Shown here: positions 1 to 64,000 of the stretch, in pieces
How the letters are laid out: the number at the start of each line of letters is the position of its first letter
Numbering within the stretch: position 1 is the stretch's first letter
Source: Lactiplantibacillus pentosus
Lineage (GTDB): Bacteria; Bacillota; Bacilli; Lactobacillales; Lactobacillaceae
Direction: 5' to 3'
Length of the DNA stretch: 64,000 nucleotides
Assembly (NCBI RefSeq): GCF_003641185.1
Contig: NZ_CP032757.1
Location: 1,116,001 to 1,180,000, forward strand
Position numbers and translations under genes: made by a program
Notes under the pieces: model-generated
The model's database searches: none
Told to the model about the DNA's origin: nothing
Seen by the model: only the letters and a program-made list of their open reading frames with translations

Positions 1-2
1 TA

Positions 3-803
3 GCTAAGAGCCTTCACATTACCTTATCGTGGATGCAGTGGTTCCTAGCAGGGATCGTTCCCGGGATTATTTGTTTGTTGGTTGTGCCATATTTAATCTA
101 TAAAATGTATCCACCAGAAATCAAAGATACGCCCAATGCCAAGGAATGGGCTGACAATGAGTTAAGCAAAATGGGCAAGATGAGCTTACCTGAAAAAATC
201 ATGGGCGCTGTCTTCCTATTAGCCTTAGTTTTGTGGATGTTATCAAGCTTTATCGGTTTGGAAGCCTCATTAGTTGCCTTCATGGCCGTTTCATTGCTGT
301 TAGTTGCTGGGGTATTGTCCGTTGACGATGTCCTGCACGAAACTGGTGCTTGGAACACGTTGGTTTGGTTCTCGATTTTGATCTTCATGGCCAATGAGTT
401 AAACAAACTCGGGTTTATTCCGTGGTTATCAGGTGCCATTGGTGGCGCGCTGAAAGGCTTCAGCTGGGGCATTGTCTTGGCAGCGTTAGTGCTGTTCTAT
501 TTCTACAGTCATTATTTGTTTGCCAGTGGGACGGCCCACGTGTCTGCCATGTACGGCGCATTGCTCGGGGTGGCGGTTTCTGCCGGTGCTCCCGCGGCCT
601 TCTCAGCATTGATGCTCGGCTTTACCGGGTCGATCTTTGCTTCGACGACGCATTACGCGAATGGTCCGGCCAGTGTGCTCTTCGGTTCGGGTTATGTGAC
701 GCAAGGTAAATGGTGGCAGTTAAACTTCGTACTCGGTCTCTTCTACTTAGTCGTTTGGGGTGGCGTTGGCGCGCTCTGGATGAAAGTAATTGGCATTTGG
801 TAG
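3..803 (+). CDS. DASS-family dicarboxylate/citrate transporter, C-terminal part
   Basis: The reading frame is already open at the left edge, so this is the C-terminal part of a longer transporter. It has at least six hydrophobic segments. The pattern ITLSWMQWFLAGIVPG, followed by a helix and the polar YPPEIKDTP stretch, is typical of the 2-oxoglutarate/malate (SodiT, CitT-like) branch of the DASS family. The late segment with SGTAHVSAMYGA and FTGSIFASTTHYANGP matches the second Ser/Thr-rich substrate hairpin of that family. It sits tail-to-tail with the citR gene and next to the citrate lyase genes, so it probably imports citrate, malate or a related acid. The substrate is inferred from context. 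An internal ATG at 33 lies inside a helix and is not taken as the start. Confidence 0.85.
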   Translation, partial: AKSLHITLSWMQWFLAGIVPGIICLLVVPYLIYKMYPPEIKDTPNAKEWADNELSKMGKMSLPEKIMGAVFLLALVLWMLSSFIGLEASLVAFMAVSLLLVAGVLSVDDVLHETGAWNTLVWFSILIFMANELNKLGFIPWLSGAIGGALKGFSWGIVLAALVLFYFYSHYLFASGTAHVSAMYGALLGVAVSAGAPAAFSALMLGFTGSIFASTTHYANGPASVLFGSGYVTQGKWWQLNFVLGLFYLVVWGGVGALWMKVIGIW

Positions 804-815
804 ACTGAGCGACTG

Positions 816-867
816 AAAAAACAGGTACCAGGCTGCCGCGAACCGGTCAGCGTTGGTACCTGTTTTA
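816..867. terminator. Bidirectional rho-independent terminator
   Basis: A stem AAACAGGTACCA pairs with TGGTACCTGTTT and is flanked by A-rich and T-rich tracts on both sides. It lies between the convergent transporter and citR genes and can serve both. Confidence 0.8.
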
Positions 868-878
868 ATAAGTCACAT

Positions 879-1841
879 TTATGATTGAAGTGGGGTGGCT
901 TGGTCTTCTTGTAAGACGCGGTTGGCTACGGCTTCGTCAATAATGATGTCCGTGAGCAGATGTCCCCGCAGCGCACCCAGCAAGGCCTTACTTTTAAACT
1001 TGCTTTTGATGACGCCAAAGCGCCGGGGCACCTTCAAAATGGCGGCCATCTTAGCGCCGAATAACTTGTCATGGTCGGTGTTCAAGATCCGGCCGTTGAT
1101 ATCGTAAGGCCGACCATAAAGCATGCCAGCGACGGCCTCAGGATCCGCGCCACCCAAGATGGCTTGCTGATGGGCTTTCCACACTGGAATCGAGTCGATC
1201 GATGCCAAGGTCCCGATACCCGCGAACAACATGTCCATCCGGTCAAAATTACTGATGGCCGGGGTAATGGCGGGTTCCTGGGCAAGTGCCTGGTGAGCCC
1301 GGTCATTAAACAGGTAGAGTGGTGCTGGAATTGTGACGTACTTGGCGCTGAACTTCGCAGCCGCTTTTTGTACGAGTGGGGTCGACCCATTGGCAGCGTT
1401 GGTTTTCAAGTTGTCACCCATGAACTGCGTAAACAGCAAGTCATCGCGGGTGCTAATCTGAAAGTTGTCGATGACGCTGAGGACGGTGCCGCCCCACGCC
1501 ACGCCGATAATCTGACTTTGCAAGATTTGATGTTGAATCTCTTCTGCGGCGAATTGAATGACATGGCGTTCATCGTCACTGGTCGTATCGGCATCTTTAA
1601 TGATGTAAATGTGATCAATCGGAAATTGTTTTTTGAATTTGGTTTCTAGTTCGCCATTGCGCTCGATGGGGGTGTTGATGCTGATTTTTACTAACCCGGT
1701 CGCCATTGCTTCGTCCAGATATTTGGAAATCAAGTAACGACTGACTTGATATTTTTTAGAAATTTCAGCAATGTTGATTTTCGATAAGTAGTAATCATGG
1801 GCAATCCCAATGAGCAGGCGGCGATGGTTCATATCGTCCAT
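879..1841 (-). CDS. citR: SorC/DeoR-family citrate regulator CitR
   Basis: About 320 residues. The N-terminal helix-turn-helix (ISKKYQVSRYLISKYLDEA) is followed by a SorC-type effector domain with GVAWGGTVLSVI and FAGIGTLASIDSIPVW. It is transcribed away from mae-citCDEF, the arrangement of the SorC-family activators CitI/CitR that respond to citrate in lactic acid bacteria. The start is placed at the ATG at 1841, which has an AGAGGT ribosome site 8 nt upstream. A longer frame from 1874 would start on top of a TATAAT -10 box and is unlikely. Its role as citrate-responsive activator of the adjacent operon is inferred from family and position. Confidence 0.88.
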   Translation of the reverse strand: MDDMNHRRLLIGIAHDYYLSKINIAEISKKYQVSRYLISKYLDEAMATGLVKISINTPIERNGELETKFKKQFPIDHIYIIKDADTTSDDERHVIQFAAEEIQHQILQSQIIGVAWGGTVLSVIDNFQISTRDDLLFTQFMGDNLKTNAANGSTPLVQKAAAKFSAKYVTIPAPLYLFNDRAHQALAQEPAITPAISNFDRMDMLFAGIGTLASIDSIPVWKAHQQAILGGADPEAVAGMLYGRPYDINGRILNTDHDKLFGAKMAAILKVPRRFGVIKSKFKSKALLGALRGHLLTDIIIDEAVANRVLQEDQATPLQS

Positions 1842-1872
1842 ATCGATGACCTCTTCGTTTAAAGATAAGTTC

Positions 1873-1951
1873 ATTATACCAGATAAACGGCATTTTAAAA
1901 ATTTAAAAAATACAGATTAAATTTGATATTTTTTAAAAATGGTCGTACACT
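1873..1951. promoter_or_regulatory. Divergent citR / mae-cit promoter region with AT-rich operator
   Basis: On the minus strand a TATAAT box (1873-1878) serves citR. On the plus strand TTGATA (1923-1928), 17 nt, then TACACT (1946-1951) forms a good sigma-A promoter for mae. Between them lies an AT-rich imperfect inverted repeat: a CATTTTAAAAAT half near 1891 faces TATTTTTTAAAAATG near 1927. This suits a SorC-family operator in which CitR controls both directions; the binding itself is inferred. Confidence 0.65.
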
Positions 1952-2001
1952 GAATTTAACAAAGATGAACGGTATTTTGACGAAAGAGAAGGCATGACAA
2001 A

Positions 2002-3165
2002 ATGGTTGAACAAGATGAAATTTTAAAGCTGCACGCGGCACATACCGGCGTGTTGGAAGTCAAATCGGATTTGGCAGTGACGGACAAGGCAGAACTCGGA
2101 CAGGCTTACACTCCGGGAGTTGCGGTGATTTCGAAGCTGATTGCGGCCCATCCTGAACTGAAGGCGAAGTACACGATGAGTGGTAAATTGGTCGCCTTGA
2201 TCACGGATGGTTCGGCTGTTTTGGGACTCGGCAACATCGGCCCGGCTGGTGGTTTGCCTGTCGTAGAAGGTAAGGCTTTACTCTATAAAAACTTAGCTGG
2301 CATCAACGCGATTCCGTTAGCGCTCAATCAAGTCAGCGTTCCTGAAATGGTCAAGACCATCAAGAACCTGTCGCTTTCGTTTGCTGGGATTCATCTCGAA
2401 GATATTACGGCGCCCAAGTGTTTCGAGTTGGAAGCCGCGCTCAAAGCTGAGTTGAACATCCCAGTTTACCACGACGACCAAGAAGGGACGGCCATCGTGG
2501 TGTTAGCAGGATTGATCAATGCCGCCCACGTGGTTGGCAAATCCTTACAACAGCTACGGGTCGTTGTGAATGGCGTTGGAGCTTCTGGTTTGGCCACTGC
2601 TCGTTTGCTCGCGGCAGTCGGCGTTAAACAACTGACGCTCGTCGACGTATACGGGGTCGTGACTGCGGATGATTCGCGCTATAACCGTTACCAACGGGAC
2701 TTAGCTAAGCAACTCGGCACACCGGCAACGTTGAAGGGCCAACCTTTGGCGAAGGTCATGGCAAATCAAGACGCATTTATCGGCTTGTCGGATGCCAATG
2801 TCTTGTCCGCAGGCGCCGTGCACTTGATGAATCATGATCCAATCATTTTCGCGTTGGCGAACCCGGTACCAGAAATCGACCCAGCCGTTGCTGAAAAGGC
2901 GGGTGCGGCAGTGATTGCGACCGGCTCAAGTCAGTATCCTAATCAGGTCAATAATATTTTGGCCTTCCCAGGATTATTCAAAGGATTACTCGAAAATGGA
3001 GTCAAACAAGTCGATGATGACCTGCAAGTTAAAATCGCCAAGGCATTGGCGGCCACGGTCAAGAATCCGACCGCGCAAGCCATTGTCCCCAGCGTGTTTG
3101 ATCCAGCCGTGGTGCCAAACGTGACGGCCGCGGTTGCCGCTTCAGCCGAGACTAGTCAAGCATAG
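2002..3165 (+). CDS. mae: Malic enzyme / oxaloacetate decarboxylase (CitM type)
   Basis: A 387-residue short malic enzyme. Family landmarks in order: YTPGVA, ITDGSAVLGLGNIGPAGG with the catalytic lysine in the following VEGKALLYK, the metal site in HLEDITAPKC and HDDQEGTAIV, the NAD(P) loop VNGVGASGLA, and the C-terminal ALANPVPEI and ATGSSQYPNQVNN. An AGAAGG ribosome site precedes the ATG. It is first in the citCDEF operon. In related citrate clusters the malic enzyme homologue (CitM) decarboxylates the oxaloacetate released by citrate lyase to pyruvate, and that is the likely main job here. It is a different family subtype from mleS at 16 kb. Confidence 0.92.
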   Translation: MVEQDEILKLHAAHTGVLEVKSDLAVTDKAELGQAYTPGVAVISKLIAAHPELKAKYTMSGKLVALITDGSAVLGLGNIGPAGGLPVVEGKALLYKNLAGINAIPLALNQVSVPEMVKTIKNLSLSFAGIHLEDITAPKCFELEAALKAELNIPVYHDDQEGTAIVVLAGLINAAHVVGKSLQQLRVVVNGVGASGLATARLLAAVGVKQLTLVDVYGVVTADDSRYNRYQRDLAKQLGTPATLKGQPLAKVMANQDAFIGLSDANVLSAGAVHLMNHDPIIFALANPVPEIDPAVAEKAGAAVIATGSSQYPNQVNNILAFPGLFKGLLENGVKQVDDDLQVKIAKALAATVKNPTAQAIVPSVFDPAVVPNVTAAVAASAETSQA

Positions 3166-3176
3166 GAGGGTTCCAG

Positions 3177-4232
3177 ATGACAGCGCAAGTCGTTGAGTTA
3201 CAACTGAATAATTCACGCGAACGCACCCAGTGGCAACAATTCTTAAGCTCACTGGATATCACTAATTTCAGTGATCAGGAAGTGGATAAAATCGACTTGA
3301 CCCTGGGCTTGATGGAAGACGACCAGTTAGTCGGGACCGGTTCATTAGCTGGGAACGTGCTGAAATACGTCGGCGTTTGTAATCGGGATAGTCAGCCGGG
3401 AGCACGGTTCAATCAAATCGTGAGTGCACTAGTCAGCCGTGCGTTTCAAGCCCAACAGTTTCATTTGATGGTCTTCACGAAAGCTAAGTATTCGCAGAGC
3501 TTTCAACACGTAGGCTTTAAAGAGCTGGCGCACTCGGATGAAGCGGCGGTGCTTGAAAACGGGACGCCGGATATTGCTGATTTTGTTCAACAGTTACCGA
3601 CGATTCCGGATCAGGAAAACAAGCGCATTGGTGCGATCGTGATGAACGCCAACCCGTTTACTCAGGGCCATCGCGAATTGGTCGCTCAAGCGGCTGCGGC
3701 CTGTGACTTGGTGTACGTCTTCGTGGTCGCCACCAACGCTAGTTTATTCAAAACTGCCGAACGGCTTGAGTTAGTTCGACAGGGCACCGCAGACTTGGCG
3801 AATGTCCGGGTCGTCAGCGGGGGCGATTATCTGGTCAGTGCAGCTACCTTTCCTGCTTATTTCTTAGACTCAGCGGAAAGTGCCATTAAGGCGCAAACCA
3901 CCTTAGATGCGCGGATCTTCCGCGACCAGTTGGCGCCACGGTTGCACCTGACGACCCGCTTCGTTGGTACTGAGCCAACCTCGCGTACGACTGGCATTTA
4001 CAACCAGGTGCTACAACGCGAGTTACCGCCAAAAGTGGCATTACAGGTAATTCCGCGTAAAACGGTCGGGACCGAGCCCATCTCAGCCCGCACCGTTCGC
4101 CAGGCGATTCAAACCGGCGAGTTAACTAAGTTAGATCAACTCGTACCGTCCACGACGGCGCGTTTTATTAAAACTCATTTAGCAACATTACAGAAGCGTA
4201 TTCAGGAAGGAATGAAAATTAATGGAAATTAA
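3177..4232 (+). CDS. citC: Citrate lyase ligase (acetyl-CoA-synthesising SH-ligase)
   Basis: 351 residues. It activates citrate lyase by acetylating the thiol of the prosthetic group on CitD with acetate and ATP. An N-terminal GNAT-like part is followed by a nucleotidyltransferase domain with the signature NANPFTQGHRELV (NPFTQGH at about residues 159-165) and a late ISARTVRQAI motif typical of CitC. It starts 11 bp after mae with an AGGAGGGT ribosome site, and its last 11 nt overlap citD. The order citC-citD-citE-citF is the standard one. Confidence 0.95.
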   Translation: MTAQVVELQLNNSRERTQWQQFLSSLDITNFSDQEVDKIDLTLGLMEDDQLVGTGSLAGNVLKYVGVCNRDSQPGARFNQIVSALVSRAFQAQQFHLMVFTKAKYSQSFQHVGFKELAHSDEAAVLENGTPDIADFVQQLPTIPDQENKRIGAIVMNANPFTQGHRELVAQAAAACDLVYVFVVATNASLFKTAERLELVRQGTADLANVRVVSGGDYLVSAATFPAYFLDSAESAIKAQTTLDARIFRDQLAPRLHLTTRFVGTEPTSRTTGIYNQVLQRELPPKVALQVIPRKTVGTEPISARTVRQAIQTGELTKLDQLVPSTTARFIKTHLATLQKRIQEGMKINGN

Positions 4233-4512
4233 GACTACGGCTGTGGCCGGAACGTTGGAATCTTCCGATATTCAAATCATGTTGGCTGCGGGAGGCACTG
4301 GCATTCAGATTGACTTGGAATCAGATGTCATCAAGCAATTTGGGGCCCAAATCAAACAGGTCATCACGACGACGCTGCAACAACTCGGTATCGAAAATGC
4401 CAAGGTCAAGGCAGTGGATAAGGGTGCGTTAGATTGTGTCATCAAAGCACGGACGATTACCGCTGCTCAACGCGCATTGGAACAAACGACACCAGCATGG
4501 GAGGTCTTATAA
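4222..4512 (+). CDS. citD: Citrate lyase acyl carrier protein (gamma subunit)
   Basis: 96 residues, the normal size of CitD. Near the N-terminus AGTLESSDIQI contains the conserved serine (Ser14) that carries the phosphoribosyl-dephospho-CoA group. The KGALDCVIKAR segment near the C-terminus is also typical. It overlaps citC by 11 nt and shares its last base with the citE start (TAATG), so translation is coupled along the operon. The transferase that loads the prosthetic group, CitX, is encoded at 12.3 kb rather than in this operon. Confidence 0.95.
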   Translation: MEIKTTAVAGTLESSDIQIMLAAGGTGIQIDLESDVIKQFGAQIKQVITTTLQQLGIENAKVKAVDKGALDCVIKARTITAAQRALEQTTPAWEVL

Positions 4513-5426
4513 TGGCTGAAAAAGAAGAACGCTTACGGCGGACAATGATGTTTGTGCCTGGTAATAATCCGGCCATGGTCAAAGACGCGGGAATTTATGG
4601 CGCTGATTCAATCATGTTTGACTTGGAAGATGCCGTCTCAATGGCTGAAAAGGATGCGGCTCGGGTCTTGGTCTATGAAGCCCTTAAAACGCAAGATTAT
4701 GGCAATGCCGAATTAGTCGTGCGGATCAATGGCTTGGATACGTCGTACTACGCCAATGACGTCAAAGCAATGGTCAAGGCGGGCATCGACGTGATTCGGT
4801 TGCCAAAGGTCGAATCCGCTGAAATGATCCAACAACTCGAAAAAGACGTGGCTGCAGCGGAAACTGAATTTGGCTTGTCAGTTGGCACGACTCATTTGAT
4901 GGCCGCCATCGAAAGTGCCAAAGGGGTCTTGAATGCGCCAGCGATTGCCGCTGCTTCTGATCGGATGATTGGGGTCGCGCTATCCGCTGAAGATTACACC
5001 ACTGACATGAAGACTCACCGTTATCCGGATGGTGCCGAACTTGAATTTGCCCGCAACATGGTCCTCCACGCCGCACGGGCCGCTGGAATTGCCGCCTTCG
5101 ATACGGTCTTCACGAATATGGCCGACCCAGATGGGTTCTACCGTGAGACGCGGCACATCCATCAACTCGGATTTGATGGGAAGTCATTGGTCAACCCACG
5201 GCAGATTCCAATGGTCAACTCGGTCTATGAACCAACCAAGGATGAAGTCGTTAAGGCCCAAAAAGTGATTGCCGCCATCGAAGAAGCCCGTATCAAAGGT
5301 TCCGGAGTCATCTCGATGAATGGTCAAATGGTCGACCGGCCAGTCGTCTTGCGTGCACAGCGGGTCATGCAGTTAGCCAAGGTTTCCAACTTACTTGATG
5401 AGGAGGGCAATTACATTGAAAAATAG
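4512..5426 (+). CDS. citE: Citrate lyase beta subunit (citryl-ACP lyase)
   Basis: 304 residues starting at the ATG that overlaps the citD stop (TAATG). It cleaves citryl-ACP to oxaloacetate and acetyl-ACP. The HpcH/HpaI-type TIM barrel shows [13 protein letters not shown] at the start, then [26 protein letters not shown] and [13 protein letters not shown] (acidic metal and substrate residues), and [10 protein letters not shown]. In-frame upstream codons give a longer frame inside citD that is rejected because family proteins begin at about this methionine. The last 11 nt overlap citF. Confidence 0.95.
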
Positions 5427-6954
5427 CGTAAACCGTGAATTACCAGATGAATTATTGTCGAAGTTAAACTACCAGGGCTTCGAATCCACTGAAATCGGCC
5501 ATCCCGAAATTCAGCGGGTCGCCCCAAAAGTCCACGTTTCAACCGGTGACGATAAGGTCGTCGATTCGATCAAAGACGTGGTCAAGGCGACCGTCAAAGA
5601 TGGCATGACGATTTCATTTCACCACCATTTTCGGAATGGGGATTTCGTCTTCAACCAAGTCATGCGGGCAATCATTGATGCCGGTATCCAGAATCTAACT
5701 TTGGCACCTTCCTCATTAACGGGTGTCATGAATGATATGGTGATCGAAGCCATCAAGGCGGGGACGATTACCAACATCACCAGTTCTGGGATGCGTGGCT
5801 CACTTGGCGACTTCGTTTCACACGGTGGGTTGAAGAACCCGGTCATCTTCCGTTCACACGGTAACCGGGCACGGGCCATCGAACACGGCGATATTAAGAT
5901 CGACGTGGCTTTCCTGGGGGTTCCAAATGCGGATCGGTTAGGTAATGCGAATGGGATGGCTGGTAAAGCAGTCTTCGGTTCATTGGGCTACGCGTTAATG
6001 GACGCGCAATACGCCGATCAAGTGGTCTTACTCACGGATAACCTAGTTGCTTATCCAAATACGCCAGCTTCAATCAAGCAAACGCAAGTTGATTACGTGG
6101 TCAAAGTCGACCAAGTCGGTGATCCAGACAAGATTGGTTCTGGTGCAACGCGCTTTACCAAGGATCCAAAGGAATTGAAGATTGCGCAGACGGTCAATGA
6201 CGTCATCGTCAACTCACCATACTTCAAGGACGGCTTCTCATTCCAAACTGGTTCCGGTGGTGCCGCCCTGGCCGTAACCCGCTACTTACGCCAAGCCATG
6301 CTCGATAATCAAATCAAAGCATCTTTTGCACTCGGTGGGATTACCAAACCAACTACCGACTTGCTCGAAGAAGGGTTAGTCGACAAAGTCATGGACGTTC
6401 AAGATTTTGATAAGGGCGCCGCGGCTTCGATGCACGCCAACCCAAATCAACAAGAAATCGATGCTTCCTGGTACGCGGATCCAGACAACAAGGGTGCGAT
6501 GGTCGACCAATTAGATGTCGCCATTCTCAGTGCCTTGGAAGTCGACACCCATTTCAACGTCAACGTCATGTCTGGTTCTGACGGGGTCATTCGGGGTGCA
6601 ATCGGTGGTCACCAAGACGCTGCGACGGCCAAGTTAACGATTATTTCTGCGCCACTCGTTCGGGGCCGGTTAGCCACGATCGTGCCGGATGTTACGACGG
6701 TCGTGACACCAGGCGATTCGATTGATGTCGTAGTCACTGAATATGGGATTGCCATCAACCCACGGCGGCAAGACTTGGTCAAGGCATTGAGCCACGTTCC
6801 AGGTGTGCCCGTTTACACGATTGAAGAACTTCAACAAATGGCCGAAAAGAAAGTCGGTCAACCACAACCACTTGAATTCACTGACCGGACTGTTGCATTG
6901 ATTGAATATCGCGACGGCACGATTATTGATACGATCAAAGCGGTTAAGGACTAA
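5416..6954 (+). CDS. citF: Citrate lyase alpha subunit (citrate:acetyl-ACP transferase)
   Basis: 512 residues, typical for CitF. The start is taken as the TTG at 5416 because AGGAGGG lies 8 nt upstream; the frame opens at 5395 but has no ribosome site there. It exchanges acetate for citrate on the CitD carrier. Recognisable stretches are [29 protein letters not shown], the glycine-rich [15 protein letters not shown] and the C-terminal [13 protein letters not shown]. It is the last gene of the mae-cit operon and is followed by a terminator. Confidence 0.95.
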
Positions 6955-6969
6955 CCTAATACTGATTAA

Positions 6970-7010
6970 TAATGACCTTGCTGGTAAATTGCCAGTTGGG
7001 TCATTTTTAT
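6970..7010 (+). terminator. Terminator of the mae-cit operon
   Basis: AATGACC and GGGTCATT pair around an inner CTGGTAA/TTGCCAG stem, and a T-rich run follows, about 16 nt after the citF stop. Confidence 0.8.
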
Positions 7011-7114
7011 TTAAGGTAAATCAATCTGAATTGAGCAGGGGCGTTCGATGGCATTATGTCTAATGTGAGCCTAAAAGCGACGAAATATGTAGTACAATAT
7101 AAATAGTTGCGAGT

Positions 7115-8180
7115 TGTGCCTATTGTTATTTAGTATTAAAGATGATTAAATCATCCCAGTTAGTTGGTTTGTTGTTCGTCAGCCGGTGCGTGTCTTAGTC
7201 CGACCTCCGGGGCTGGCTGACAACGCTGGAACAGGGCGGACATCGATTTGAACTCACGCAGAAGACCACTGCGCAATTTCAAATACGAGTCTTCTTCTAG
7301 CCCGGGAAATTCACCCGGACAAGAAGAATTTCGCCCTTGAGCATTGTCCGCCAGCCCCTCCAGTCGGGAACCCGCTCGAATGGCAGATGAACGGCCACCT
7401 ATCCGGGTGCAACTGACCACTGAATGTTAGGAAACAGGTCCTTTAGATAAACTCTTAATCAGCAATGACGCTGATTTGTGGCACGTAAATCCTGTGAAGA
7501 CGGTCTAAAAATTATTGATAAGTATTACTGGTAACTAGCTTTAAAATTTACCGATCATATTGCCTTTCATCTTGGATTCAAGGTTTGTAATCTCGGTCGA
7601 CTAGAAAAGACAACAATGCTCAGTGATGCTATTGGTTTATAATGTTCAAATACAAGTTAGGATAACTTAGTGAAAATCAGTAGCTCACCTTACAGTTTGA
7701 ATGCTCAAAATAACCGTATGTTAAGAATCAATGACCAATCCATCAAAAAGTTGGGCCCGCACATGTCTGCCTTTCGAATACCATCCCGGCTGGAAGGTAT
7801 TCGGGGCAAGGCCCAGTGATTCCCAGAGTGTGAGGTTCAGACGGGTTGGGACTGAGGATTAGCCTAGCTAGAACGTTAAGCGGCGAACTTCCGCTTGGCG
7901 TTCTGGCGTAGCTAACCGGAAGTCCCAGTCTGACCAGAACACGTTTCATCCATATCGCGGGCAACGTGAAAGACCAGTATTTAAGACGTGGGCTTCGGCT
8001 TAAATCTGTGTCCACTACGTTACGGCCATTGACTAGAATGCCTGGAAGCCGGACTAGGACGTAGCAATCACAGAAAGTTTACGGTAACTCGCACTGTTTC
8101 CAGCGGGTCTCAGCTGGTAGCTCTTGAACTTAAAAACTAGCATGATTTAATCATCTATAATGCCGAATAATAACAAGCGC
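7115..8180 (+). repeat. Structured TIR element, copy 1 (long-hairpin variant)
   Basis: A gene-free element of about 1.07 kb. The left end (TAGTATTAAAGATGATTAAATCAT, read in two parts at 7130-7154) and the right end (CATGATTTAATCAT at 8141-8154, with an AATAATAACAAGCGC tail) are inverted repeats around ATGATTTAATCAT. Left module: GGGGCTGGCTGACAACGC (about 7208) closes with GCATTGTCCGCCAGCCCC (about 7341), enclosing a TTTGAA/TTCAAA hairpin and a TTCTTCT/AGAAGAA plus CCCGGG/CCCGG hairpin. The right module (about 7755-8060) has the same plan in inverted orientation. An AT-rich spacer separates the modules. Unlike copies 2-5, its right module carries a hairpin of over 100 nt at about 7830-7937. 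No ORF is shared between copies. Confidence 0.85.
7830..7937. other. Extended hairpin specific to copy 1
   Basis: A strong nested hairpin stands where the other copies have a hairpin of about 40 nt. The innermost stem GAACGTTAAGCGG (7871-7883) pairs with CCGCTTGGCGTTC (7891-7903) over 13 bp including two G-T wobbles. Outside it, GGTTCAGAC and TTGGGACT pair with AGTCCCA and GTCTGACC at 7921-7935. Confidence 0.75.
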
Positions 8181-8218
8181 AACGCGTGTAGCGAATGATA
8201 AGGTGATGTGAGTGAATA

Positions 8219-8458
8219 ATGATGGATCAATTTCCAAATTTTAAGCTATTTATCGATAAATACTTACCATGGCTGGCCGTGATTGGTTTTGTTGTGACGG
8301 TTAGTGCTAATGGTAATGTCTGGCTGTATTTTATGGCAGTGCTGATTGTATTCGTGGTGGTCGCAATTATTGACTTACTATTCAAATATTGGAACCACGC
8401 CAAAATTTTAGGCATCATGATTGTCCTTTTAGTGCTTGGATTATGGTTGAATCGCTAA
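8219..8458 (+). CDS. Small three-helix membrane protein, unknown function
   Basis: 79 residues with three hydrophobic segments (about residues 15-31, 33-53 and 61-76) and a short polar loop FKYWNHAK between the last two. A weak AAGGTGA ribosome site lies about 12 nt upstream, and two adjacent ATGs (8219, 8222) could start it. I do not recognise a family. It stands alone just after repeat element copy 1 and before the fum promoter region. Confidence 0.6.
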   Translation: MMDQFPNFKLFIDKYLPWLAVIGFVVTVSANGNVWLYFMAVLIVFVVVAIIDLLFKYWNHAKILGIMIVLLVLGLWLNR

Positions 8459-8911
8459 GATTGGTGTTAGGTGGGCATATTCAGACTGTCTTTGTCAAAA
8501 ACATCTCGGCTAATTGCGATTAGTAGTAGGGGGTGCTTTTTGTCTTGGTTTGCGATGCCTCTTTTTTTGACATGGTTCGGTCATGCAGTCAGAAGCGCTG
8601 TTGCTCAGCCGATGTGATTTCTTGTCGATTTTGGACTATGAAAAGGGTAAGAAAGTGCCGATTACAATTAAAATTAATCAACAGAGATAAATCGCAACAT
8701 GTGAAAAAATAAACATTTTTATCGTGAACGCGATTGTTGCAAGTTGTAGATGACAAACCACTGCCACATCAACCTCATAACTAAAACTTATAACTAAATC
8801 GATGTTTGACTATAGTCTTCTGGAGGCGCTAAACTTAATTTATAAATTGAATGTTATTTTTTTCACACATTTAGTAAGCGCTTACCAACACATTAATTGG
8901 AGGTTATTAAC
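8459..8911. other. Intergenic region with fum promoter candidate
   Basis: About 450 bp without a gene. A possible fum promoter is TTGACT (8806-8811), an 18-nt spacer and TAAACT (8830-8835). Downstream of it lies the cre-like palindrome listed separately. The first 300 bp are AT-rich and show nothing I can assign. Confidence 0.4.
8873..8886. promoter_or_regulatory. Candidate CcpA cre site upstream of fum
   Basis: AGTAAGCGCTTACC contains the perfect 12-bp palindrome GTAAGCGCTTAC and fits the cre consensus with its central CG. It lies about 26 nt before the fum start and downstream of the likely promoter, a position where CcpA would block transcription. Confidence 0.65.
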
Positions 8912-10294
8912 ATGACAGAATATCGTGTAGAATCAGATACTTTAGGCGAAGTTAAAATTCCAGCCACCGCGCTGTGGGGGGCCCAGACTGAACGGAGTCG
9001 CCATAATTTCCCAACTGGTACGAAGATGCCATTAGAAATTATCCGGGCACTCTTGCAAATCAAACGGGCCGCTGCCATTGCGAACAAGGAAGTTGAAGCA
9101 ATGACCGCCGAAAAGGCTGATTTGATCGTAGCCGCCATTGATAAATTGTTGGCGTTAGACGATGAAGACTTACGGAAGGACTTTCCATTAGTTGTTTATC
9201 AAACTGGTTCAGGGACTCAAACCAACATGAACGTGAACGAAGTTGTGGCCCATATGGCCGGCAAACTCAACCCAGACGTTGAAATTTTACCAAATGATGA
9301 CGTTAACCATGGTCAAAGTTCGAACGACATTTTCCCAACGGCTATGAACATCACAGCTGCCGTGGCTGTCGATAAATTGATTGCGGCTGCCGAACACTTA
9401 TTAGATGAATTAAAAGCTAAACAAAAGAAGTACTGGCGCGTTGTTAAGATTGGCCGGACCCATTTACAAGACGCGACGCCATTAACATTTGGCCAAGAAG
9501 TCAGTGGCTGGGCAAGTGCCATCGAACATGACATTGCTTACTTGAAGCAATTGAACCCAACCTTGGGAGAGCTGGCCATGGGTGGTACGGCTGTCGGAAC
9601 TGGACTGAATGCGGCGCCACATTTTGCTGAAAACATTGCCGCTGCCATGAGCAAACTGTATGGCATTGAATTTACGGCTGACTCCAATAAGTTCTATGGC
9701 TTGGCTCATCACTCTGGTTTGAACGTGGTCCACGGTGCCATCAAGACGTTAGCGGCTGATTTGATGAAGATCGCCAACGACGTGCGGTTCCTCGCTAGTG
9801 GCCCACGGGCTGGATATGACGAATTGAACATTCCAGCTAACGAACCAGGTTCATCGATCATGCCTGGGAAGGTCAACCCAACTCAGGCTGAAGCCATCAC
9901 CATGGCAGCAGTTCGGGTCATGGGGAATGACGTGGTCGTGGACTTAGCCTCTAGTCAAGGTAACTTTGAAATGAACGTCTACAAGACTGTGCTGATTGAC
10001 GCCTTCTTGGAATCCGCCGAATTATTAGCCGGTACGATCACTGGTTTTGCAGACCGGATGATTGCTGGTTTGACGATCAACGAAGACCGGATGGCTGAAT
10101 TAGTGGACCGTTCCTTGATGACTGTGACGGCGTTGTCACCACACATTGGTTACCATGACAGTGCGGTGATTGCCCAACAAGCTGAAAAAGCGGGCACGAC
10201 CTTGCGTGAAGCGGCAATCAAGTCTGGTAAAGTTACAGCGGAACAATTCGACGAATGGATGGTTCCAATTGATATGACCAACATTGATAATTAA
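8912..10294 (+). CDS. fum: Class II fumarate hydratase
   Basis: 460 residues, the usual length for iron-independent tetrameric class II fumarases. It interconverts malate and fumarate. It begins MTEYRVESDTLGEV with the early LWGAQTERS motif; GQSSNDIFPTAMN (substrate site), IGRTHLQDATPLT and the family signature GSSIMPGKVNPTQ are all present. The ATG at 8912 follows a GGAGG site; an in-frame TTG at 8897 is inside that ribosome site and is rejected. With the next gene it forms the reductive branch malate to fumarate to succinate. Confidence 0.95.
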   Translation: MTEYRVESDTLGEVKIPATALWGAQTERSRHNFPTGTKMPLEIIRALLQIKRAAAIANKEVEAMTAEKADLIVAAIDKLLALDDEDLRKDFPLVVYQTGSGTQTNMNVNEVVAHMAGKLNPDVEILPNDDVNHGQSSNDIFPTAMNITAAVAVDKLIAAAEHLLDELKAKQKKYWRVVKIGRTHLQDATPLTFGQEVSGWASAIEHDIAYLKQLNPTLGELAMGGTAVGTGLNAAPHFAENIAAAMSKLYGIEFTADSNKFYGLAHHSGLNVVHGAIKTLAADLMKIANDVRFLASGPRAGYDELNIPANEPGSSIMPGKVNPTQAEAITMAAVRVMGNDVVVDLASSQGNFEMNVYKTVLIDAFLESAELLAGTITGFADRMIAGLTINEDRMAELVDRSLMTVTALSPHIGYHDSAVIAQQAEKAGTTLREAAIKSGKVTAEQFDEWMVPIDMTNIDN

Positions 10295-10295
10295 G

Positions 10296-10399
10296 GTAAA
10301 CTAGTGATAGCGCTCCTGTAGCGAGTGGCGACTAGGCTGGCGACGGGTCATTGTTCCGCGAGTGGAATGGTGGCCCGTACCCGCTTATCGCTAGTTTAC
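10296..10399. other. Long branched hairpin between fum and frd
   Basis: GTAAACTAGTGATA (10296-10310) pairs with TATCGCTAGTTTAC (10386-10399). Within it sit a small CGCT/AGCG hairpin and an ACGGGTC/GGCCCGT hairpin with inner ATTGTTCC/GGAATGGT pairing. There is no T-run after it, so it is not a classical terminator. It may be a processing or mRNA-stability element between the two genes. Confidence 0.6.
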
Positions 10400-10495
10400 G
10401 GGGGGCGCAGACGAGTACCTGAAAAATAAACTTAATGAAAATGGATCGATCCACATCGGTAACGCGGTGTGTGATGAATTGAGAGGAGTAATTTG

Positions 10496-11884
10496 ATGGC
10501 TGACAAATTTACGTTTACGCCAACCGCTTTAGCGGATTTAAAAACAACCTATGACGTGGTCATTATTGGATCGGGTGGTGCTGGTTTGACCGCAGCGATT
10601 CAAGCCCACGAGCTTGGATTAAAACCGGTGATCTTAGAAAAAATGCCGAAAATCGGTGGCAACACGACGCGGGCTTCTTCGGGGATGAACGCCGCTGAAA
10701 CCAACGTCCAGTTGCATCACCACATCGTCGACAGTTTTGGCGACTTCTACGACGAAACGCTTAAAGGTGGCGGCAATCTGAATAACCAAGCACTGTTGAA
10801 GTTCTTCACGGAACACAGTGCGTTGGCCATCGACTGGTTAGCCGACCACGGCATCGAATTAGACGACTTAACGATTACGGGTGGGATGAGTGTCATGCGG
10901 ACCCACCGCCCAAGCTCGATGGCCCCAATCGGCGGCTTCTTGGTTACTGAGTTATTGAAACAAGTGGCGGCGGCTAAGTTACCATTGTTCACAGATATCA
11001 AAGTTGACCAATTGGTTCAGACGGATGGTAAAATTACCGGGGTCAAGGCAACCACCGCTAACGGTGCGGTAACCATCAATGCCGGTGCCGTCCTCTTAGC
11101 GACTGGTGGCTTCGGTGCCAACAAAGCCTTATTGGGCAAGTATCGCGATGACCTCAAAAATTATCAAACCACTAATCAACCGGGTGCGACCGGCGACGGT
11201 ATCTTACTAGCCGAAGCCGTTGGGGCCAAGGTGGTTGATATGGACCAAGTTCAAGTACATCCGACTGTGCAACAAGATACGGACCATGCTTACTTGATTG
11301 GTGAAGCCGTGCGTGGTGAAGGGGCCATTTTAGTCGACCAGCAAGGTAAGCGGTTTGTCAACGAATTGGACACGCGTAAGAACGTGACCGCCGCCATCGA
11401 CCAGCTCGGTGGTACCGGGGCTTATCTGATTTTTGACCGCGGCATTCGTGACCGGGTCAAGGCCGTTGAATTCTACGATCACATTGGTTTAGTCAAAACT
11501 GGTGCTGATTTGGCGGCATTAGCGACTGAAGCTGGTTTAGACGCTGATACGTTGACCCAGACGGTTGCGGACTGGAATCAAGCTGTTGCTAACCATGCGG
11601 ATACTGCCTTCAAGCGGACAACTGGGATGGATCGTGACATTGCCAAAGGCCCATTCTATGCGATTCACATCGCACCGGCTGTCCATTACACCATGGGTGG
11701 CGTTGGCATCAACCCAGCGACCCAAGTTCTGGACAAACAGGACCAACCAATCAACGGCTTATTTGCAGCCGGTGAAGTCGTTGGCGGCTTGCACGGCAAT
11801 AACCGGATTGGCGGTAACTCGATTGCCGAAACGGTCATCTTCGGTCGTCAAGCTGGACAACAGATGTTCAAATATTTACAGTAA
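10496..11884 (+). CDS. Soluble fumarate reductase flavoprotein
   Basis: 462 residues. The N-terminal FAD-binding Rossmann motif VVIIGSGGAGLTAAI is followed by EKMPKIGGNTTRASSGMNA. The fumarate reductase residues are all visible: GEAVRGEGAILV with the catalytic Arg region and NELDTR, the His in VHYTMGGVGINP, and the Arg in GNNRIGGNSIAE. There is no heme domain, FMN domain or secretion signal, so it is the short cytoplasmic form, expected to reduce fumarate to succinate as an electron sink. The start is the ATG after GAGAGGAGT. It follows fum directly, which supports this substrate over urocanate or other enoates. The common symbol frdC is used in lactobacilli but is not certain here. Confidence 0.85.
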   Translation: MADKFTFTPTALADLKTTYDVVIIGSGGAGLTAAIQAHELGLKPVILEKMPKIGGNTTRASSGMNAAETNVQLHHHIVDSFGDFYDETLKGGGNLNNQALLKFFTEHSALAIDWLADHGIELDDLTITGGMSVMRTHRPSSMAPIGGFLVTELLKQVAAAKLPLFTDIKVDQLVQTDGKITGVKATTANGAVTINAGAVLLATGGFGANKALLGKYRDDLKNYQTTNQPGATGDGILLAEAVGAKVVDMDQVQVHPTVQQDTDHAYLIGEAVRGEGAILVDQQGKRFVNELDTRKNVTAAIDQLGGTGAYLIFDRGIRDRVKAVEFYDHIGLVKTGADLAALATEAGLDADTLTQTVADWNQAVANHADTAFKRTTGMDRDIAKGPFYAIHIAPAVHYTMGGVGINPATQVLDKQDQPINGLFAAGEVVGGLHGNNRIGGNSIAETVIFGRQAGQQMFKYLQ

Positions 11885-11923
11885 TTTCGTCAGCGGTCGT
11901 TGTGCGCTGAGCGGATAAATTAA

Positions 11924-11968
11924 GGTTGCTTTGAGAATTCAGTAATGGATTGTCAGGGCAACTTTTTT
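11924..11968 (+). terminator. Terminator after fumarate reductase
   Basis: GTTGCTTTGA (11925-11934) pairs over 10 bp, with G-T wobbles, with TCAGGGCAAC (11953-11962), followed directly by six T. Confidence 0.75.
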
Positions 11969-12043
11969 GTGTTGGAATTGATGACTGATCAAGCTCAAAA
12001 TACAGCCCCAGATATCCTGTTAGTCATCCGGTAATCGCGCTAA

Positions 12044-12164
12044 TCTGGACGCTAAAACCGGTTAACAAGAAAATATCGATTTGGATTCACCCAGCCACTA
12101 GGGCAAGTTTACGCCAACTTGCACGGCTTCTGGCGGTCTTGAGATGTCGGCTTTAGCGTCAGGA
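12044..12164. other. Nested inverted repeat upstream of citX
   Basis: An outer stem TCTGGACGCTAAAACC (12044-12059) faces GGCTTTAGCGTCAGGA (12149-12164). Inside is a perfect 7-bp hairpin, GCAAGTT/AACTTGC (12103-12122). It has no T-run and no ORF. It resembles the large elements in style but I cannot align it to them. Confidence 0.5.
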
Positions 12165-12273
12165 TTTGAATAACAGGCAATATGACAAAATTCCCCCAAT
12201 TCGGATAAAATCGGTTTCAAAATTCTGCATTTTCAGTTAAGCTGAGTGTATAAGTATTTATAATAGGAAGAAA

Positions 12274-12819
12274 GTGACAAGTATGGCGAGTATTTTTACG
12301 AGCGGAAAACCGCAGTCAATTACGGATATGTTGGCGGCAAGGGACCAGCGCGTGGCCTTTCAACAGGAACTGACGACTGCTCATCCGAAGTCGTCGATTG
12401 CGGCGATCAAGCTCAATATTCCGGGGCCAATCAAGAATAATGATGCGTTGCGGCGGCTGTTTTTAGCCGGTGTTCAGCGGTTTGAGGACCAGCTGGCGGA
12501 TTATACGGTGGCGGCGGACTGGAATCATCCTGCGGGAAATGAACGCTTTTTGATTTTGCCACTAGATTTTGCGACGAGTAAGCGCGCGGCAGTAGCGTTT
12601 GAAGAGCAGGATTCGCTCGGACGATTGTACGATATTGATATTTTACAAACGGGTTCGCAACGTGCACTGTCGCGGACTGATTTGGGATTACCAAAACGGC
12701 GGTGCTTGTTGTGTGGGCGTGACGCCAAGGATTGCGCGCGGTCACGGCGACATTCAGTGGCGGACTTGCAAGCAAAAATTACGGCGATGTATGACGCAGA
12801 ATTCGGTGATCGCGTATGA
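12274..12819 (+). CDS. citX: Apo-citrate lyase phosphoribosyl-dephospho-CoA transferase CitX
   Basis: About 181 residues. It transfers the triphosphoribosyl-dephospho-CoA group to the serine of CitD, making holo-citrate lyase. Family marks are the NIPGPIKN motif at about residues 48-55 and the C-terminal run GRLYDIDIL, LGLPKRRCLLCG, RDAKDCARSRRHS. The start is either GTG at 12274 (5 nt after AGGA) or ATG at 12283 (14 nt after it). It is 5.3 kb from citCDEF, beyond repeat copy 1 and the fum and reductase genes, and its stop overlaps the next LysR start (ATGA). No citG is seen in the window, so the precursor synthase must lie elsewhere. Confidence 0.9.
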   Translation: MTSMASIFTSGKPQSITDMLAARDQRVAFQQELTTAHPKSSIAAIKLNIPGPIKNNDALRRLFLAGVQRFEDQLADYTVAADWNHPAGNERFLILPLDFATSKRAAVAFEEQDSLGRLYDIDILQTGSQRALSRTDLGLPKRRCLLCGRDAKDCARSRRHSVADLQAKITAMYDAEFGDRV

Positions 12820-13697
12820 ATACACGGGATCTAGATTATTTTCGAGCACTGGTCGATTGTCAGAATTATACGATGGTTGCGCGTCAATTCGCCGTTTCAC
12901 AACCGGCAGTGACGCAGGCGATTCACCGGTTGGAGAAAGAATTTGCGGTCAAGTTGGTGATTCAAGACCGCCATCATCAACAGACGAATATCACGCGGGC
13001 GGGCCATCTACTGTATAAGAACGCCCAACAAATTCAAGCGAGTTTGCGCTTGGCCCATCAAGAAATTGATAGCGCTCAGCAAGCGGAGATTCGGTTTGGT
13101 CTACCGCCGATTATCGGGACGTTGTATTTCCCACAGATCGCTGAAAAATTGCTACAAAACGGGTTGTTACAGCAGTTGAAAATTACCGAGACGGGCTCGG
13201 ACGAATTACTGCACAAACTGGTCAAAGGTGAAATCAATATTGCGTTATTGGGATCGTATCTGCCATTTGATTTGCCGACCGTACACGCGGTAAAGTTAGG
13301 GGCGCGACCTTTCAGCATCATTGTCAGTCCGCAAAACAGCTTGGCGACGCAGACAAGTATTGGTTTCAAAGATCTAGGACAAGCACAGTTTATCGGCCTG
13401 GATGGTAAATACGTTCATCCGCAAGCCTTTCAAGCCTACTGTGATTTTGCCGGGGTTCATCCGGAAGTCATTTATCGCACGCCTGATATTTCGTGGGTCA
13501 AAGCGCTGGTCAAAGCCAACCTCGGCATCAGCATGCTAGTCCGCGACGTCGTGAAACCAGATGATGGGGTGGTGTGCCTCGACATTGAGGACCAATTACC
13601 CGTCAGCTTCAACATTTCGGTCGTGACTCGCGCCGGCTACTTACCGACTGATGATGAACAACGCTTTATTGACCAACTGTTGAAAATGACTGTCTAA
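12816..13697 (+). CDS. LysR-family transcriptional regulator
   Basis: 293 residues. An N-terminal winged helix-turn-helix (NYTMVARQFAVSQPAVTQAIHRLEKEF) is followed by a periplasmic-binding-like effector domain. The start overlaps the citX stop (ATGA), so the two are translationally coupled, which is unusual because LysR genes are mostly divergent from their targets. It resembles the second LysR protein at 14.8 kb (both open MNT.DL.YF and share LGLPPII or FGLPPII), suggesting paralogues tied to organic acid genes. Targets could be citX, fum and the reductase, or mleS; this is inference. Confidence 0.88.
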   Translation: MNTRDLDYFRALVDCQNYTMVARQFAVSQPAVTQAIHRLEKEFAVKLVIQDRHHQQTNITRAGHLLYKNAQQIQASLRLAHQEIDSAQQAEIRFGLPPIIGTLYFPQIAEKLLQNGLLQQLKITETGSDELLHKLVKGEINIALLGSYLPFDLPTVHAVKLGARPFSIIVSPQNSLATQTSIGFKDLGQAQFIGLDGKYVHPQAFQAYCDFAGVHPEVIYRTPDISWVKALVKANLGISMLVRDVVKPDDGVVCLDIEDQLPVSFNISVVTRAGYLPTDDEQRFIDQLLKMTV

Positions 13698-13783
13698 TGG
13701 TTAGTTGTAATTACGTCTTGCGCGACTATACGTGAGACAATCATTATGGATCAACGAAAATGACTGATTATTCGGATAACACC

Positions 13784-13826
13784 CAAAAACTCGCACGACC
13801 ACAAATAAATGGTCCTGCGAGTTTTT
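13784..13826 (+). terminator. Terminator after the LysR gene
   Basis: AAAAACTCGCACGACCA pairs with TGGTCCTGCGAGTTTTT, a strong stem with a T-run, about 85 nt after the stop. Confidence 0.85.
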
Positions 13827-13852
13827 GTGCAGGCGTGCTTTAAATCCGCGTT

Positions 13853-14822
13853 GCGCTAGTTATTCTTTAGCATTAAAGATGATTAAGTTATGCCAGTGGT
13901 TGGCTTACTGTTCGTCAGCCGATGCGCGCCTTAGTCCGACTTCCGGGGCCGGCTGACAATTGCTGGAACGTAAGCCGACATCGATTTGAACTCACGCAGA
14001 AACCCACTGCGCAATTTCAAATACGAGTCTTATTCTAAGCCGGAAGAAAATCACTTCCGACTAAGAATAATTTGGCTACTGAGCATTGTCAGCCAGCCCC
14101 TACAGTCGGGAAGCCGCTCAAATGGCGGATGAACGGCCACCTAGCTTGGCACAATTGATCATTGAATATTTATTGACTGGCTCCTTCAGATAAATACTTA
14201 ATCGGTATCGATGATGACTGATGGCATTTAATCACTGAGAAGATCACCTGAATATTGTTCACTCATCTCAATGCCACAAATTTCAGTGACCACCACTCGT
14301 CTTGAAATTAGTTGACAAGATTTCTTTCGCCTATAATTCAGGAGTTTGTTGTCTCGGGTAACTAGAGAAAATTCTGACAACTGCAGTGAAGTCGCTTGTC
14401 TGACAGCATGAGTAAGAAACTTTAGCTATCATTAGAGATCAGACTGACAGTTGAATGCCAAAATAACTGTGTACCAATGAATCAATGATTAATTCAACAA
14501 AATGTTGAGTTCGCAAATGTCTGCCTTTCGAATACAATCCCGACTGGAAGGCATTCTGGGCAAGGCCAAGTGGTGAAGTTTCACTTAGCAAGCGTTTTTG
14601 GCTTGGTTAGTGAAAGACCAGTATTTAAGACGTGGGTTATCGGCTTAAATCTGTGTCCACCACGTTCCGGCCATTGCCCAGAATGCCTGGAAGCCGGTGT
14701 AGGACGTCGCCACCACAGAAAGTTTACGGTAACTCGCACTGTTTCCAGCGGGTCTCAGCTGGTAGCACTTGAATTCATAAAATGGCATGATTTAATCATA
14801 ATTCATGATAAACTAATGCGCA
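13853..14822 (+). repeat. Structured TIR element, copy 2
   Basis: About 0.97 kb, gene-free, between two convergent LysR genes. The left end reads GCGCTAGTTATTCTTTAGCA then TTAAAGATGATTAAG; the right end has CATGATTTAATCAT at 14786-14799. Left module (about 13915-14130): closing stem GGGGCCGGCTGACAA against TTGTCAGCCAGCCCC, inner hairpins TTTGAA/TTCAAA and TTATTCT/AGAATAA with CGGAAG/CTTCCG. Right module (about 14515-14790, inverted): GGCATTCTGGGCAAGGCC against GGCCATTGCCCAGAATGCC, with a TTTCACT/AGTGAAA inner hairpin. Read inward from each end, the two modules align with each other (for example AAATACgaGTCTT and AAATACtgGTCTT). Confidence 0.85.
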
Positions 14823-14845
14823 CAATGCGTTTCAAATACAACAAC

Positions 14846-15754
14846 TTAGGATTCATTCGAATCGTCCTCATTGGGTGCCAACGTGTCGTGCATGATGGTC
14901 AATAATTGGTGCTGGACCGGCGTCAAAATGTGGGTCGTTCGGTAGACGATGCTGGTGATGAACTCTGGTGGTTCGGTATCCATCAAGTCGAGGCGAACGA
15001 CATCTTTGCGGTAGTGATCGACGATTCGTGTGAAAAAGCCGACGCCGACGTTTTCGCCAATCAATTTCATCAACACGTGGGTGTCATTGGAGCGAAAGAC
15101 GATGTTGGGACGGAAATGATTCCGGCGCGTGAGTTTGTTGAACGCGGTGTTATGGATGAAATTACTATTAAAGAAGACAAAGTTCTCGCGGCGTAATTCA
15201 TTGAAGTAGATTCGTTTGCGTTGGGCGAGTGGGTGGTCCTTAGAGACGTAAATACAGAAGGGTTGACGGTCAAATTCTTCCGCAATCAGGGTCTGATAAG
15301 CGAGTGGCTCGACTGAACCAAGTAAGGTCAAGTCCACTCGCCCGTCGCGCACGGCGTTTCGTAAGAAAATCGACCCGCCTTCCACCGTTTCCAGACTGGC
15401 AAGTAGTCCGGCTTCCGCCAATTTGGCACCGACTTTGGGAAAATAATGATTTTCAATAATCGGCGGTAACCCTAAAATCAGTCGATTTTGCGAGAGGTTA
15501 TCGATTTCTTGATGGGCGATGCGCAGTTCGTGAAGCACGATTTTGGCGTGTTCAGCTAGTTGTGCGCCGCTCTCAGTAACGTGCAAGGTGTTCTGGATGC
15601 GGTCACGAATCACTAGTGGGGCGCCGAACTCAGTTTCCAATCTTTTGATGGCAGTGGTAATGGTTGGTTGGCTCACATTGAAAGTTTTCGCAACTTTTGA
15701 AAAATTTTTTTGAGAAATTAATTCATCGAAATAAGCTAAGTCTTTTGTGTTCAT
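14846..15754 (-). CDS. mleR: LysR-family regulator of malolactic genes (MleR-like)
   Basis: 302 residues with an N-terminal LysR helix-turn-helix (NFSKVAKTFNVSQPTITTAIKRLE) and a LysR effector domain. It is divergent from mleS with a 311-bp shared control region, the arrangement of mleR in malolactic clusters. The ATG at 15754 has an AGAAAGGAA-type ribosome site. It runs convergently toward the LysR gene at 12.8 kb, with repeat copy 2 between them. Assignment as MleR rests on family and context. Confidence 0.82.
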   Translation of the reverse strand: MNTKDLAYFDELISQKNFSKVAKTFNVSQPTITTAIKRLETEFGAPLVIRDRIQNTLHVTESGAQLAEHAKIVLHELRIAHQEIDNLSQNRLILGLPPIIENHYFPKVGAKLAEAGLLASLETVEGGSIFLRNAVRDGRVDLTLLGSVEPLAYQTLIAEEFDRQPFCIYVSKDHPLAQRKRIYFNELRRENFVFFNSNFIHNTAFNKLTRRNHFRPNIVFRSNDTHVLMKLIGENVGVGFFTRIVDHYRKDVVRLDLMDTEPPEFITSIVYRTTHILTPVQHQLLTIMHDTLAPNEDDSNES

Positions 15755-16065
15755 TTTTTTCCTTTCTAAATCAGCGTTTATAGCGACCTTATTTAATTTA
15801 TTTATATCATAACATAGTTTTGACTATAACATTTCCGGGGGTCTATAGTATGTTTTGTAAATTGATAGGAACAGTTTTCCTGCTCAGGCAAGTTTACTGA
15901 CTGTTAACCAACTGTGTGGCAACCAAGCAATTTTGAGAGCGACATTCTCAAATGTTTGACGGACGACACGCTGGCTGTTATCTTATTGCATGTAAAATGA
16001 TAAGAACAGTTTTTCCTGTTGATATAAGTTTATTGAAGCTCATTCAAAAATAGGAGGTCGCAGTA
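15755..16065. promoter_or_regulatory. mleR-mleS divergent control region
   Basis: A plus-strand promoter TTGACG (15956-15961), 17 nt, TATCTT (15979-15984) can drive mleS. A dyad ACTATA...TATAGT with a 15-nt centre (15823-15849) is LysR-like. Two long direct repeats flank the promoter and are listed separately. Binding by MleR is inferred. Confidence 0.6.
15856..16036 (+). repeat. Pair of 45-nt direct repeats around the mleS promoter
   Basis: Copy A at 15856-15900 and copy B at 15991-16036 share the pattern TGTAAA.TGATA.GAACAGTT followed by TTCCTG and AAGTTTA.TGA. A lies about 55-100 nt upstream of the -35 box and B starts near the expected transcription start. Each contains an imperfect dyad (GAACAG...CTGTT in B, AGGAA...TTCCT in A). 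They are candidate operators. Confidence 0.7.
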
Positions 16066-17709
16066 ATGACAAAAACTGCAAGTACCATTTTAAATAACCC
16101 ATTCTTAAATAAGGGGACTGCTTTTACTAAAGAAGAACGCCAAGCATTGGGCTTGACCGGGACGTTACCAAGTAAGGTTCAAACCATCGACGAACAAGCG
16201 ACTCAAGCTTATGCGCAATTCAAGAGCAAGCCAAGTCGGTTGGAACAACGGATTTTCTTAATGAACCTGTTCAACGAAAACCGGACGTTGTTCTTCCACT
16301 TAATGGATGAACACGTGGTTGAATTCATGCCAATCGTTTATGATCCGGTCGTTGCTGATTCAATCGAACAATACAACGAATTATTCTTGGATCCACAAAA
16401 TGCCGCCTTTGTTTCAGTTGATGCACCAGAAGATATTGAAGCTACTTTGAAGAACGCGGCTGATGGTCGCGACATTCGCTTAGTCGTTGTGACTGACGCT
16501 GAAGGAATCCTTGGTATGGGTGACTGGGGCGTTAACGGTGTTGATATCGCCATTGGTAAGTTGATGGTTTACACGGCCGCTGCTGGTATCGACCCATCTC
16601 AAGTCTTGCCTGTAAGCATTGATGCTGGGACCAACAACCAGAAATTATTGGATGATCCATTGTATCTAGGTAACCGTCACAAGCGGGTTTCTGGCGCACA
16701 ATACTATGATGTGATCGACAAGTTCGTTGAAGCTGAACAAAAATTATTCCCAGATTCATTGTTACACTTTGAAGATTTCGGTCGTGACAACGCGCAAGTT
16801 ATCTTGGACAAGTACAAGGATCAAATCGCAACCTTTAACGATGATATCCAAGGAACTGGGATGGTCGTTTTAGCGGGTATTTTAGGTGCTTTGAACATTT
16901 CTAAGGAAAGCATCAAGGACCAAAAGATCTTGTCATTCGGTGCGGGTACTGCCGGCATGGGGATTGCCAACCAAATCCTCGATGAATTAATGCAAGCTGG
17001 TTTGACCGAAGAAGAAGCTAAGCAACACTTCTACGCCGTTGATAAGCAAGGTTTACTTTTTGACGATACTGAAGGCTTAACCCCAGCCCAAAAGGCCTTC
17101 ACTCGTAAGCGTAGCGAATTTAGTAACGCTGATGAACTAACTAACCTTGAAGCCGTTGTTAAGGCAGTTCACCCAACAGTTATGATTGGGACGTCAACCC
17201 AACCAGGGACGTTCACTGAAAGCATTGTTAAGGAAATGGCTGCACATACGGAACGGCCAATCATCTTCCCACTGTCTAACCCAACCAAGTTAGCAGAAGC
17301 CAAAGCAGAAGATTTGATCAAATGGACTGATGGTCGCGCCTTAGTTGCCACTGGGATTCCAGCTGACGATGTGGAATACAAGGGTGTTACTTACCAAATC
17401 GGTCAAGGGAACAACGCCTTGATGTACCCTGGTTTAGGATTTGGTTTGATTGCATCAACGGCTAAAGTCTTGAACGGTGAGACCTTATCAGCTGCATGCC
17501 ATGCCTTGGGCGGTATCGTGGATACGTCTAAGCCAGGTGCAGCGGTCTTACCACCAGTTTCAAAGATTACTGAATTTTCACAAACTTTAGCTGAAGTCGT
17601 TGCACAAAGTGTGATTGATCAGAAGTTAAACAAAGAACCAATTACGGATGCCAAACAAGCAGTTGCTGATATGAAGTGGGTTCCAGAATACAAAACCATC
17701 AGCAAATAG
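16066..17709 (+). CDS. mleS: Malolactic enzyme
   Basis: 547 residues, the length of malolactic enzymes, which convert L-malate directly to L-lactate and CO2 with NAD and Mn2+. Landmarks: [14 protein letters not shown] at the N-terminus, [18 protein letters not shown] (catalytic Tyr), [68 protein letters not shown] (NAD loop), [12 protein letters not shown] and [15 protein letters not shown]. It is the long malic-enzyme type, distinct from mae at 2 kb. A strong AGGAGG lies before the ATG. It is probably co-transcribed with the permease at 17.8 kb and controlled by the divergent LysR protein. Confidence 0.93.
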
Positions 17710-17810
17710 CGTCGGCAAATAAGAGATTGACAAGCCCATGCCGCGAGTTAGCTTGGCAGGTTAACGTCGCGAATGGCATCGGCAAATTAAGAGATTGTAA
17801 GAGGGTATAA

Positions 17811-18788
17811 GTGCACATGGCAGTTTTATGGAATTCGATTCAAAGCGTCCTAGTGGTCGTTTTGATCATGATATTAGGGTTTGTCTTACGGCGGACCGGT
17901 TGGTTTGATGACAAGTTTGCGGGGACGATTTCCAAGTTTATCAAAAACATCGCCTTGCCAGCGTCGATTTTCGTTTCAGTGTTGAGTCGGTTGACGCGTG
18001 GTCAGCTAGGGTCGTTTGCCGGCTACTTGGCCTACGCATTCTTAGCCGTCATCATTGGTTATGTGATTGCGTTTATCCTGGTCAAATTGATGCGGGTCAA
18101 GCCTGGTCGTAGAGGGATTTTCATTAACGCGATCGTCAACGCCAACACGATCTTCATTGGGTTACCTTTGAACATTGCGTTGTTTGGCGATAAGAGTATG
18201 ACGTACTTCCTGGTTTACTATATTGTTAACACCGTTTCAACTTGGGCCTTCGGGGTATTCTTGATTTCTAACGATGATCCAACGAAGCCTAAGGAAAAGA
18301 CGCACAACAAGATTGACTGGAAGAAAGTTATTCCAATGCCACTGGTTGGGTTCTTAGTCGCATTAGTTGTGCTATTACTCAACATCCCAGTGATGAAGGT
18401 TGATTTCATCAGTTCGACCTTGACGTATGTTGGTAACTTGGTCACACCGCTTTCCTTGATTTACATCGGGATCGTGCTAGCGGATGCCGGGTTGAAGAGT
18501 ATTCGTTTCGACCGTGATACGATCGTGGCGTTGATTGGTCGCTTCATCTTGTCACCAATCATCATGATCTTGGTCTTGATGGTTGCCGGCAACTTGGGCG
18601 CCAGCTTCCCAACCATGGCTTCACAAACGTTGATCGTTCAATCAGCAACGCCAATGTTAGCCGTATTGCCAATCTTGGCTAACGAAGCACATGGAGACGT
18701 CGAATACGCCACCAACATTGTCACAACCAGTACCGTCTTGTTCATCGTGGTTGTGCCAGTCTTGATGACCTTGATTCAATATATTTAA
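17811..18788 (+). CDS. mleP: AEC-family malate permease
   Basis: About 325 residues with roughly ten hydrophobic segments, of the auxin efflux carrier (AEC) family that includes malate permeases of malolactic clusters. NANTIFIGLPLNIALFG and the C-terminal QSATPMLAVLPILANE with the following TTSTVLF helix are typical. The start is GTG at 17811 or ATG at 17817; GAGGG ends 5 nt before the GTG and 11 nt before the ATG. It follows mleS by about 100 nt with no terminator in between, so it should be co-transcribed and supply malate. Confidence 0.88.
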   Translation: MHMAVLWNSIQSVLVVVLIMILGFVLRRTGWFDDKFAGTISKFIKNIALPASIFVSVLSRLTRGQLGSFAGYLAYAFLAVIIGYVIAFILVKLMRVKPGRRGIFINAIVNANTIFIGLPLNIALFGDKSMTYFLVYYIVNTVSTWAFGVFLISNDDPTKPKEKTHNKIDWKKVIPMPLVGFLVALVVLLLNIPVMKVDFISSTLTYVGNLVTPLSLIYIGIVLADAGLKSIRFDRDTIVALIGRFILSPIIMILVLMVAGNLGASFPTMASQTLIVQSATPMLAVLPILANEAHGDVEYATNIVTTSTVLFIVVVPVLMTLIQYI

Positions 18789-18807
18789 TCCAAACTAGAT
18801 TTACTGT

Positions 18808-18840
18808 TAAAAAGCGGCCTGTGATGGGCCGCTTTTTTTA
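18808..18840 (+). terminator. Terminator of the mleS-mleP operon
   Basis: AAAAAGCGGCC and GGCCGCTTTTTTT form a perfect stem with a T-run, about 20 nt after the permease stop. Confidence 0.9.
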
Positions 18841-18865
18841 GTGGGATACACATTGTGTTGGTTAA

Positions 18866-19824
18866 CTCGTCATGGATTATGATTGAATCATGTCATTTAA
18901 TGGATTCCTGTTCGTCAGCCGATGCGCGCCTTAGTCCGACTTCCGGGGCCGGCTGACAACGCTGGAACAGGGCGGACATCGATTTGAACTCACGCAGAAA
19001 ACCACTGCGCAATTTCAAATACGAGTCTTATTCTAAGCCGGAAGAAGACCACTTCCAGCTAAGAATAATTTGGCTACTGAGCATTGTCAGCCGGCCCCTA
19101 CAGTCGGGAAGCCGCTCGAATGGCGAATGAACGGCCACCTATCTAGGTGCAATTGACCATTGAATATTTAGTGATTGGACCCCTCAGGCAAAAGTTTATT
19201 CGGTACGGATGATGACTGATGGCATTAATTACTGAGAAGATCATCTGAATACTATTCACTCATCTCAATGCCACAAATTTCAAGGACAACTAGTCTTGAA
19301 ATTGGTCGATAAAGTTGCCCTCGTTTAGAATTCAAAATTTTGTTATCTTAGACGGTTAGAGAAGATTTTGACAAGCAAGTTCAGTGAAGTTGTCAGTAAT
19401 CTTAAAACATGGCTAAGAAAGTTTAGTTGTTTCAAGAAGGTAGTCTGACTGTTGAATGTCGAAATCACATTTTGTTAAGAATCAACGACTAGCTCATCAA
19501 AAGATTGGGTCCGCACATGTCTGCCTTTCGAATAATATCCCGGCTGGAAGGTATTCTGGGCAAGGCCCAGTGGTGAAATTTCACTTATCAAGCGTTTTTG
19601 GCTTGGTTAGTGAAAGACCAGTATTTAAGACGTGGGTTGTCGGCTTAAATCTGTGTCCACCACGTTACGGCCATTGACCAGAATGCCTGGAAGCCGGTCT
19701 AGGACGTCGCCAAAACGGCAAATTTACGCTAATTCGCACTGTTTCCAGCGGTTCTCAGCTGGCAGCTTTTGAACTTGGAAAATAGCATGATTTAATCATC
19801 TTTAATGCTAAATAATAACTAGCA
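18866..19824 (+). repeat. Structured TIR element, copy 3
   Basis: About 0.96 kb, gene-free, between mleP and an amino acid permease. The left end is TCATGGATTATGATTGAATC (the variant end type); the right end is CATGATTTAATCAT (19787-19800) then CTTTAATGCTAAATAATAAC. The left module has a perfect 15-bp closing stem: GGGGCCGGCTGACAA (18945-18959) against TTGTCAGCCGGCCCC (19084-19098). Inside are a TTTGAA/TTCAAA plus GCAG/CTGC hairpin and a TTATTCT/AGAATAA hairpin. In the right module GGTATTCTGGGCAAGGCC (19550-19567) faces GGCCATTGACCAGAATGCC (19669-19687) and encloses TTTCACT/AGTGAAA with CAAGC/GCTTG. A short in-frame stretch from 19456 is not a gene. Confidence 0.85.
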
Positions 19825-19915
19825 CCATGGGTAGTAGTAGCTGAATTATTAAGCAAAGCGTGAGATTGAAATTAGCAAATCTTATGAACAATTAATATAT
19901 TTGTTTAAAGTAACT

Positions 19916-19960
19916 AACCAAATAAAACGCTATCTTAAGGCGTTTTACGATAATTTGGTT
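19916..19960. other. Perfect hairpin upstream of the amino acid permease
   Basis: AACCAAAT...ATTTGGTT encloses AAAACGC...GCGTTTT with a short loop. There is no T-run after it. It lies in the 225-bp gap between repeat copy 3 and the permease and may act in the leader or as an operator. Confidence 0.55.
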
Positions 19961-20050
19961 GAATTTTCTAGATTAACTTGACTAATCGCACAAAAATTAA
20001 TAGAATTAAGCACGTTGCATTATTAAGAATTTGATTAGGAGGAACCCCAT

Positions 20051-21475
20051 ATGAAAGAGTCACGCCGATTATTGGTCAAAAAGCCAGTCAATCCAGCGAG
20101 TTTTAATCAGGGCGGCCTCGCAAAAACGTTAAATGCCTTTAGCCTGACGATGATGGGGGTGGGGGCAATTGTTGGTTCCGGGATTTTTATCACGCCCGGA
20201 ATTATTGCGGCCAAATATGCCGGTCCCGCTGCAATGTTATCGTTTGTGATTGCGGCGGTGGTTTGTTCGTTAGCTGCACTATGTTACGCTGAATTTTCTT
20301 CGACGATTCCGTTAGCTGGGAGTGCCTACACGTACGTTTACACGGTCTTCGGTGAGTTTCTAGCTTGGATTTTGGGTTGGTCACTGATATCGGAGTATTT
20401 ATTTGCCGTTTCTTCAGTCGCTGTCAGTTGGTCGTCGTATTTTCAAAATTTGATCAGTGGTTTCGGGCTCAAGCTACCGTCGTATTTGTCGGCGGCCGCG
20501 GGGACGGCTGGAACGAGTCACGCAGGCTTCAACTTGATTGCCTTTGTGGTCGTTTTAGCGGTATCGTTACTGTTGGTCGGCGGGTTGCAAGAATCGACCC
20601 GGGTCAATTCGATTATGGTGATTGTCAAAATTTTAGTGATTGTGCTCTTTATCGCGGTTGCGATTTTCTTCGTGAAACCAGCCAATTATCATCCGTTCAT
20701 GCCTCATGGGGTGAGCGGGTTAGTCAAAGGGGCATCACTTGCGTTTTATGCCTACATTGGGTTTGACGCGGTATCAACGGCATCCGAAGAGGTTAAAAAT
20801 CCAAAGCGCAATATGCCAATTGGAATCGTCGGCTCGTTGGTGGTTGCGTCGATTCTCTACGTGGCGATGGCTGCCGTTCTGGTTGGGGTCGTCCATTATA
20901 GTCAATTAAACGTTGGGGATCCCGTGGCTTACGCGTTAGCTGTGATTCATCAGAATTGGGCCGCGGGCATTGTATCCCTCGGCGCAGTCGTTGGGATGAC
21001 AACGGTGCTGATCGTCATGTTGTATGGTGGTACCCGGTTGCTCTTTGCCATCAGTCGGGATGGGCTCTTACCGAAGGCGTTTCGGACGGTCAGTCCACAC
21101 ACGAAAGTCCCTGTTAAGAGTACCTGGATTTTTGGTATCATCGCCAGCGTCTTTGCAGCGGTGATTCCGTTGGATAAGATTGCGGAGTTAGTCAACATCG
21201 GGACTTTATTTGCATTCGCTATGGTCTCGATTGGAGTCGTCTTCTTACGTCGTCATGAAACGCTACAGCAAATCAATAGTTCCTTCAAAGTGCCGTTCTA
21301 TCCGGTGTTGCCGATTGTATCGTTTCTAGCTTGTATATATCTGATGATCAACTTGCAAGCCTTCACTTGGCACATGTTTGCCATTTGGCTCGTCATCGGG
21401 GTGGTCATCTACTTTAGCTACAGTTACCGTCACTCACGGATTCGTGCGAGCCTACGGAAAAAAGAATCAGAATAA
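20051..21475 (+). CDS. APC-family amino acid permease
   Basis: 474 residues with about twelve membrane segments. The start (LNAFSLTMMGVGAIVGSGIFITPG) carries the G-[SA]-G-I substrate-loop motif of APC transporters. YAEFSSTIPLAGSAYTYVY and GFDAVSTASEEVKNPKRNMPIGI are typical of the cationic amino acid transporter (CAT/YfnA) branch. Substrate cannot be read from sequence. AGGAGGA precedes the ATG. It is a single-gene unit closed by a terminator. Confidence 0.88.
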   Translation: MKESRRLLVKKPVNPASFNQGGLAKTLNAFSLTMMGVGAIVGSGIFITPGIIAAKYAGPAAMLSFVIAAVVCSLAALCYAEFSSTIPLAGSAYTYVYTVFGEFLAWILGWSLISEYLFAVSSVAVSWSSYFQNLISGFGLKLPSYLSAAAGTAGTSHAGFNLIAFVVVLAVSLLLVGGLQESTRVNSIMVIVKILVIVLFIAVAIFFVKPANYHPFMPHGVSGLVKGASLAFYAYIGFDAVSTASEEVKNPKRNMPIGIVGSLVVASILYVAMAAVLVGVVHYSQLNVGDPVAYALAVIHQNWAAGIVSLGAVVGMTTVLIVMLYGGTRLLFAISRDGLLPKAFRTVSPHTKVPVKSTWIFGIIASVFAAVIPLDKIAELVNIGTLFAFAMVSIGVVFLRRHETLQQINSSFKVPFYPVLPIVSFLACIYLMINLQAFTWHMFAIWLVIGVVIYFSYSYRHSRIRASLRKKESE

Positions 21476-21481
21476 AATTCG

Positions 21482-21514
21482 AAACTAGCTGCCAGCATTG
21501 GGGCTAGTTTTTTT
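21482..21514 (+). terminator. Terminator after the amino acid permease
   Basis: AAACTAGC pairs with GCTAGTTT and is followed by a run of T. Confidence 0.85.
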
Positions 21515-21552
21515 GTCGCTATATCGTTTGCGATTTGGCACCAGTCATATGC

Positions 21553-21558
21553 TATAAT
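21553..21558 (+). promoter_or_regulatory. Extended -10 promoter of the ECF S-component gene
   Basis: TGCTATAAT, an extended -10 box, lies about 40 nt upstream of the gene. The -35 match is poor. Confidence 0.55.
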
Positions 21559-21598
21559 TAAGCGCGTAATTGAATGGAAAAGAGAGTTGAGGTGACTG

Positions 21599-22186
21599 AT
21601 GATGCAGAGACGTTCAAACGCCTATCATATCAGTGTGTTGGCGGTACTAATGGCGATTGTGATCATTCAAAATATCGTGCCGTTTTTTGGGTACATTCCG
21701 TTGCCGGGATTGAGCATTACGACGATTCACGTGACGGTCATTATTGCTGCGGTGGTTTTGGGACCACGAGATGGCGCAATTGTTGGGGGTATTTGGGGAA
21801 TCATTGATTGGATACGCGCATTCGTCGCGCCCACCAGTGCGTTAGCGCCAATCGTGTTTACCAATCCATTAATTTCAGTGGTACCGCGAATTTTGATTGG
21901 AGTGGTCGCTGGCTGGATTTTTATTTGGTTTCAAAAACGACAGCACCGAACGCTGGGATTCACGCTAGCCGGTGTTGCGGGGGCTTTGACTAATACCATT
22001 TTGGTACTCGGTTTGATTGGCCTGCTATATAGTCATCAGGCAGCGGGATTTTATCAAATCAATTTAAGTAAGTTAATGCCTTATTTGTTAGCGGTCGTTG
22101 CTTCAAATGGGGTACCGGAAGCTATTTTAGCCGGGATTTTAACACCGCTGATTGGAACACCATTATTACGTTTTAAAAAAGCATAG
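21599..22186 (+). CDS. ECF transporter S-component, probably vitamin uptake
   Basis: 195 residues with about six hydrophobic segments, the size and layout of ECF substrate-binding (S) components that share the common EcfAA'T module. The sequence IPLPGLSITTIHVTVIIAA, then VLGPRDGAIVGGIWGIIDW and NPLISVVPRILIGVVAGW, resembles the PanT (pantothenate) group, but the substrate is not certain. AGGTGA lies before two ATGs. There is no ATPase nearby, as is normal for group II ECF transporters. Confidence 0.78.
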   Translation: MMQRRSNAYHISVLAVLMAIVIIQNIVPFFGYIPLPGLSITTIHVTVIIAAVVLGPRDGAIVGGIWGIIDWIRAFVAPTSALAPIVFTNPLISVVPRILIGVVAGWIFIWFQKRQHRTLGFTLAGVAGALTNTILVLGLIGLLYSHQAAGFYQINLSKLMPYLLAVVASNGVPEAILAGILTPLIGTPLLRFKKA

Positions 22187-22207
22187 ATTGAGCTATCATT
22201 GCAAAAT

Positions 22208-22263
22208 AAAATAAGCATCGCAGCAAACCCTCAATCGGGGTAATTTGCTGCGATGCTTATTTG
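22208..22263. terminator. Strong bidirectional terminator
   Basis: A perfect stem of about 19 bp, AAATAAGCATCGCAGCAAA against TTTGCTGCGATGCTTATTT, with a short loop. It lies between convergent genes. Confidence 0.9.
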
Positions 22264-22266
22264 ACG

Positions 22267-22443
22267 TTATTTAACTGCCTGAACCTTCTTTTGACTGATA
22301 ATGACTTTATTATGATACTTATCAATGATTTCAGGGTCAGTGCTGTTAAAGTTGATGAGATAAGAATTCGTGTAACTTTTGGCAATCGTACCAGTATAGG
22401 TTTGCCCCTCAAGTACGAACGAGACTGATGTTCCAATATCCAT
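22267..22443 (-). CDS. Small DUF2187-like protein
   Basis: 58 residues from the ATG at 22443, which has GAGGA 9 nt upstream; a frame from 22452 would overlap that site. The sequence MDIGTSVSFVLEGQTYTGTI and NSYLINF resembles small KOW/SH3-like DUF2187 proteins (I-G-x-x-V-x-F, then G-x-I, then N-S-x-x-V). The function of that family is unknown. It lies between the S-component terminator and the wall-anchored hydrolase. Confidence 0.6.
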   Translation of the reverse strand: MDIGTSVSFVLEGQTYTGTIAKSYTNSYLINFNSTDPEIIDKYHNKVIISQKKVQAVK

Positions 22444-22502
22444 TATTATCATTCCTCACTGGTTATTGTTCATTCAGAATACCACAAAGTTGGGCCGCTG
22501 CG

Positions 22503-25457
22503 TTAAGCAAAACGCCGACGAATCCGTGTCCAAAGACCAGTGACAACAGTTAATAAACTGGCACCGAGCGCAGTCAACCATGATTGCGACGTTTCATCAG
22601 TTTGTGGCAAGGCTGGTGCTGATTTAGTCGTTGGTGAGCTGACCGGGGCAAGGTCTGAATCTGCCTCGGGCTTAGTCGTCGAAACGGCCGTTGGTGTCAT
22701 GGCAATCTTTGCGTCAGCCGCGCTCAAATCTTCGCGTAGACTGGCAGTTACCACGGAACCACTGTGGTCGTGATTAACCAGCCAGTCATTGTTCGTGACT
22801 GCAGCATCGGTGGCACTGGCTTCATCAGCATCCGTCTGGTCATTGGTCATATCAACGTCTGATGGAGTCGCATCTGCCAGCGATACGGTGCCGGTAGCGG
22901 ACTCATCCGTCGTGGTGACAGGTGCTAAACGGCCATTTTTGACGGTTGCTGAAGTGGAACCATCTGCGTTAGCAAGATCATCATCCTGATTGTCGTCAGT
23001 AGTTGTGGCATCCGGATCAGTTTGTGATGAATCGTTGCCATTAGTTGTACCATCTGCTGATTCAGCTGAGCCGGTGGCACTCGCTGAATTTTTGGCTGTG
23101 TGAGTCGTGTCGGTCGAACTGTCCGCACTGTTAGTCGTTTCAGTGGTATCAGTTAAACCATCCGTTTCATCAGTCGTATCTGTAGTACTGGTTTTGCCGT
23201 CTGTGTCAACAGTCGCATCGGTCGTATGATCAATCGCATCAGATGTTTCCGTCGAGTCAGCACTAGGGTCGACATCGACCGATTCATCTTCAGCTTCTGC
23301 CACCGATACTAATGGTGTGAGGAAGTCCTGCAGATGTTGTTGGTACTGAAGAATCGCGTTGTTTGCGGCCGCGTGACCACCAACTTGTCCGGGTAAAATC
23401 CAGACTTCTTGGTCGGCTGAATGATTAGCAGCGGCTAATTCAAGTGATTGCGTGTATGGAATGAACGCGTCATCTTCGGTGTGAATCAACAGCAGCGGAA
23501 TCGTCACTTTGCTGGCCGCATCGACGGCGGATAAGTCGTCAACACTGAAGCCCTGAGTTTTAATCAAACGAGCATTAATGGCAGGCACAATTTTATCATA
23601 CGATAAGAATGGCAAACTAGTAATCGCTGGTAACCCAACTGATTGAAGGGCGTTCGAGACGTAATTGATGGCCTTCGTGTACAGTGACGCACCCAATTCT
23701 GGTAAGGTCGCGTAACCGGCATCAGCGACCACTGCCTTGACCGATTTCGATAACCCCGGAACTGAAGCGGCTTCGAGGACGGTATCAGCACCTAATGATT
23801 GGCCGTAGAAGACGACCTCACTGTTAGCGCCGTTGCGTTCGTCGACCATCTTGACCCAGTTCAACCAGTCATACTTATCCTGTTATCCAAAGGTCAAATC
23901 ATCGCCGTCACTCAGGAATTGACCACGTTGGCTTGGCATTAGGATGTTGTAACCCATGTCATACCAGATTTTAGAGACGTAGCCGATCCAGTCGAGATGT
24001 TCAGTCCAACCCTGACCAATAATAACGGTTTTGGTGGCATCGCCGTTTTGAATGTAGTAGGCCCGAACGTTTTGAGTCGGGTCGTTATATTCTGGCAATG
24101 TCCAAGTTTCTTTGGTGACGTTGTTCCACCACGTGACTGCGGCGGGGTAGTATTCTTCTGCCGCCGCCCGGTCAGTTGCGTAAGCCACGGGGTCGAGGCC
24201 TTCCCAAGTATTGGAAATGTCATAGCGATGTTCATTCATTTCAGTACGTAAATTCGACAGCGCTTCTGAGCCACTTCCAGTGAAAACGATCGGGTAGATC
24301 AAGTTACCGACGATCGTGCTGGCAATCGTGGTTGGTAGTTCTTTGAGTTGGTCGACGATCGTGTTAAGCTTGGCCTTTGCCGCTGCTAATTTTTCTTGGA
24401 CGGCGGATGTCGCTGCTTGGTTAGTTAAATCTTTGATTTCATTGACGATTGCGACGATATCACTGGCGTCTAACGTGACGGTCGTGGTTTCGTCCTTATT
24501 TGAAGTCGTGACCTTTTTCCAAGTGACACTATAAGGACCAGTTTGCTCAATCGTGATCGTGCTCTTTTGGTTGCCGGTTTGGTCATTGGTTTCATAAATC
24601 AAACCGTGGCCACTGTCAGTCGTTGTTAAACTAGTACTGGCGGGCGTAACGGCAGTCGTCGCTGCGGTAGTGTCGGCGGTCGCCTCAATGTCAGTCGTAG
24701 CGTCTTCGCCTGTCGTGGTCGTGTCAGTCGTCACATCTTCGCCAGTCAGAGTAGTTGCAGCTGTCGTCGTACCGGTTGACGCATCGTCAGTTGTCGCATC
24801 ATCAGTTGTACTTGACGTCGTGTTTGCTGCGGTATCCGTAGAAACGGTAGTCGTATCAGCTTGATTAGCCACAGTGGTGGTTGTATCCGCTGATGACATT
24901 TCAGTTGAATCTAGCCCAGCACTAGTCTTGTCGCTAACGGCATCAGTTGTCGTTGTAGACTTCGTTGAATCCGCCGTGGCAGTGGCGTCAGTGCTAGTTT
25001 GATCTGTAACAGTATTATTAGTTGAGCCGCTGGTTACCGCATTATCAGTCGCGCTAGTGTTATTAGCCGCGTCTGCAACAGCGTCAGTCGTTGTTGTGGC
25101 GAGACTGGTCCGGCTGGTGGTGGCTGCTGTTGTAGCAGTCGTGTCATCGCCAGTGGTGTTGCTGGTACTGGTCTCAGAACTAGCGGTGACCGGCGTACTG
25201 TTCGTATCAGTTACCGAACTCGAATCAGCCGCAGTTGCCCCGGCAGCCTGACTGAGTTGGTCACTAGTGGTGGCATTGGGTGCGGAAGCCGTGGTGGTGG
25301 CACTCACGGGTGTCGTCGTGTCGGCAAGCGCATTGGTGGTCAGCATCAGCGTACTACCAAGCCCCGCGATGGTAATGCCGGCATAGACCCAATGCTTGCC
25401 ATCTTTGAACATTTTATAATGATCAATGGTGGCCGATGGTTGTGAATTCCTTTTCAT
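22503..25457 (-). pseudogene. Wall-anchored Ser/Thr-rich alpha/beta hydrolase, interrupted by in-frame TAA
   Basis: One reading frame of 985 codons with a single internal TAA (forward 23883-23885, codon about 525). From the ATG at 25457 (GAGGAGT site): a KxYKxGKxW-type signal region (YKMFKDGKHWVYAGI, about residues 17-31), a 240-residue Ser/Thr/Asp/Ala-rich stretch, then an alpha/beta-hydrolase domain with GQGWTEHLDWIGY before the stop and nucleophile motif YGQSLGAD (Ser about 554) after it. HTEDDAFIPYTQSLE probably carries the catalytic Asp. A second Asp/Thr-rich stretch leads to LPQTDE, a hydrophobic helix and RIRRR, an L. plantarum-type sortase signal (LPQTxE). Without readthrough the product lacks the nucleophile and anchor. 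The codon is flanked by TTTGGA and CAGGAT, so a Tyr codon losing one base identity would suffice. Confidence 0.85.
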
Positions 25458-25524
25458 ATTATTTACTCCTCGTAACGTTTTAGTCTGTTGCACATTAAAA
25501 AATATAGCACGTCAGCGCGCGATT

Positions 25525-25568
25525 GTTCCCGTTTCCACGGTTTAAGTTGTGGAAACAGGGACTTTTTT
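25525..25568 (+). terminator. Plus-strand terminator upstream of the hydrolase start
   Basis: GTTCCCGTTTCCAC (25525-25538) pairs over 14 nt with GTGGAAACAGGGAC (25549-25562), then six T. It faces the plus strand, where no gene precedes it, so it would stop antisense transcripts of the hydrolase gene or act as a hairpin near that gene's promoter. Confidence 0.7.
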
Positions 25569-25876
25569 AATAACGGCATCACTTGTTTATAGTGTGAAGT
25601 ATACGGCTATATTGGTTAAAGTTGTCAAAAGCTTTGTAATGCCAATGGCCAAACTAAAGTCGCGCAAAACCGTGAATTATCACGTGATTAGCAACAGACA
25701 ATGTCAACTAACTAACTAGTATTTGTACTAATAGTGGCCTTGAAAATTAGCGACTTTGACTATTTTGGGAATAAAAGTTGAGATTGATTGAAATTTCACT
25801 TATCACTTGCTATTATTAAAGGTGAATAAGGTGTTTCCGCTTTCGTAGGGAATAAATTTATAAAGGGGGGACCATT
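25569..25876 (+). promoter_or_regulatory. cydABCD promoter region
   Basis: TTGAAA (25788-25793), 17 nt, TATTAT (25811-25816) is a good sigma-A promoter 60 nt before cydA. A palindrome GTGAATTATCAC lies near 25672; its half-sites resemble Rex half-sites but the 4-nt spacing does not fit the usual 6, so Rex binding is not claimed. Confidence 0.6.
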
Positions 25877-27316
25877 ATGAATCTCGGATTAAGTATCTTA
25901 TCCTTGGCGCGCTTTCAATTTGCGATGACCACGGTGTTTCATTTCTTCTTCGTGCCATTATCAATCGGCTTAGCCTTGATTGTTGCAATTATGGAAACGG
26001 TATATGTTGTCAAAAAAGACATCATGTACAAACACATGGCACAATTTTGGGGCCGAATTTTCTTACTTAGCTTTGCCGTTGGTGTCGTAACAGGGATTAT
26101 ACAAGAATTCCAATTTGGGATGAACTGGTCTGATTATTCACGTTTCATGGGTGACATTTTTGGTGCACCACTTGCGATTGAAGCGTTGGTGGCATTCTTT
26201 ATGGAATCCACGTTTATTGGTTTATGGATGTTTGGTTGGGACCGCTTTAATGCCAAAATCCACTGTGCGTTTATCTGGTTAACGTCGATTGGGACGATGA
26301 TTTCCGCAATGTGGATCTTAGCGGCGAATAGTTTTATGCAAAATCCGGTTGGTTTTATGATCAACACGAAGACTGGTCGGGCACAAATGACGAGCTTTGC
26401 CGCCGTCGTTAAGAACGAACAGTTATGGTATGAATTACCACACGTGTTGTTTGGCGCCTTTGTCACCGGTTCATTTGTGGTTGCAGGTATGGCGGCCTTC
26501 GCCTTGTTGAAGAAGAAAAATGTGACCTTCTTCCGCAAGTCGATTAAGGTCAGCTTGATCGTTGGTTTGGTTGCTTCTATCGGTGTGGTCGGCATGGGTG
26601 ATTTACAAACACGCTACATTATTAAGGAACAACCGATGAAGTTTGCCGCAACTGAAGGGTTGTACAAGGACTCCGGTTCACCAGCTTCTTGGGCGGTGAT
26701 CGAAGGTATGGATACCAAGAATCACAAGGCCAAATGGTCGGTTGAAATTCCATACGTCCTCGATATCCTCAGCTACCACAAGTTATCTGGTAACGTTAAG
26801 GGTCAAAATACGATCAACAAAGAGTTACACGCGAAGTATGATAAGAAGTTTGGTAAGGACATGAATTACTACGTGCCAACCAAGACCTTGTTCTGGAGCT
26901 TCCGGGTCATGACGGTCTCCGGTGGATTGTTCGCGCTGATTGCGATCATCGGGTTGTTCTTCGTTCGTGCGAAATCGACGTTGATCGAACGGCAACGCTG
27001 GTTCCTCTGGGTACTCGGTATTTGTACGTTCTTACCATTTGCCGCTAACACGGCTGGTTGGTTGATTACTGAACTTGGCCGTTATCCATGGGTTGTTTAT
27101 GGCTTACTCACGATTGCCGATGCGGTATCGCCAAATGTCAGTGTTGCTTCGTTGTTGATTTCTAACATCGTCTACTTCTGCCTCTTCAGTGGTCTCGGAA
27201 TTGTCATGATCGTCTTGTCACGGCGGGCCTTACATCAAGGACCAGATGATTTACTACAAGCTGCTGATGACGCATCATACGATCCTTATGGTAAGGAGGC
27301 GTTCAGTCATGAGTAA
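25877..27316 (+). CDS. cydA: Cytochrome bd ubiquinol/menaquinol oxidase subunit I
   Basis: 479 residues, about nine membrane helices. It holds hemes b558, b595 and d and oxidises quinol to reduce oxygen. Landmarks: LARFQFAMTTVFHFFFVPL with the conserved His, EFQFGMNWSDYSRFMGDIFGAPLAIEAL, FFMESTFIGLWMFGWDRF, and ELGRYPWVVYGLLTIADAVSP. The region between helices VI and VII is short, as in the short-Q-loop type of Firmicutes. GGGGGG precedes the ATG. Its last 8 nt overlap cydB. Confidence 0.95.
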   Translation: MNLGLSILSLARFQFAMTTVFHFFFVPLSIGLALIVAIMETVYVVKKDIMYKHMAQFWGRIFLLSFAVGVVTGIIQEFQFGMNWSDYSRFMGDIFGAPLAIEALVAFFMESTFIGLWMFGWDRFNAKIHCAFIWLTSIGTMISAMWILAANSFMQNPVGFMINTKTGRAQMTSFAAVVKNEQLWYELPHVLFGAFVTGSFVVAGMAAFALLKKKNVTFFRKSIKVSLIVGLVASIGVVGMGDLQTRYIIKEQPMKFAATEGLYKDSGSPASWAVIEGMDTKNHKAKWSVEIPYVLDILSYHKLSGNVKGQNTINKELHAKYDKKFGKDMNYYVPTKTLFWSFRVMTVSGGLFALIAIIGLFFVRAKSTLIERQRWFLWVLGICTFLPFAANTAGWLITELGRYPWVVYGLLTIADAVSPNVSVASLLISNIVYFCLFSGLGIVMIVLSRRALHQGPDDLLQAADDASYDPYGKEAFSHE

Positions 27317-28304
27317 CTTACAATTCTTATGGTTTATACTTGTCGGCGTGCTATTCAGTGGCTTCTTCTTCCTGGAAGGCTTTGACTTCGGGGTTGGGAT
27401 GACCATCAAGAGCTTGGCACAGACCCGTGATGAACGGGACGTGGTGATTCACACGATTGGCCCACACTGGGATGCCAATGAAGTTTGGTTGATTACCGCT
27501 GGTGGGGCAATGTTCGCCTCGTTTCCAATGTGGTATGCTTCCTTATTCTCCGGCTTCTATCTGATTCTCTTGTTGATTTTAGTTGCCTTGATCATGCGGG
27601 GTGTCTCATTTGAATTCCGTAGCCGGATGGAAACTGAATCTGGTCGCAACTTCTGGGAATGGGCAGCCGCACTAGGTAGTTTCTTCGCTGCCTTCCTATT
27701 TGGGATGATGTTCACCGCGCTGGTCAAAGGGATGCCAATCAACGCCAATGGTGATATGACGGCGCACTTTACGGATTACGTCAACTTGTTCTCAATCGTC
27801 GGTGGGGTCGCAGTGACCTTGCTCTGCTACTTGCACGGCTTGAACTTCATTCGCCTGAAGACGACCGGGACGTTGCGTGAACGGGCATTGCAATGGGCCA
27901 AACCACTATACTGGGTGCTCTTTGCAGGTGAAGTGGTCTTTGCGATTCTACTCTTCTTCAATACGGATTTCTTCACGAAGAAGCCAATCTCAACAACGAT
28001 TCTAGTGGTCGCATTGGTCTTATTGACCGTCTTAGCAACCTGGGGCGTTTATGGTAATCACGAATGGCTATCTTTCATCAGCAGTGGCTTATCACTGATT
28101 GACGTGGTCGTCTTACTGTTCAACGGCTTATTCCCACGGGTGATGGTCGCCAACAATTCGGCTTACAGCATTCTGATCAAGGACGCGTCGAACTCACCAT
28201 ACACGTTACATCTGATGACGGTGATTTCCTTAACGGTCTTACCGATCATGTTGATTTACTTTATTTGGAGTTACTGGGTATTTTACAAACGCTTGGCATC
28301 ATAA
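27309..28304 (+). CDS. cydB: Cytochrome bd oxidase subunit II
   Basis: 331 residues, about eight helices. It begins MSNLQFLWFILVGVLFSGFFFLEGFDFGVGM, a standard CydB N-terminus, with HTIGPHWDANEVWLI and the later VSFEFRSRME. The ATG at 27309 overlaps the end of cydA and has AAGGAGG within cydA; an upstream in-frame start at 27246 is inside cydA and is rejected. It stabilises the heme centre of CydA. Confidence 0.95.
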   Translation: MSNLQFLWFILVGVLFSGFFFLEGFDFGVGMTIKSLAQTRDERDVVIHTIGPHWDANEVWLITAGGAMFASFPMWYASLFSGFYLILLLILVALIMRGVSFEFRSRMETESGRNFWEWAAALGSFFAAFLFGMMFTALVKGMPINANGDMTAHFTDYVNLFSIVGGVAVTLLCYLHGLNFIRLKTTGTLRERALQWAKPLYWVLFAGEVVFAILLFFNTDFFTKKPISTTILVVALVLLTVLATWGVYGNHEWLSFISSGLSLIDVVVLLFNGLFPRVMVANNSAYSILIKDASNSPYTLHLMTVISLTVLPIMLIYFIWSYWVFYKRLAS

Positions 28305-28362
28305 TTTAATTTGATGACAACAGTATCACGGGGTGCGGTGGTACAATGAATTTAACAGCACC

Positions 28363-28412
28363 AACGGGGTCGCGACCCTGGCCTAGTGCCAGGGGGCGGC
28401 CCCGTTCATTTT
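28363..28412 (+). other. GC-rich hairpin between cydB and cydC
   Basis: AACGGGGTCGC pairs with GCGGCCCCGTT around an inner CCCTGGC/GCCAGGG stem; CATTTTAAG follows. The T tract is weak, so it may be an attenuator or processing site that lowers cydCD relative to cydAB. Confidence 0.65.
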
Positions 28413-28431
28413 AAGCGGGGAGGGATCGGAT

Positions 28432-30168
28432 GTGTTTGATCCAGCGTTATTTAAACTACCGGGAATGCGCCGAGCAGCGGGTATTTTAGGCCTGCTGGCG
28501 GTCATCGAAGGCATTTGTATTGTATTTCAGGCCTACTATTTGTCGGTCGCCATCGTTGGACTGTGGCACTTGCATGCCTTGTCCACGATTCTGCGGCCAA
28601 TGCTGATATTTGCCTTAGCGTGGGTCGGTCGTCAGCTACTGGTCGTTATCAAAAATCGGGTGATGTATCCCTTGGTTGAGCGGACGAGTGGCGATATGCG
28701 TCGGCAAGTTATGCAAAAACTGTACCAATTAGGACCGGGCTACGTCGCGAAGACTGGGACCGGGAACGTGGTCACGACGGCCTTGGAAGGTATCGATAAG
28801 GTTCAAACGTACTTAATGTTAGTCGTCATCAAAGTGATCGACATGATGGTGATTCCGTGGATTATTTTAATTTATATTGCGGTATTGCGGTGGCGCGAAG
28901 CCCTCTTTCTATTTGCTATTTTTCCACTGATTATTCTCTTCATGATTATTTTGGGTTATGCCGCCCAAGCCAAGGCTGACGCACAGTATGTCGGTTACCA
29001 GCGGATGTCCAATCACTTTGTGGATACGCTACGGGGCTTACCAACGCTCAAACAATTAGGACTGTCGAAACGCTATGCGGATAACGTCTATCAAGTCAGT
29101 GAAGGCTACCGTAAGCAGACGTTAGCGGTCATCAAGATTGCGATGCTCTCGACGTTTGCACTCGACTTCTTCACGACGTTATCCATTGCGGTCGTTGCCG
29201 TCTTCCTAGGGTTTGGCCTGATTAACGGGACGATTAGCCTGTTGCCAGCACTCGTAATTCTGGTGTTGTCACCAGATTACTTCCTACCACTCCGGACGTT
29301 TGCGAATGACTATCACGCGACTCTGAATGGGAAAAACGCGTTTGCGGATGTGCAAAAGATGTTAGCGCTGCCGATTCCGACTGATCGTGAACAACTCGGA
29401 ACGACGCCGATTCATTGGCAGGCAGATAGTACGTTAAGCTTACACGACGTCGATTTTAGCTATGACAATGATGATAAACTAGCGTTGAAGAAGATTGACC
29501 TCGAAGTGCACGGCTATCAACGGATCGGAATTATTGGCGCCTCGGGTTCAGGTAAATCGACCCTGATTAACTTGCTCGGTGGTTTCTTGACACCAGTTGC
29601 AGACCAGGGTGAGCTTCAGGTCAATGGTCAAACCGTAACTCACCTGAGTCAACAGGCCTGGCAACAGAGCTTTTTCTACATTCCACAGAATCCCTATTTG
29701 TTCCATGCGACCTTAGCTGAGAATCTGGCCTTTTATCAGCCGCATGCGTCGCGCGAAGCTATTGAACAAGCGGCCGAAAAAGCCGGTTTAACAGCTTGGA
29801 TCGCCACGTTGCCAGATGGACTCGACACCCAGATTGGTGAAGGATCGCGGGGTGTCAGTGGTGGACAAGCCCAACGAATCGCGCTCGCACGGGCCTTTCT
29901 GGATGATTCACGGCGAGTCTTGCTATTTGATGAACCGACTGCCCATCTGGATATTGAGACGGAAGCGGCCTTGAAGGAAACGATTTTGCCCGTATTAGAT
30001 GACCACCTCGTCTTCTTTGCGACCCACCGGCTACACTGGATCAATCAGATGGATTACGTGTTAGTAATGGACCATGGCCAAATCGTCGAACAAGGCACGC
30101 CAGCAGAATTGGCGGCACATGACGGCGCTTATGTCCGCTTGCGTGATGAAATGGTAGGTGCGATCTAA
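28432..30168 (+). CDS. cydC: ABC exporter CydC for cytochrome bd assembly
   Basis: 578 residues starting at GTG after GGGAGGGA. An N-terminal six-helix ABC exporter domain is followed by an ATPase domain: Walker A GASGSGKST near residue 369, signature VSGGQ near 474, Walker B LLFDEPTAHLD near 498. With CydD it forms a heterodimeric exporter needed for cytochrome bd assembly; in Gram-negatives it exports cysteine or glutathione and binds heme. Its stop shares a base with the cydD start (TAATG). Which of the pair is named cydC or cydD follows Gram-positive usage. Confidence 0.92.
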   Translation: MFDPALFKLPGMRRAAGILGLLAVIEGICIVFQAYYLSVAIVGLWHLHALSTILRPMLIFALAWVGRQLLVVIKNRVMYPLVERTSGDMRRQVMQKLYQLGPGYVAKTGTGNVVTTALEGIDKVQTYLMLVVIKVIDMMVIPWIILIYIAVLRWREALFLFAIFPLIILFMIILGYAAQAKADAQYVGYQRMSNHFVDTLRGLPTLKQLGLSKRYADNVYQVSEGYRKQTLAVIKIAMLSTFALDFFTTLSIAVVAVFLGFGLINGTISLLPALVILVLSPDYFLPLRTFANDYHATLNGKNAFADVQKMLALPIPTDREQLGTTPIHWQADSTLSLHDVDFSYDNDDKLALKKIDLEVHGYQRIGIIGASGSGKSTLINLLGGFLTPVADQGELQVNGQTVTHLSQQAWQQSFFYIPQNPYLFHATLAENLAFYQPHASREAIEQAAEKAGLTAWIATLPDGLDTQIGEGSRGVSGGQAQRIALARAFLDDSRRVLLFDEPTAHLDIETEAALKETILPVLDDHLVFFATHRLHWINQMDYVLVMDHGQIVEQGTPAELAAHDGAYVRLRDEMVGAI

Positions 30169-31928
30169 TGAAAGATTTTTTAGCAACATTTAAACACGAT
30201 ACGTGGGTCATGCCATACCTGCGTAAGTACAAAAAATTACTCGCGTTGACGCTGTTTCTAGGCTTGATGACCTTCTTTTGCGGCTCAGCGCTGATGTTTA
30301 ACTCCGGTTATTTAATCAGTAAGGCGGCGCGGCATCCGTATAATATCCTGATGATTTACGTGCCAATTGTGCTCACGCGGGCGTTTGGGATTGGTCGTCC
30401 TGCCTTTCGCTACGCAGAACGGATCACGAGTCATAACTGGGTCTTGCGGATCGTGTCAGACTTTCGTAAGAAGTTATACCAAGCGGTCGCCAAGCACGCG
30501 GTCGCCATTCGGCAAAACTTTCAAACGGGGGATGTCCTAAGTATCTTGGCGGATGATATCGACCACATTGAGAACTTATATCTGCGGACGGTCTTTCCGA
30601 CAGTGATCGCGTGGTTCATGACGCTGATTATCGTGATTGCACTCGGCTATTTCAGTTGGTGGTTCGGATTGCTGATGCTACTGATGTTAGGACTCGTCGT
30701 AGTTGTGATGCCACTCTGGTCAGTGCTATTAAACGGCGCGCGGGAATCGCAGAGTCGTCAGATTCAACAGGGCTTTTATACCCAGCTGACAGATTCGGTC
30801 ATGGGTCTCGGTGACTGGTTGATTGCGGGTCGGCAAGCCGATTTTTACCAACGGCAAACCAAGCCGATTGCGGCGATTGCTGCCCTTCGTAAAAAGGATC
30901 ACCGGTTTCAATGGTGGCGTGACTTTTCCATTCAAATTATTTTTGGTGTGATTTGCCTCGCCTTGCTCGTCTGGAGTAGCTTTTACTGGACGACGAATGC
31001 CGCAAGTTCTAACTGGATTGCTGCGTTTGTCTTATCCGTTTTCCCATTGGTCGATGCGATGCAGTCGGTGAGTCAAGGGGTCAGCGAATGGCCGACGTGT
31101 CAACGTTCGATTAAACGGGTCAATGCGCTGGATACCACGCCGGTTGATGAACAGGATCAAACGGTTTTGACGGAGCCGTTCCAAGTCTTACGGGTCGCTG
31201 ATTTGGACTTCAAATATCCGGGTGGCGGTCACGCAATTTTTGAACACCTTAACTTGACGTTGAAAGCCGGCGAAAAACTGGCACTCTTAGGGCCTTCTGG
31301 AACTGGTAAGAGTACCTTACTCAAGCTGATTTTAGGGGATGTGGCGCCGGATGCTGGGAGCATTCAACTCAATGATATTCCAATCGCACGCTTGCAAAAA
31401 GAACGGGCCGACTTGTTCGGCGTCTTGGACCAACAGCCGTACCTCTTTAACACCACGATCATGAACAACGTGCGGATGGGGAACTTACAAGCAACGGATG
31501 AACAGGTGAAAGCCGCGCTTAAAGCGGTTGAACTCGAACCTCTGATCACAAGCTTACCCGACGGCTACGAAACGGTCGTAGAAGAGGGCGGGGCGCGCTT
31601 CTCTGGCGGTGAGCGCCAACGGTTGGCATTAGCCCGCATCCTACTTCAAGATGCCCCAATCATTATTTTGGACGAACCTACCGTTAGTTTGGATCCAATT
31701 ACGGAAGCCCACTTGTTGACGACGGTTTTCCGGGTCCTCAACGACAAGACCATTTTGTGGGTCACGCACCATTTAGCTGGTATCAACCACGTCGACCAAG
31801 TCCGGTTCTTGGAAGCTGGTAAGTTCGACATGGCCGGGACGCCGGATGAATTATATGCCACAGCCCCACGGTTCAAACGGCTCTATGATTTGGACCAAGG
31901 CCATGATAGCCGAGTGTCGGATAATTAA
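30168..31928 (+). CDS. cydD: ABC exporter CydD for cytochrome bd assembly
   Basis: 586 residues with the same architecture as its neighbour: membrane domain, then Walker A GPSGTGKST near residue 375, signature FSGGERQRLALARI near 477 and Walker B IIILDEPTVSLD near 498. It overlaps cydC by one base. It is the last gene of cydABCD; a bidirectional terminator follows about 110 nt later. Confidence 0.92.
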   Translation: MKDFLATFKHDTWVMPYLRKYKKLLALTLFLGLMTFFCGSALMFNSGYLISKAARHPYNILMIYVPIVLTRAFGIGRPAFRYAERITSHNWVLRIVSDFRKKLYQAVAKHAVAIRQNFQTGDVLSILADDIDHIENLYLRTVFPTVIAWFMTLIIVIALGYFSWWFGLLMLLMLGLVVVVMPLWSVLLNGARESQSRQIQQGFYTQLTDSVMGLGDWLIAGRQADFYQRQTKPIAAIAALRKKDHRFQWWRDFSIQIIFGVICLALLVWSSFYWTTNAASSNWIAAFVLSVFPLVDAMQSVSQGVSEWPTCQRSIKRVNALDTTPVDEQDQTVLTEPFQVLRVADLDFKYPGGGHAIFEHLNLTLKAGEKLALLGPSGTGKSTLLKLILGDVAPDAGSIQLNDIPIARLQKERADLFGVLDQQPYLFNTTIMNNVRMGNLQATDEQVKAALKAVELEPLITSLPDGYETVVEEGGARFSGGERQRLALARILLQDAPIIILDEPTVSLDPITEAHLLTTVFRVLNDKTILWVTHHLAGINHVDQVRFLEAGKFDMAGTPDELYATAPRFKRLYDLDQGHDSRVSDN

Positions 31929-32035
31929 GTGGCTAGGTTGCAAACAGATATGGTTGAATCGTAAGCTAGCGACCGTTCAACCGGCTAATTCGCATTATTT
32001 TTAGCGCCTCAAAGTTAGCCGTTATTGAACTTAAG

Positions 32036-32086
32036 CAAAAAAACAATCGCGACAAGAACTCATTCTTGTTGCGATTGTTTTTTTGT
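32036..32086. terminator. Bidirectional terminator between cydD and menA
   Basis: AAACAATCGCGACAAGAA pairs with TTCTTGTTGCGATTGTTT, flanked by A and T runs, between convergent genes. Confidence 0.9.
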
Positions 32087-32130
32087 GACCGGTAGTCATC
32101 ATTTAAGTTACGTCAAGGTACAAGTCGAAA

Positions 32131-33045
32131 CTAGTTGAAAATCAATCCTAAGCCCATGAATACGATAAAGGAGAGACAAATTAAGGTTGCATTTTTGATT
32201 GAGATTGTGAAAGTTTCCCGTTTGACCTGCTTGTGCATGAAGATGCGGGTGTTTTTCCAAACTGGAATGATACTGATCAAAGTCAAGAGGCTGAATTTCG
32301 GTAAGACGCCCATGATGACCGCAATCACCAGGCAGGCATAGCCCGCGACGTAACTCCAAGCGAAGACTTGAAGCATGACGGGTTTGCCAAGGTAATACAG
32401 AATGGTGTGCCGTCCCAGTGCAATATCTTCATCCATATCACAAATGTTATTAGCTAACATAATATTTGAAATTGCGAAGATGGCTAATCCTGAGGCAATC
32501 AACACGCCTAACGTTGACGACCAGCTAAGTGGGGCGACGTCGTAAGTATTAATAAAGACGGCAATCCAGAAAATCATGAAGCCCATCGTAAAGCCGGAGA
32601 AGAATTCACCGAACGGGCCTTGTGAAATTGGCTTGGGACCGCCAGCATAGAAATAACCAACCGCGTAGGAATAAATCCCCATCCATAGCAGAGGCAGGCC
32701 CGTTTGCGTGACGAGCCATAAGCCGATAATCAGCGAGATACCAGCCAATCCAAACGTGATCAGGCGAGCCTGGCCAATTGAAATCTGGTTGACGCCGACC
32801 ACGTTGGTTTCCTCAAGAAACGCCTGATTATCGTCGTTACGTGGCGCGTGCAGGAAATCTTGGTAGTTATCATTGGCATTAGTTGCCATATGAAAGAGGG
32901 ACGACGCGATGAAAAATAGCAGTAGATAGCCGAGATGCAGCTGATGATAATTATAAAACGCGTACATACTCCCCAAAACGAACGGTAAAACGCTCGCGAT
33001 TAAAGATTTTATTTCGACAAATTCAAGAAACACCTTTGGTTTCAA
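32131..33045 (-). CDS. menA: 1,4-dihydroxy-2-naphthoate prenyltransferase (UbiA family)
   Basis: 304 residues, about nine membrane helices. The two Asp-rich motifs of UbiA prenyltransferases are present: NANDNYQD near residue 57 and NNICDMDED near 200. It attaches a polyprenyl chain to dihydroxynaphthoate in menaquinone synthesis. The start is TTG with AAGGAT upstream. It is divergent from the polyprenyl diphosphate synthase and next to cydABCD. No other men genes are in the window; lactobacilli of this kind are known to use external quinone precursors. Confidence 0.88.
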   Translation of the reverse strand: MKPKVFLEFVEIKSLIASVLPFVLGSMYAFYNYHQLHLGYLLLFFIASSLFHMATNANDNYQDFLHAPRNDDNQAFLEETNVVGVNQISIGQARLITFGLAGISLIIGLWLVTQTGLPLLWMGIYSYAVGYFYAGGPKPISQGPFGEFFSGFTMGFMIFWIAVFINTYDVAPLSWSSTLGVLIASGLAIFAISNIMLANNICDMDEDIALGRHTILYYLGKPVMLQVFAWSYVAGYACLVIAVIMGVLPKFSLLTLISIIPVWKNTRIFMHKQVKRETFTISIKNATLICLSFIVFMGLGLIFN

Positions 33046-33184
33046 TGATTTACACCATCCTTTTGTTTGACAACCTAACCAGTTATTTGTACCTTTAGTA
33101 TAGATTGTATTTTAGAATGTGACTGGCTGCAAGTGTCGGCGTCTTCACGCCCCGGAGCCATCTCTATAAAAAACGGGGGATTTC

Positions 33185-34165
33185 ATGATGATGCAAACCA
33201 TTTGGCAACCTAATAGTGCCGTAGCAAATGAACTAAAAGCTTTAAAACCGTACCTGGCAGCAAACGTTAAGATTGATAACGCTGCGATCAATCAGCGCGT
33301 CCATCAATTATTAGCGGCAGGTGGAAAATTTTTACGGCCGGGCTTTTTTTATTTGTTCAGTCAATTTGGAACTGAGCATGATTCAGTTCGTTTACAGGCG
33401 GGCGCGGCGGCCATGGAGCTATTGCACGTGGCGACCCTGATTCACGATGACGTAATTGATGAATCGCCAGAACGCCGCCATGTCACCACCATTCATCAAG
33501 ATTATGGGCAACGAAACGCGATTTACGCGGGGGACTTACTGTTTACCTGTTATTTTGATCAAGTCTTGATTGCGGCTAAGTCGGCGGATGATATTCGAAT
33601 CAACACGGCCGCGATGCGCGCCATTTTGCAGGGGGAGCTCGACCAGATGTCCCATAACTACGACCCCACCACGACTGTAGACGACTACTTGGCAATTGCC
33701 AGAGGGAAGACAGCTCGGTTATTTAGCCTCAGTTGTGAACAGGGGGCGCACTTTGCGGCTGCTCCTGAAAACGTTGTCAAACTCGCGCAACAAATTGGCG
33801 AACGCTTAGGATTGGCCTATCAAATGCTCGACGATGTCCTAGATTTCGCTGGGGACGAAGCTTTGACCCAAAAACCAGTGCTCAACGACCTCAAAGACGG
33901 CGTGTACTCGTTACCGTTGATTTATGCGCTGACCGCTGACCCTAATCTGGCGACGATTTTGCCACAGCCAGGCGATAAAATCAGTAACGAGCACCTGTTA
34001 ATGATTCGCGACCAGGTGATTGCCCTGGGCGGCGTCACCCAAGCCCAACAACTGGCGACACACTATACCAAAACGGCACTGAATTTAATCGACCAGCTAC
34101 CCGCTGGTGAGACGCAACAGACCATCCGGAGACTGGTGACGGAACTGTTAGTACGTAATCACTAG
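33185..34165 (+). CDS. Polyprenyl diphosphate synthase
   Basis: 326 residues, a trans-isoprenyl diphosphate synthase. The first Asp-rich motif is IHDDVIDESPERR, with LLHVATLIHDDVID typical of long-chain enzymes; the second is LDDVLDFAGDE. It supplies the prenyl chain for MenA on the opposite strand. Three ATGs in a row (33185, 33188, 33191) follow GGGGGA; the second has the best spacing. Symbols hepB or ispB are used for such genes; chain length cannot be read here. The product likely feeds respiration through cytochrome bd. Confidence 0.88.
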   Translation: MMMQTIWQPNSAVANELKALKPYLAANVKIDNAAINQRVHQLLAAGGKFLRPGFFYLFSQFGTEHDSVRLQAGAAAMELLHVATLIHDDVIDESPERRHVTTIHQDYGQRNAIYAGDLLFTCYFDQVLIAAKSADDIRINTAAMRAILQGELDQMSHNYDPTTTVDDYLAIARGKTARLFSLSCEQGAHFAAAPENVVKLAQQIGERLGLAYQMLDDVLDFAGDEALTQKPVLNDLKDGVYSLPLIYALTADPNLATILPQPGDKISNEHLLMIRDQVIALGGVTQAQQLATHYTKTALNLIDQLPAGETQQTIRRLVTELLVRNH

Positions 34166-34200
34166 GACGGGTTTGGCTATAAATATCAGTCCAATGACGT

Positions 34201-35160
34201 GTGCTAGTTAGTCTTTAGCATTAAAGATGATTAAATCATGTTATTTTCTAAGTTCAAGTGCTACCAGCTGAGACCCGCTGGAAACAGTGCGAGTTACCGT
34301 AAACTTTCTGTTGTAGCCGCGTCCTATGTCGGCTTCCAGGCATTTCTGACAACGCTGGAACGCGATGGACACAGATTTAAGCCGACAAATCACGTCTTAA
34401 ATACTGGTCTTCCACTAACCAAGCAAAAAACGCTTGCCAAGTGGAATTTCATCGCTGAGCATTGTCAGAAACACCTTCCAGCCTGGATGGTATTCGAAAG
34501 GCGGACATGTGCGGGCCCAACCTTTTGTTGAATTAGTCGTTGGTTCCTTGATACATGGTCATTTTGATATTCAACTGTCAGACTAGTTTCTAATGATAGC
34601 TAAGCTTCCTAACCCATGTTTTAATTTTTCAAATCAGCAGTTTCACTGGATTTGTCAAAACTTTCCTTAGTCGTTTGAGATAGAAAGGTTTCAAATTATA
34701 AACGAAGGTAATTTTATCGACCAAATTCAAGACTAATGTCCATTGAATCTTGCGGATAAAATTCAAATGATTTTTTCAGTGATTAAGTGTGATAAAGCAT
34801 TATTGAGGCCAATTAAAAGTTTGCTTGAAGGACCAGTTACTTAATATTCAGTGGTCAGTTGTACCCAAATAGGTGGCCGTTCATCTGCCATTCGAGCGGG
34901 TTCCCGACTGTAGGGGCTGGCTGACAATGCTCAAGGGCGAAATTCTTCTTGTCCGGGTGGGGTTCCCGGGCTAGAAGAAGACTCGTATTTGAAATTGCGC
35001 AGTGGGTTTCTGCGTGAGTTCAAATCGATGTCCGCCCTGTTCCAGCGTTGTCAGCCGGCCCCGGAAGTCGGAATCGGACGCGCATCGGCTGACGAACAGT
35101 AATCCGAACTAACTGGCATGATTTAATCATGATCCATCACAAGAAAACCAGCAGAATGCG
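34201..35160 (-). repeat. Structured TIR element, copy 4 (inverted)
   Basis: About 0.96 kb, opposite in orientation to copies 1-3, between two convergent genes. The plus-strand left end is GTGCTAGTTAGTCTTTAGCA then TTAAAGATGATTAAATCATG; the right end is CATGATTTAATCATGATCC at 35118-35136. The first module (34275-34500) closes with TTTCTGACAACGC against GCATTGTCAGAAA, where copies 2 and 3 use ATTCTGGGCAAGGC-type arms. Its inner hairpin pairs TTCCACT/AGTGGAA where copies 2 and 3 use TTTCACT/AGTGAAA. The second module (about 34910-35090) has TTCTTCT/AGAAGAA and CCCGGG/CCCGG like copy 1. Short frames inside it are not genes. Confidence 0.85.
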
Positions 35161-35174
35161 TGTGAATTCAAATT

Positions 35175-35237
35175 AAAAAGCCAGCTCACAAGCACATGAT
35201 CAGCGAATTCTGACCGCGTCCTTGTGAGCTGGTTTTT
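35175..35237. terminator. Bidirectional terminator
   Basis: AAAAAGCCAGCTCACAAG pairs with CTTGTGAGCTGGTTTTT around a 28-nt loop, just after repeat copy 4 and before the end of the oxidoreductase gene. Confidence 0.85.
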
Positions 35238-35251
35238 AAGCACGAACAACG

Positions 35252-36226
35252 TTATTTTTCAAAGGGGTAGCGGAAGTCCCATTGGGTGCGTGCGGCGGTC
35301 ATGATTGCCATGACGTCGGTCGTTTTCGCCAGACTGGTATTCCGTAATTCGCCGGCGACCATTTTCTGCATGTCAGCGATTTCGTAATTCATTGCGTTGG
35401 TACTATCGCCGGCAGTAATCGTCTCCGTGTGGCCTTCATTGTCGGTAAAGGTGGCGGTGTCGGCGCGTGGATAGGTGTCGACGGTGAAATAGCCGTTTTC
35501 GTACGCAACGATGCCACGTTTAGGCATCTTGGCCCGAAACGTCAACGCGACCGTTGCCAATTCATCGTTGGCGGTCCGCAACGTGATGGTCGAGGATTCG
35601 TCGACACCACTGCTGAAACGGTGCATCGTGGTTCCCGTTAAGTAAGGTGTGGCGGTCAAGAATTCTTCGACAAAAGCGAGGGCGTAGACGCCAATATCAA
35701 GCAGCGCACCACCCGCAAGGTCCGGATTGAAGAACCGATTCGTCGGGTCAGGTTCTTTGAAGCTCCCAAAACTAGCCTGGACCATTTTCAGATCACCAAG
35801 GTGCCGTTCGGCTGCGAAGTCGTGTAACCGTTCATAGAGCGGCATGTGGTAAAGCGTCATGGCTTCGGCCAAGATGAGGTGGTTGCTGGCAGCGACTTCC
35901 TTAGCAATTGCGAGTTGGGTGCTCGACATCGTAATCGCTTTTTCACTCAGCACGTGTTTGCCAGCCCGTAATGCCGGCAAAATGGTGTCGATATGGTAGT
36001 TGTGTGGCGTTGCCACGTAGACGATGTCGACCTGGTCATCGGCAAGCAGGTCATCTAAATTCCCATAAGCCTTTGGAATGTCATGTTCGGCAGCAAAAGC
36101 ACTTGCTTTGGCTTGTGAACGTGAGCAGACGGCGTAAATTTCGCCATCGGGTTGATCAAAATATTTAACAAAGCTATGCGCAATGTTACCCAGGCCAACG
36201 ATGGCCCAACGATAAGTTTTCGACAT
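35252..36226 (-). CDS. Gfo/Idh/MocA-family oxidoreductase
   Basis: 324 residues from the ATG at 36226, which follows AGGAGGA; the frame extends to 36307 without a ribosome site. The N-terminal NAD(P) fold WAIVGLGNIAHSFV is followed by DIVYVATPHNYH and the family motif LSEKAITM with the conserved Lys (EK.). GGALLDIGVYALAF is the usual C-terminal domain signature. The family acts on sugars, inositols or dihydrodiols; the substrate is not known. It is transcribed alone and divergent from the glucosaminidase gene. Confidence 0.88.
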   Translation of the reverse strand: MSKTYRWAIVGLGNIAHSFVKYFDQPDGEIYAVCSRSQAKASAFAAEHDIPKAYGNLDDLLADDQVDIVYVATPHNYHIDTILPALRAGKHVLSEKAITMSSTQLAIAKEVAASNHLILAEAMTLYHMPLYERLHDFAAERHLGDLKMVQASFGSFKEPDPTNRFFNPDLAGGALLDIGVYALAFVEEFLTATPYLTGTTMHRFSSGVDESSTITLRTANDELATVALTFRAKMPKRGIVAYENGYFTVDTYPRADTATFTDNEGHTETITAGDSTNAMNYEIADMQKMVAGELRNTSLAKTTDVMAIMTAARTQWDFRYPFEK

Positions 36227-36366
36227 TGAAAAGTTCCTCCTAGGATTAATCGAATGTGAACACTTACATTTTAGCAAAAAAATAAGAAATTCGCGCTTGA
36301 TAATCATGTAAAATTAAGCCAAAAGTCGGTAAAATGGGTGTAATTAGTCAGAAGGGAGCATTGGGG

Positions 36367-37005
36367 ATGGCGAAAAAGCGACGACGGCCACGTAAACGGG
36401 CGCGTTCACAACTATTCGTGAAAAAGGGCCGTCTTCAATGGCTCAATATTTTAGTCGTGCTTATGGCAATCGTCGGCATGGTCTGGTTCATTCAACACAA
36501 TTGGACTTCAGCGACCTCGCATTCAACGACCGATACGCTCCCAACGACGTCACACGCGGCCTTTATCAAGAAGCTCGCGCCGGCTGCGCAACAGCTGGAC
36601 CAGAAGTATCACGTGCTTGCGAGTATCACGTTGAGTCAAGCAATTCTGGAATCGGATTGGGGCAAGAGCACGAACGCTACGGAAAATAATAACTTGTTTG
36701 GCGTCAAATCGGATTCGGGACGGTTGATGACGACCCAGGAGTATTATGATGGTGCCTATCATACGGTCAAACGGCGCTTTGCAGTCTACGATAGTTGGCA
36801 CGCCTCACTGGTCGATCATGCCAAAAAGTTAGCGTTTGGCACGACTTGGGATTCTCAGCACTACGCCGCGGTCATTAAGGCCACGGATTACAAGGTCGCA
36901 GCCAAGGCATTACAGACCGCTGGCTACGCGACCGACCCAAGTTATGCACAAAAATTAATTAATATTATTCAAAAATACGACTTACAACGGTATGATAGAG
37001 AGTAA
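36367..37005 (+). CDS. GH73 glucosaminidase (cell wall hydrolase)
   Basis: 212 residues. A very basic N-terminus (KKRRRPRKRARSQ) precedes one membrane helix (about residues 28-47), making a type II anchored or signal-anchored protein. The mannosyl-glycoprotein endo-beta-N-acetylglucosaminidase domain follows: ITLSQAILESDWGKS with catalytic Glu near residue 95, NNLFGVKS, and the C-terminal YATDPSYAQKLINII motif. It should cut peptidoglycan glycan chains. The start at 36367 has GAAGGGAG 9 nt upstream; an upstream ATG at 36334 precedes that site. No cell wall binding repeats are present. Confidence 0.88.
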   Translation: MAKKRRRPRKRARSQLFVKKGRLQWLNILVVLMAIVGMVWFIQHNWTSATSHSTTDTLPTTSHAAFIKKLAPAAQQLDQKYHVLASITLSQAILESDWGKSTNATENNNLFGVKSDSGRLMTTQEYYDGAYHTVKRRFAVYDSWHASLVDHAKKLAFGTTWDSQHYAAVIKATDYKVAAKALQTAGYATDPSYAQKLINIIQKYDLQRYDRE

Positions 37006-37094
37006 ATAAATCAATAAACGGCGTTGTCAAAATTCGTGACTAACATTAGTGGCGAACAATGTGTGGCTTGTTGATTTCACTCTAGGAGGTAACT

Positions 37095-37682
37095 ATGCGA
37101 GAACTTGAAGAACGCATTTTGAAGGATGGCCGGGTACTTCCCGGTGAAGTGTTGAAGGTGGATGGCTTTTTGAATCACCAAGTCGATCCAGATTTGATGT
37201 TTGCGATGGGGACTGAATTTGCTCACCGTTTTCAAGATGCGGGCGTCACCAAGATTTTGACCGTTGAATCATCCGGTATCGCGCCGGCTGTCATGGCTGG
37301 TTTAGCGATGCACGTACCGGTCGTGTTTGCACGGAAACACAAATCCGTCACGCTGATCGACGATTTATACACGGCTGAAGTTTATTCATATACGAAGAAG
37401 ACGTCCAACCATATCTCGATTGCCAAAAAGTTCTTACAGCCCGGTGAAAAGGTCCTCTTGATCGATGACTTCTTAGCGAATGGTCAAGCCGTTCAAGGCA
37501 TGTTTGAAATTTGTGACCAAGCTCAAGTGACGATTGCAGGCGTGGGAATCGTCATTGAAAAAGTCTTCCAGACGGGTCACCAGATGATCGTCGACCGCGG
37601 TGTGCGGCTAGAATCATTGGCTCAGATTACGTCCTTTGACGGGGACCGCGTTCACTTTGCTTCAGAAGACGTGGATGCGTAA
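37095..37682 (+). CDS. xpt: Xanthine phosphoribosyltransferase
   Basis: 195 residues, the standard length of Xpt. It starts MRELEERILKDGRVLPGEVLKVD, a family N-terminus, and has the PRPP-binding motif VLLIDDFLANGQAV. It salvages xanthine to XMP. AGGAGG precedes the ATG. The 90-nt upstream gap holds no purine riboswitch that I can recognise; a CGAACAAT string near 37053 resembles a PurBox core but stands without a properly oriented partner. It is followed closely by the DUF2179-type gene. Confidence 0.93.
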   Translation: MRELEERILKDGRVLPGEVLKVDGFLNHQVDPDLMFAMGTEFAHRFQDAGVTKILTVESSGIAPAVMAGLAMHVPVVFARKHKSVTLIDDLYTAEVYSYTKKTSNHISIAKKFLQPGEKVLLIDDFLANGQAVQGMFEICDQAQVTIAGVGIVIEKVFQTGHQMIVDRGVRLESLAQITSFDGDRVHFASEDVDA

Positions 37683-37709
37683 GTTTGAACTCAAAAAGTA
37701 GGGGGGACT

Positions 37710-38261
37710 ATGATGCAAATTGACGTTGGGATGCTGGTCCTCATTTTTGTCATCAACTTCGTCTACATTACGTTAAACACGGTGCGGTTTTTGCTGGTGA
37801 TGCGCGGCTATCGGTACTTCGCGGCCTTCGCCAGTGTCATTGAAATTACGATTTACGTCTTAGGGCTGTCACTGGTGCTTGACCGCTTGCATAATCCAAT
37901 CAATCTGATCGTCTACGCGCTCGGCTACGGCGTCGGTGTGTACGTCGGGATGGTGATTGAAGACCACCTGGCCCTGGGTTACACGATGATTTCAGTCATT
38001 TTGCCGGACCCGAAGTCAAGTTTGCCCGGCATCTTGCGGGAAAATGGCTTTGGCGTCACCCAGCACGCGGCGTATGGTCTGGAAGGTGAACGGCTGGCGC
38101 TGGAGATTTTAGCCCCACGCAAGAACGAACGGCGCCTCTATGATTTGATCAAGGACGCGGCGCCCAGTGCATTTGTCATCGCTTACGAACCGCGCTATAT
38201 CTCTGGTGGCTTTTGGCTCAAACGGGTCAAACGACGCAATGCGCGGCGGAAAAAACAGTGA
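37710..38261 (+). CDS. UPF0316/DUF2179-type membrane protein
   Basis: 183 residues with three N-terminal membrane helices (about residues 7-30, 39-58 and 66-86) and a cytoplasmic DUF2179-like domain (LPGILRENGFGVTQHAAYG, then ILAPRKNERRLYDLI). The NTVRFLLVMRGYRYFA loop after the first helix is typical of UPF0316. The C-terminus is highly basic (RRNARRKKQ). The function is not established. AGGGGGG precedes two ATGs (37710, 37713). It is probably co-transcribed with xpt. Confidence 0.85.
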   Translation: MMQIDVGMLVLIFVINFVYITLNTVRFLLVMRGYRYFAAFASVIEITIYVLGLSLVLDRLHNPINLIVYALGYGVGVYVGMVIEDHLALGYTMISVILPDPKSSLPGILRENGFGVTQHAAYGLEGERLALEILAPRKNERRLYDLIKDAAPSAFVIAYEPRYISGGFWLKRVKRRNARRKKQ

Positions 38262-38371
38262 TAAACTTGCAACCAGGTGCACCAGCAAGTATGATTGTTA
38301 CAGGTTAATCAGCGTTAAGTATGAATCAATAATCAAATTATTATTTTAAGCATAGGAAAGTAGGGACTGAA

Positions 38372-39550
38372 GTGGACAACTCGATTTTAAACCCAGGTGG
38401 TACGCTTGGCATCATTGGAAGTAGTACTAATGGTGTTGGATTAGTAATTGCCGCGCGTAATGCTGGCATCAATGTCGGGGTATACGGCGATAACGAAAAT
38501 ACAGAGACCATGGAACTGGCAGATTTTCGCGTTGTCGGAGCCCTCAATGACCAACAACAGTTACAAAACTTTGCGGAACGTTGCGATATGGTGACTTATG
38601 AATCAGAAACCATTGACGCGTCCGTCATTAATTTCTTGGCGGCCCATACCCGGGTTCCTCAGGGTGCGGATGCGCTTGAAATCACGCAGGACCGCTCTCT
38701 GGAACGGGCGTTCTTTAGTCAACTTAACTTGAACGTGGCGCCGTCTGCCACCATCGTCAGTCTGGACGATGTTTATCAATCGATTGGTTCGATTGGCTAC
38801 CCAAGTATTTTGAAGCCGATTCAAAAGGGACTCGGTCAGAATCGCCAGCTGGTCATTAAGACGCAGACGGATATCGTTAAGGCTGCCGACTTGCTCGACT
38901 GGGGAACTTACCTGTTAGAATCCTTGATTCCCTATGATAAGGAACTCTCAGTCTTTGGCGCTAAGAGCGGTGACACGACCGCCTTTTTCCCAACGGTCGA
39001 GAATCGTTATCAGAATCATGAACTGGTCGCCTCAATCGTGCCGGCTCAGATCGATTCAGCCGTTAACGATGAAATGTTGCGGATTACTAAAGAAATCAGT
39101 GACAACTTGAACTACACTGGTGTCTTCGAAGTGGCTTTCTTCTTGACGAAGAGCGGCAATTTATATGTCAAACGGGTCGTCCCTGCCATGCACCAAGCGG
39201 GTTACGTCTTCGAACGGGCCACGAACATCAGTATGGCTGAACAACACTTACGGGCGATCGCTGGCTTACCATTGATGCCGGTCAAGCAACTAATGCCGGT
39301 GGTCGCAGCTTACTTCACGCCGGCCCAAGAAAGTGGCATTCGGACACAGTGGCAGATCAAGACTAACTGGTTCTTCAATTTCTATCACCGGACACTGCTA
39401 CAAGCGCACCGTGCACCAGTTGCTGGTCACGTGCTCGTTGAAGCACCGAGTGTCAAAGAAGCCCTCGAACAGATTGAGGACACCAGTATCTGGCGCTTCG
39501 GTCAATCCACGCCAGCTGAGACTGAAACTGATACCGAAGACGATGTTTAA
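38372..39550 (+). CDS. Divergent PurK-like ATP-grasp protein
   Basis: 392 residues from GTG after AGTAGGGA. The order of domains follows PurK (N5-carboxyaminoimidazole ribonucleotide synthase): N-terminal fold TLGIIGSS, then QGADALEITQDRSLERAFF, the ATP-grasp core YPSILKPIQKGLGQNRQ and YLLESLIPYDKELSV, and ENRYQNHELVASIVPA. Two key sites differ. The usual GGGQLG loop is GSSTNGVG, and the late NE(I/V)APRPHNSGH metal and substrate site is replaced by LYVKRVVPAMHQAGYV. A normal PurK reaction is therefore doubtful. It stands alone, not in a pur operon. It may be a paralogue with another substrate. Confidence 0.75.
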   Translation: MDNSILNPGGTLGIIGSSTNGVGLVIAARNAGINVGVYGDNENTETMELADFRVVGALNDQQQLQNFAERCDMVTYESETIDASVINFLAAHTRVPQGADALEITQDRSLERAFFSQLNLNVAPSATIVSLDDVYQSIGSIGYPSILKPIQKGLGQNRQLVIKTQTDIVKAADLLDWGTYLLESLIPYDKELSVFGAKSGDTTAFFPTVENRYQNHELVASIVPAQIDSAVNDEMLRITKEISDNLNYTGVFEVAFFLTKSGNLYVKRVVPAMHQAGYVFERATNISMAEQHLRAIAGLPLMPVKQLMPVVAAYFTPAQESGIRTQWQIKTNWFFNFYHRTLLQAHRAPVAGHVLVEAPSVKEALEQIEDTSIWRFGQSTPAETETDTEDDV

Positions 39551-39617
39551 TTGCAGTCATCAATAATCAATAATTTCAAACTAGTTGTCGGCAGTGCTGG
39601 CTAACTAGATCATACAT

Positions 39618-39657
39618 AGTCGTTTCAAGATGTGATCTTCTTGGGGCGGCTATTTTT
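39618..39657 (+). terminator. Terminator after the PurK-like gene
   Basis: AGTCGTTTCAAGA pairs, with several G-T wobbles, with TCTTGGGGCGGCT, followed by ATTTTTG. It lies immediately before repeat copy 5. Confidence 0.65.
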
Positions 39658-39659
39658 GT

Positions 39660-40575
39660 GACGCATTCAGGTCACGATCGCCGGCTGAGGACCGCTGGGA
39701 ACAGTGTAAATCTGCAGTGGTGGTGGCGTCCTACCGACTTCCGGGGCCGGCCGACAATTGCTGGAACGCAGCCGAACATCGATTTGAGCTCACGCAGAAA
39801 ATCACTGCGCAATTTCAAATTCGAGTCTTATTCTAAGTCGGAAGAAAGTCACTTTCGACTACGAATAATTTGGCTACTGAGCATTGTCCGGCGGTCCGGC
39901 CAGTTGGAAAAACGTTCGAATGGCAGATGAACGGCCACCAATCCTGGCGCAACTCAGCACTGAATAATTAAGAGACTGGGAACTTCAATCAAACTTTGAA
40001 GCAACGTCGAGGACGACTTCAAGCAGCTAAATACTGAGAAAGTTGTTTGAAGACTTATAACTAGTTTCAACGGAAATGGGTATAGTCATAAAGTTGACAA
40101 AAAAGAATTACCAAACGATTAGCCTTGAACACATCGTCATCTCAGTCAACTAAAAAAGCTCCGATAACGTTCAGTGATGATGATGGTGTCTAGAATGAAA
40201 ATATGGGTAAGATAGCATAGAAATTATCAAACGTCAGTCCTACAGTGGAATGGAAAAACAACGGTTTGCTAAGAACCAACGACCAGTCTATCCAAGGTTG
40301 AGTCCGCACATGTCTGCCTTTCGAATACCATCCCAGGATGGAAGGTGTTTCTGACAATGCACAGCGATGAAATTCCACTTAGCAAGCGTTTTTGGCTTGG
40401 TTAGTGGAAGACCAGCATTTAAGACGTGGGTTGTCGGCTTAAATCTGTGTCCATCGCGTTCCAGCGTTGTCAGAAATACCTGGAAGCCGGTATAGGACGG
40501 ACTAACTAAATAGATTTACGCTAACTTGCCTTACTTTCCAGCGGGCCATAGCTGGCGGTTTTGACTTTCGCAGCT
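39660..40575 (+). repeat. Structured element, copy 5 (decayed, terminal repeats lost)
   Basis: About 0.9 kb related to copies 1-4 but without recognisable terminal ATGATTTAATCAT palindromes. The left side opens with CCGGCTGAGGACCGCTGGG, which matches the outer part of a right module in reverse, and then passes into the left-module core (CTTCCGGGGCCGGCCGACAA). The right module keeps TTTCTGACAATGC against GCGTTGTCAGAAA and TTCCACT/AGTGGAA. The left module keeps TTATTCT/GAATAA and GTCGGAAG/CTTTCGAC. So it is a chimeric or rearranged copy with stems intact and ends eroded. Confidence 0.75.
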
Positions 40576-40730
40576 ACTACAGTCAAAAACAATTCAATTT
40601 GAAAGTTAATAAAAGCTTATGTAAGCACGAGGATGGGGTAAAATTAGGGTGTGTCGGTTGCCAGGGTCGTGAGTGGTATTTTTGTCCGCGATGACGGCTT
40701 TAAAGTTCAGCAATCATGCCCAAAATTTGC

Positions 40731-40736
40731 TATAAT
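40731..40736 (+). promoter_or_regulatory. Extended -10 promoter of pcrA
   Basis: TTTGCTATAAT, an extended -10 with TG, lies about 40 nt before the pcrA start. A long operon-like run through ligA, camS and gatCAB may start here. Confidence 0.6.
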
Positions 40737-40773
40737 GTTTGGTGACTGATTTTTAGAAAGGGTGGCGAACAGC

Positions 40774-43041
40774 GTGTCGAAAGAAAGCCTATTGGCAGGA
40801 ATGAATGACAAGCAACAGGAAGCCGTATTAGACACAGAAGGACCGCTACTAATTATGGCCGGTGCTGGCTCGGGGAAGACGCGAGTACTGACACACCGGG
40901 TAGCTTATTTAATTGAAGAACGAGGGGTCAACCCTTGGAACGTCTTAGCGATTACCTTTACCAACAAGGCCGCACGTGAAATGCGTGAACGGGTCGGAAA
41001 ATTGCTAGGGGAATCGGCACAGGAAGTCTGGGTCTCAACGTTCCATGCATTGTGTGTTCGGATTTTACGTCGTGATATCGAGCAGATTGGTTACAACCGG
41101 GCGTTTACGATTGCGGGGACTAGTGAACAACGGACACTGGTCAAACGAATTTTGACGGAACAAAATATTGATTCGAAGAAGTTTGACCCGCGCTCGATTT
41201 TGTCCGCGATTTCGAATGCCAAAAACGATTTGCAGACGCCTGAAATGTATAAGGAATCCGCTGCAAGTCCTTTTGAAAGTGTTGTTGCGGATGTTTATTT
41301 ACAATATCAACGCGAACTGGCTGCCGACCAAGCAGTCGATTTTGATGACTTGATCATGCTGACGATTCGGTTATTTAAACAAAATCCGGAGACGTTGGCT
41401 TGGTACCAAAATAAATTCCATTATATTCACGTGGATGAATATCAAGATACGAATAACGCCCAGTACACATTGGTCAACTTGTTAGCAGACAAGTATAAGA
41501 ACCTCTGTGTCGTTGGGGATGCCGACCAATCCATCTATGGTTGGCGAGGTGCCAACATGGAAAATATCCTGGATTTTGAAAAGGATTATCCACAAGCCGA
41601 CACCGTGATGTTGGAACAAAACTACCGGTCAACGAAGACGATTTTGTCGGCTGCTAACGCGGTCATCAATAACAATTCAACGCGCCGGCCGAAGAAGTTA
41701 TGGACGGAAAATGAATCGGGCGACAAGATTTCTTACTATCGTGGTCAAAGCGAAAGTGACGAAACGCATTTTGTGATTGCCAAGATTCAGGAGAGCATGC
41801 AAGCCGATAATCTTAATTACGGTGACTTTGCCATCCTGTATCGAACCAACGCACAGTCCCGGGTCATGGAAGAATCGCTGGTCAAGGCCAACATTCCTTA
41901 CACGATGGTCGGGGGCAACAAGTTCTACGACCGCAAAGAAATTCGCGATGTTTTGTCCTATTTGACACTTGTCGTCAATGACCAAGATTCAATGAATTTT
42001 GAACGGGTCGTTAATGAACCCAAACGTGGTATCGGGCAGACTAGTGTTGAGAAGCTTCGGTTGTTTGCGGATGAAGCGGGCTATTCAATGCTCGAAGCCG
42101 CTAGCAACGTTGATATGGCCAACGGTATTTCAGCGCGGGCCAAAGGGGCCTTAGCTAAGTTTGCGGCAACGATGAATGAATTACGCGCGATGCGTGAATA
42201 CTTGTCAGTGACTGATTTGACGCAAGAAATCCTGAACCGGACTGGGTACATGAAGGCCTTGAAGGATGCCAAAGCAACCAAATCACTAGAAGCTCAGGCA
42301 CGGATCGAAAACATCGAAGAATTCTTGTCCGTTACCAAACAATTTGATGATAGTTATCAACCTGAAGATGAAGACAGCGATAAGTTTGTTGATTTCTTAG
42401 CTGACTTAGCCTTAGTCTCGGATGTCGATAACGTGGAAGAAGAACCGCAAGCTGTGACGTTAATGACGCTGCATGCGGCTAAGGGGCTGGAATTTCCAGT
42501 CGTCTTCCTGATTGGTTTGGAAGAGGGCATCTTCCCATTGTCCCGTGCGATGATGGATGAAGATGAATTGGAAGAAGAACGACGCTTAGCCTACGTTGGG
42601 ATTACCCGGGCTGAAAAGAAGCTGTATTTGACCAATGCCTACTCACGGATGTTGTATGGTCGGCGGCAAAATAACCCGGCATCACGGTTCGTGGAAGAAA
42701 TTGAACCGGACTTAATCAAGAATGAAAATACGTTGGATGGCGCCAGCAGCACTGGGCCAAAAGTGCCGTTTGGTAACGATCGTGAACGGCGAGCCTTTAC
42801 ACCATCCTACAAGAAGAACCCAGTCGGAACGCGTGCCACGGTCAAAAAAGCCGCTGGAACGGGTGCTGACAAGAATAGTTGGTCAATCGGTGATAAAGTC
42901 AAGCACCGCAAGTGGGGTACTGGAACGGTTGTGAAGGTGACTGGCGCTGGCGAGGATGCTGAATTAGACATTGCCTTCAAATCTGAAGGGATCAAGCGTT
43001 TATTAGCGGCGTTTGCACCGATTCAAAAAGTACAAGATTAG
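40774..43041 (+). CDS. pcrA: ATP-dependent DNA helicase PcrA (UvrD/Rep family)
   Basis: 755 residues from GTG at 40774 (MSKESLLAGMNDKQQEAV, the usual PcrA start), with AAGGG upstream; an in-frame GTG at 40762 overlaps the ribosome site. The SF1 helicase motifs are all there: Walker A AGAGSGKT, AITFTNKAAREM, DEYQDTN, GDADQSIYGWRGA, EQNYRSTKTIL, TLHAAKGLEFPVVFLIG, YVGITRAEK. The C-terminal Tudor-like SIGDKVKHRKWGTGTVV segment that contacts RNA polymerase in this family is present. It acts in repair and plasmid replication. It heads the pcrA-ligA-camS run. Confidence 0.96.
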   Translation: MSKESLLAGMNDKQQEAVLDTEGPLLIMAGAGSGKTRVLTHRVAYLIEERGVNPWNVLAITFTNKAAREMRERVGKLLGESAQEVWVSTFHALCVRILRRDIEQIGYNRAFTIAGTSEQRTLVKRILTEQNIDSKKFDPRSILSAISNAKNDLQTPEMYKESAASPFESVVADVYLQYQRELAADQAVDFDDLIMLTIRLFKQNPETLAWYQNKFHYIHVDEYQDTNNAQYTLVNLLADKYKNLCVVGDADQSIYGWRGANMENILDFEKDYPQADTVMLEQNYRSTKTILSAANAVINNNSTRRPKKLWTENESGDKISYYRGQSESDETHFVIAKIQESMQADNLNYGDFAILYRTNAQSRVMEESLVKANIPYTMVGGNKFYDRKEIRDVLSYLTLVVNDQDSMNFERVVNEPKRGIGQTSVEKLRLFADEAGYSMLEAASNVDMANGISARAKGALAKFAATMNELRAMREYLSVTDLTQEILNRTGYMKALKDAKATKSLEAQARIENIEEFLSVTKQFDDSYQPEDEDSDKFVDFLADLALVSDVDNVEEEPQAVTLMTLHAAKGLEFPVVFLIGLEEGIFPLSRAMMDEDELEEERRLAYVGITRAEKKLYLTNAYSRMLYGRRQNNPASRFVEEIEPDLIKNENTLDGASSTGPKVPFGNDRERRAFTPSYKKNPVGTRATVKKAAGTGADKNSWSIGDKVKHRKWGTGTVVKVTGAGEDAELDIAFKSEGIKRLLAAFAPIQKVQD

Positions 43042-43054
43042 TTAGGAGGACTAG

Positions 43055-46269
<3,215 letters not shown>

Positions 46270-46303
46270 ATAATTAAGTAGATTTGAGAAAGAAGGAAAT
46301 CTG

Positions 46304-46624
46304 ATGGCTGAAGAACGGATTAATGCCGAACAAGTCCAACACGTTGCCAGTTTGGCAAAATTGGAATTTACACCAGACCAACTGGCGATGTTTACACCCC
46401 AATTGGAAAAAATCATCGGCATGTTCGAAGAATTGAGCAAGGTTGATACGACTGGCGTTCCCGTGACGTCACGGATGAGTGACCATACCAATACGTTACG
46501 TGAGGACGTGGCGGTCAAGAGTGATGAAGAACTACGGGAAGCGTTATTGAAGAACGCGCCAGAAACGGCCAATGGCTTGATCAAAGTGCCAGCAATTATT
46601 GATGAAAGTGGGGACGGTGAATAA
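46304..46624 (+). CDS. gatC: Glutamyl/aspartyl-tRNA amidotransferase subunit C
   Basis: 106 residues. [30 protein letters not shown] is the typical GatC start and LREDVA the later motif. It stabilises GatA-GatB in making Gln-tRNA or Asn-tRNA from misacylated precursors. AAGAAGGA precedes the ATG. Its stop overlaps the gatA start. Confidence 0.96.
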
Positions 46625-48087
46625 TGACTTATTTCGACCAAGATCTGACTAGTTTACATGCTGATTTAGTCGCCAAGAAAATCAGTGCGACCGAACTAGC
46701 CAAGGCCACTTTTGCCACGATGAATCAGGTTGACCCCCAATTAGGGGCCTTCTTGAATTTAAATGAAGAACAGGCATTGCAACAAGCCGCATCCTTAGAC
46801 CAAAAAGGTATCGATGAAAACAATGTGTTTGCTGGAATTCCGATGGCGGTCAAGGATAACATTGTGACCAAGGGCTTAACGACCACGGCAGCATCTAAGA
46901 TGTTGGAAAACTTTGTGCCGGTCTATAACGCGACCGTTGTTGACAAATTATTAGCCAGCAACGCCTTAATCGTCGGTAAGACCAACATGGATGAATTTGC
47001 GATGGGTGGTTCGACGGAAACGTCAGCCTTCCACGTGACCCGTAATCCATGGGACATCAGTCGCGTTCCTGGTGGTTCATCGGGTGGTTCAGCCGTTGCA
47101 GTTGCTTCTGGACAAGTGCCAGTTGCACTCGGTTCTGATACTGGTGGTTCAATTCGTCAACCATCTTCATTCAACGGTATCGTTGGGATGAAACCAACGT
47201 ACGGTCGGGTCTCACGTTGGGGTCTGATCGCGTTCGGCTCATCACTCGACCAAATCGGTCCAATGACGCGGACGGTCAAGGATAACGCGGCGGCCTTAAA
47301 CATGATTGCCGGTAATGATGTTCATGATACGACCTCGTCACAACAAGCCGTACCAGATTTCACCGCTGGTTTGACTGGTGATATCAAGGGTATGAAGATT
47401 GGGTTGCCTAAGGAATATATGGGCGACGGTATTGATCCGAAGGTCCGCGAAGTCATCGAACAAGCCGTTAAACAATTCGAAGACTTAGGTGCGACCGTTG
47501 AAGAAGTCTCATTGCCAAATAGTCGCTATGGTGTGGCTGCATACTACATCATCGCGTCATCAGAAGCTTCATCTAACTTACAACGGTTTGATGGGATTCG
47601 TTACGGTTTCCGGGCGGAGGATGTCAAGAACTTGGAAGACGTCTATGTTCGTAGCCGTTCTGAAGGCTTCGGTGATGAAGTTAAGCGTCGGATCATGCTT
47701 GGAACGTTCTCGCTTTCAGCAGGGTACTACGATGCCTACTTCCACAAGGCCGGCCAAGTTCGGACGATGATTATTAATGATTTCAATAAGGTCTTTGAAG
47801 ATTATGACCTCATCATGGGCCCAGTTGCACCAACGCCAGCGTTCAAGTTAGGCGATGAACTCTCAGACCCAATCACGATGTATATGAACGATGTCTTGAC
47901 GATTCCAGTCAACTTGGCGGGATTGCCAGGGATGTCAGTGCCAGCTGGGTTTGCAGACGGGTTACCAGTTGGACTGCAATTAATCGGTAAGGCGTTTGAT
48001 GAAAGTACGCTCTACAAGGCGGGTTATGCCTTTGAACAGGCGACCCAAGTCTACAAGCAAACCCCGAAAGTCGGAGGTGCTAACTAA
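46624..48087 (+). CDS. gatA: Glutamyl/aspartyl-tRNA amidotransferase subunit A
   Basis: 487 residues of the amidase signature family. The catalytic Lys is in [10 protein letters not shown] and the serines in [13 protein letters not shown] and [13 protein letters not shown], giving the Ser-cisSer-Lys triad. It releases ammonia from glutamine and passes it to GatB. It overlaps gatC and gatB by one base each (TAATG), so the three subunits are translationally coupled. Confidence 0.97.
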
Positions 48088-49511
48088 TGAATTTTGTAAC
48101 CACGATTGGTTTGGAAGTCCACGTTGAATTAAAAACGAATTCCAAAATCTTTAGTCCTTCACCCGTGCAATTTGGTTCCGAACCAAATGCCAACACCAAC
48201 GTGATCGACTGGGGATATCCTGGGGTACTGCCAACACCGAACAAGGGTGTTGTCGAAGCCGGAATCAAGGCCGCAACTGCCTTACACGCACAGATCGAGC
48301 ACCATACGTACTTCGACCGCAAAAACTACTTCTATCCAGATAACCCTAAGGCCTACCAAATTACGCAGCATGAAAAGCCAATTGCGCATGATGGTTGGAT
48401 CGAAATCGAAGTTGATGGCAAGAAGAAAAAAATCGGTATCGAAGAAATGCATATTGAAGAAGATGCCGGGAAGAACACCCACGAAAATGACTATTCCTAT
48501 GTCGATTTGAACCGGCAAGGGACGCCATTGATCGAAATTGTTTCGAAGCCTGATATTGCGTCACCAGAGGAAGCTTATGCCTACTGTGAAGCATTGCGGC
48601 AACGGATTCAATTTACGGGTGTTTCGGATGTTAAGATGGAAGAAGGGTCCATGCGGGTCGACGTTAACATTTCGATTCGGCCAGCAGGTTCGGATAAGTA
48701 CGGTGTGAAGACCGAAATGAAGAACTTGAACTCCTTCAACTATGTCCGTAAATCGTTGGAATACGAGGAAAAGCGGCAACAACAAGTCTTAATGTCTGGC
48801 GGCAAGATACAACAAGAGACACGTCGGTTTGACGAAACGACTGGCGAAACGATTTTAATGCGGGTCAAGGAAGGTAGCGATGATTACCGTTACTTCCCAG
48901 AACCTGATATTCCAGCCGTCAACATTGACGATGATTGGATTTCAGCGGTCAAAGCCACGATTCCAGAAATGCCTGGTTCACGGCGCGAACGTTACGTCAA
49001 CGAATTTGGTTTGACGGCCTATGACGCGGGTGTTTTGACGCAGACTAAGGAAATGTCTGACTTCTTTGATGACACGGTCGCACAGGGTGCCGATCCTAAG
49101 TTAGCTTCGAACTACTTGCAAGGGGACGTCAACGCCTACTTGAACGAGCACAAGGTCGACTTGTCAGCGACTGAGTTAACGCCAGAACATTTGGCGGACA
49201 TGATTAAAATGATTACCGACGAGACGATTTCAAGTAAGATCGCCAAGAAGGTCTTCAAAGCAATCATGGCTGGTTCAGAACCCGTCCAATGGGTCAATGA
49301 CAAGGGCTTAGTCCAATTGTCAGATCCAGCTAAGTTACAACCAATCGTTGATGACGTATTGGACAACAACCAACAATCAATCGACGACTTTAAGAATGGG
49401 AAGGACCGGGCTGTCGGCTTCCTCGTGGGTCAAATCATGAAGAAGACGCGTGGTCAGGCCAACCCGAAAGTGGTCAACCAATTATTAATGACGTCATTAA
49501 AAGCACGATAA
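48087..49511 (+). CDS. gatB: Glutamyl/aspartyl-tRNA amidotransferase subunit B
   Basis: 474 residues. It starts [40 protein letters not shown] and [14 protein letters not shown] follow, then the C-terminal YqeY-like tRNA-binding tail with [14 protein letters not shown]. It phosphorylates the misacylated tRNA and amidates it. The last gene of gatCAB; no clear terminator lies before dgkB. Confidence 0.97.
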
Positions 49512-49638
49512 TTGCATCAAAAGGCACGGTAGCGTGTTGGGGTAGGTCGGTTAGGTCTTGTGAATCACGATTCTATGACCAGTGGTTGGCACGACTAAGC
49601 ACAGAACACTCGACCGTGCGAGCGGAGGAATAGGAAAC

Positions 49639-50661
49639 ATGCGTAAACGGGCACGACTTATTTACAACCCGACTTCTGGACGTGAGGCACTCGCCCACGA
49701 TCTAGTTGAAATTCTTGGTATTTTTGAACAAGCTGGCTATGAGACCAGTGCGTTTGCGACGACGCCAGCCCCTAATTCAGCGGCTGACGAGGCGCGACGG
49801 TGTGCCAAGGATGGGTTCGAACTGATTGTAGCAGCTGGTGGTGATGGGACCATCAATCAAGTAGTAAACGGGCTAGCTGGCTTAAAACGGCGGCCTAAGA
49901 TGGCCATTATTCCGGCGGGTACGACCAATGATTATGCCCGGGCACTGAGGATTCCGCGAAATGATCCGGTCGCCGCGGCCAAGGTCGTTTTAAAGAACCA
50001 GACGGTCAAAATGGACATCGGTCAAGCCGGTGACCAATACTTCATCAACATTGCGGCTGGGGGCATGTTGACGGAATTGACTTACGACGTGCCATCACAA
50101 TTGAAATCGATTTTCGGTTACGCCGCATACTTAGCCAAAGGGGCTGAGTTATTGCCACGCGTGAAACCGATTGAGATGGATTTGAAGTATGATGGTGGCC
50201 ATTATCAAGGCAAGGCGTCCATGTTCTTCTTAGCACTGACGAATTCTGTCGGTGGCTTCGAACAGTTGGTGCCGGATGCCTCGCTCGACGACGGTAAGTT
50301 TACGATGATTATCGTTAAGACCAGTAATTTGGCTAAAATGCTCCACCTGATGACCTTAGTGCTCAATGGTGGTAAGCACATCAATGATCCAAGCATCATC
50401 TATGTCAAGACGAGCAAGGTCGTTGCTAAGCCAGCTGATAAGGACCGGTTGATGATTAACTTAGACGGGGAATACGGTGGTGATGCACCGATGACGTTCC
50501 GTAACTTGAAGCAACACATTGAAATGTTTGCCGATACGGACCGCATCCCTGATGAAGCAATCACCGACACTGATCCAGAATTAGAAGATGCAGAACGGCA
50601 CTTCGTTTCGGCCGTCGACCAGTTGCCAGCCGCAACTGATGACGACGAAAAAACAGAATAA
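49639..50661 (+). CDS. dgkB: Diacylglycerol kinase (DgkB/YerQ type)
   Basis: 340 residues from the ATG at 49639 after GGAGGAATAGG; the open frame from 49582 has no ribosome site. The DAGK catalytic domain shows IYNPTSGRE, AAGGDGTINQVVNGL and IPAGTTNDYARAL, then GQYFINIAAGG-like sequence and a final LDGEYGGDAP. It phosphorylates diacylglycerol from lipoteichoic acid synthesis so that it can be reused. The last 35 residues are strongly acidic. Its position after gatCAB is the usual one in lactobacilli. Confidence 0.93.
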   Translation: MRKRARLIYNPTSGREALAHDLVEILGIFEQAGYETSAFATTPAPNSAADEARRCAKDGFELIVAAGGDGTINQVVNGLAGLKRRPKMAIIPAGTTNDYARALRIPRNDPVAAAKVVLKNQTVKMDIGQAGDQYFINIAAGGMLTELTYDVPSQLKSIFGYAAYLAKGAELLPRVKPIEMDLKYDGGHYQGKASMFFLALTNSVGGFEQLVPDASLDDGKFTMIIVKTSNLAKMLHLMTLVLNGGKHINDPSIIYVKTSKVVAKPADKDRLMINLDGEYGGDAPMTFRNLKQHIEMFADTDRIPDEAITDTDPELEDAERHFVSAVDQLPAATDDDEKTE

Positions 50662-50668
50662 CTTGCTT

Positions 50669-50710
50669 AAATTACCGTTTACCGATACAATGGTGGACGG
50701 TAATTTTTTT
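50669..50710 (+). terminator. Terminator after dgkB
   Basis: AAATTACCGT pairs with ACGGTAATTTT, followed by a T-run. Confidence 0.8.
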
Positions 50711-50749
50711 AAGAGTGCAACGTTCAGCGGGTTGTGCTCGAGCATTGCC

Positions 50750-51155
50750 TAGCTAGTTGATATTGCGGTTTTGGCAATGGTCAACTGGCGTAGCAAGCGG
50801 AGTGCACAGCTGAAGGTTGCACGTTTCGACAATAAGGCTAGGACGAGACTGAGCTAGTTAATTATTGCGGTTTTGGCAATGGTCAACTGGCGTAGCAAGC
50901 GGAGTGCACAGCTGAAGGTTGCACGTTTCGACAGTAAGGCTAGGACGAGACCGAGTGAGTTGATGGTTGCGGTTTTTGCAAGTATCAACTAGCGTAGCAA
51001 GCGGAGGCGGCAGTCCTGGTGACACGTTTCGACAGTAAGGCTAGGACGAGACGAAGCTAGTTGATTATTGCGGTTTTTGCAATGGTCAACTGGCGTAGCA
51101 AGCGGAGTGCACAGCTGAAGATTGAACGTTTTAACAGCAAGGCTAGGACGGGGCG
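50750..51155 (+). repeat. Four tandem 101-bp repeats with a conserved hairpin
   Basis: Units start near 50751, 50852, 50954 and 51055. Each has an AGTTGA...ATTGC stem facing GCAAT...TCAACT around GGTTTT, then GGCGTAGCAAGCGGAG, a GTGCA/TGCAC hairpin and a CGACAGTAAGGCTAGGACGA tail. In unit 3 the stem reads AGTTGAT..TTGC against GCAA..ATCAACT, so both arms changed together, and its GTGCA hairpin is replaced. A partial unit precedes the first one. No ORF runs through it. It fills the gap between dgkB and the RlmCD-like gene. Confidence 0.85.
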
Positions 51156-51305
51156 TGTGAAATGAAATGATGCAGTTTCGACCCAAAACGAGTGCACGTT
51201 CAGCTTAGCAACACGACCTGCGACCCGTTTGAACGCCTGGTAGTACAGTTATATCCAGCCAAACAGACAATCAAAAGAACCCACAAAGAAAGCAAGAGGA
51301 AACCA

Positions 51306-52682
51306 ATGAAAGTTAATTTACCAGTGCATAAGGGTGACGTGTTAGATGTCATCATCATGGACTTAACGTATCAAGGCATGGGAGTTGCCAAAGTTGATAA
51401 CTACCCGATTTTTATTGAAAATGCCTTACCGGAAGAAAAAATCACGGTCAAAGTGACGAAGACGACAAAGAATTTTGCGTTCGGGGAAGTTGAAAAAATC
51501 AACCAAGTCAGTCCGCACCGGGTCAATCCAAAGGGCCGCGTTTATCGGCAGACTGGGATTGCGCCATTGCAACACCTAGAGTACAGTGAACAGTTGAAAT
51601 TCAAACAACATCAGGTCGCTGAATTATTCGCTAAAGTGCACATGGATGATGTTGAAGTCTTGCCAACGATTGGGATGGACAATCCGACCCAGTATCGTAA
51701 TAAGGCGCAAGTGCCTGTTCGCCAGGTTCAGGGGCAATTAACGACTGGTTTTTACAAGAAGAACAGTCATCAATTGATGCCAATTGAAGATTATTATATT
51801 CAGGATCCTGAAATTGATAAGGCAATCGTGGTCGTACGTGACATTTTGCGGAAGTATCACGAAGCAGCCTATGACGAATTTCATCACAGTGGCACGATTC
51901 GGACGATTATGGTTCGTCGGGGTTACTACAGCCACGAGATGATGGTGGTCATTGTCACTCGGACGAAGCATCTACCAATGGCTGACGTGGTCACACAAGA
52001 GATTCAAGCCGCCTTACCAGAAGTGGTCAGTGTGATTCAAAACGTTAACTCAAAGAAGACTAACGTGATTTTAGGGCCAGTTAACAACGTGTTAGCAGGA
52101 AAGTCGACAATTGATGACCAATTATTGGGATTGACGTTTGCTATTTCGGCGCAATCATTCTACCAGGTCAATCCGCAACAGACTGAAAAACTGTATCAAT
52201 TAGCGATTGACCGCGCTGGATTGACGGGCAACGAAACGGTGATTGACGCTTATTCCGGTATCGGAACCATTTCACTGACGATGGCGCAACATGCTAAGCA
52301 GGTGTATGGGGTCGAAATTGTTCCCGCTGCGATTGATAATGCTCGCCAGAACGCGGATAAGAATGGTATCACGAATGCCAAGTTTGTGCTGGATAGCGCT
52401 GAAAAAGCGATGGCTAAGTGGCAAGCGGATGGTATCAAGCCAGACGTAATCGTCGTCGATCCACCACGCAAGGGTCTGGACGCTGACTTCATCAAGAGTG
52501 CTGGCGAAATGGCACCAAAACGGGTCGTTTACATTAGTTGTAACCCATCGACCTTAGTTCGCGACGTTCAACGGTTTGCGGAATACGGGTACCAGATCAG
52601 TGCACCAGTTCAACCTGTAGACCAGTTCCCACAGACGCCGCATATTGAATCGGTGACGGTGCTGGAACGTAAAGAAAAATAG
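51306..52682 (+). CDS. 23S rRNA (uracil-5-)-methyltransferase, RlmCD/RumA family, without Fe-S cysteines
   Basis: 458 residues from the ATG at 51306, after AAGAGGAA; the open frame from 51192 has no ribosome site. An N-terminal TRAM domain (VHKGDVLDVIIMDLTYQGMGVAK) is followed by the SAM-dependent domain: DAYSGIGTISLTMA, VIVVDPPRKGLD, and the catalytic cysteine in ISCNPSTLVRD. The four-cysteine cluster motif that usually precedes LQHL in RumA/RlmCD is absent: the matching stretch reads KGRVYRQTGIAPLQHL with no Cys. It should methylate uracils in 23S rRNA but without a [4Fe-4S] cluster. Confidence 0.88.
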   Translation: MKVNLPVHKGDVLDVIIMDLTYQGMGVAKVDNYPIFIENALPEEKITVKVTKTTKNFAFGEVEKINQVSPHRVNPKGRVYRQTGIAPLQHLEYSEQLKFKQHQVAELFAKVHMDDVEVLPTIGMDNPTQYRNKAQVPVRQVQGQLTTGFYKKNSHQLMPIEDYYIQDPEIDKAIVVVRDILRKYHEAAYDEFHHSGTIRTIMVRRGYYSHEMMVVIVTRTKHLPMADVVTQEIQAALPEVVSVIQNVNSKKTNVILGPVNNVLAGKSTIDDQLLGLTFAISAQSFYQVNPQQTEKLYQLAIDRAGLTGNETVIDAYSGIGTISLTMAQHAKQVYGVEIVPAAIDNARQNADKNGITNAKFVLDSAEKAMAKWQADGIKPDVIVVDPPRKGLDADFIKSAGEMAPKRVVYISCNPSTLVRDVQRFAEYGYQISAPVQPVDQFPQTPHIESVTVLERKEK

Positions 52683-52718
52683 TTTTTTGAATGCTGGTAT
52701 AAAGGCATTCATGATAGC

Positions 52719-52771
52719 TGAAAAGTGTGCCAGTTCCGTTTTTGTTGACGGAAATTGGTACACTTTTTTTG
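52719..52771. terminator. Bidirectional terminator
   Basis: AAAAGTGTGCCAGTTCCGT pairs with ACGGAAATTGGTACACTTTT, flanked by A and T runs, between the convergent methyltransferase and antitoxin genes. Confidence 0.88.
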
Positions 52772-52774
52772 TTG

Positions 52775-53092
52775 TCACGATTGACGATGCTTTTCTTGTA
52801 ATTGTTGGTGTACTTGTTCGGCTGTGTAGGTCTTACCATGCTTAAAGTCATCGAAGCCTTTTTGAATTTTTTGATCAAATTGTTCTGTCGTTAAAGTCGA
52901 GGCATCTAATGGTTGATGATGAAGCTTGACTTCAAAAGGGATGCCTCGTTGTTCCACCACTTGTTGTAGAAACATACTGAGTGCTGTTGACATCGGAATT
53001 TGAAGTTTGTCTAATACATCTTCAGCCTGGTTCTTCAGTTCTGGGCTGACTCTAGTAAAAACGCTGGCTGTTTTTTTGATTGGCTTTGCCAT
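52775..53092 (-). CDS. RelB/DinJ-family antitoxin without adjacent toxin
   Basis: 105 residues from the ATG at 53092 with GGAGGT upstream. KTASVFTRVSPELKNQAEDVLDKLQIPMSTALSMFLQQVVEQRGIPFEV is a complete ribbon-helix-helix DinJ/RelB N-terminal domain; the C-terminus (FDDFKHGKTYTAEQVHQQLQEK) is the toxin-wrapping part. A YafQ/RelE toxin normally follows on the same strand, but here a terminator and the methyltransferase gene come next. It is thus an orphan antitoxin. It may repress its own promoter through the direct repeats upstream. Confidence 0.88.
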   Translation of the reverse strand: MAKPIKKTASVFTRVSPELKNQAEDVLDKLQIPMSTALSMFLQQVVEQRGIPFEVKLHHQPLDASTLTTEQFDQKIQKGFDDFKHGKTYTAEQVHQQLQEKHRQS

Positions 53093-53557
53093 ATTAATTA
53101 CCTCCACATTCAAGTTGTTGATGTGTCATTATCTTTTTTGCAATCTAATAGCAAGCATTTGCAAGCATTTCGTCAGTGAGCTCGTCCAGTGTAAATAGTG
53201 TGAGTATTATCTTCATTTATGGTGCAAGCTAACCACATAATTATGATTCAAAAGGTGGTATTACAGACGGTACGGGCGTATAGTCTCGAGGAGGAGCTAA
53301 TGCAGTATGTTGGGAAGTAGCCTTTAATTGTTTCTCGTTGACTATTCTCCAGTACGTAACGGTTAGGTATCGGCATGAGAATAGCCGCGATTCGTTTTTT
53401 CTCAGATTGTACCTGAAGTTCTAGTTTCAAGACAGCTCTATATAGGGCCTTTTGCTGGTCTATTTGTATGGAATAGTTTGTTGAAAAGGCGAGCATCAAG
53501 TTATAATCATAAGCAATTATTACAAATGATGAGATCATTCACGAAGAGGTGATAGTC
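53093..53557. promoter_or_regulatory. Control region between two antitoxin-like genes
   Basis: GCAAGCATTT occurs twice in perfect tandem (53151-53160 and 53161-53170) in the promoter of the minus-strand antitoxin, a candidate operator. A plus-strand TATAAT (53502-53507) with TTGAAA 15 nt upstream can drive the next gene. A minus-strand open stretch 53248-53538 overlaps this promoter and is not called as a gene. Confidence 0.5.
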
Positions 53558-53884
53558 ATGAAAACGACAAAAACTAGACGGCAGGGTAATGCGATTACGC
53601 TAACGGTTCCTGAATCATTCAACATTGGTGTTGGTGTAACGGTTAGGCCACATCTAACCGATTATGGTATCTTTTATGAATTTGCTCAGGACGATGACTG
53701 CTTAGACTTTAGTGAAAACATTCTTAAGGATTTGGTTCATCAAGGGTACGAAGGCCAAGAATTAATCACCAAATTCAGACAGATGAAAAAGCAGTTGCCT
53801 AAAGCGATGGATCGTCTAATTGAAGATTCGGACGATGGCGTAACAATGACTAAAGAGGAAGCTGCTAAGGCAATTGGCCTGTAA
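53558..53884 (+). CDS. AbrB/MazE-like antitoxin
   Basis: 108 residues from the ATG at 53558 (AGAGGTG site). The N-terminus MKTTKTRRQGNAITLTVPESFNI is the swapped-hairpin AbrB/MazE pattern (R-x-x-G-N-x-x-x-L-T-V-P). The acidic C-terminus (EDSDDGVTMTKEEAAKAIGL) would bind a partner. It should be the antitoxin of a type II system, but no intact toxin follows; only a short frame interrupted by a terminator is seen. Confidence 0.75.
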   Translation: MKTTKTRRQGNAITLTVPESFNIGVGVTVRPHLTDYGIFYEFAQDDDCLDFSENILKDLVHQGYEGQELITKFRQMKKQLPKAMDRLIEDSDDGVTMTKEEAAKAIGL

Positions 53885-53905
53885 ATTCATCCCTGAAAAT
53901 GAGTA

Positions 53906-54112
53906 ATGATGAAGCCAATAAAACCAGTCTTTTTGGACAATATTTACGATGATATTGCCAGCGTCCCTGATGTTGGTTCACGCAACAAGGACAGTTTAAG
54001 AATATTATTGTGCCAACTTGGTCTAGCAATTAAAGCTAGACTTTTTAATTACAATTACTATGAACTAAGCATCCTAGTGACGCTAGTAGCAGCGCCTTGT
54101 TGCCCTCAGTAA
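53906..54112 (+). pseudogene. Possible remnant of a toxin or short gene
   Basis: A frame of 68 codons beginning MMKPIKPVFLDNIYDDIASV, with no good ribosome site. Its second half overlaps an evident terminator hairpin (54021-54046), so the frame is unlikely to be an intact gene. I do not recognise the N-terminal part. It could be the stump of a toxin partner of the preceding antitoxin; this is a guess from position. Confidence 0.25.
54021..54046 (+). terminator. Terminator after the AbrB-like gene
   Basis: GTCTAGC pairs with GCTAGAC around AATTAAA, followed by TTTTT. Confidence 0.7.
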
Positions 54113-54217
54113 TTGAAACTGACCACAATCACATAAATTGTTTGGCCCTAGCAGAAATAGTCCGTGAAAAGGGCTACAATGGACCTATACTATAGTGAAC
54201 GTGAAAGGATGTTTCCT

Positions 54218-54634
54218 ATGAAATTAGATGATCTGATTGACCCGTTTGTTAATGCTGAAGATGGTATGATCTACTACTACCGTCGTTCAACGGATGAGAT
54301 TGTGGTACTAGTAAATGACCAATTTGCGGATGACGACAGCAATGATAAATTAGCAGAAGCCATTGATGACAATCGTGACGACTATGTGAGCTTTCCAACT
54401 GAGATCGACATTCACGATTATCAGATTATGAGGGATTATGTTGATCAAGTGGCCGATGATCGTCAAAGAGAGCGGCTAGAACAAGCAATCAGTGGCCGAG
54501 GCGCTTTTCGTAGGTTTCGGTCAACAATTGAACAACTTGGTTTATTAGAGCAATGGTATGATTTTGAAGCGCAAGCCTATCACGATATGGCCATTGAGTG
54601 GTGCCACGAAAATGACGTGCCATATGAAGAATAG
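54218..54634 (+). CDS. UPF0158-family acidic protein
   Basis: 138 residues from the ATG at 54218 (GAAAGGA site); a TATACT -10 box lies at 54187-54192. It begins MKLDDLIDPFVNAEDGMIYYY and continues VSFPTEIDIHDYQIMRDYV and AISGRGAFRRFRSTIEQLGL, then WYDFEAQAYHDMAIEWC, the pattern of UPF0158 proteins. It is rich in Asp and Glu. The function is unknown. It is a single gene. Confidence 0.85.
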   Translation: MKLDDLIDPFVNAEDGMIYYYRRSTDEIVVLVNDQFADDDSNDKLAEAIDDNRDDYVSFPTEIDIHDYQIMRDYVDQVADDRQRERLEQAISGRGAFRRFRSTIEQLGLLEQWYDFEAQAYHDMAIEWCHENDVPYEE

Positions 54635-54989
54635 GGGAGTCTTTGTAAGCGTGAATGTTTGCGATGATTTTAGGCAGTTGATGTTGATTTAGCCACTTAC
54701 AAATTGGTTATCACCCTTAGCCAGTTAGCGACAACTAATACACTAAAAACAAAAATGCTTATGTGACAATTTATCAAGATTACGCTTGGTTGAATCTTTT
54801 CGGTGTGGGTCAGTTAGCTATTTGAATTTCAATAAGTACCCCCGTAAATAATTGTATTTATTGGTCAATTATTAAACGCAAACGCCATCGAATATCTTAA
54901 AATAAATAAAAAATAAGCGTTTTATCCCGGTTTTTGCGCAGTATGGGTTATAATGAAACACGAAATAAACCAAAAAACGGGGGAGCATA
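54635..54989. other. AT-rich intergenic region before the TetR gene
   Basis: About 355 bp. Only a TATAAT box (54949-54954) with no clear -35 is recognisable near its end, serving the TetR gene. Otherwise I see nothing. Confidence 0.4.
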
Positions 54990-55565
54990 ATGGTAAAGAG
55001 AAGAACACTAACACAAGCAAAAGTATTAGCGACAGCTAATCAGTTAATTGAGAGTAAGGGTATTAACGGATTAACGATTCGTGACTTAGCGTTAGTTTTG
55101 GATGTCCGGCCACAATCCATTTATAATTATGTTGATAGCCTGAGTGATCTATTGGATCAGGTCGGCCTCCAATTTGTTCAAAATGTGGCTGATCGGTTGA
55201 CTGAAAAAATTGCCAATGTTGATGGCGATGAAGCCTTGATGGCCTTTGCACAGGAATTTCGGGCGGCCTGTGTTCAACATCAACGTTTGGCACCGCTATT
55301 ACTGGATTTGAATGACAACTTGAAGATTCCACGCTCACGTAAAGCAATCGTGCAGTTGTATCAAATGATGTTTAAACCTTTACAATTGGACGACTCAGCG
55401 CGGGTTGAAAATACGTTGTACCGGTCGACTTTATTCGGCTTCATCATTCAGGAAATCGGTGGCTTTTTCAAAATGAGCGGGACAGAACTTGATGAACGTT
55501 TTACAAAGGTCATGCAGCTGGCAATTGACCAGACGCATTTACCAGCGGATGAAACTAACGATTAA
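54990..55565 (+). CDS. TetR-family transcriptional regulator
   Basis: 191 residues. The N-terminal helix-turn-helix (ANQLIESKGINGLTIRDLALVLDVRPQSIYNYVDSLSDLL) is a clear TetR DNA-binding domain. The C-terminus, with a LFGFIIQEIGGFF segment, fits the TetR group with a WHG-type ligand domain. A GGGGGAG site precedes the ATG. It lies upstream of and parallel to the P-type ATPase, with a terminator between, and may control it through the dyad at 55855; that link is inferred. Confidence 0.9.
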   Translation: MVKRRTLTQAKVLATANQLIESKGINGLTIRDLALVLDVRPQSIYNYVDSLSDLLDQVGLQFVQNVADRLTEKIANVDGDEALMAFAQEFRAACVQHQRLAPLLLDLNDNLKIPRSRKAIVQLYQMMFKPLQLDDSARVENTLYRSTLFGFIIQEIGGFFKMSGTELDERFTKVMQLAIDQTHLPADETND

Positions 55566-55572
55566 TGATAAT

Positions 55573-55606
55573 CACGGCTAGCCATATCGGGTGGCCGTTT
55601 TTTTAT
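55573..55606 (+). terminator. Terminator after the TetR gene
   Basis: ACGGCTAGCC pairs imperfectly with GGGTGGCCGT, followed by seven T. Confidence 0.8.
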
Positions 55607-55854
55607 TCGGTCAAAATGCAAAATGTCTGCCAACTTTGTGGGACACGTCACGGATGATTAGTGCCGTAATAACACAAAAATGGGCAGGCAGTCACAGAAG
55701 CGTGTTGGCGCTGTCAGCCTTGGTTGTGAAGCACGTGCGCAGCTTCTAGCCCCATGGCAATCAGTTTGATAGTATCGTAATCATAATGAAAAGATTAATT
55801 TTACAATGGAAAGCATAAATTCGGGCGTTTTTTTCGCATCGCCTTTAAAAAATC

Positions 55855-55887
55855 GTTTACAATAAGGTTAACGTTATTTTTGTAAAC
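55855..55887. promoter_or_regulatory. Dyad operator over the P-type ATPase promoter
   Basis: GTTTACAATAA and TTATTTTTGTAAAC are inverted arms around GGTTAACG. The left arm contains the probable -10 box TACAAT (55858-55863), so a bound repressor would block the promoter. The 300 bp before it show nothing else that I can assign. Confidence 0.6.
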
Positions 55888-55901
55888 GGGGAGGGCGCGC
55901 C

Positions 55902-58256
55902 ATGTCAGAACGTTATTTATCAGCAATTGAACACGGGTTAACGTCCAAAGAGGTTGACCAGCGCCTGACAGCGGGCCTAAAAAATGAGCCGTTACCGCCT
56001 TTGACGCGGTCGGTCAAACAGATTTTTCGTGACAATTTACTGACACTTTTTAATTGTATCAATGTTTTGTTAGCCGGATTAGTCCTGTTGACGGGTAGCT
56101 ATAAGAACATGCTGTTTCTATTCGTCGTCATCGTCAATACGGCAATCGGGATATTCCAAGAGATTCGGGCTAAACGGCAGGTGGACAAGTTGTCGCTGTT
56201 GTCAGCTACGAAGGTAAAAGTCCGGCGCGATGGCCAAACGTTGGCAATTGCACAGGATGAAATCGTCCAGGATGATTTATTACTGGTCACACGTGGTGAG
56301 CAACTTCCAGTCGACGGCTTGGTACGTGAAACGAGTGGCCTCGAAGTCGATGAGTCGCAAATTACCGGTGAAGCTGACCCCGTCATTAAGGGCGCCGGGG
56401 ACGAACTGGTCTCCGGCAGTGTCATCCTTGGTGGCCACGGGGTCGTGCAGGCGACGCAGGTCGGACACGGCAGTTTTATCAAACAGATGGCGCGGGCTGC
56501 TAAGCAGAAGCGGCGGACACCGAGTCAATTATTAACGATTATCAATCGAATTATCAAAATATTGACGTTCACGATTATTCCACTAGGTGCCGGACTCTTC
56601 ATTTCGACAATGATGCGTGGTGAAAGCCAGAATCGCGCGATTTTAGGAACCGTGGCGGCGATGGTCGGTATGATTCCAGAAGGGCTGGTGTTACTGACCT
56701 CAGTGGCACTAGCTGCCGGGGCGTTTACCCTTGGTCGTCACCAGGTCTTAGTTCGAGAGTTACCAGCAATCGAAGCGCTCGCGCGGGTCGATACGCTGTG
56801 CCTAGATAAGACCGGGACGATTACGAGTGGCAAGCTCGTCTTTGAACGGGTCGAACCATGGGGCCAGATTGCTCAGAAGGCTGTGGAAGACCGACTGGCC
56901 GCATTGGTCACAGCCATTGATGATGATAATGAGACCGCCCAGGCAATCAAAGCAGCGTTAGGCCAACCGGATGTTCAGCCAACTCAGGTCATGCCGTTTT
57001 CGTCTAGTCGGAAATGGAGTGGGGCGGCGTTTGCAGATCATGCGGAAGTCTTAGGCGCACCGGAATTTATTTTTACAACGGTACCAACTGATCTACAAGC
57101 GCGCATTCAGTCATTGGCGCAACAAGGCTACCGGGTCTTAGTGCTAGCGGAAGTTGCGGCTCTGACGACGCCTAAACCAACGACGCCTAAACCAACGGCG
57201 CCAAAGTGTCTGGGCTTAATCTTAATAACGGATGAATTACGTCCGCGAGCGAAAGCCACCTTTGGCTTTTTTGCCAATCAGGATGTTGCGTTGAAAGTCA
57301 TTTCCGGAGACAATCCCGTGACGGTCGCAAGTATTGCCAAACGCGCGGAAATTCAGGGTGCAGAGCGACTTGTCGACATGAGCCAGGTCGGTGATGACCC
57401 TAACTATGACCAATTGGTTGCGGATTACACGGTATTCGGTCGGGTGACCCCGCAACAAAAGGAACAATTGATCAAGGCATACCAACGTGATGGCCATACG
57501 GTGGCGATGACGGGTGACGGGGTCAATGATTTGTTAGCGTTGAAACAAGCCGACTGTAGCATCGCCATGGCGAGTGGGAGTGAAGCCACGAAGAGTCTCG
57601 CCGACTTTGTCCTAATTGATTCAAATTTTGATGCGATGGTCCAAGTTTTAAATGAAGGTCGGCGGGTCATCAACAATATTGAGCGGGTCGCCGCCTTGTA
57701 TCTGATCAAAACGATGTATTCGGTAGCGTTGACGCTGATTTTTATCTTTATGAGCCACAGCTACCCGTTTGAGCCGATTCAACTGACGCCGATTTCCTCG
57801 CTGATGGTCGGAATCCCAACATTCTTCTTAGCGTTACAGCCAGATTATACGCGAATTACGGGTCGTTTTATGAAACAAGTCATGGAGATTGCGGTGCCAG
57901 CCGCCCTGTGTGTCGTCAGTTATATTATGATTATTATGGCGCTCGGCAGCCATTTCAATTTGAACTTTGAAACGACCGCGACCTTGAGCGTCTTGATGAC
58001 GGGAATTTTTAGTTTGAACGCCTTGCTGATTGCGGCACGACCACTGAACCGGTTTAAAATCGGGCTGGTCGCTTTGATGGCCACCTTATTTGTCCTCGTG
58101 TTCTTATTTGGTGGCAAGATTTTCTCGCTAGTCAATCTGCTGGATTGGTCGCTGGCAATGATCTACCTGCCACTGATGATTAGCGCCTACCCAGTCTTCA
58201 TTATCTTGCAAAACGGCTTGGGTAAACGGGTGCTGAGCCGAATTAACTGGCGATAG
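55902..58256 (+). CDS. P-type cation-transporting ATPase (CtpE-like)
   Basis: 784 residues. The phosphorylation motif CLDKTGTIT has its Asp at residue 302. The actuator loop has TGEADPV; the ion-site helix reads MVGMIPEGLVLLTSVALAAGAF (PEGL); TGDGVNDLLALKQADCSIAMASG is the hinge. The PEGL motif and length match the CtpE group, known for Ca2+ transport in mycobacteria. Ion specificity is not certain. The N-domain carries a short Thr-Pro-Lys repeat (TTPKPTTPKPTAPK) near residue 425, an unusual insertion. GGGAGGG precedes the ATG. Confidence 0.88.
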   Translation: MSERYLSAIEHGLTSKEVDQRLTAGLKNEPLPPLTRSVKQIFRDNLLTLFNCINVLLAGLVLLTGSYKNMLFLFVVIVNTAIGIFQEIRAKRQVDKLSLLSATKVKVRRDGQTLAIAQDEIVQDDLLLVTRGEQLPVDGLVRETSGLEVDESQITGEADPVIKGAGDELVSGSVILGGHGVVQATQVGHGSFIKQMARAAKQKRRTPSQLLTIINRIIKILTFTIIPLGAGLFISTMMRGESQNRAILGTVAAMVGMIPEGLVLLTSVALAAGAFTLGRHQVLVRELPAIEALARVDTLCLDKTGTITSGKLVFERVEPWGQIAQKAVEDRLAALVTAIDDDNETAQAIKAALGQPDVQPTQVMPFSSSRKWSGAAFADHAEVLGAPEFIFTTVPTDLQARIQSLAQQGYRVLVLAEVAALTTPKPTTPKPTAPKCLGLILITDELRPRAKATFGFFANQDVALKVISGDNPVTVASIAKRAEIQGAERLVDMSQVGDDPNYDQLVADYTVFGRVTPQQKEQLIKAYQRDGHTVAMTGDGVNDLLALKQADCSIAMASGSEATKSLADFVLIDSNFDAMVQVLNEGRRVINNIERVAALYLIKTMYSVALTLIFIFMSHSYPFEPIQLTPISSLMVGIPTFFLALQPDYTRITGRFMKQVMEIAVPAALCVVSYIMIIMALGSHFNLNFETTATLSVLMTGIFSLNALLIAARPLNRFKIGLVALMATLFVLVFLFGGKIFSLVNLLDWSLAMIYLPLMISAYPVFIILQNGLGKRVLSRINWR

Positions 58257-58540
58257 CGGGTAGTCACTGTTAACCAGTTTGTCATTATAGTAGCTGGTAT
58301 GCTAACTAGTCTTTTATAATTATAGTGGCTTGTAATTAGTGACCGGGGTTTTTGAGAGGTTACCCTGGTTGTGACACGGTTGCATTTGTGTGAATGGCGT
58401 GAGAAACCGGGTCAGCTGCCAATCTCAAGTGAATTTCAATCTGAATAGCTGAAAAACTGATGCCTGAGTTGCGTACAGTTACGGCTGGCAACTGGATTGA
58501 TGAGAGGTAATCACGATTCAAAATTAATAAATTCGATATT

Positions 58541-58574
58541 AAGCGACGTGTGATGCAGACAGCGTCGCTTTTTT
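58541..58574 (+). terminator. Isolated terminator
   Basis: AAGCGACG pairs with CGTCGCTT around a 14-nt loop, followed by a T-run. It is about 285 nt after the ATPase stop, far for that gene. Confidence 0.75.
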
Positions 58575-58810
58575 CGTATCGCCAGAATGAGCGCATTGGT
58601 ACCGCGGCTAACATAATTAATTGCGGTCTTAGATGAGATGCGGCCATTGTAAGGGCGACGCCGGGTTAGTTATGTGGGAAATTAAACCAGCGGTGGCTAT
58701 CGCACTAATCGGCAAACATGCGCATATTTGGCGTCAATCGCATGATTTCGGCGGCACTTAATTCTCAAAAATGGGCCCCAATTGAGAACTGAACATTTTT
58801 CAGAACAAAT

Positions 58811-58877
58811 TACTTTGACACACACAGTAATCGGTGGTATATTATGTTCATCAAATTACTATGTCTGACAAAGTAGT
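58811..58877 (+). promoter_or_regulatory. Consensus promoter and likely PadR operator
   Basis: TTGACA (58815-58820), exactly 17 nt, TATATT (58838-58843) is a near-consensus sigma-A promoter. Just downstream, TACTATGTC and GACAAAGTA form a dyad about one base (58857-58875), and a further TACTTTGACA half-site overlaps the -35. This fits autorepression by PadR. Confidence 0.7.
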
Positions 58878-58895
58878 CGAGAGGAGGTCAATTTG

Positions 58896-59255
58896 GTGAA
58901 ACCAGAAATTTCCAAGGATACGATTCGGGGGCACACGACAACCATTGTGCTCAATATTTTGAACCAGGGTGACAGTTACGGCTATGCGATTGCGAAGACC
59001 ATCAAGCAGTTGAGCCATGGCGCGTACGTCATCAACGAAGCAACACTCTACACCGTTTTTCGGCGGTTAGAGAAAAATGGGGATATTCGCAGCTATTGGG
59101 GCAATGAAACGCAGGGTGGTCGGCGTAAGTATTACCAGATTACGACGCAGGGCCAACAGACACTGCAACACAATATCGATGAATGGAATTTTGCAAAGCA
59201 AGTGATTGATGAATTGATTTTAGGGAGGATTGAGGCCGATGTCAGCCAAGATTGA
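58896..59255 (+). CDS. PadR-family transcriptional regulator
   Basis: About 119 residues from GTG at 58896, 8 nt after GAGGAGG; a TTG codon just before it is also in frame. The winged helix reads LNILNQGDSYGYAIAKTIKQLS, NEATLYTVFRRLEKNGDI and GGRRKYYQITTQGQQTL, the PadR core. Its end overlaps the next gene by 17 nt. PadR genes paired with HAAS/DUF1700 membrane or surface proteins are common in Firmicutes. They often sense envelope stress, but that role here is inferred. Confidence 0.92.
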   Translation: MKPEISKDTIRGHTTTIVLNILNQGDSYGYAIAKTIKQLSHGAYVINEATLYTVFRRLEKNGDIRSYWGNETQGGRRKYYQITTQGQQTLQHNIDEWNFAKQVIDELILGRIEADVSQD

Positions 59256-60684
59256 ACAACTCGTCGCAATGCGATTGAATACTTATTTTAAGCACCAACC
59301 AGACACTGCCGCATTGGCGGAATTAAAAACGGAACTATCAGCTGATTTGAACGAAGCGGCAAATGATAAAGCAGCTAGTGGACTTGAACCAGAAGAGGCG
59401 GTCGCCGAAGCGTTTAGTGATTTCGGTGATATTAATGCCTTGATCAAACAGATCAACGAAGAGAATGGGACTGCTGAACACGTCCACGGACATCAAGTCA
59501 TCGTGGATGACAACGGCATTGAAATTGACGATGGTAAGACGCTCAAGATCAATGCGGACGGCCTCTCAATTAATAACGGCACCATCAAAGCGGATGCTAA
59601 TGGATTGAAGGTGGGCAATTGGATTCTGGATGAACACGGTCTTCAAAACCAGGCCGAGACCGATTTTGAAGATGAACGACGCTCGCAACAACGAGGGGAG
59701 TCACAACAACAGAAACAGTCACAGCAACCCGCCCCAACGTCCCAGCCCGAAACCGATGCTGATCAGGAGCAGTCAACCACGGACGATACCGCGACTGACG
59801 AGTCGAATCCGCACGTCACCGCGAACCTCGACGACGTCTATCGTGAACGGCCTCCATTGGTCAATGAGCAACGTGTGTCACTGACTGGATTGGCACACAT
59901 CGCCATCAATTATCGCGCAGCGACGGTCAAAGTCTTGCCAACGCGTGAAGCGGGGGATGACGTGATTATTCGGGACTACATGAATTATAATAACCCGGCT
60001 TATTACAGTCAGGTCACGACGTTTGAGGACCGACTTGAAATTGTGCAAGGCAAGGTGCCGTTTTTGATTCCATTACGAGTCCACGTCCAAATCCTGATTC
60101 CAGCGTCATATGCAGGTCAACTGACACTCAACGACCGCTCTGGCAACGTCATTATGGGCAATCTCCAGCACTTGTCTGAATTACAACTCCAAGTTGTCAG
60201 TGGTAGTGCCCGGCTGGTGGCGGTTGGTATGACGACCTTCACCAGCGAGGTGACATCAGGAAGTCTGACGATGGCTGATGTTCAGGTTGCTGAACAATTA
60301 GTGTTGAACGTTAAAAGCGGTCGGGCGCGGCTACTTGACGTCGCTGCTGGGAATTACAACGTCCGTGTGACTAGTGGTAGTGTTAGCGGCCAGCAAGTCC
60401 GTGGTGGCGGTCAATGGACGGCCAAATCGGGGAGCATCAAGCTTGCCTTGGCCGCTATTAACGGGGATACTACGCTTGCGGCACATAGTGGATCGATCAA
60501 GGTTTCGACACCCACAGATGCCAGCTACCGTTATGAATTAGAGTCCCAAAGTGGTCGAGTCACCGCGCCGCACTTTGCCCAAGTGGACCACCATGCGGAT
60601 GGTTACCAGGCGGGTCGGGTCGGTACCACCGCCACTTATCTGATTAGCGGTCGCGCACGGTCAGGGTCGATTAGTTTAAGATAA
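59239..60684 (+). CDS. HAAS-DUF4097 protein partner of PadR
   Basis: 481 residues from the ATG at 59239 (GGGAGG site). Residues about 1-75 form a HAAS/DUF1700-like helical domain (LKTELSADLNEA and EEAVAEAFSDFGDINALIKQI). A Gln/Asp/Thr-rich linker (about 150-195) follows, then a C-terminal DUF4097 beta-repeat domain with recurring SGSxxL/SGRARL units (VVSGSARLVAVG, TSGSLTMADV, KSGRARLLDV, TSGSVSGQQV, KSGSIKLALA). No membrane segment is obvious, which is unusual for the pair. It is co-transcribed with padR and is followed by a terminator. Confidence 0.85.
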   Translation: MSAKIEQLVAMRLNTYFKHQPDTAALAELKTELSADLNEAANDKAASGLEPEEAVAEAFSDFGDINALIKQINEENGTAEHVHGHQVIVDDNGIEIDDGKTLKINADGLSINNGTIKADANGLKVGNWILDEHGLQNQAETDFEDERRSQQRGESQQQKQSQQPAPTSQPETDADQEQSTTDDTATDESNPHVTANLDDVYRERPPLVNEQRVSLTGLAHIAINYRAATVKVLPTREAGDDVIIRDYMNYNNPAYYSQVTTFEDRLEIVQGKVPFLIPLRVHVQILIPASYAGQLTLNDRSGNVIMGNLQHLSELQLQVVSGSARLVAVGMTTFTSEVTSGSLTMADVQVAEQLVLNVKSGRARLLDVAAGNYNVRVTSGSVSGQQVRGGGQWTAKSGSIKLALAAINGDTTLAAHSGSIKVSTPTDASYRYELESQSGRVTAPHFAQVDHHADGYQAGRVGTTATYLISGRARSGSISLR

Positions 60685-60724
60685 TCAGTTCGGTCATCGT
60701 TAACAATTAATCAATTAATTACTA

Positions 60725-60769
60725 AACGTGCAGGTGAGTCCAAGTCAAGGACTGACCTGCACGTTTTTT
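60725..60769 (+). terminator. Terminator of the PadR-HAAS operon
   Basis: ACGTGCAGGTGAGTCC pairs with GGACTGACCTGCACGT, followed by six T. Confidence 0.9.
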
Positions 60770-61035
60770 GGTTGCAGATTAGCAATCAATAAATGATGTG
60801 ATGAGTCTCACGAGATTGTGCGATAAATCAGGCCGAATAATCGGTTTCACTTTGACATGAATTCACCAGATGCAGCCCGAGAACGCTCACCAGTGGCTAT
60901 CGCGAGCATAATTTTGTTAATACAATCATCGATAATGTTGACGTGTCAAAATTTGTGAAAGATTGTAATAGGCAGAAGCGGACTAAACGGCTTATAATAA
61001 GAACCAGTAAATGACAGGAATCGGGGGGGTTGTCA
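60770..61035. other. Intergenic region before the EIIC gene
   Basis: Contains a TATAAT box (60993-60998) about 40 nt before the EIIC gene. I see nothing else. Confidence 0.4.
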
Positions 61036-62352
61036 ATGGGAATCAGTCAGCAGCAATTAATTCAACGGTTAGTGCCGCGCCTAGTCCGTTTCCGGCAAAC
61101 CAATTTTTATCGTATCATTCAGCGCACCCTGATGTTGATTTTTCCATTTATCTTAATTGGGACGTTCAGCCAGATTATTCAGCTGACGGTTCTGACTAAG
61201 TCGGGTTTTATTGCCAGTATTTTTCACTTGTCTAAGTGGGTGCCGTATTATCGTTACTTACACTATCCCTTTGATAGTTTGACGACGCTCACGCTGAATG
61301 GGGTGGCTGTCGTGGCGGCGTTTGGGGCGGCCAAGTATCATGCCAAGTTGCATCAGCGCGATGACCAGTTAGCTGGGTTGACCGCGGCGATTGCCTTGCT
61401 AATCATGGCCTATCAATATACGAATCAGAATCAAGTTGGTCTCTTTAATACGTTGCTGATTGGGACGAATGGCCTGACGGGCGCACTGCTGGTTGGTGGT
61501 CTGACCGGCTTGTGTTTTAAATGGTTCAGTAAACCCGTGCCCGAACAAGCCAGTCCGCACACGGCCGATATTTTGACCCGGACGTTTGGTTCGCTGTTAC
61601 CGATGGCGCTGATCTTAATACTAGCGGTGGCGCTTAGTTTGGCCCTGAATTGGTTGATGATTTTGACCTATTCGATGGACAGCTGGTCGGCGTTTCAAAA
61701 GTACGCGATGACGAGTCACAGCCTCTGGATGACGTTCGCCTTAGCCGCATTAACGCTCTTACTTGAAATTCTGGGATTAGCGGGGCCCTATCAAGAACGG
61801 TTGGTGACCAATAGTTCAACGATGACTGCGAACTTGAATTATGCCCTGACGCACCATTCGGCTTATCATGTCCCGTATCCGTATACGGCAAACACGCTCT
61901 ATCACGCGTTTGGCACGTTCGGTGGGACGGGGATGTTGCTCGCACTGCTGATTGCAATTTATATCGGCAGCGATAATCATAATTATCACGTCGTCGCGCG
62001 GTGGAGCTTGTTGCCGTCACTCTTCAATAGCAACGGCCCGTTACTGACTGGGTTACCAGTCCTATATAATCCAATTTATCTGATTCCATTTATTTTGGCA
62101 CCACTGGTCAATATGGGCACCGCGGCCATCGCGATTGCGTTGCATTGGATTCCACCGGTCGTGTACCCAGTACCGATTGGAACCCCGGGACCATTGATTG
62201 CCTTTATCGGAACAAACGGAAACGTGGTGGCGCTTGGGTTAGGGCTAATCAACTTAGCGTTATCAGTCGCGATTTATCTGCCATTCATGCGGTTAGCGGA
62301 AGCCATTGTGCGCGCTGCTCAGCAGTCAGTGGGAGGCGATTCAAATGCGTAA
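61036..62352 (+). CDS. Orphan PTS EIIC, lactose/cellobiose family
   Basis: 438 residues from the ATG at 61036 after GGGGGG. About ten membrane segments. The pattern RIIQRTLMLIFPFILIGTFSQII, the FNSNGPLLTGLPVLYNPIYLIPFILAPLVN region (with the substrate-site NGP and PxxNP motifs) and the following PPVVYPVPIGTPGPL are typical of EIIC of the Lac/Cel type. No EIIA or EIIB lies nearby, so it would need partners from elsewhere. It overlaps the DUF915 hydrolase by 8 nt, suggesting one operon. Confidence 0.85.
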   Translation: MGISQQQLIQRLVPRLVRFRQTNFYRIIQRTLMLIFPFILIGTFSQIIQLTVLTKSGFIASIFHLSKWVPYYRYLHYPFDSLTTLTLNGVAVVAAFGAAKYHAKLHQRDDQLAGLTAAIALLIMAYQYTNQNQVGLFNTLLIGTNGLTGALLVGGLTGLCFKWFSKPVPEQASPHTADILTRTFGSLLPMALILILAVALSLALNWLMILTYSMDSWSAFQKYAMTSHSLWMTFALAALTLLLEILGLAGPYQERLVTNSSTMTANLNYALTHHSAYHVPYPYTANTLYHAFGTFGGTGMLLALLIAIYIGSDNHNYHVVARWSLLPSLFNSNGPLLTGLPVLYNPIYLIPFILAPLVNMGTAAIAIALHWIPPVVYPVPIGTPGPLIAFIGTNGNVVALGLGLINLALSVAIYLPFMRLAEAIVRAAQQSVGGDSNA

Positions 62353-63226
62353 TCAACCAAATTGGCGTCGACGGCGTAGTCTGCTAGTTTTAATACTGGG
62401 CTTGATTTTCCTCGGTTGCCTAGTTGGCCCGTCTTATCATTGGACCCGTGCCAATGTGGCCGCGATGACTGGCCGTCACGACTCGCAAATGTCACCAATC
62501 ATCATGATTCCCGGGAGTAGTGCCACCCAAAATCGGTTTGATACCCTGGTCAAACAGCTCAATAAGGCGGATCATCGCCGGCATAGTTTGATCAAATTGA
62601 CCGTTAACACGGATGACAGTATCAAAATGACGGGAACGCTGCGGGCGCGGGACAATGAGCCAATTATTGTCGTCGGCTTTCAAAATAATCGGGACGGCTA
62701 TGACAATATCAAAAAACAGGCGCGCTGGTTCTCGCTGGCGTTTAAAAAGTTGGCCGCTAAATATCAATTTAATAATTTCAAAGCCATCGGTCATTCGAAT
62801 GGTGGGCTGATTTATACGTATTACTTCGAGCATTATTTTAATCGGGATGATATTACGGTCAAACGCATCATGACGATTGGCTCGCCGTATAACTTTTCTG
62901 AAGCAAATCTGAATCATAAGACCCAGATGTTGGCGGATTACATCAAATATCGGGACCGACTACCGAAGTCTGCCACGATGTACTCGGTGGCCGGGACTGA
63001 AAATTATGATTCGGACGGCCTAGTCCCCGCGCGCAGTGTAGAAGCGGGCAAGTACGTTTATCAGGGCCAGGTCAAGCACTTCACTGAAATCACGGTCACG
63101 GGAAATAACGCCCAACACTCAGATCTGCCTCAAAACGCGCAAATCGTGACCTTGATTCGGACTTATATGCTCGATAAAAATAAACCGACGAACAAGGGAC
63201 TGATCTCGGCAAATCCGACGCCATAA
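62345..63226 (+). CDS. DUF915 alpha/beta hydrolase with N-terminal membrane anchor
   Basis: 293 residues from the ATG at 62345 (GGAGG site within the EIIC gene). A basic N-terminus (MRNQPNWRRRRS) precedes one hydrophobic segment (about residues 13-30), a signal peptide or anchor. The DUF915 alpha/beta-hydrolase domain has IIMIPGSSATQNRFD (oxyanion side), the nucleophile in AIGHSNGGLIYTYY and a later GTENYDSDGLVPARS with the probable Asp. The His near the end is in NNAQHSDLPQN. It is probably surface-located. Substrate unknown. Confidence 0.85.
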   Translation: MRNQPNWRRRRSLLVLILGLIFLGCLVGPSYHWTRANVAAMTGRHDSQMSPIIMIPGSSATQNRFDTLVKQLNKADHRRHSLIKLTVNTDDSIKMTGTLRARDNEPIIVVGFQNNRDGYDNIKKQARWFSLAFKKLAAKYQFNNFKAIGHSNGGLIYTYYFEHYFNRDDITVKRIMTIGSPYNFSEANLNHKTQMLADYIKYRDRLPKSATMYSVAGTENYDSDGLVPARSVEAGKYVYQGQVKHFTEITVTGNNAQHSDLPQNAQIVTLIRTYMLDKNKPTNKGLISANPTP

Positions 63227-63444
63227 TCTATCAGAAGCCAACCGCTCAGCTTGTCAGCAGATCAGATTGGTTGGCAGCGTGGCAGCGTTTCTTTAGCTGG
63301 ATGAGTAAAGCTGATGACGGTGATTGCGGGTAATTCGCGGCAGCGGACTGGTCAGCGAAAACAGCACGTCAATTGGTGATGATGACAAGAAATTGATAGT
63401 GACCATCAGAATTGTGGTAAAATTTGGACATGGAGGTGGTCAGC

Positions 63445-64000
63445 ATGTCCACACAAACACCAGTACATCGCAATCGCGTTCTGACGCTGATTCGGTCTTA
63501 TTATCCGAACCTCAGTGTTACTGACCGCAAGATTGCGGATTATATTATTGCCGACCCAGTCAAAACGGCGGCGCAGTCGATTTCAGATCTAGCCGCGGCA
63601 GTTGGCGTGTCGACAGCGACCGTTTCACGGTTCGTTAAACGCATCAGTTTTAGCAGTTTTCGCGATTTTTCACGTGAGTTAACGGCCGCGGAACCCATCG
63701 AACAGACGAATGCCGAAGCCTTTCAAGATGTTGAAAAGCAAACGACTTTTAAGGGCATTGCTGAATCGACTTTCAATAGTATTCGGAGCTCCCTGGATCA
63801 GACCAGTCAGGTGATGACGGAGGCCGACTTAAAACAGGCGGTCGAATTATTGTTAAATGCGCGCTCAATTGGTTTTTACGGCCTAGGAGGCTCGGCGGTC
63901 GCAGCCTTAGATGGCTACCACAAATTCGTCCGCACGGGCATTCTATGTGCGCATAATAGCGACTATGATATGCAACTGATGCAGGCGGCCCAGATGAATG
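63445..64000 (+). CDS. RpiR-family regulator, cut by the window end
   Basis: An ATG at 63445 with GGAGGTGG upstream opens a frame of 185 codons that reaches the window end without a stop. It starts MSTQTPVHRNRVLTLIRSYY; the RpiR helix-turn-helix (ISDLAAAVGVSTATVSRFVKRISFSSFRDFS) follows. A SIS domain begins at LNARSIGFYGLGGSAVAAL. The family controls sugar and amino sugar catabolism. A promoter TTGATA with an extended TGGTAAAAT -10 lies at 63393-63423. Confidence 0.88.
   Translation, partial: MSTQTPVHRNRVLTLIRSYYPNLSVTDRKIADYIIADPVKTAAQSISDLAAAVGVSTATVSRFVKRISFSSFRDFSRELTAAEPIEQTNAEAFQDVEKQTTFKGIAESTFNSIRSSLDQTSQVMTEADLKQAVELLLNARSIGFYGLGGSAVAALDGYHKFVRTGILCAHNSDYDMQLMQAAQMN

What the first reader, a model, noticed from the sequence alone, without database searches (positions are those of the whole stretch)
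7115..40575. Five intergenic structured elements of about 1 kb with terminal inverted repeats and no coding capacity
Copies lie at 7115-8180, 13853-14822, 18866-19824, 34201-35160 (inverted) and 39660-40575. All five are between genes and none disrupts a recognisable gene; two are between convergent genes. Copies 1-4 end in inverted repeats with the 13-nt palindrome ATGATTTAATCAT or close variants. Each carries two stem-rich modules around an AT-rich spacer and no shared ORF. The layout fits a non-autonomous mobile element, a large noncoding RNA family, or both. I do not recognise it as a described family, though I cannot check.
Basis: seen in the sequence. Interest (0 to 1): 0.93.

Follow-up and report, generated by a model that had tools for sequence, protein, structure and literature searches.

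The report
Flipping noncoding elements with twin RNAs
This lactic acid bacterium's genome carries about a hundred copies of a one-kilobase noncoding mobile element whose middle is found flipped between related species and which holds two outward-pointing, RNA-like folded modules that the RNA library searched here does not list.

Summary
The five copies belong to a family with 91 places in hand in this genome, some partial, and 14 junction sites beyond them. Copies have ~50-bp terminal inverted repeats, and some have clear 6-8 bp target duplications, so they are transposon-type insertions.

New: at 15 of 32 loci shared with the nearest relative, Lactiplantibacillus EGD-AQ4, the interior is inverted between the same flanks, usually switching at a ~14-17 bp core. 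A second species pair shows 3 of 9.

Each window copy carries two inverted-homologous ~146-nt modules pointing outward, with a covarying branched fold: 30 of 42 pairs changed on both sides. Rfam has no match, yet the model matches 86 of 330 family genomes, 14 of 40 genera.

Best reading: a non-autonomous transposon with an interior flipped by a trans-acting recombinase, carrying twin structured RNAs and perhaps a one-sided outward promoter (41 of 47 ends against 1 of 49). Transposase, recombinase, transcription and function are unproven; the ten cleanest pairs show no selection on the modules.

The parts
7109..8187 (+). Copy 1, whole element; its 3' module has a longer apical part
   Evidence: repeat ends, inverted pair I19; five other copies have a similar-sized insert at the same place
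7142..7154 (.). left core palindrome of copy 1 (proposed inversion site)
   Evidence: site inferred from other copies
8142..8154 (.). right core palindrome of copy 1
7211..7361 (-). copy 1, 5' module (R1 fold, points outward)
   Evidence: R1 147.9 bits
7858..8041 (+). copy 1, 3' module, variant with insert
   Evidence: R1 53.8 bits
13846..14830 (+). Copy 2, whole element, between convergent genes; same orientation as in EGD-AQ4 but spacer diverged as if replaced
13947..14103 (-). copy 2, 5' module
   Evidence: R1 145.3 bits
14546..14686 (+). copy 2, 3' module
   Evidence: R1 150.3 bits
13879..13891 (.). left core of copy 2 (2 mismatches)
14787..14799 (.). right core palindrome of copy 2
18848..19832 (+). 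Copy 3, whole element; same orientation as its EGD-AQ4 orthologue
18947..19101 (-). copy 3, 5' module
   Evidence: R1 126.8 bits
19546..19686 (+). copy 3, 3' module
   Evidence: R1 150.9 bits
18879..18891 (.). left core of copy 3 (1 mismatch)
19769..19799 (+). copy 3, outward promoter-like junction: TTGAAC, 16 nt, TTTAAT inside the core at 19787-19799
   Evidence: G000:C1:1135769-1135799, 0 mismatches; not flagged by the stricter scan
34194..35161 (-). Copy 4, whole element; inverted relative to its EGD-AQ4 orthologue
   Evidence: L043 against L145
34340..34479 (-). copy 4, 3' module, here at the left
   Evidence: R1 146.4 bits
34910..35060 (+). copy 4, 5' module, here at the right
   Evidence: R1 143.8 bits
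34227..34239 (.). left core palindrome of copy 4
35118..35130 (.). right core palindrome of copy 4
39660..40575 (+). Copy 5, ends decayed, both modules recognisable
39745..39901 (-). copy 5, 5' module
   Evidence: R1 119.4 bits
40340..40479 (+). copy 5, 3' module
   Evidence: R1 143.5 bits

Best explanation
The five copies belong to a high-copy, non-autonomous, transposon-type element. Shown: ~50-bp terminal inverted repeats, target duplications of up to 8 bp at some copies, about a hundred places, plasmid copies, no coding capacity. Shown by comparing genomes: the interior lies in either orientation between unchanged flanks, and where it can be measured the switch maps to a ~14-17 bp core (TGATTAAATCATG(CCA)) in each repeat. 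Shown by covariation: the interior carries two copies of a ~146-nt branched nucleic-acid fold, set divergently (outward) around a fast-changing spacer. Inferred: outer repeat arms serve a transposase supplied in trans; the inner core is the site of a recombinase acting in trans (tyrosine type most likely) that flips the interior and may swap interiors between loci; the modules work as outward-running RNA. Inferred and weakest: a promoter-like pair (-35 at the 3'-module end, -10 inside the core) points outward from one end only, so each flip would hand an outward promoter to the other neighbouring gene.
For: Copies and ends. Target duplications: over 24 end pairs the best per-base match is 0.52, in the register of a 7-bp duplication, against at most 0.44 in 300 shuffles; 6 of the 24 share 6-8 identical bases next to the ends; a 249-bp deletion copy is bounded by an exact AAACCTAT. 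Inversion: 15 of 32 shared loci, 3 of 9 in G005/G003. Switch point: in the 10 of 15 inverted pairs that could be measured, outer arms stay with the flank in 9 and the interior swaps in 10 (alignments). L050 and L062 are inverted although one outer arm is lost. The longest identical run between the two ends of inverted copies is 5-20 bp, median 11, short for RecA-type recombination (recalled). Structure: 30 of 42 pairs with both-side changes; 95.5% of cells paired against 33-44% when slid; covariation score 0.562 against 0.218 in shuffles, 0 of 500 reaching it. Range: 86 of 330 genomes. Divergent pairs: 5 of 5 in the window; in 26 loci of other genomes, all 12 adjacent opposite-strand pairs are divergent, 7 in this genus and 5 in three other genera. 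Promoter-like -35 at 41 of 47 against 1 of 49 ends; junction motif 63 times in G000 and 44 in G016, controls 0.
Against: No autonomous partner was found, though ORFs were read in only 2 of 20 regions around unmatched ends. No recombinase is tied to the core. The best candidate, an orphan 183-aa tyrosine recombinase (L260), is beside an element in 2 of 10 genomes that have it; it is in G004, where R1 finds nothing, and lacking at 69% identity in 7 of 14 R1-positive genus genomes. L049, L076 and L085 are inverted although no core is recognisable at one end. Orientation was compared between assemblies of different species, not within one culture. In the ten cleanest pairs module cores change as fast as the spacer (140/3043 against 132/2538, P 0.32). 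G-T over A-C bias is clear only in the 3' module (50 to 15), weak in the 29-sequence set (25 to 14). No conserved promoter lies in the spacer. The junction is 9 of 12 to consensus and is not flagged by the stricter scans; its motif, drawn from G000, is found 5 and 2 times in G005 and G003 and in none of the other 17 genus genomes. Orientation towards neighbouring genes is random (14 against 12).
Confidence: 0.58

Rival explanations
1. Plain MITE-like repeats whose interiors flip and mix passively: homologous or inverted-repeat-mediated recombination and ectopic gene conversion among ~100 similar copies invert and swap interiors, without a dedicated recombinase or function.
For: Modules are often closer to non-orthologous copies than to their orthologue; 16 of 30 shared loci have spacers that differ by at least 0.18, as if replaced; placement resembles intergenic space (26 tandem, 13 convergent, 9 divergent of 48); clean pairs show no extra constraint on modules; inverted copies tend to have longer identical runs than same-orientation ones (median 11 against 8, P 0.13); three inverted loci lack a recognisable core at one end.
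Against: Identical runs between the two ends are at most 20 bp in inverted copies; in L055 and L086 the locus-specific spacer itself is inverted, and L062 is 668/695 identical in reverse, so donor conversion does not explain them; 15 of 32 loci differ in orientation while flanks diverged about 6%; the fold is kept across 14 genera.
Confidence: 0.36
2. The modules act as folded single-stranded DNA (recombination, replication or conjugation substrates, as attC sites do) rather than as RNA; covariation then reflects DNA hairpins.
For: Covariation does not tell RNA from single-stranded DNA; parts recur on plasmids, 22 of 26 predicted mobilizable; a plasmid copy has lost most of its 5' module between short repeats; no conserved spacer promoter was found.
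Against: The outward strand folds more strongly (-46.7 against -35.9) and G-T exceeds A-C in the 3' module (50 to 15), though single-stranded DNA also tolerates G-T.
Confidence: 0.2
3. A set of host regulatory RNA genes that merely look mobile.
For: High copy number and wide range of the fold; loci shared across species; over all pairs modules change less than the spacer in 21 of 28.
Against: Target duplications, terminal repeats and plasmid copies; spread over intergenic space without clear preference; no extra in-place conservation of modules in the ten cleanest pairs.
Confidence: 0.05

Closest known systems
MITEs and other non-autonomous TIR elements
   Same: Terminal inverted repeats, target duplications, no ORF, high copy, intergenic
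   Different: About 1 kb, conserved branched folds, interior found in both orientations at the same loci, partner transposase unknown
Invertible promoter switches flipped by small tyrosine recombinases (fim-type, Bacteroides Mpi-type; recalled)
   Same: Short inverted sites flank a segment found in both orientations; promoter-like signal at one end; small tyrosine recombinases exist in the genome, related to but far below the cut-off of the DNA-invertase families
   Different: Dozens of copies of one mobile element, ~1 kb, no recombinase tied to it, structured contents; promoter and recombinase unproven
Large structured RNAs linked to mobile DNA (GOLLD, ROOL, HEARO; recalled)
   Same: Large ornate noncoding structure, linked to mobile DNA
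   Different: No match at Rfam's curated scores; about 100 places per genome; paired divergent modules
Foldback elements such as Galileo (start of one abstract seen)
   Same: Long modular inverted arms; mixing among copies
   Different: Bacterial; arms hold a conserved fold; no transposase identified

Membership tests
MITE / non-autonomous DNA transposon | terminal inverted repeats | tested here: met
   decayed in some copies, such as window copy 5
MITE / non-autonomous DNA transposon | target site duplication | tested here: met
   6-8 identical bases in 6 of 24 copies with both ends, group signal above 300 shuffles; exact 8 bp
MITE / non-autonomous DNA transposon | no coding capacity | tested here: met
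MITE / non-autonomous DNA transposon | autonomous partner with the same ends | tested here: inconclusive
   20 regions with unmatched ends fetched, ORFs read in 2; plasmid search with one end gave 9 records, none inspected for a transposase
MITE / non-autonomous DNA transposon | small size (a few hundred bp) | tested here: not met
   64 near-full copies of 775-1116 nt with about 30 nt of flank; shorter deletion copies exist
Invertible DNA switch (inverton) | segment bounded by inverted sites, found in both orientations at one locus | tested here: met
   between species: 15 of 32 and 3 of 9
Invertible DNA switch (inverton) | both orientations within one population | not testable with these tools
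   no reads
Invertible DNA switch (inverton) | promoter inside the segment | tested here: inconclusive
   consensus-like pair at one end, 41 of 47 against 1 of 49; not flagged by stricter scans; no expression data
Invertible DNA switch (inverton) | site-specific recombinase | tested here: inconclusive
   candidates only
Rfam families (release 15) | match at the curated score | tested here: not met
   0 in the 64-kb window; around copy 3 three weak hits at E 0.28-4.4, all below the curated score
Functional structured RNA | covariation beyond controls | tested here: met
   further pair types alone were not above shuffles (74 of 500)
Functional structured RNA | transcription | not testable with these tools
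   no RNA data

The most novel reading that the evidence does not exclude
Lactobacillaceae genomes carry a previously unnamed class of mobile element: a transposon-type cassette with a built-in inversion site at each end and twin, outward-facing structured RNAs. One trans-acting recombinase could flip about a hundred loci and exchange interiors between loci, so each cell would carry its own combination of outward promoters and RNAs: a genome-wide, transposable phase-variation system.
Probability: 0.3. Interest if true: 0.95.

Novelty: new variant of a known kind. Interest (0 to 1): 0.85.

Why it matters
A covarying fold of ~146 positions that matches 86 of 330 sampled genomes of the family, 54 of them at all nine places scored, has no Rfam match here, so a large, high-copy nucleic-acid family in well-studied food and gut bacteria seems to be unnamed. 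If its host element also flips in cells, it would link transposition, DNA inversion and structured RNA in one unit and make up to a hundred switchable loci per genome. That bears directly on strain-to-strain variation in Lactiplantibacillus, and a few PCRs or long reads can test it.

Tried and rejected
Rejected or set aside: protein-coding element. Phage origin: no blastn match in the phage collection and none for one exact pattern in viral contigs, a narrow test, since that pattern found only EGD-AQ4 among genome contigs. IS256-type transposase (my reading of the protein) near a lone end-like site on the genome's second contig: its gene is bounded by different inverted repeats. Empty-site alignments for five EGD-AQ4 sites were too diverged to read; the duplications rest. 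The first rate table mixed inverted with same-orientation pairs and was redone. The all-pair excess of spacer over module change (module lower in 21 of 28 pairs for each module, P 0.0004 and 0.0003) was not taken as selection, because it is gone in the ten pairs that I picked for spacer divergence under 0.10. Direct inversion on plasmids: the one locus compared in two versions shows deletions, not inversion. The small recombinase L257 was set aside because it sits beside its own, different inverted repeat. Recombinase-to-element association across the genus is imperfect. Internal promoter for the modules: none conserved in the spacer; 15 hits cluster inside the 5' module. Ten paper searches gave no account of these elements that I could see; I saw listings and starts of abstracts, plus two passages of PMC2267715. 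The library holds open-licence papers only, so this is weak evidence that nothing is in print.
Full report
Setting. The window is G000:C1:1116001-1180000 of a 3.67-Mb genome. The nearest named relative met here is EGD-AQ4, filed as Lactiplantibacillus plantarum: all 74 stretches of a genome contigs pattern scan come from it, records very near the window's own being possibly left out, and G016 has contigs of the same lengths. The host is thus taken to be a Lactiplantibacillus; its species was not determined.

Copy number. Two own-genome searches gave 63 matches each, of which 52 and 56 rows were merged to 68 places; only 40 of 196 and 40 of 181 candidates had been scored. Window copy 1 was missed by both. 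Twenty regions around unmatched ends gave 22 more copies of 249 bp or longer. That makes 91 places in hand, some partial, 74.6 kb summed; 14 of 63 junction-motif sites lie outside them. The end pattern at up to 3 mismatches occurs 78 times forward and 77 reverse, against 10 and 14 for the reversed pattern.

Transposon anatomy. Of 69 copies then in hand, 64 near-full ones were aligned. Their ends read ACGCRTTGTGCTAGTTA..., then one of two outer-arm versions, then TGATTAAATCATGCCA, decayed in some. Among 24 copies with both ends recognisable (23 of G000 and one plasmid), flanking bases match by 0.52 at the best offset, the register of a 7-bp duplication, against at most 0.44 in 300 shuffles. Six of the 24 share 6-8 identical bases next to the ends: GTGTTAAT, TAATAAGA, AAAACTT, ACCGATC, GCTAGT and, on the plasmid, GTAACAT; the others show less or none. 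A 249-bp internally deleted copy is bounded by an exact AAACCTAT. Twenty-six plasmid records carry parts, 19 of Lactiplantibacillus and 7 of Ligilactobacillus, none covering 80% of the query in one place.

Inversion. Flanks of the 69 copies were compared with 83 EGD-AQ4 loci, some overlapping: 32 have both flanks matching one locus, at 82-99% identity. At 15 the interior aligns better in reverse, at 17 forward. In L055, L062 and L086 the reverse identity (94, 96, 92%) is close to that of the flanks, and in L055 and L086 the spacer is far closer to its orthologue than to any other EGD-AQ4 copy, so the interior itself turned over. Window copy 4 (L043) is inverted relative to EGD-AQ4; copies 2, 3 and 5 are not; copy 1 matched on one side only. 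In G005 against G003 (20 and 40 places fetched), 9 shared loci split 3 inverted to 6 same. Against G000 and EGD-AQ4 the two add 7 inverted and 7 same rows, some counting one locus twice. G005 lies in 2 contigs, so draft assembly alone is an unlikely cause; reads were not available.

Where it switches. In the inverted pairs the outer ~33 nt of the repeat generally stays with the host flank while what lies inward of GCCAnTT moves. Ten of 15 pairs could be measured: outer same-side above cross in 9, inner cross above same-side in 10. Five lacked a recognisable core in at least one of four ends, L049, L076 and L085 on the left in G000. Two inverted loci with a good core have lost an outer arm (L050, L062). 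I infer two functional parts: an outer arm for transposition and an inner core for inversion. Longest identical runs between the two ends are 5-20 bp in inverted copies (median 11) and 6-21 in the others (median 8; P 0.13).

Mixing among copies. Spacers differ by 40% at the median between copies, modules by 13-16%, and some spacers sit at different loci in the two genomes: the G000 spacer of L043 is closest to the EGD-AQ4 copy at the L041 locus (0.068). Sixteen of 30 shared loci have spacers at 0.18 divergence or more. Cassette exchange or gene conversion is therefore frequent.

The modules. The left module on the minus strand and the right module on the plus strand are homologous. An alignment of 29 modules from G000, EGD-AQ4 and relatives of the genus (2 of the 31 chosen were left out) gives 42 pairs, 30 with both-side changes; 95.5% of cells pair, against 33-44% when partners are slid, and 0 of 500 shuffles reach the covariation score. 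Part of this is the contrast between the two module types, so events are fewer than cells; further pair types were not above shuffles (74 of 500). Model R1 matches 86 of 330 family genomes, 14 of 40 genera, 54 of the 86 at all nine places scored, and ten places in the window. In 26 of the 30 loci brought (those of G000, G003, G005 and G016 left out), 12 hold adjacent opposite-strand modules, all divergent: 7 in this genus, 5 in three other genera; 12 hold one module and 2 hold two same-strand modules about 1.2 kb apart. No shared end sequence was seen around the pairs from other genomes. Rfam has no match at curated scores. Strand: on the plus strand G-T against A-C is 49 to 16 in the 3' module and 15 to 71 in the 5' module, resting on few columns; in a larger set 50 to 15 and 8 to 24, agreeing with outward strands; the 29-sequence set gives 25 to 14. 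This is suggestive only.

Promoter-like end. At 41 of 47 right ends a -35-like hexamer (38 at 16 nt) precedes TTTAAT within the core; at left ends 1 of 49, though TTTAAT-like sequence is there too (ends without a core at up to 3 mismatches left out). The inferred switch point lies between the two hexamers, so a flip would move the -35 to the other side. The pair is only 9 of 12 to consensus and escapes stricter scans. In 48 of 91 EGD-AQ4 elements with enough flank, contexts are 26 tandem, 13 convergent and 9 divergent, near the make-up of intergenic space, and orientation relative to tandem genes is 14 to 12, so no gene-level selection shows.

Selection. Over all pairs modules change less than the spacer (21 of 28 for each module), but in ten pairs picked for a little-diverged spacer, module cores changed at 140/3043 and spacer at 132/2538 (P 0.32). 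The fold is therefore kept at family level, perhaps because only working copies spread, rather than visibly at each locus. This speaks for a role in the element's own life as much as in the host's.

Recombinase. G000 holds 11 Phage_integrase and 2 Resolvase matches. Two chromosomal ones are small: L257 (200 aa) lies beside a Wzz-like gene (my reading, not searched) with its own 34-nt inverted repeat; L260 (183 aa) is an orphan beside an element. Relatives of L260 at 69% identity or more occur in 10 of 21 genus genomes, beside an element only in G000 and, as a fragment, in G016; G004 has one without R1 matches, and 7 of 14 R1-positive genus genomes have none. It is a candidate, no more.

Verdict. 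An uncommon and, as far as these searches reach, undescribed family: mobile, noncoding, inverted at many loci between species, with twin conserved folds. Mechanism of inversion, transcription and benefit remain open.

Noticed in passing
L257:1408-2367 (G000:C1 about 1218073-1219032): A 200-aa tyrosine recombinase beside a Wzz-like polysaccharide gene (my reading), with a 34-nt inverted repeat (85%) whose arms lie 141 nt apart in the gap between them: a possible separate invertible promoter of a polysaccharide locus.
   Followed up: partly
window 50713-51150: Four tandem copies of a ~102-nt repeat in a gap between two long ORFs.
   Followed up: no
window 7858-8041; L035, L039, L050, L053, L054: Six copies have about 150 nt in place of about 37 nt in the apical part of the 3' module; whether the inserts are alike was not tested.
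   Followed up: no
L251 against L017:2969-3780: The same plasmid insertion in two records differs by two internal deletions, one between short direct repeats that removes most of the 5' module.
   Followed up: partly
L311:1501-2389 (G010): Another species of the genus has three modules in one place, two in tandem and one divergent; hits ~327 nt apart on one strand recur in that genome.
   Followed up: no
G016 (EGD-AQ4) contig ends: Several draft contigs begin about 70-100 bases from a junction motif (C13, C14, C20, C31, C50), so these repeats seem to break the assembly.
   Followed up: no
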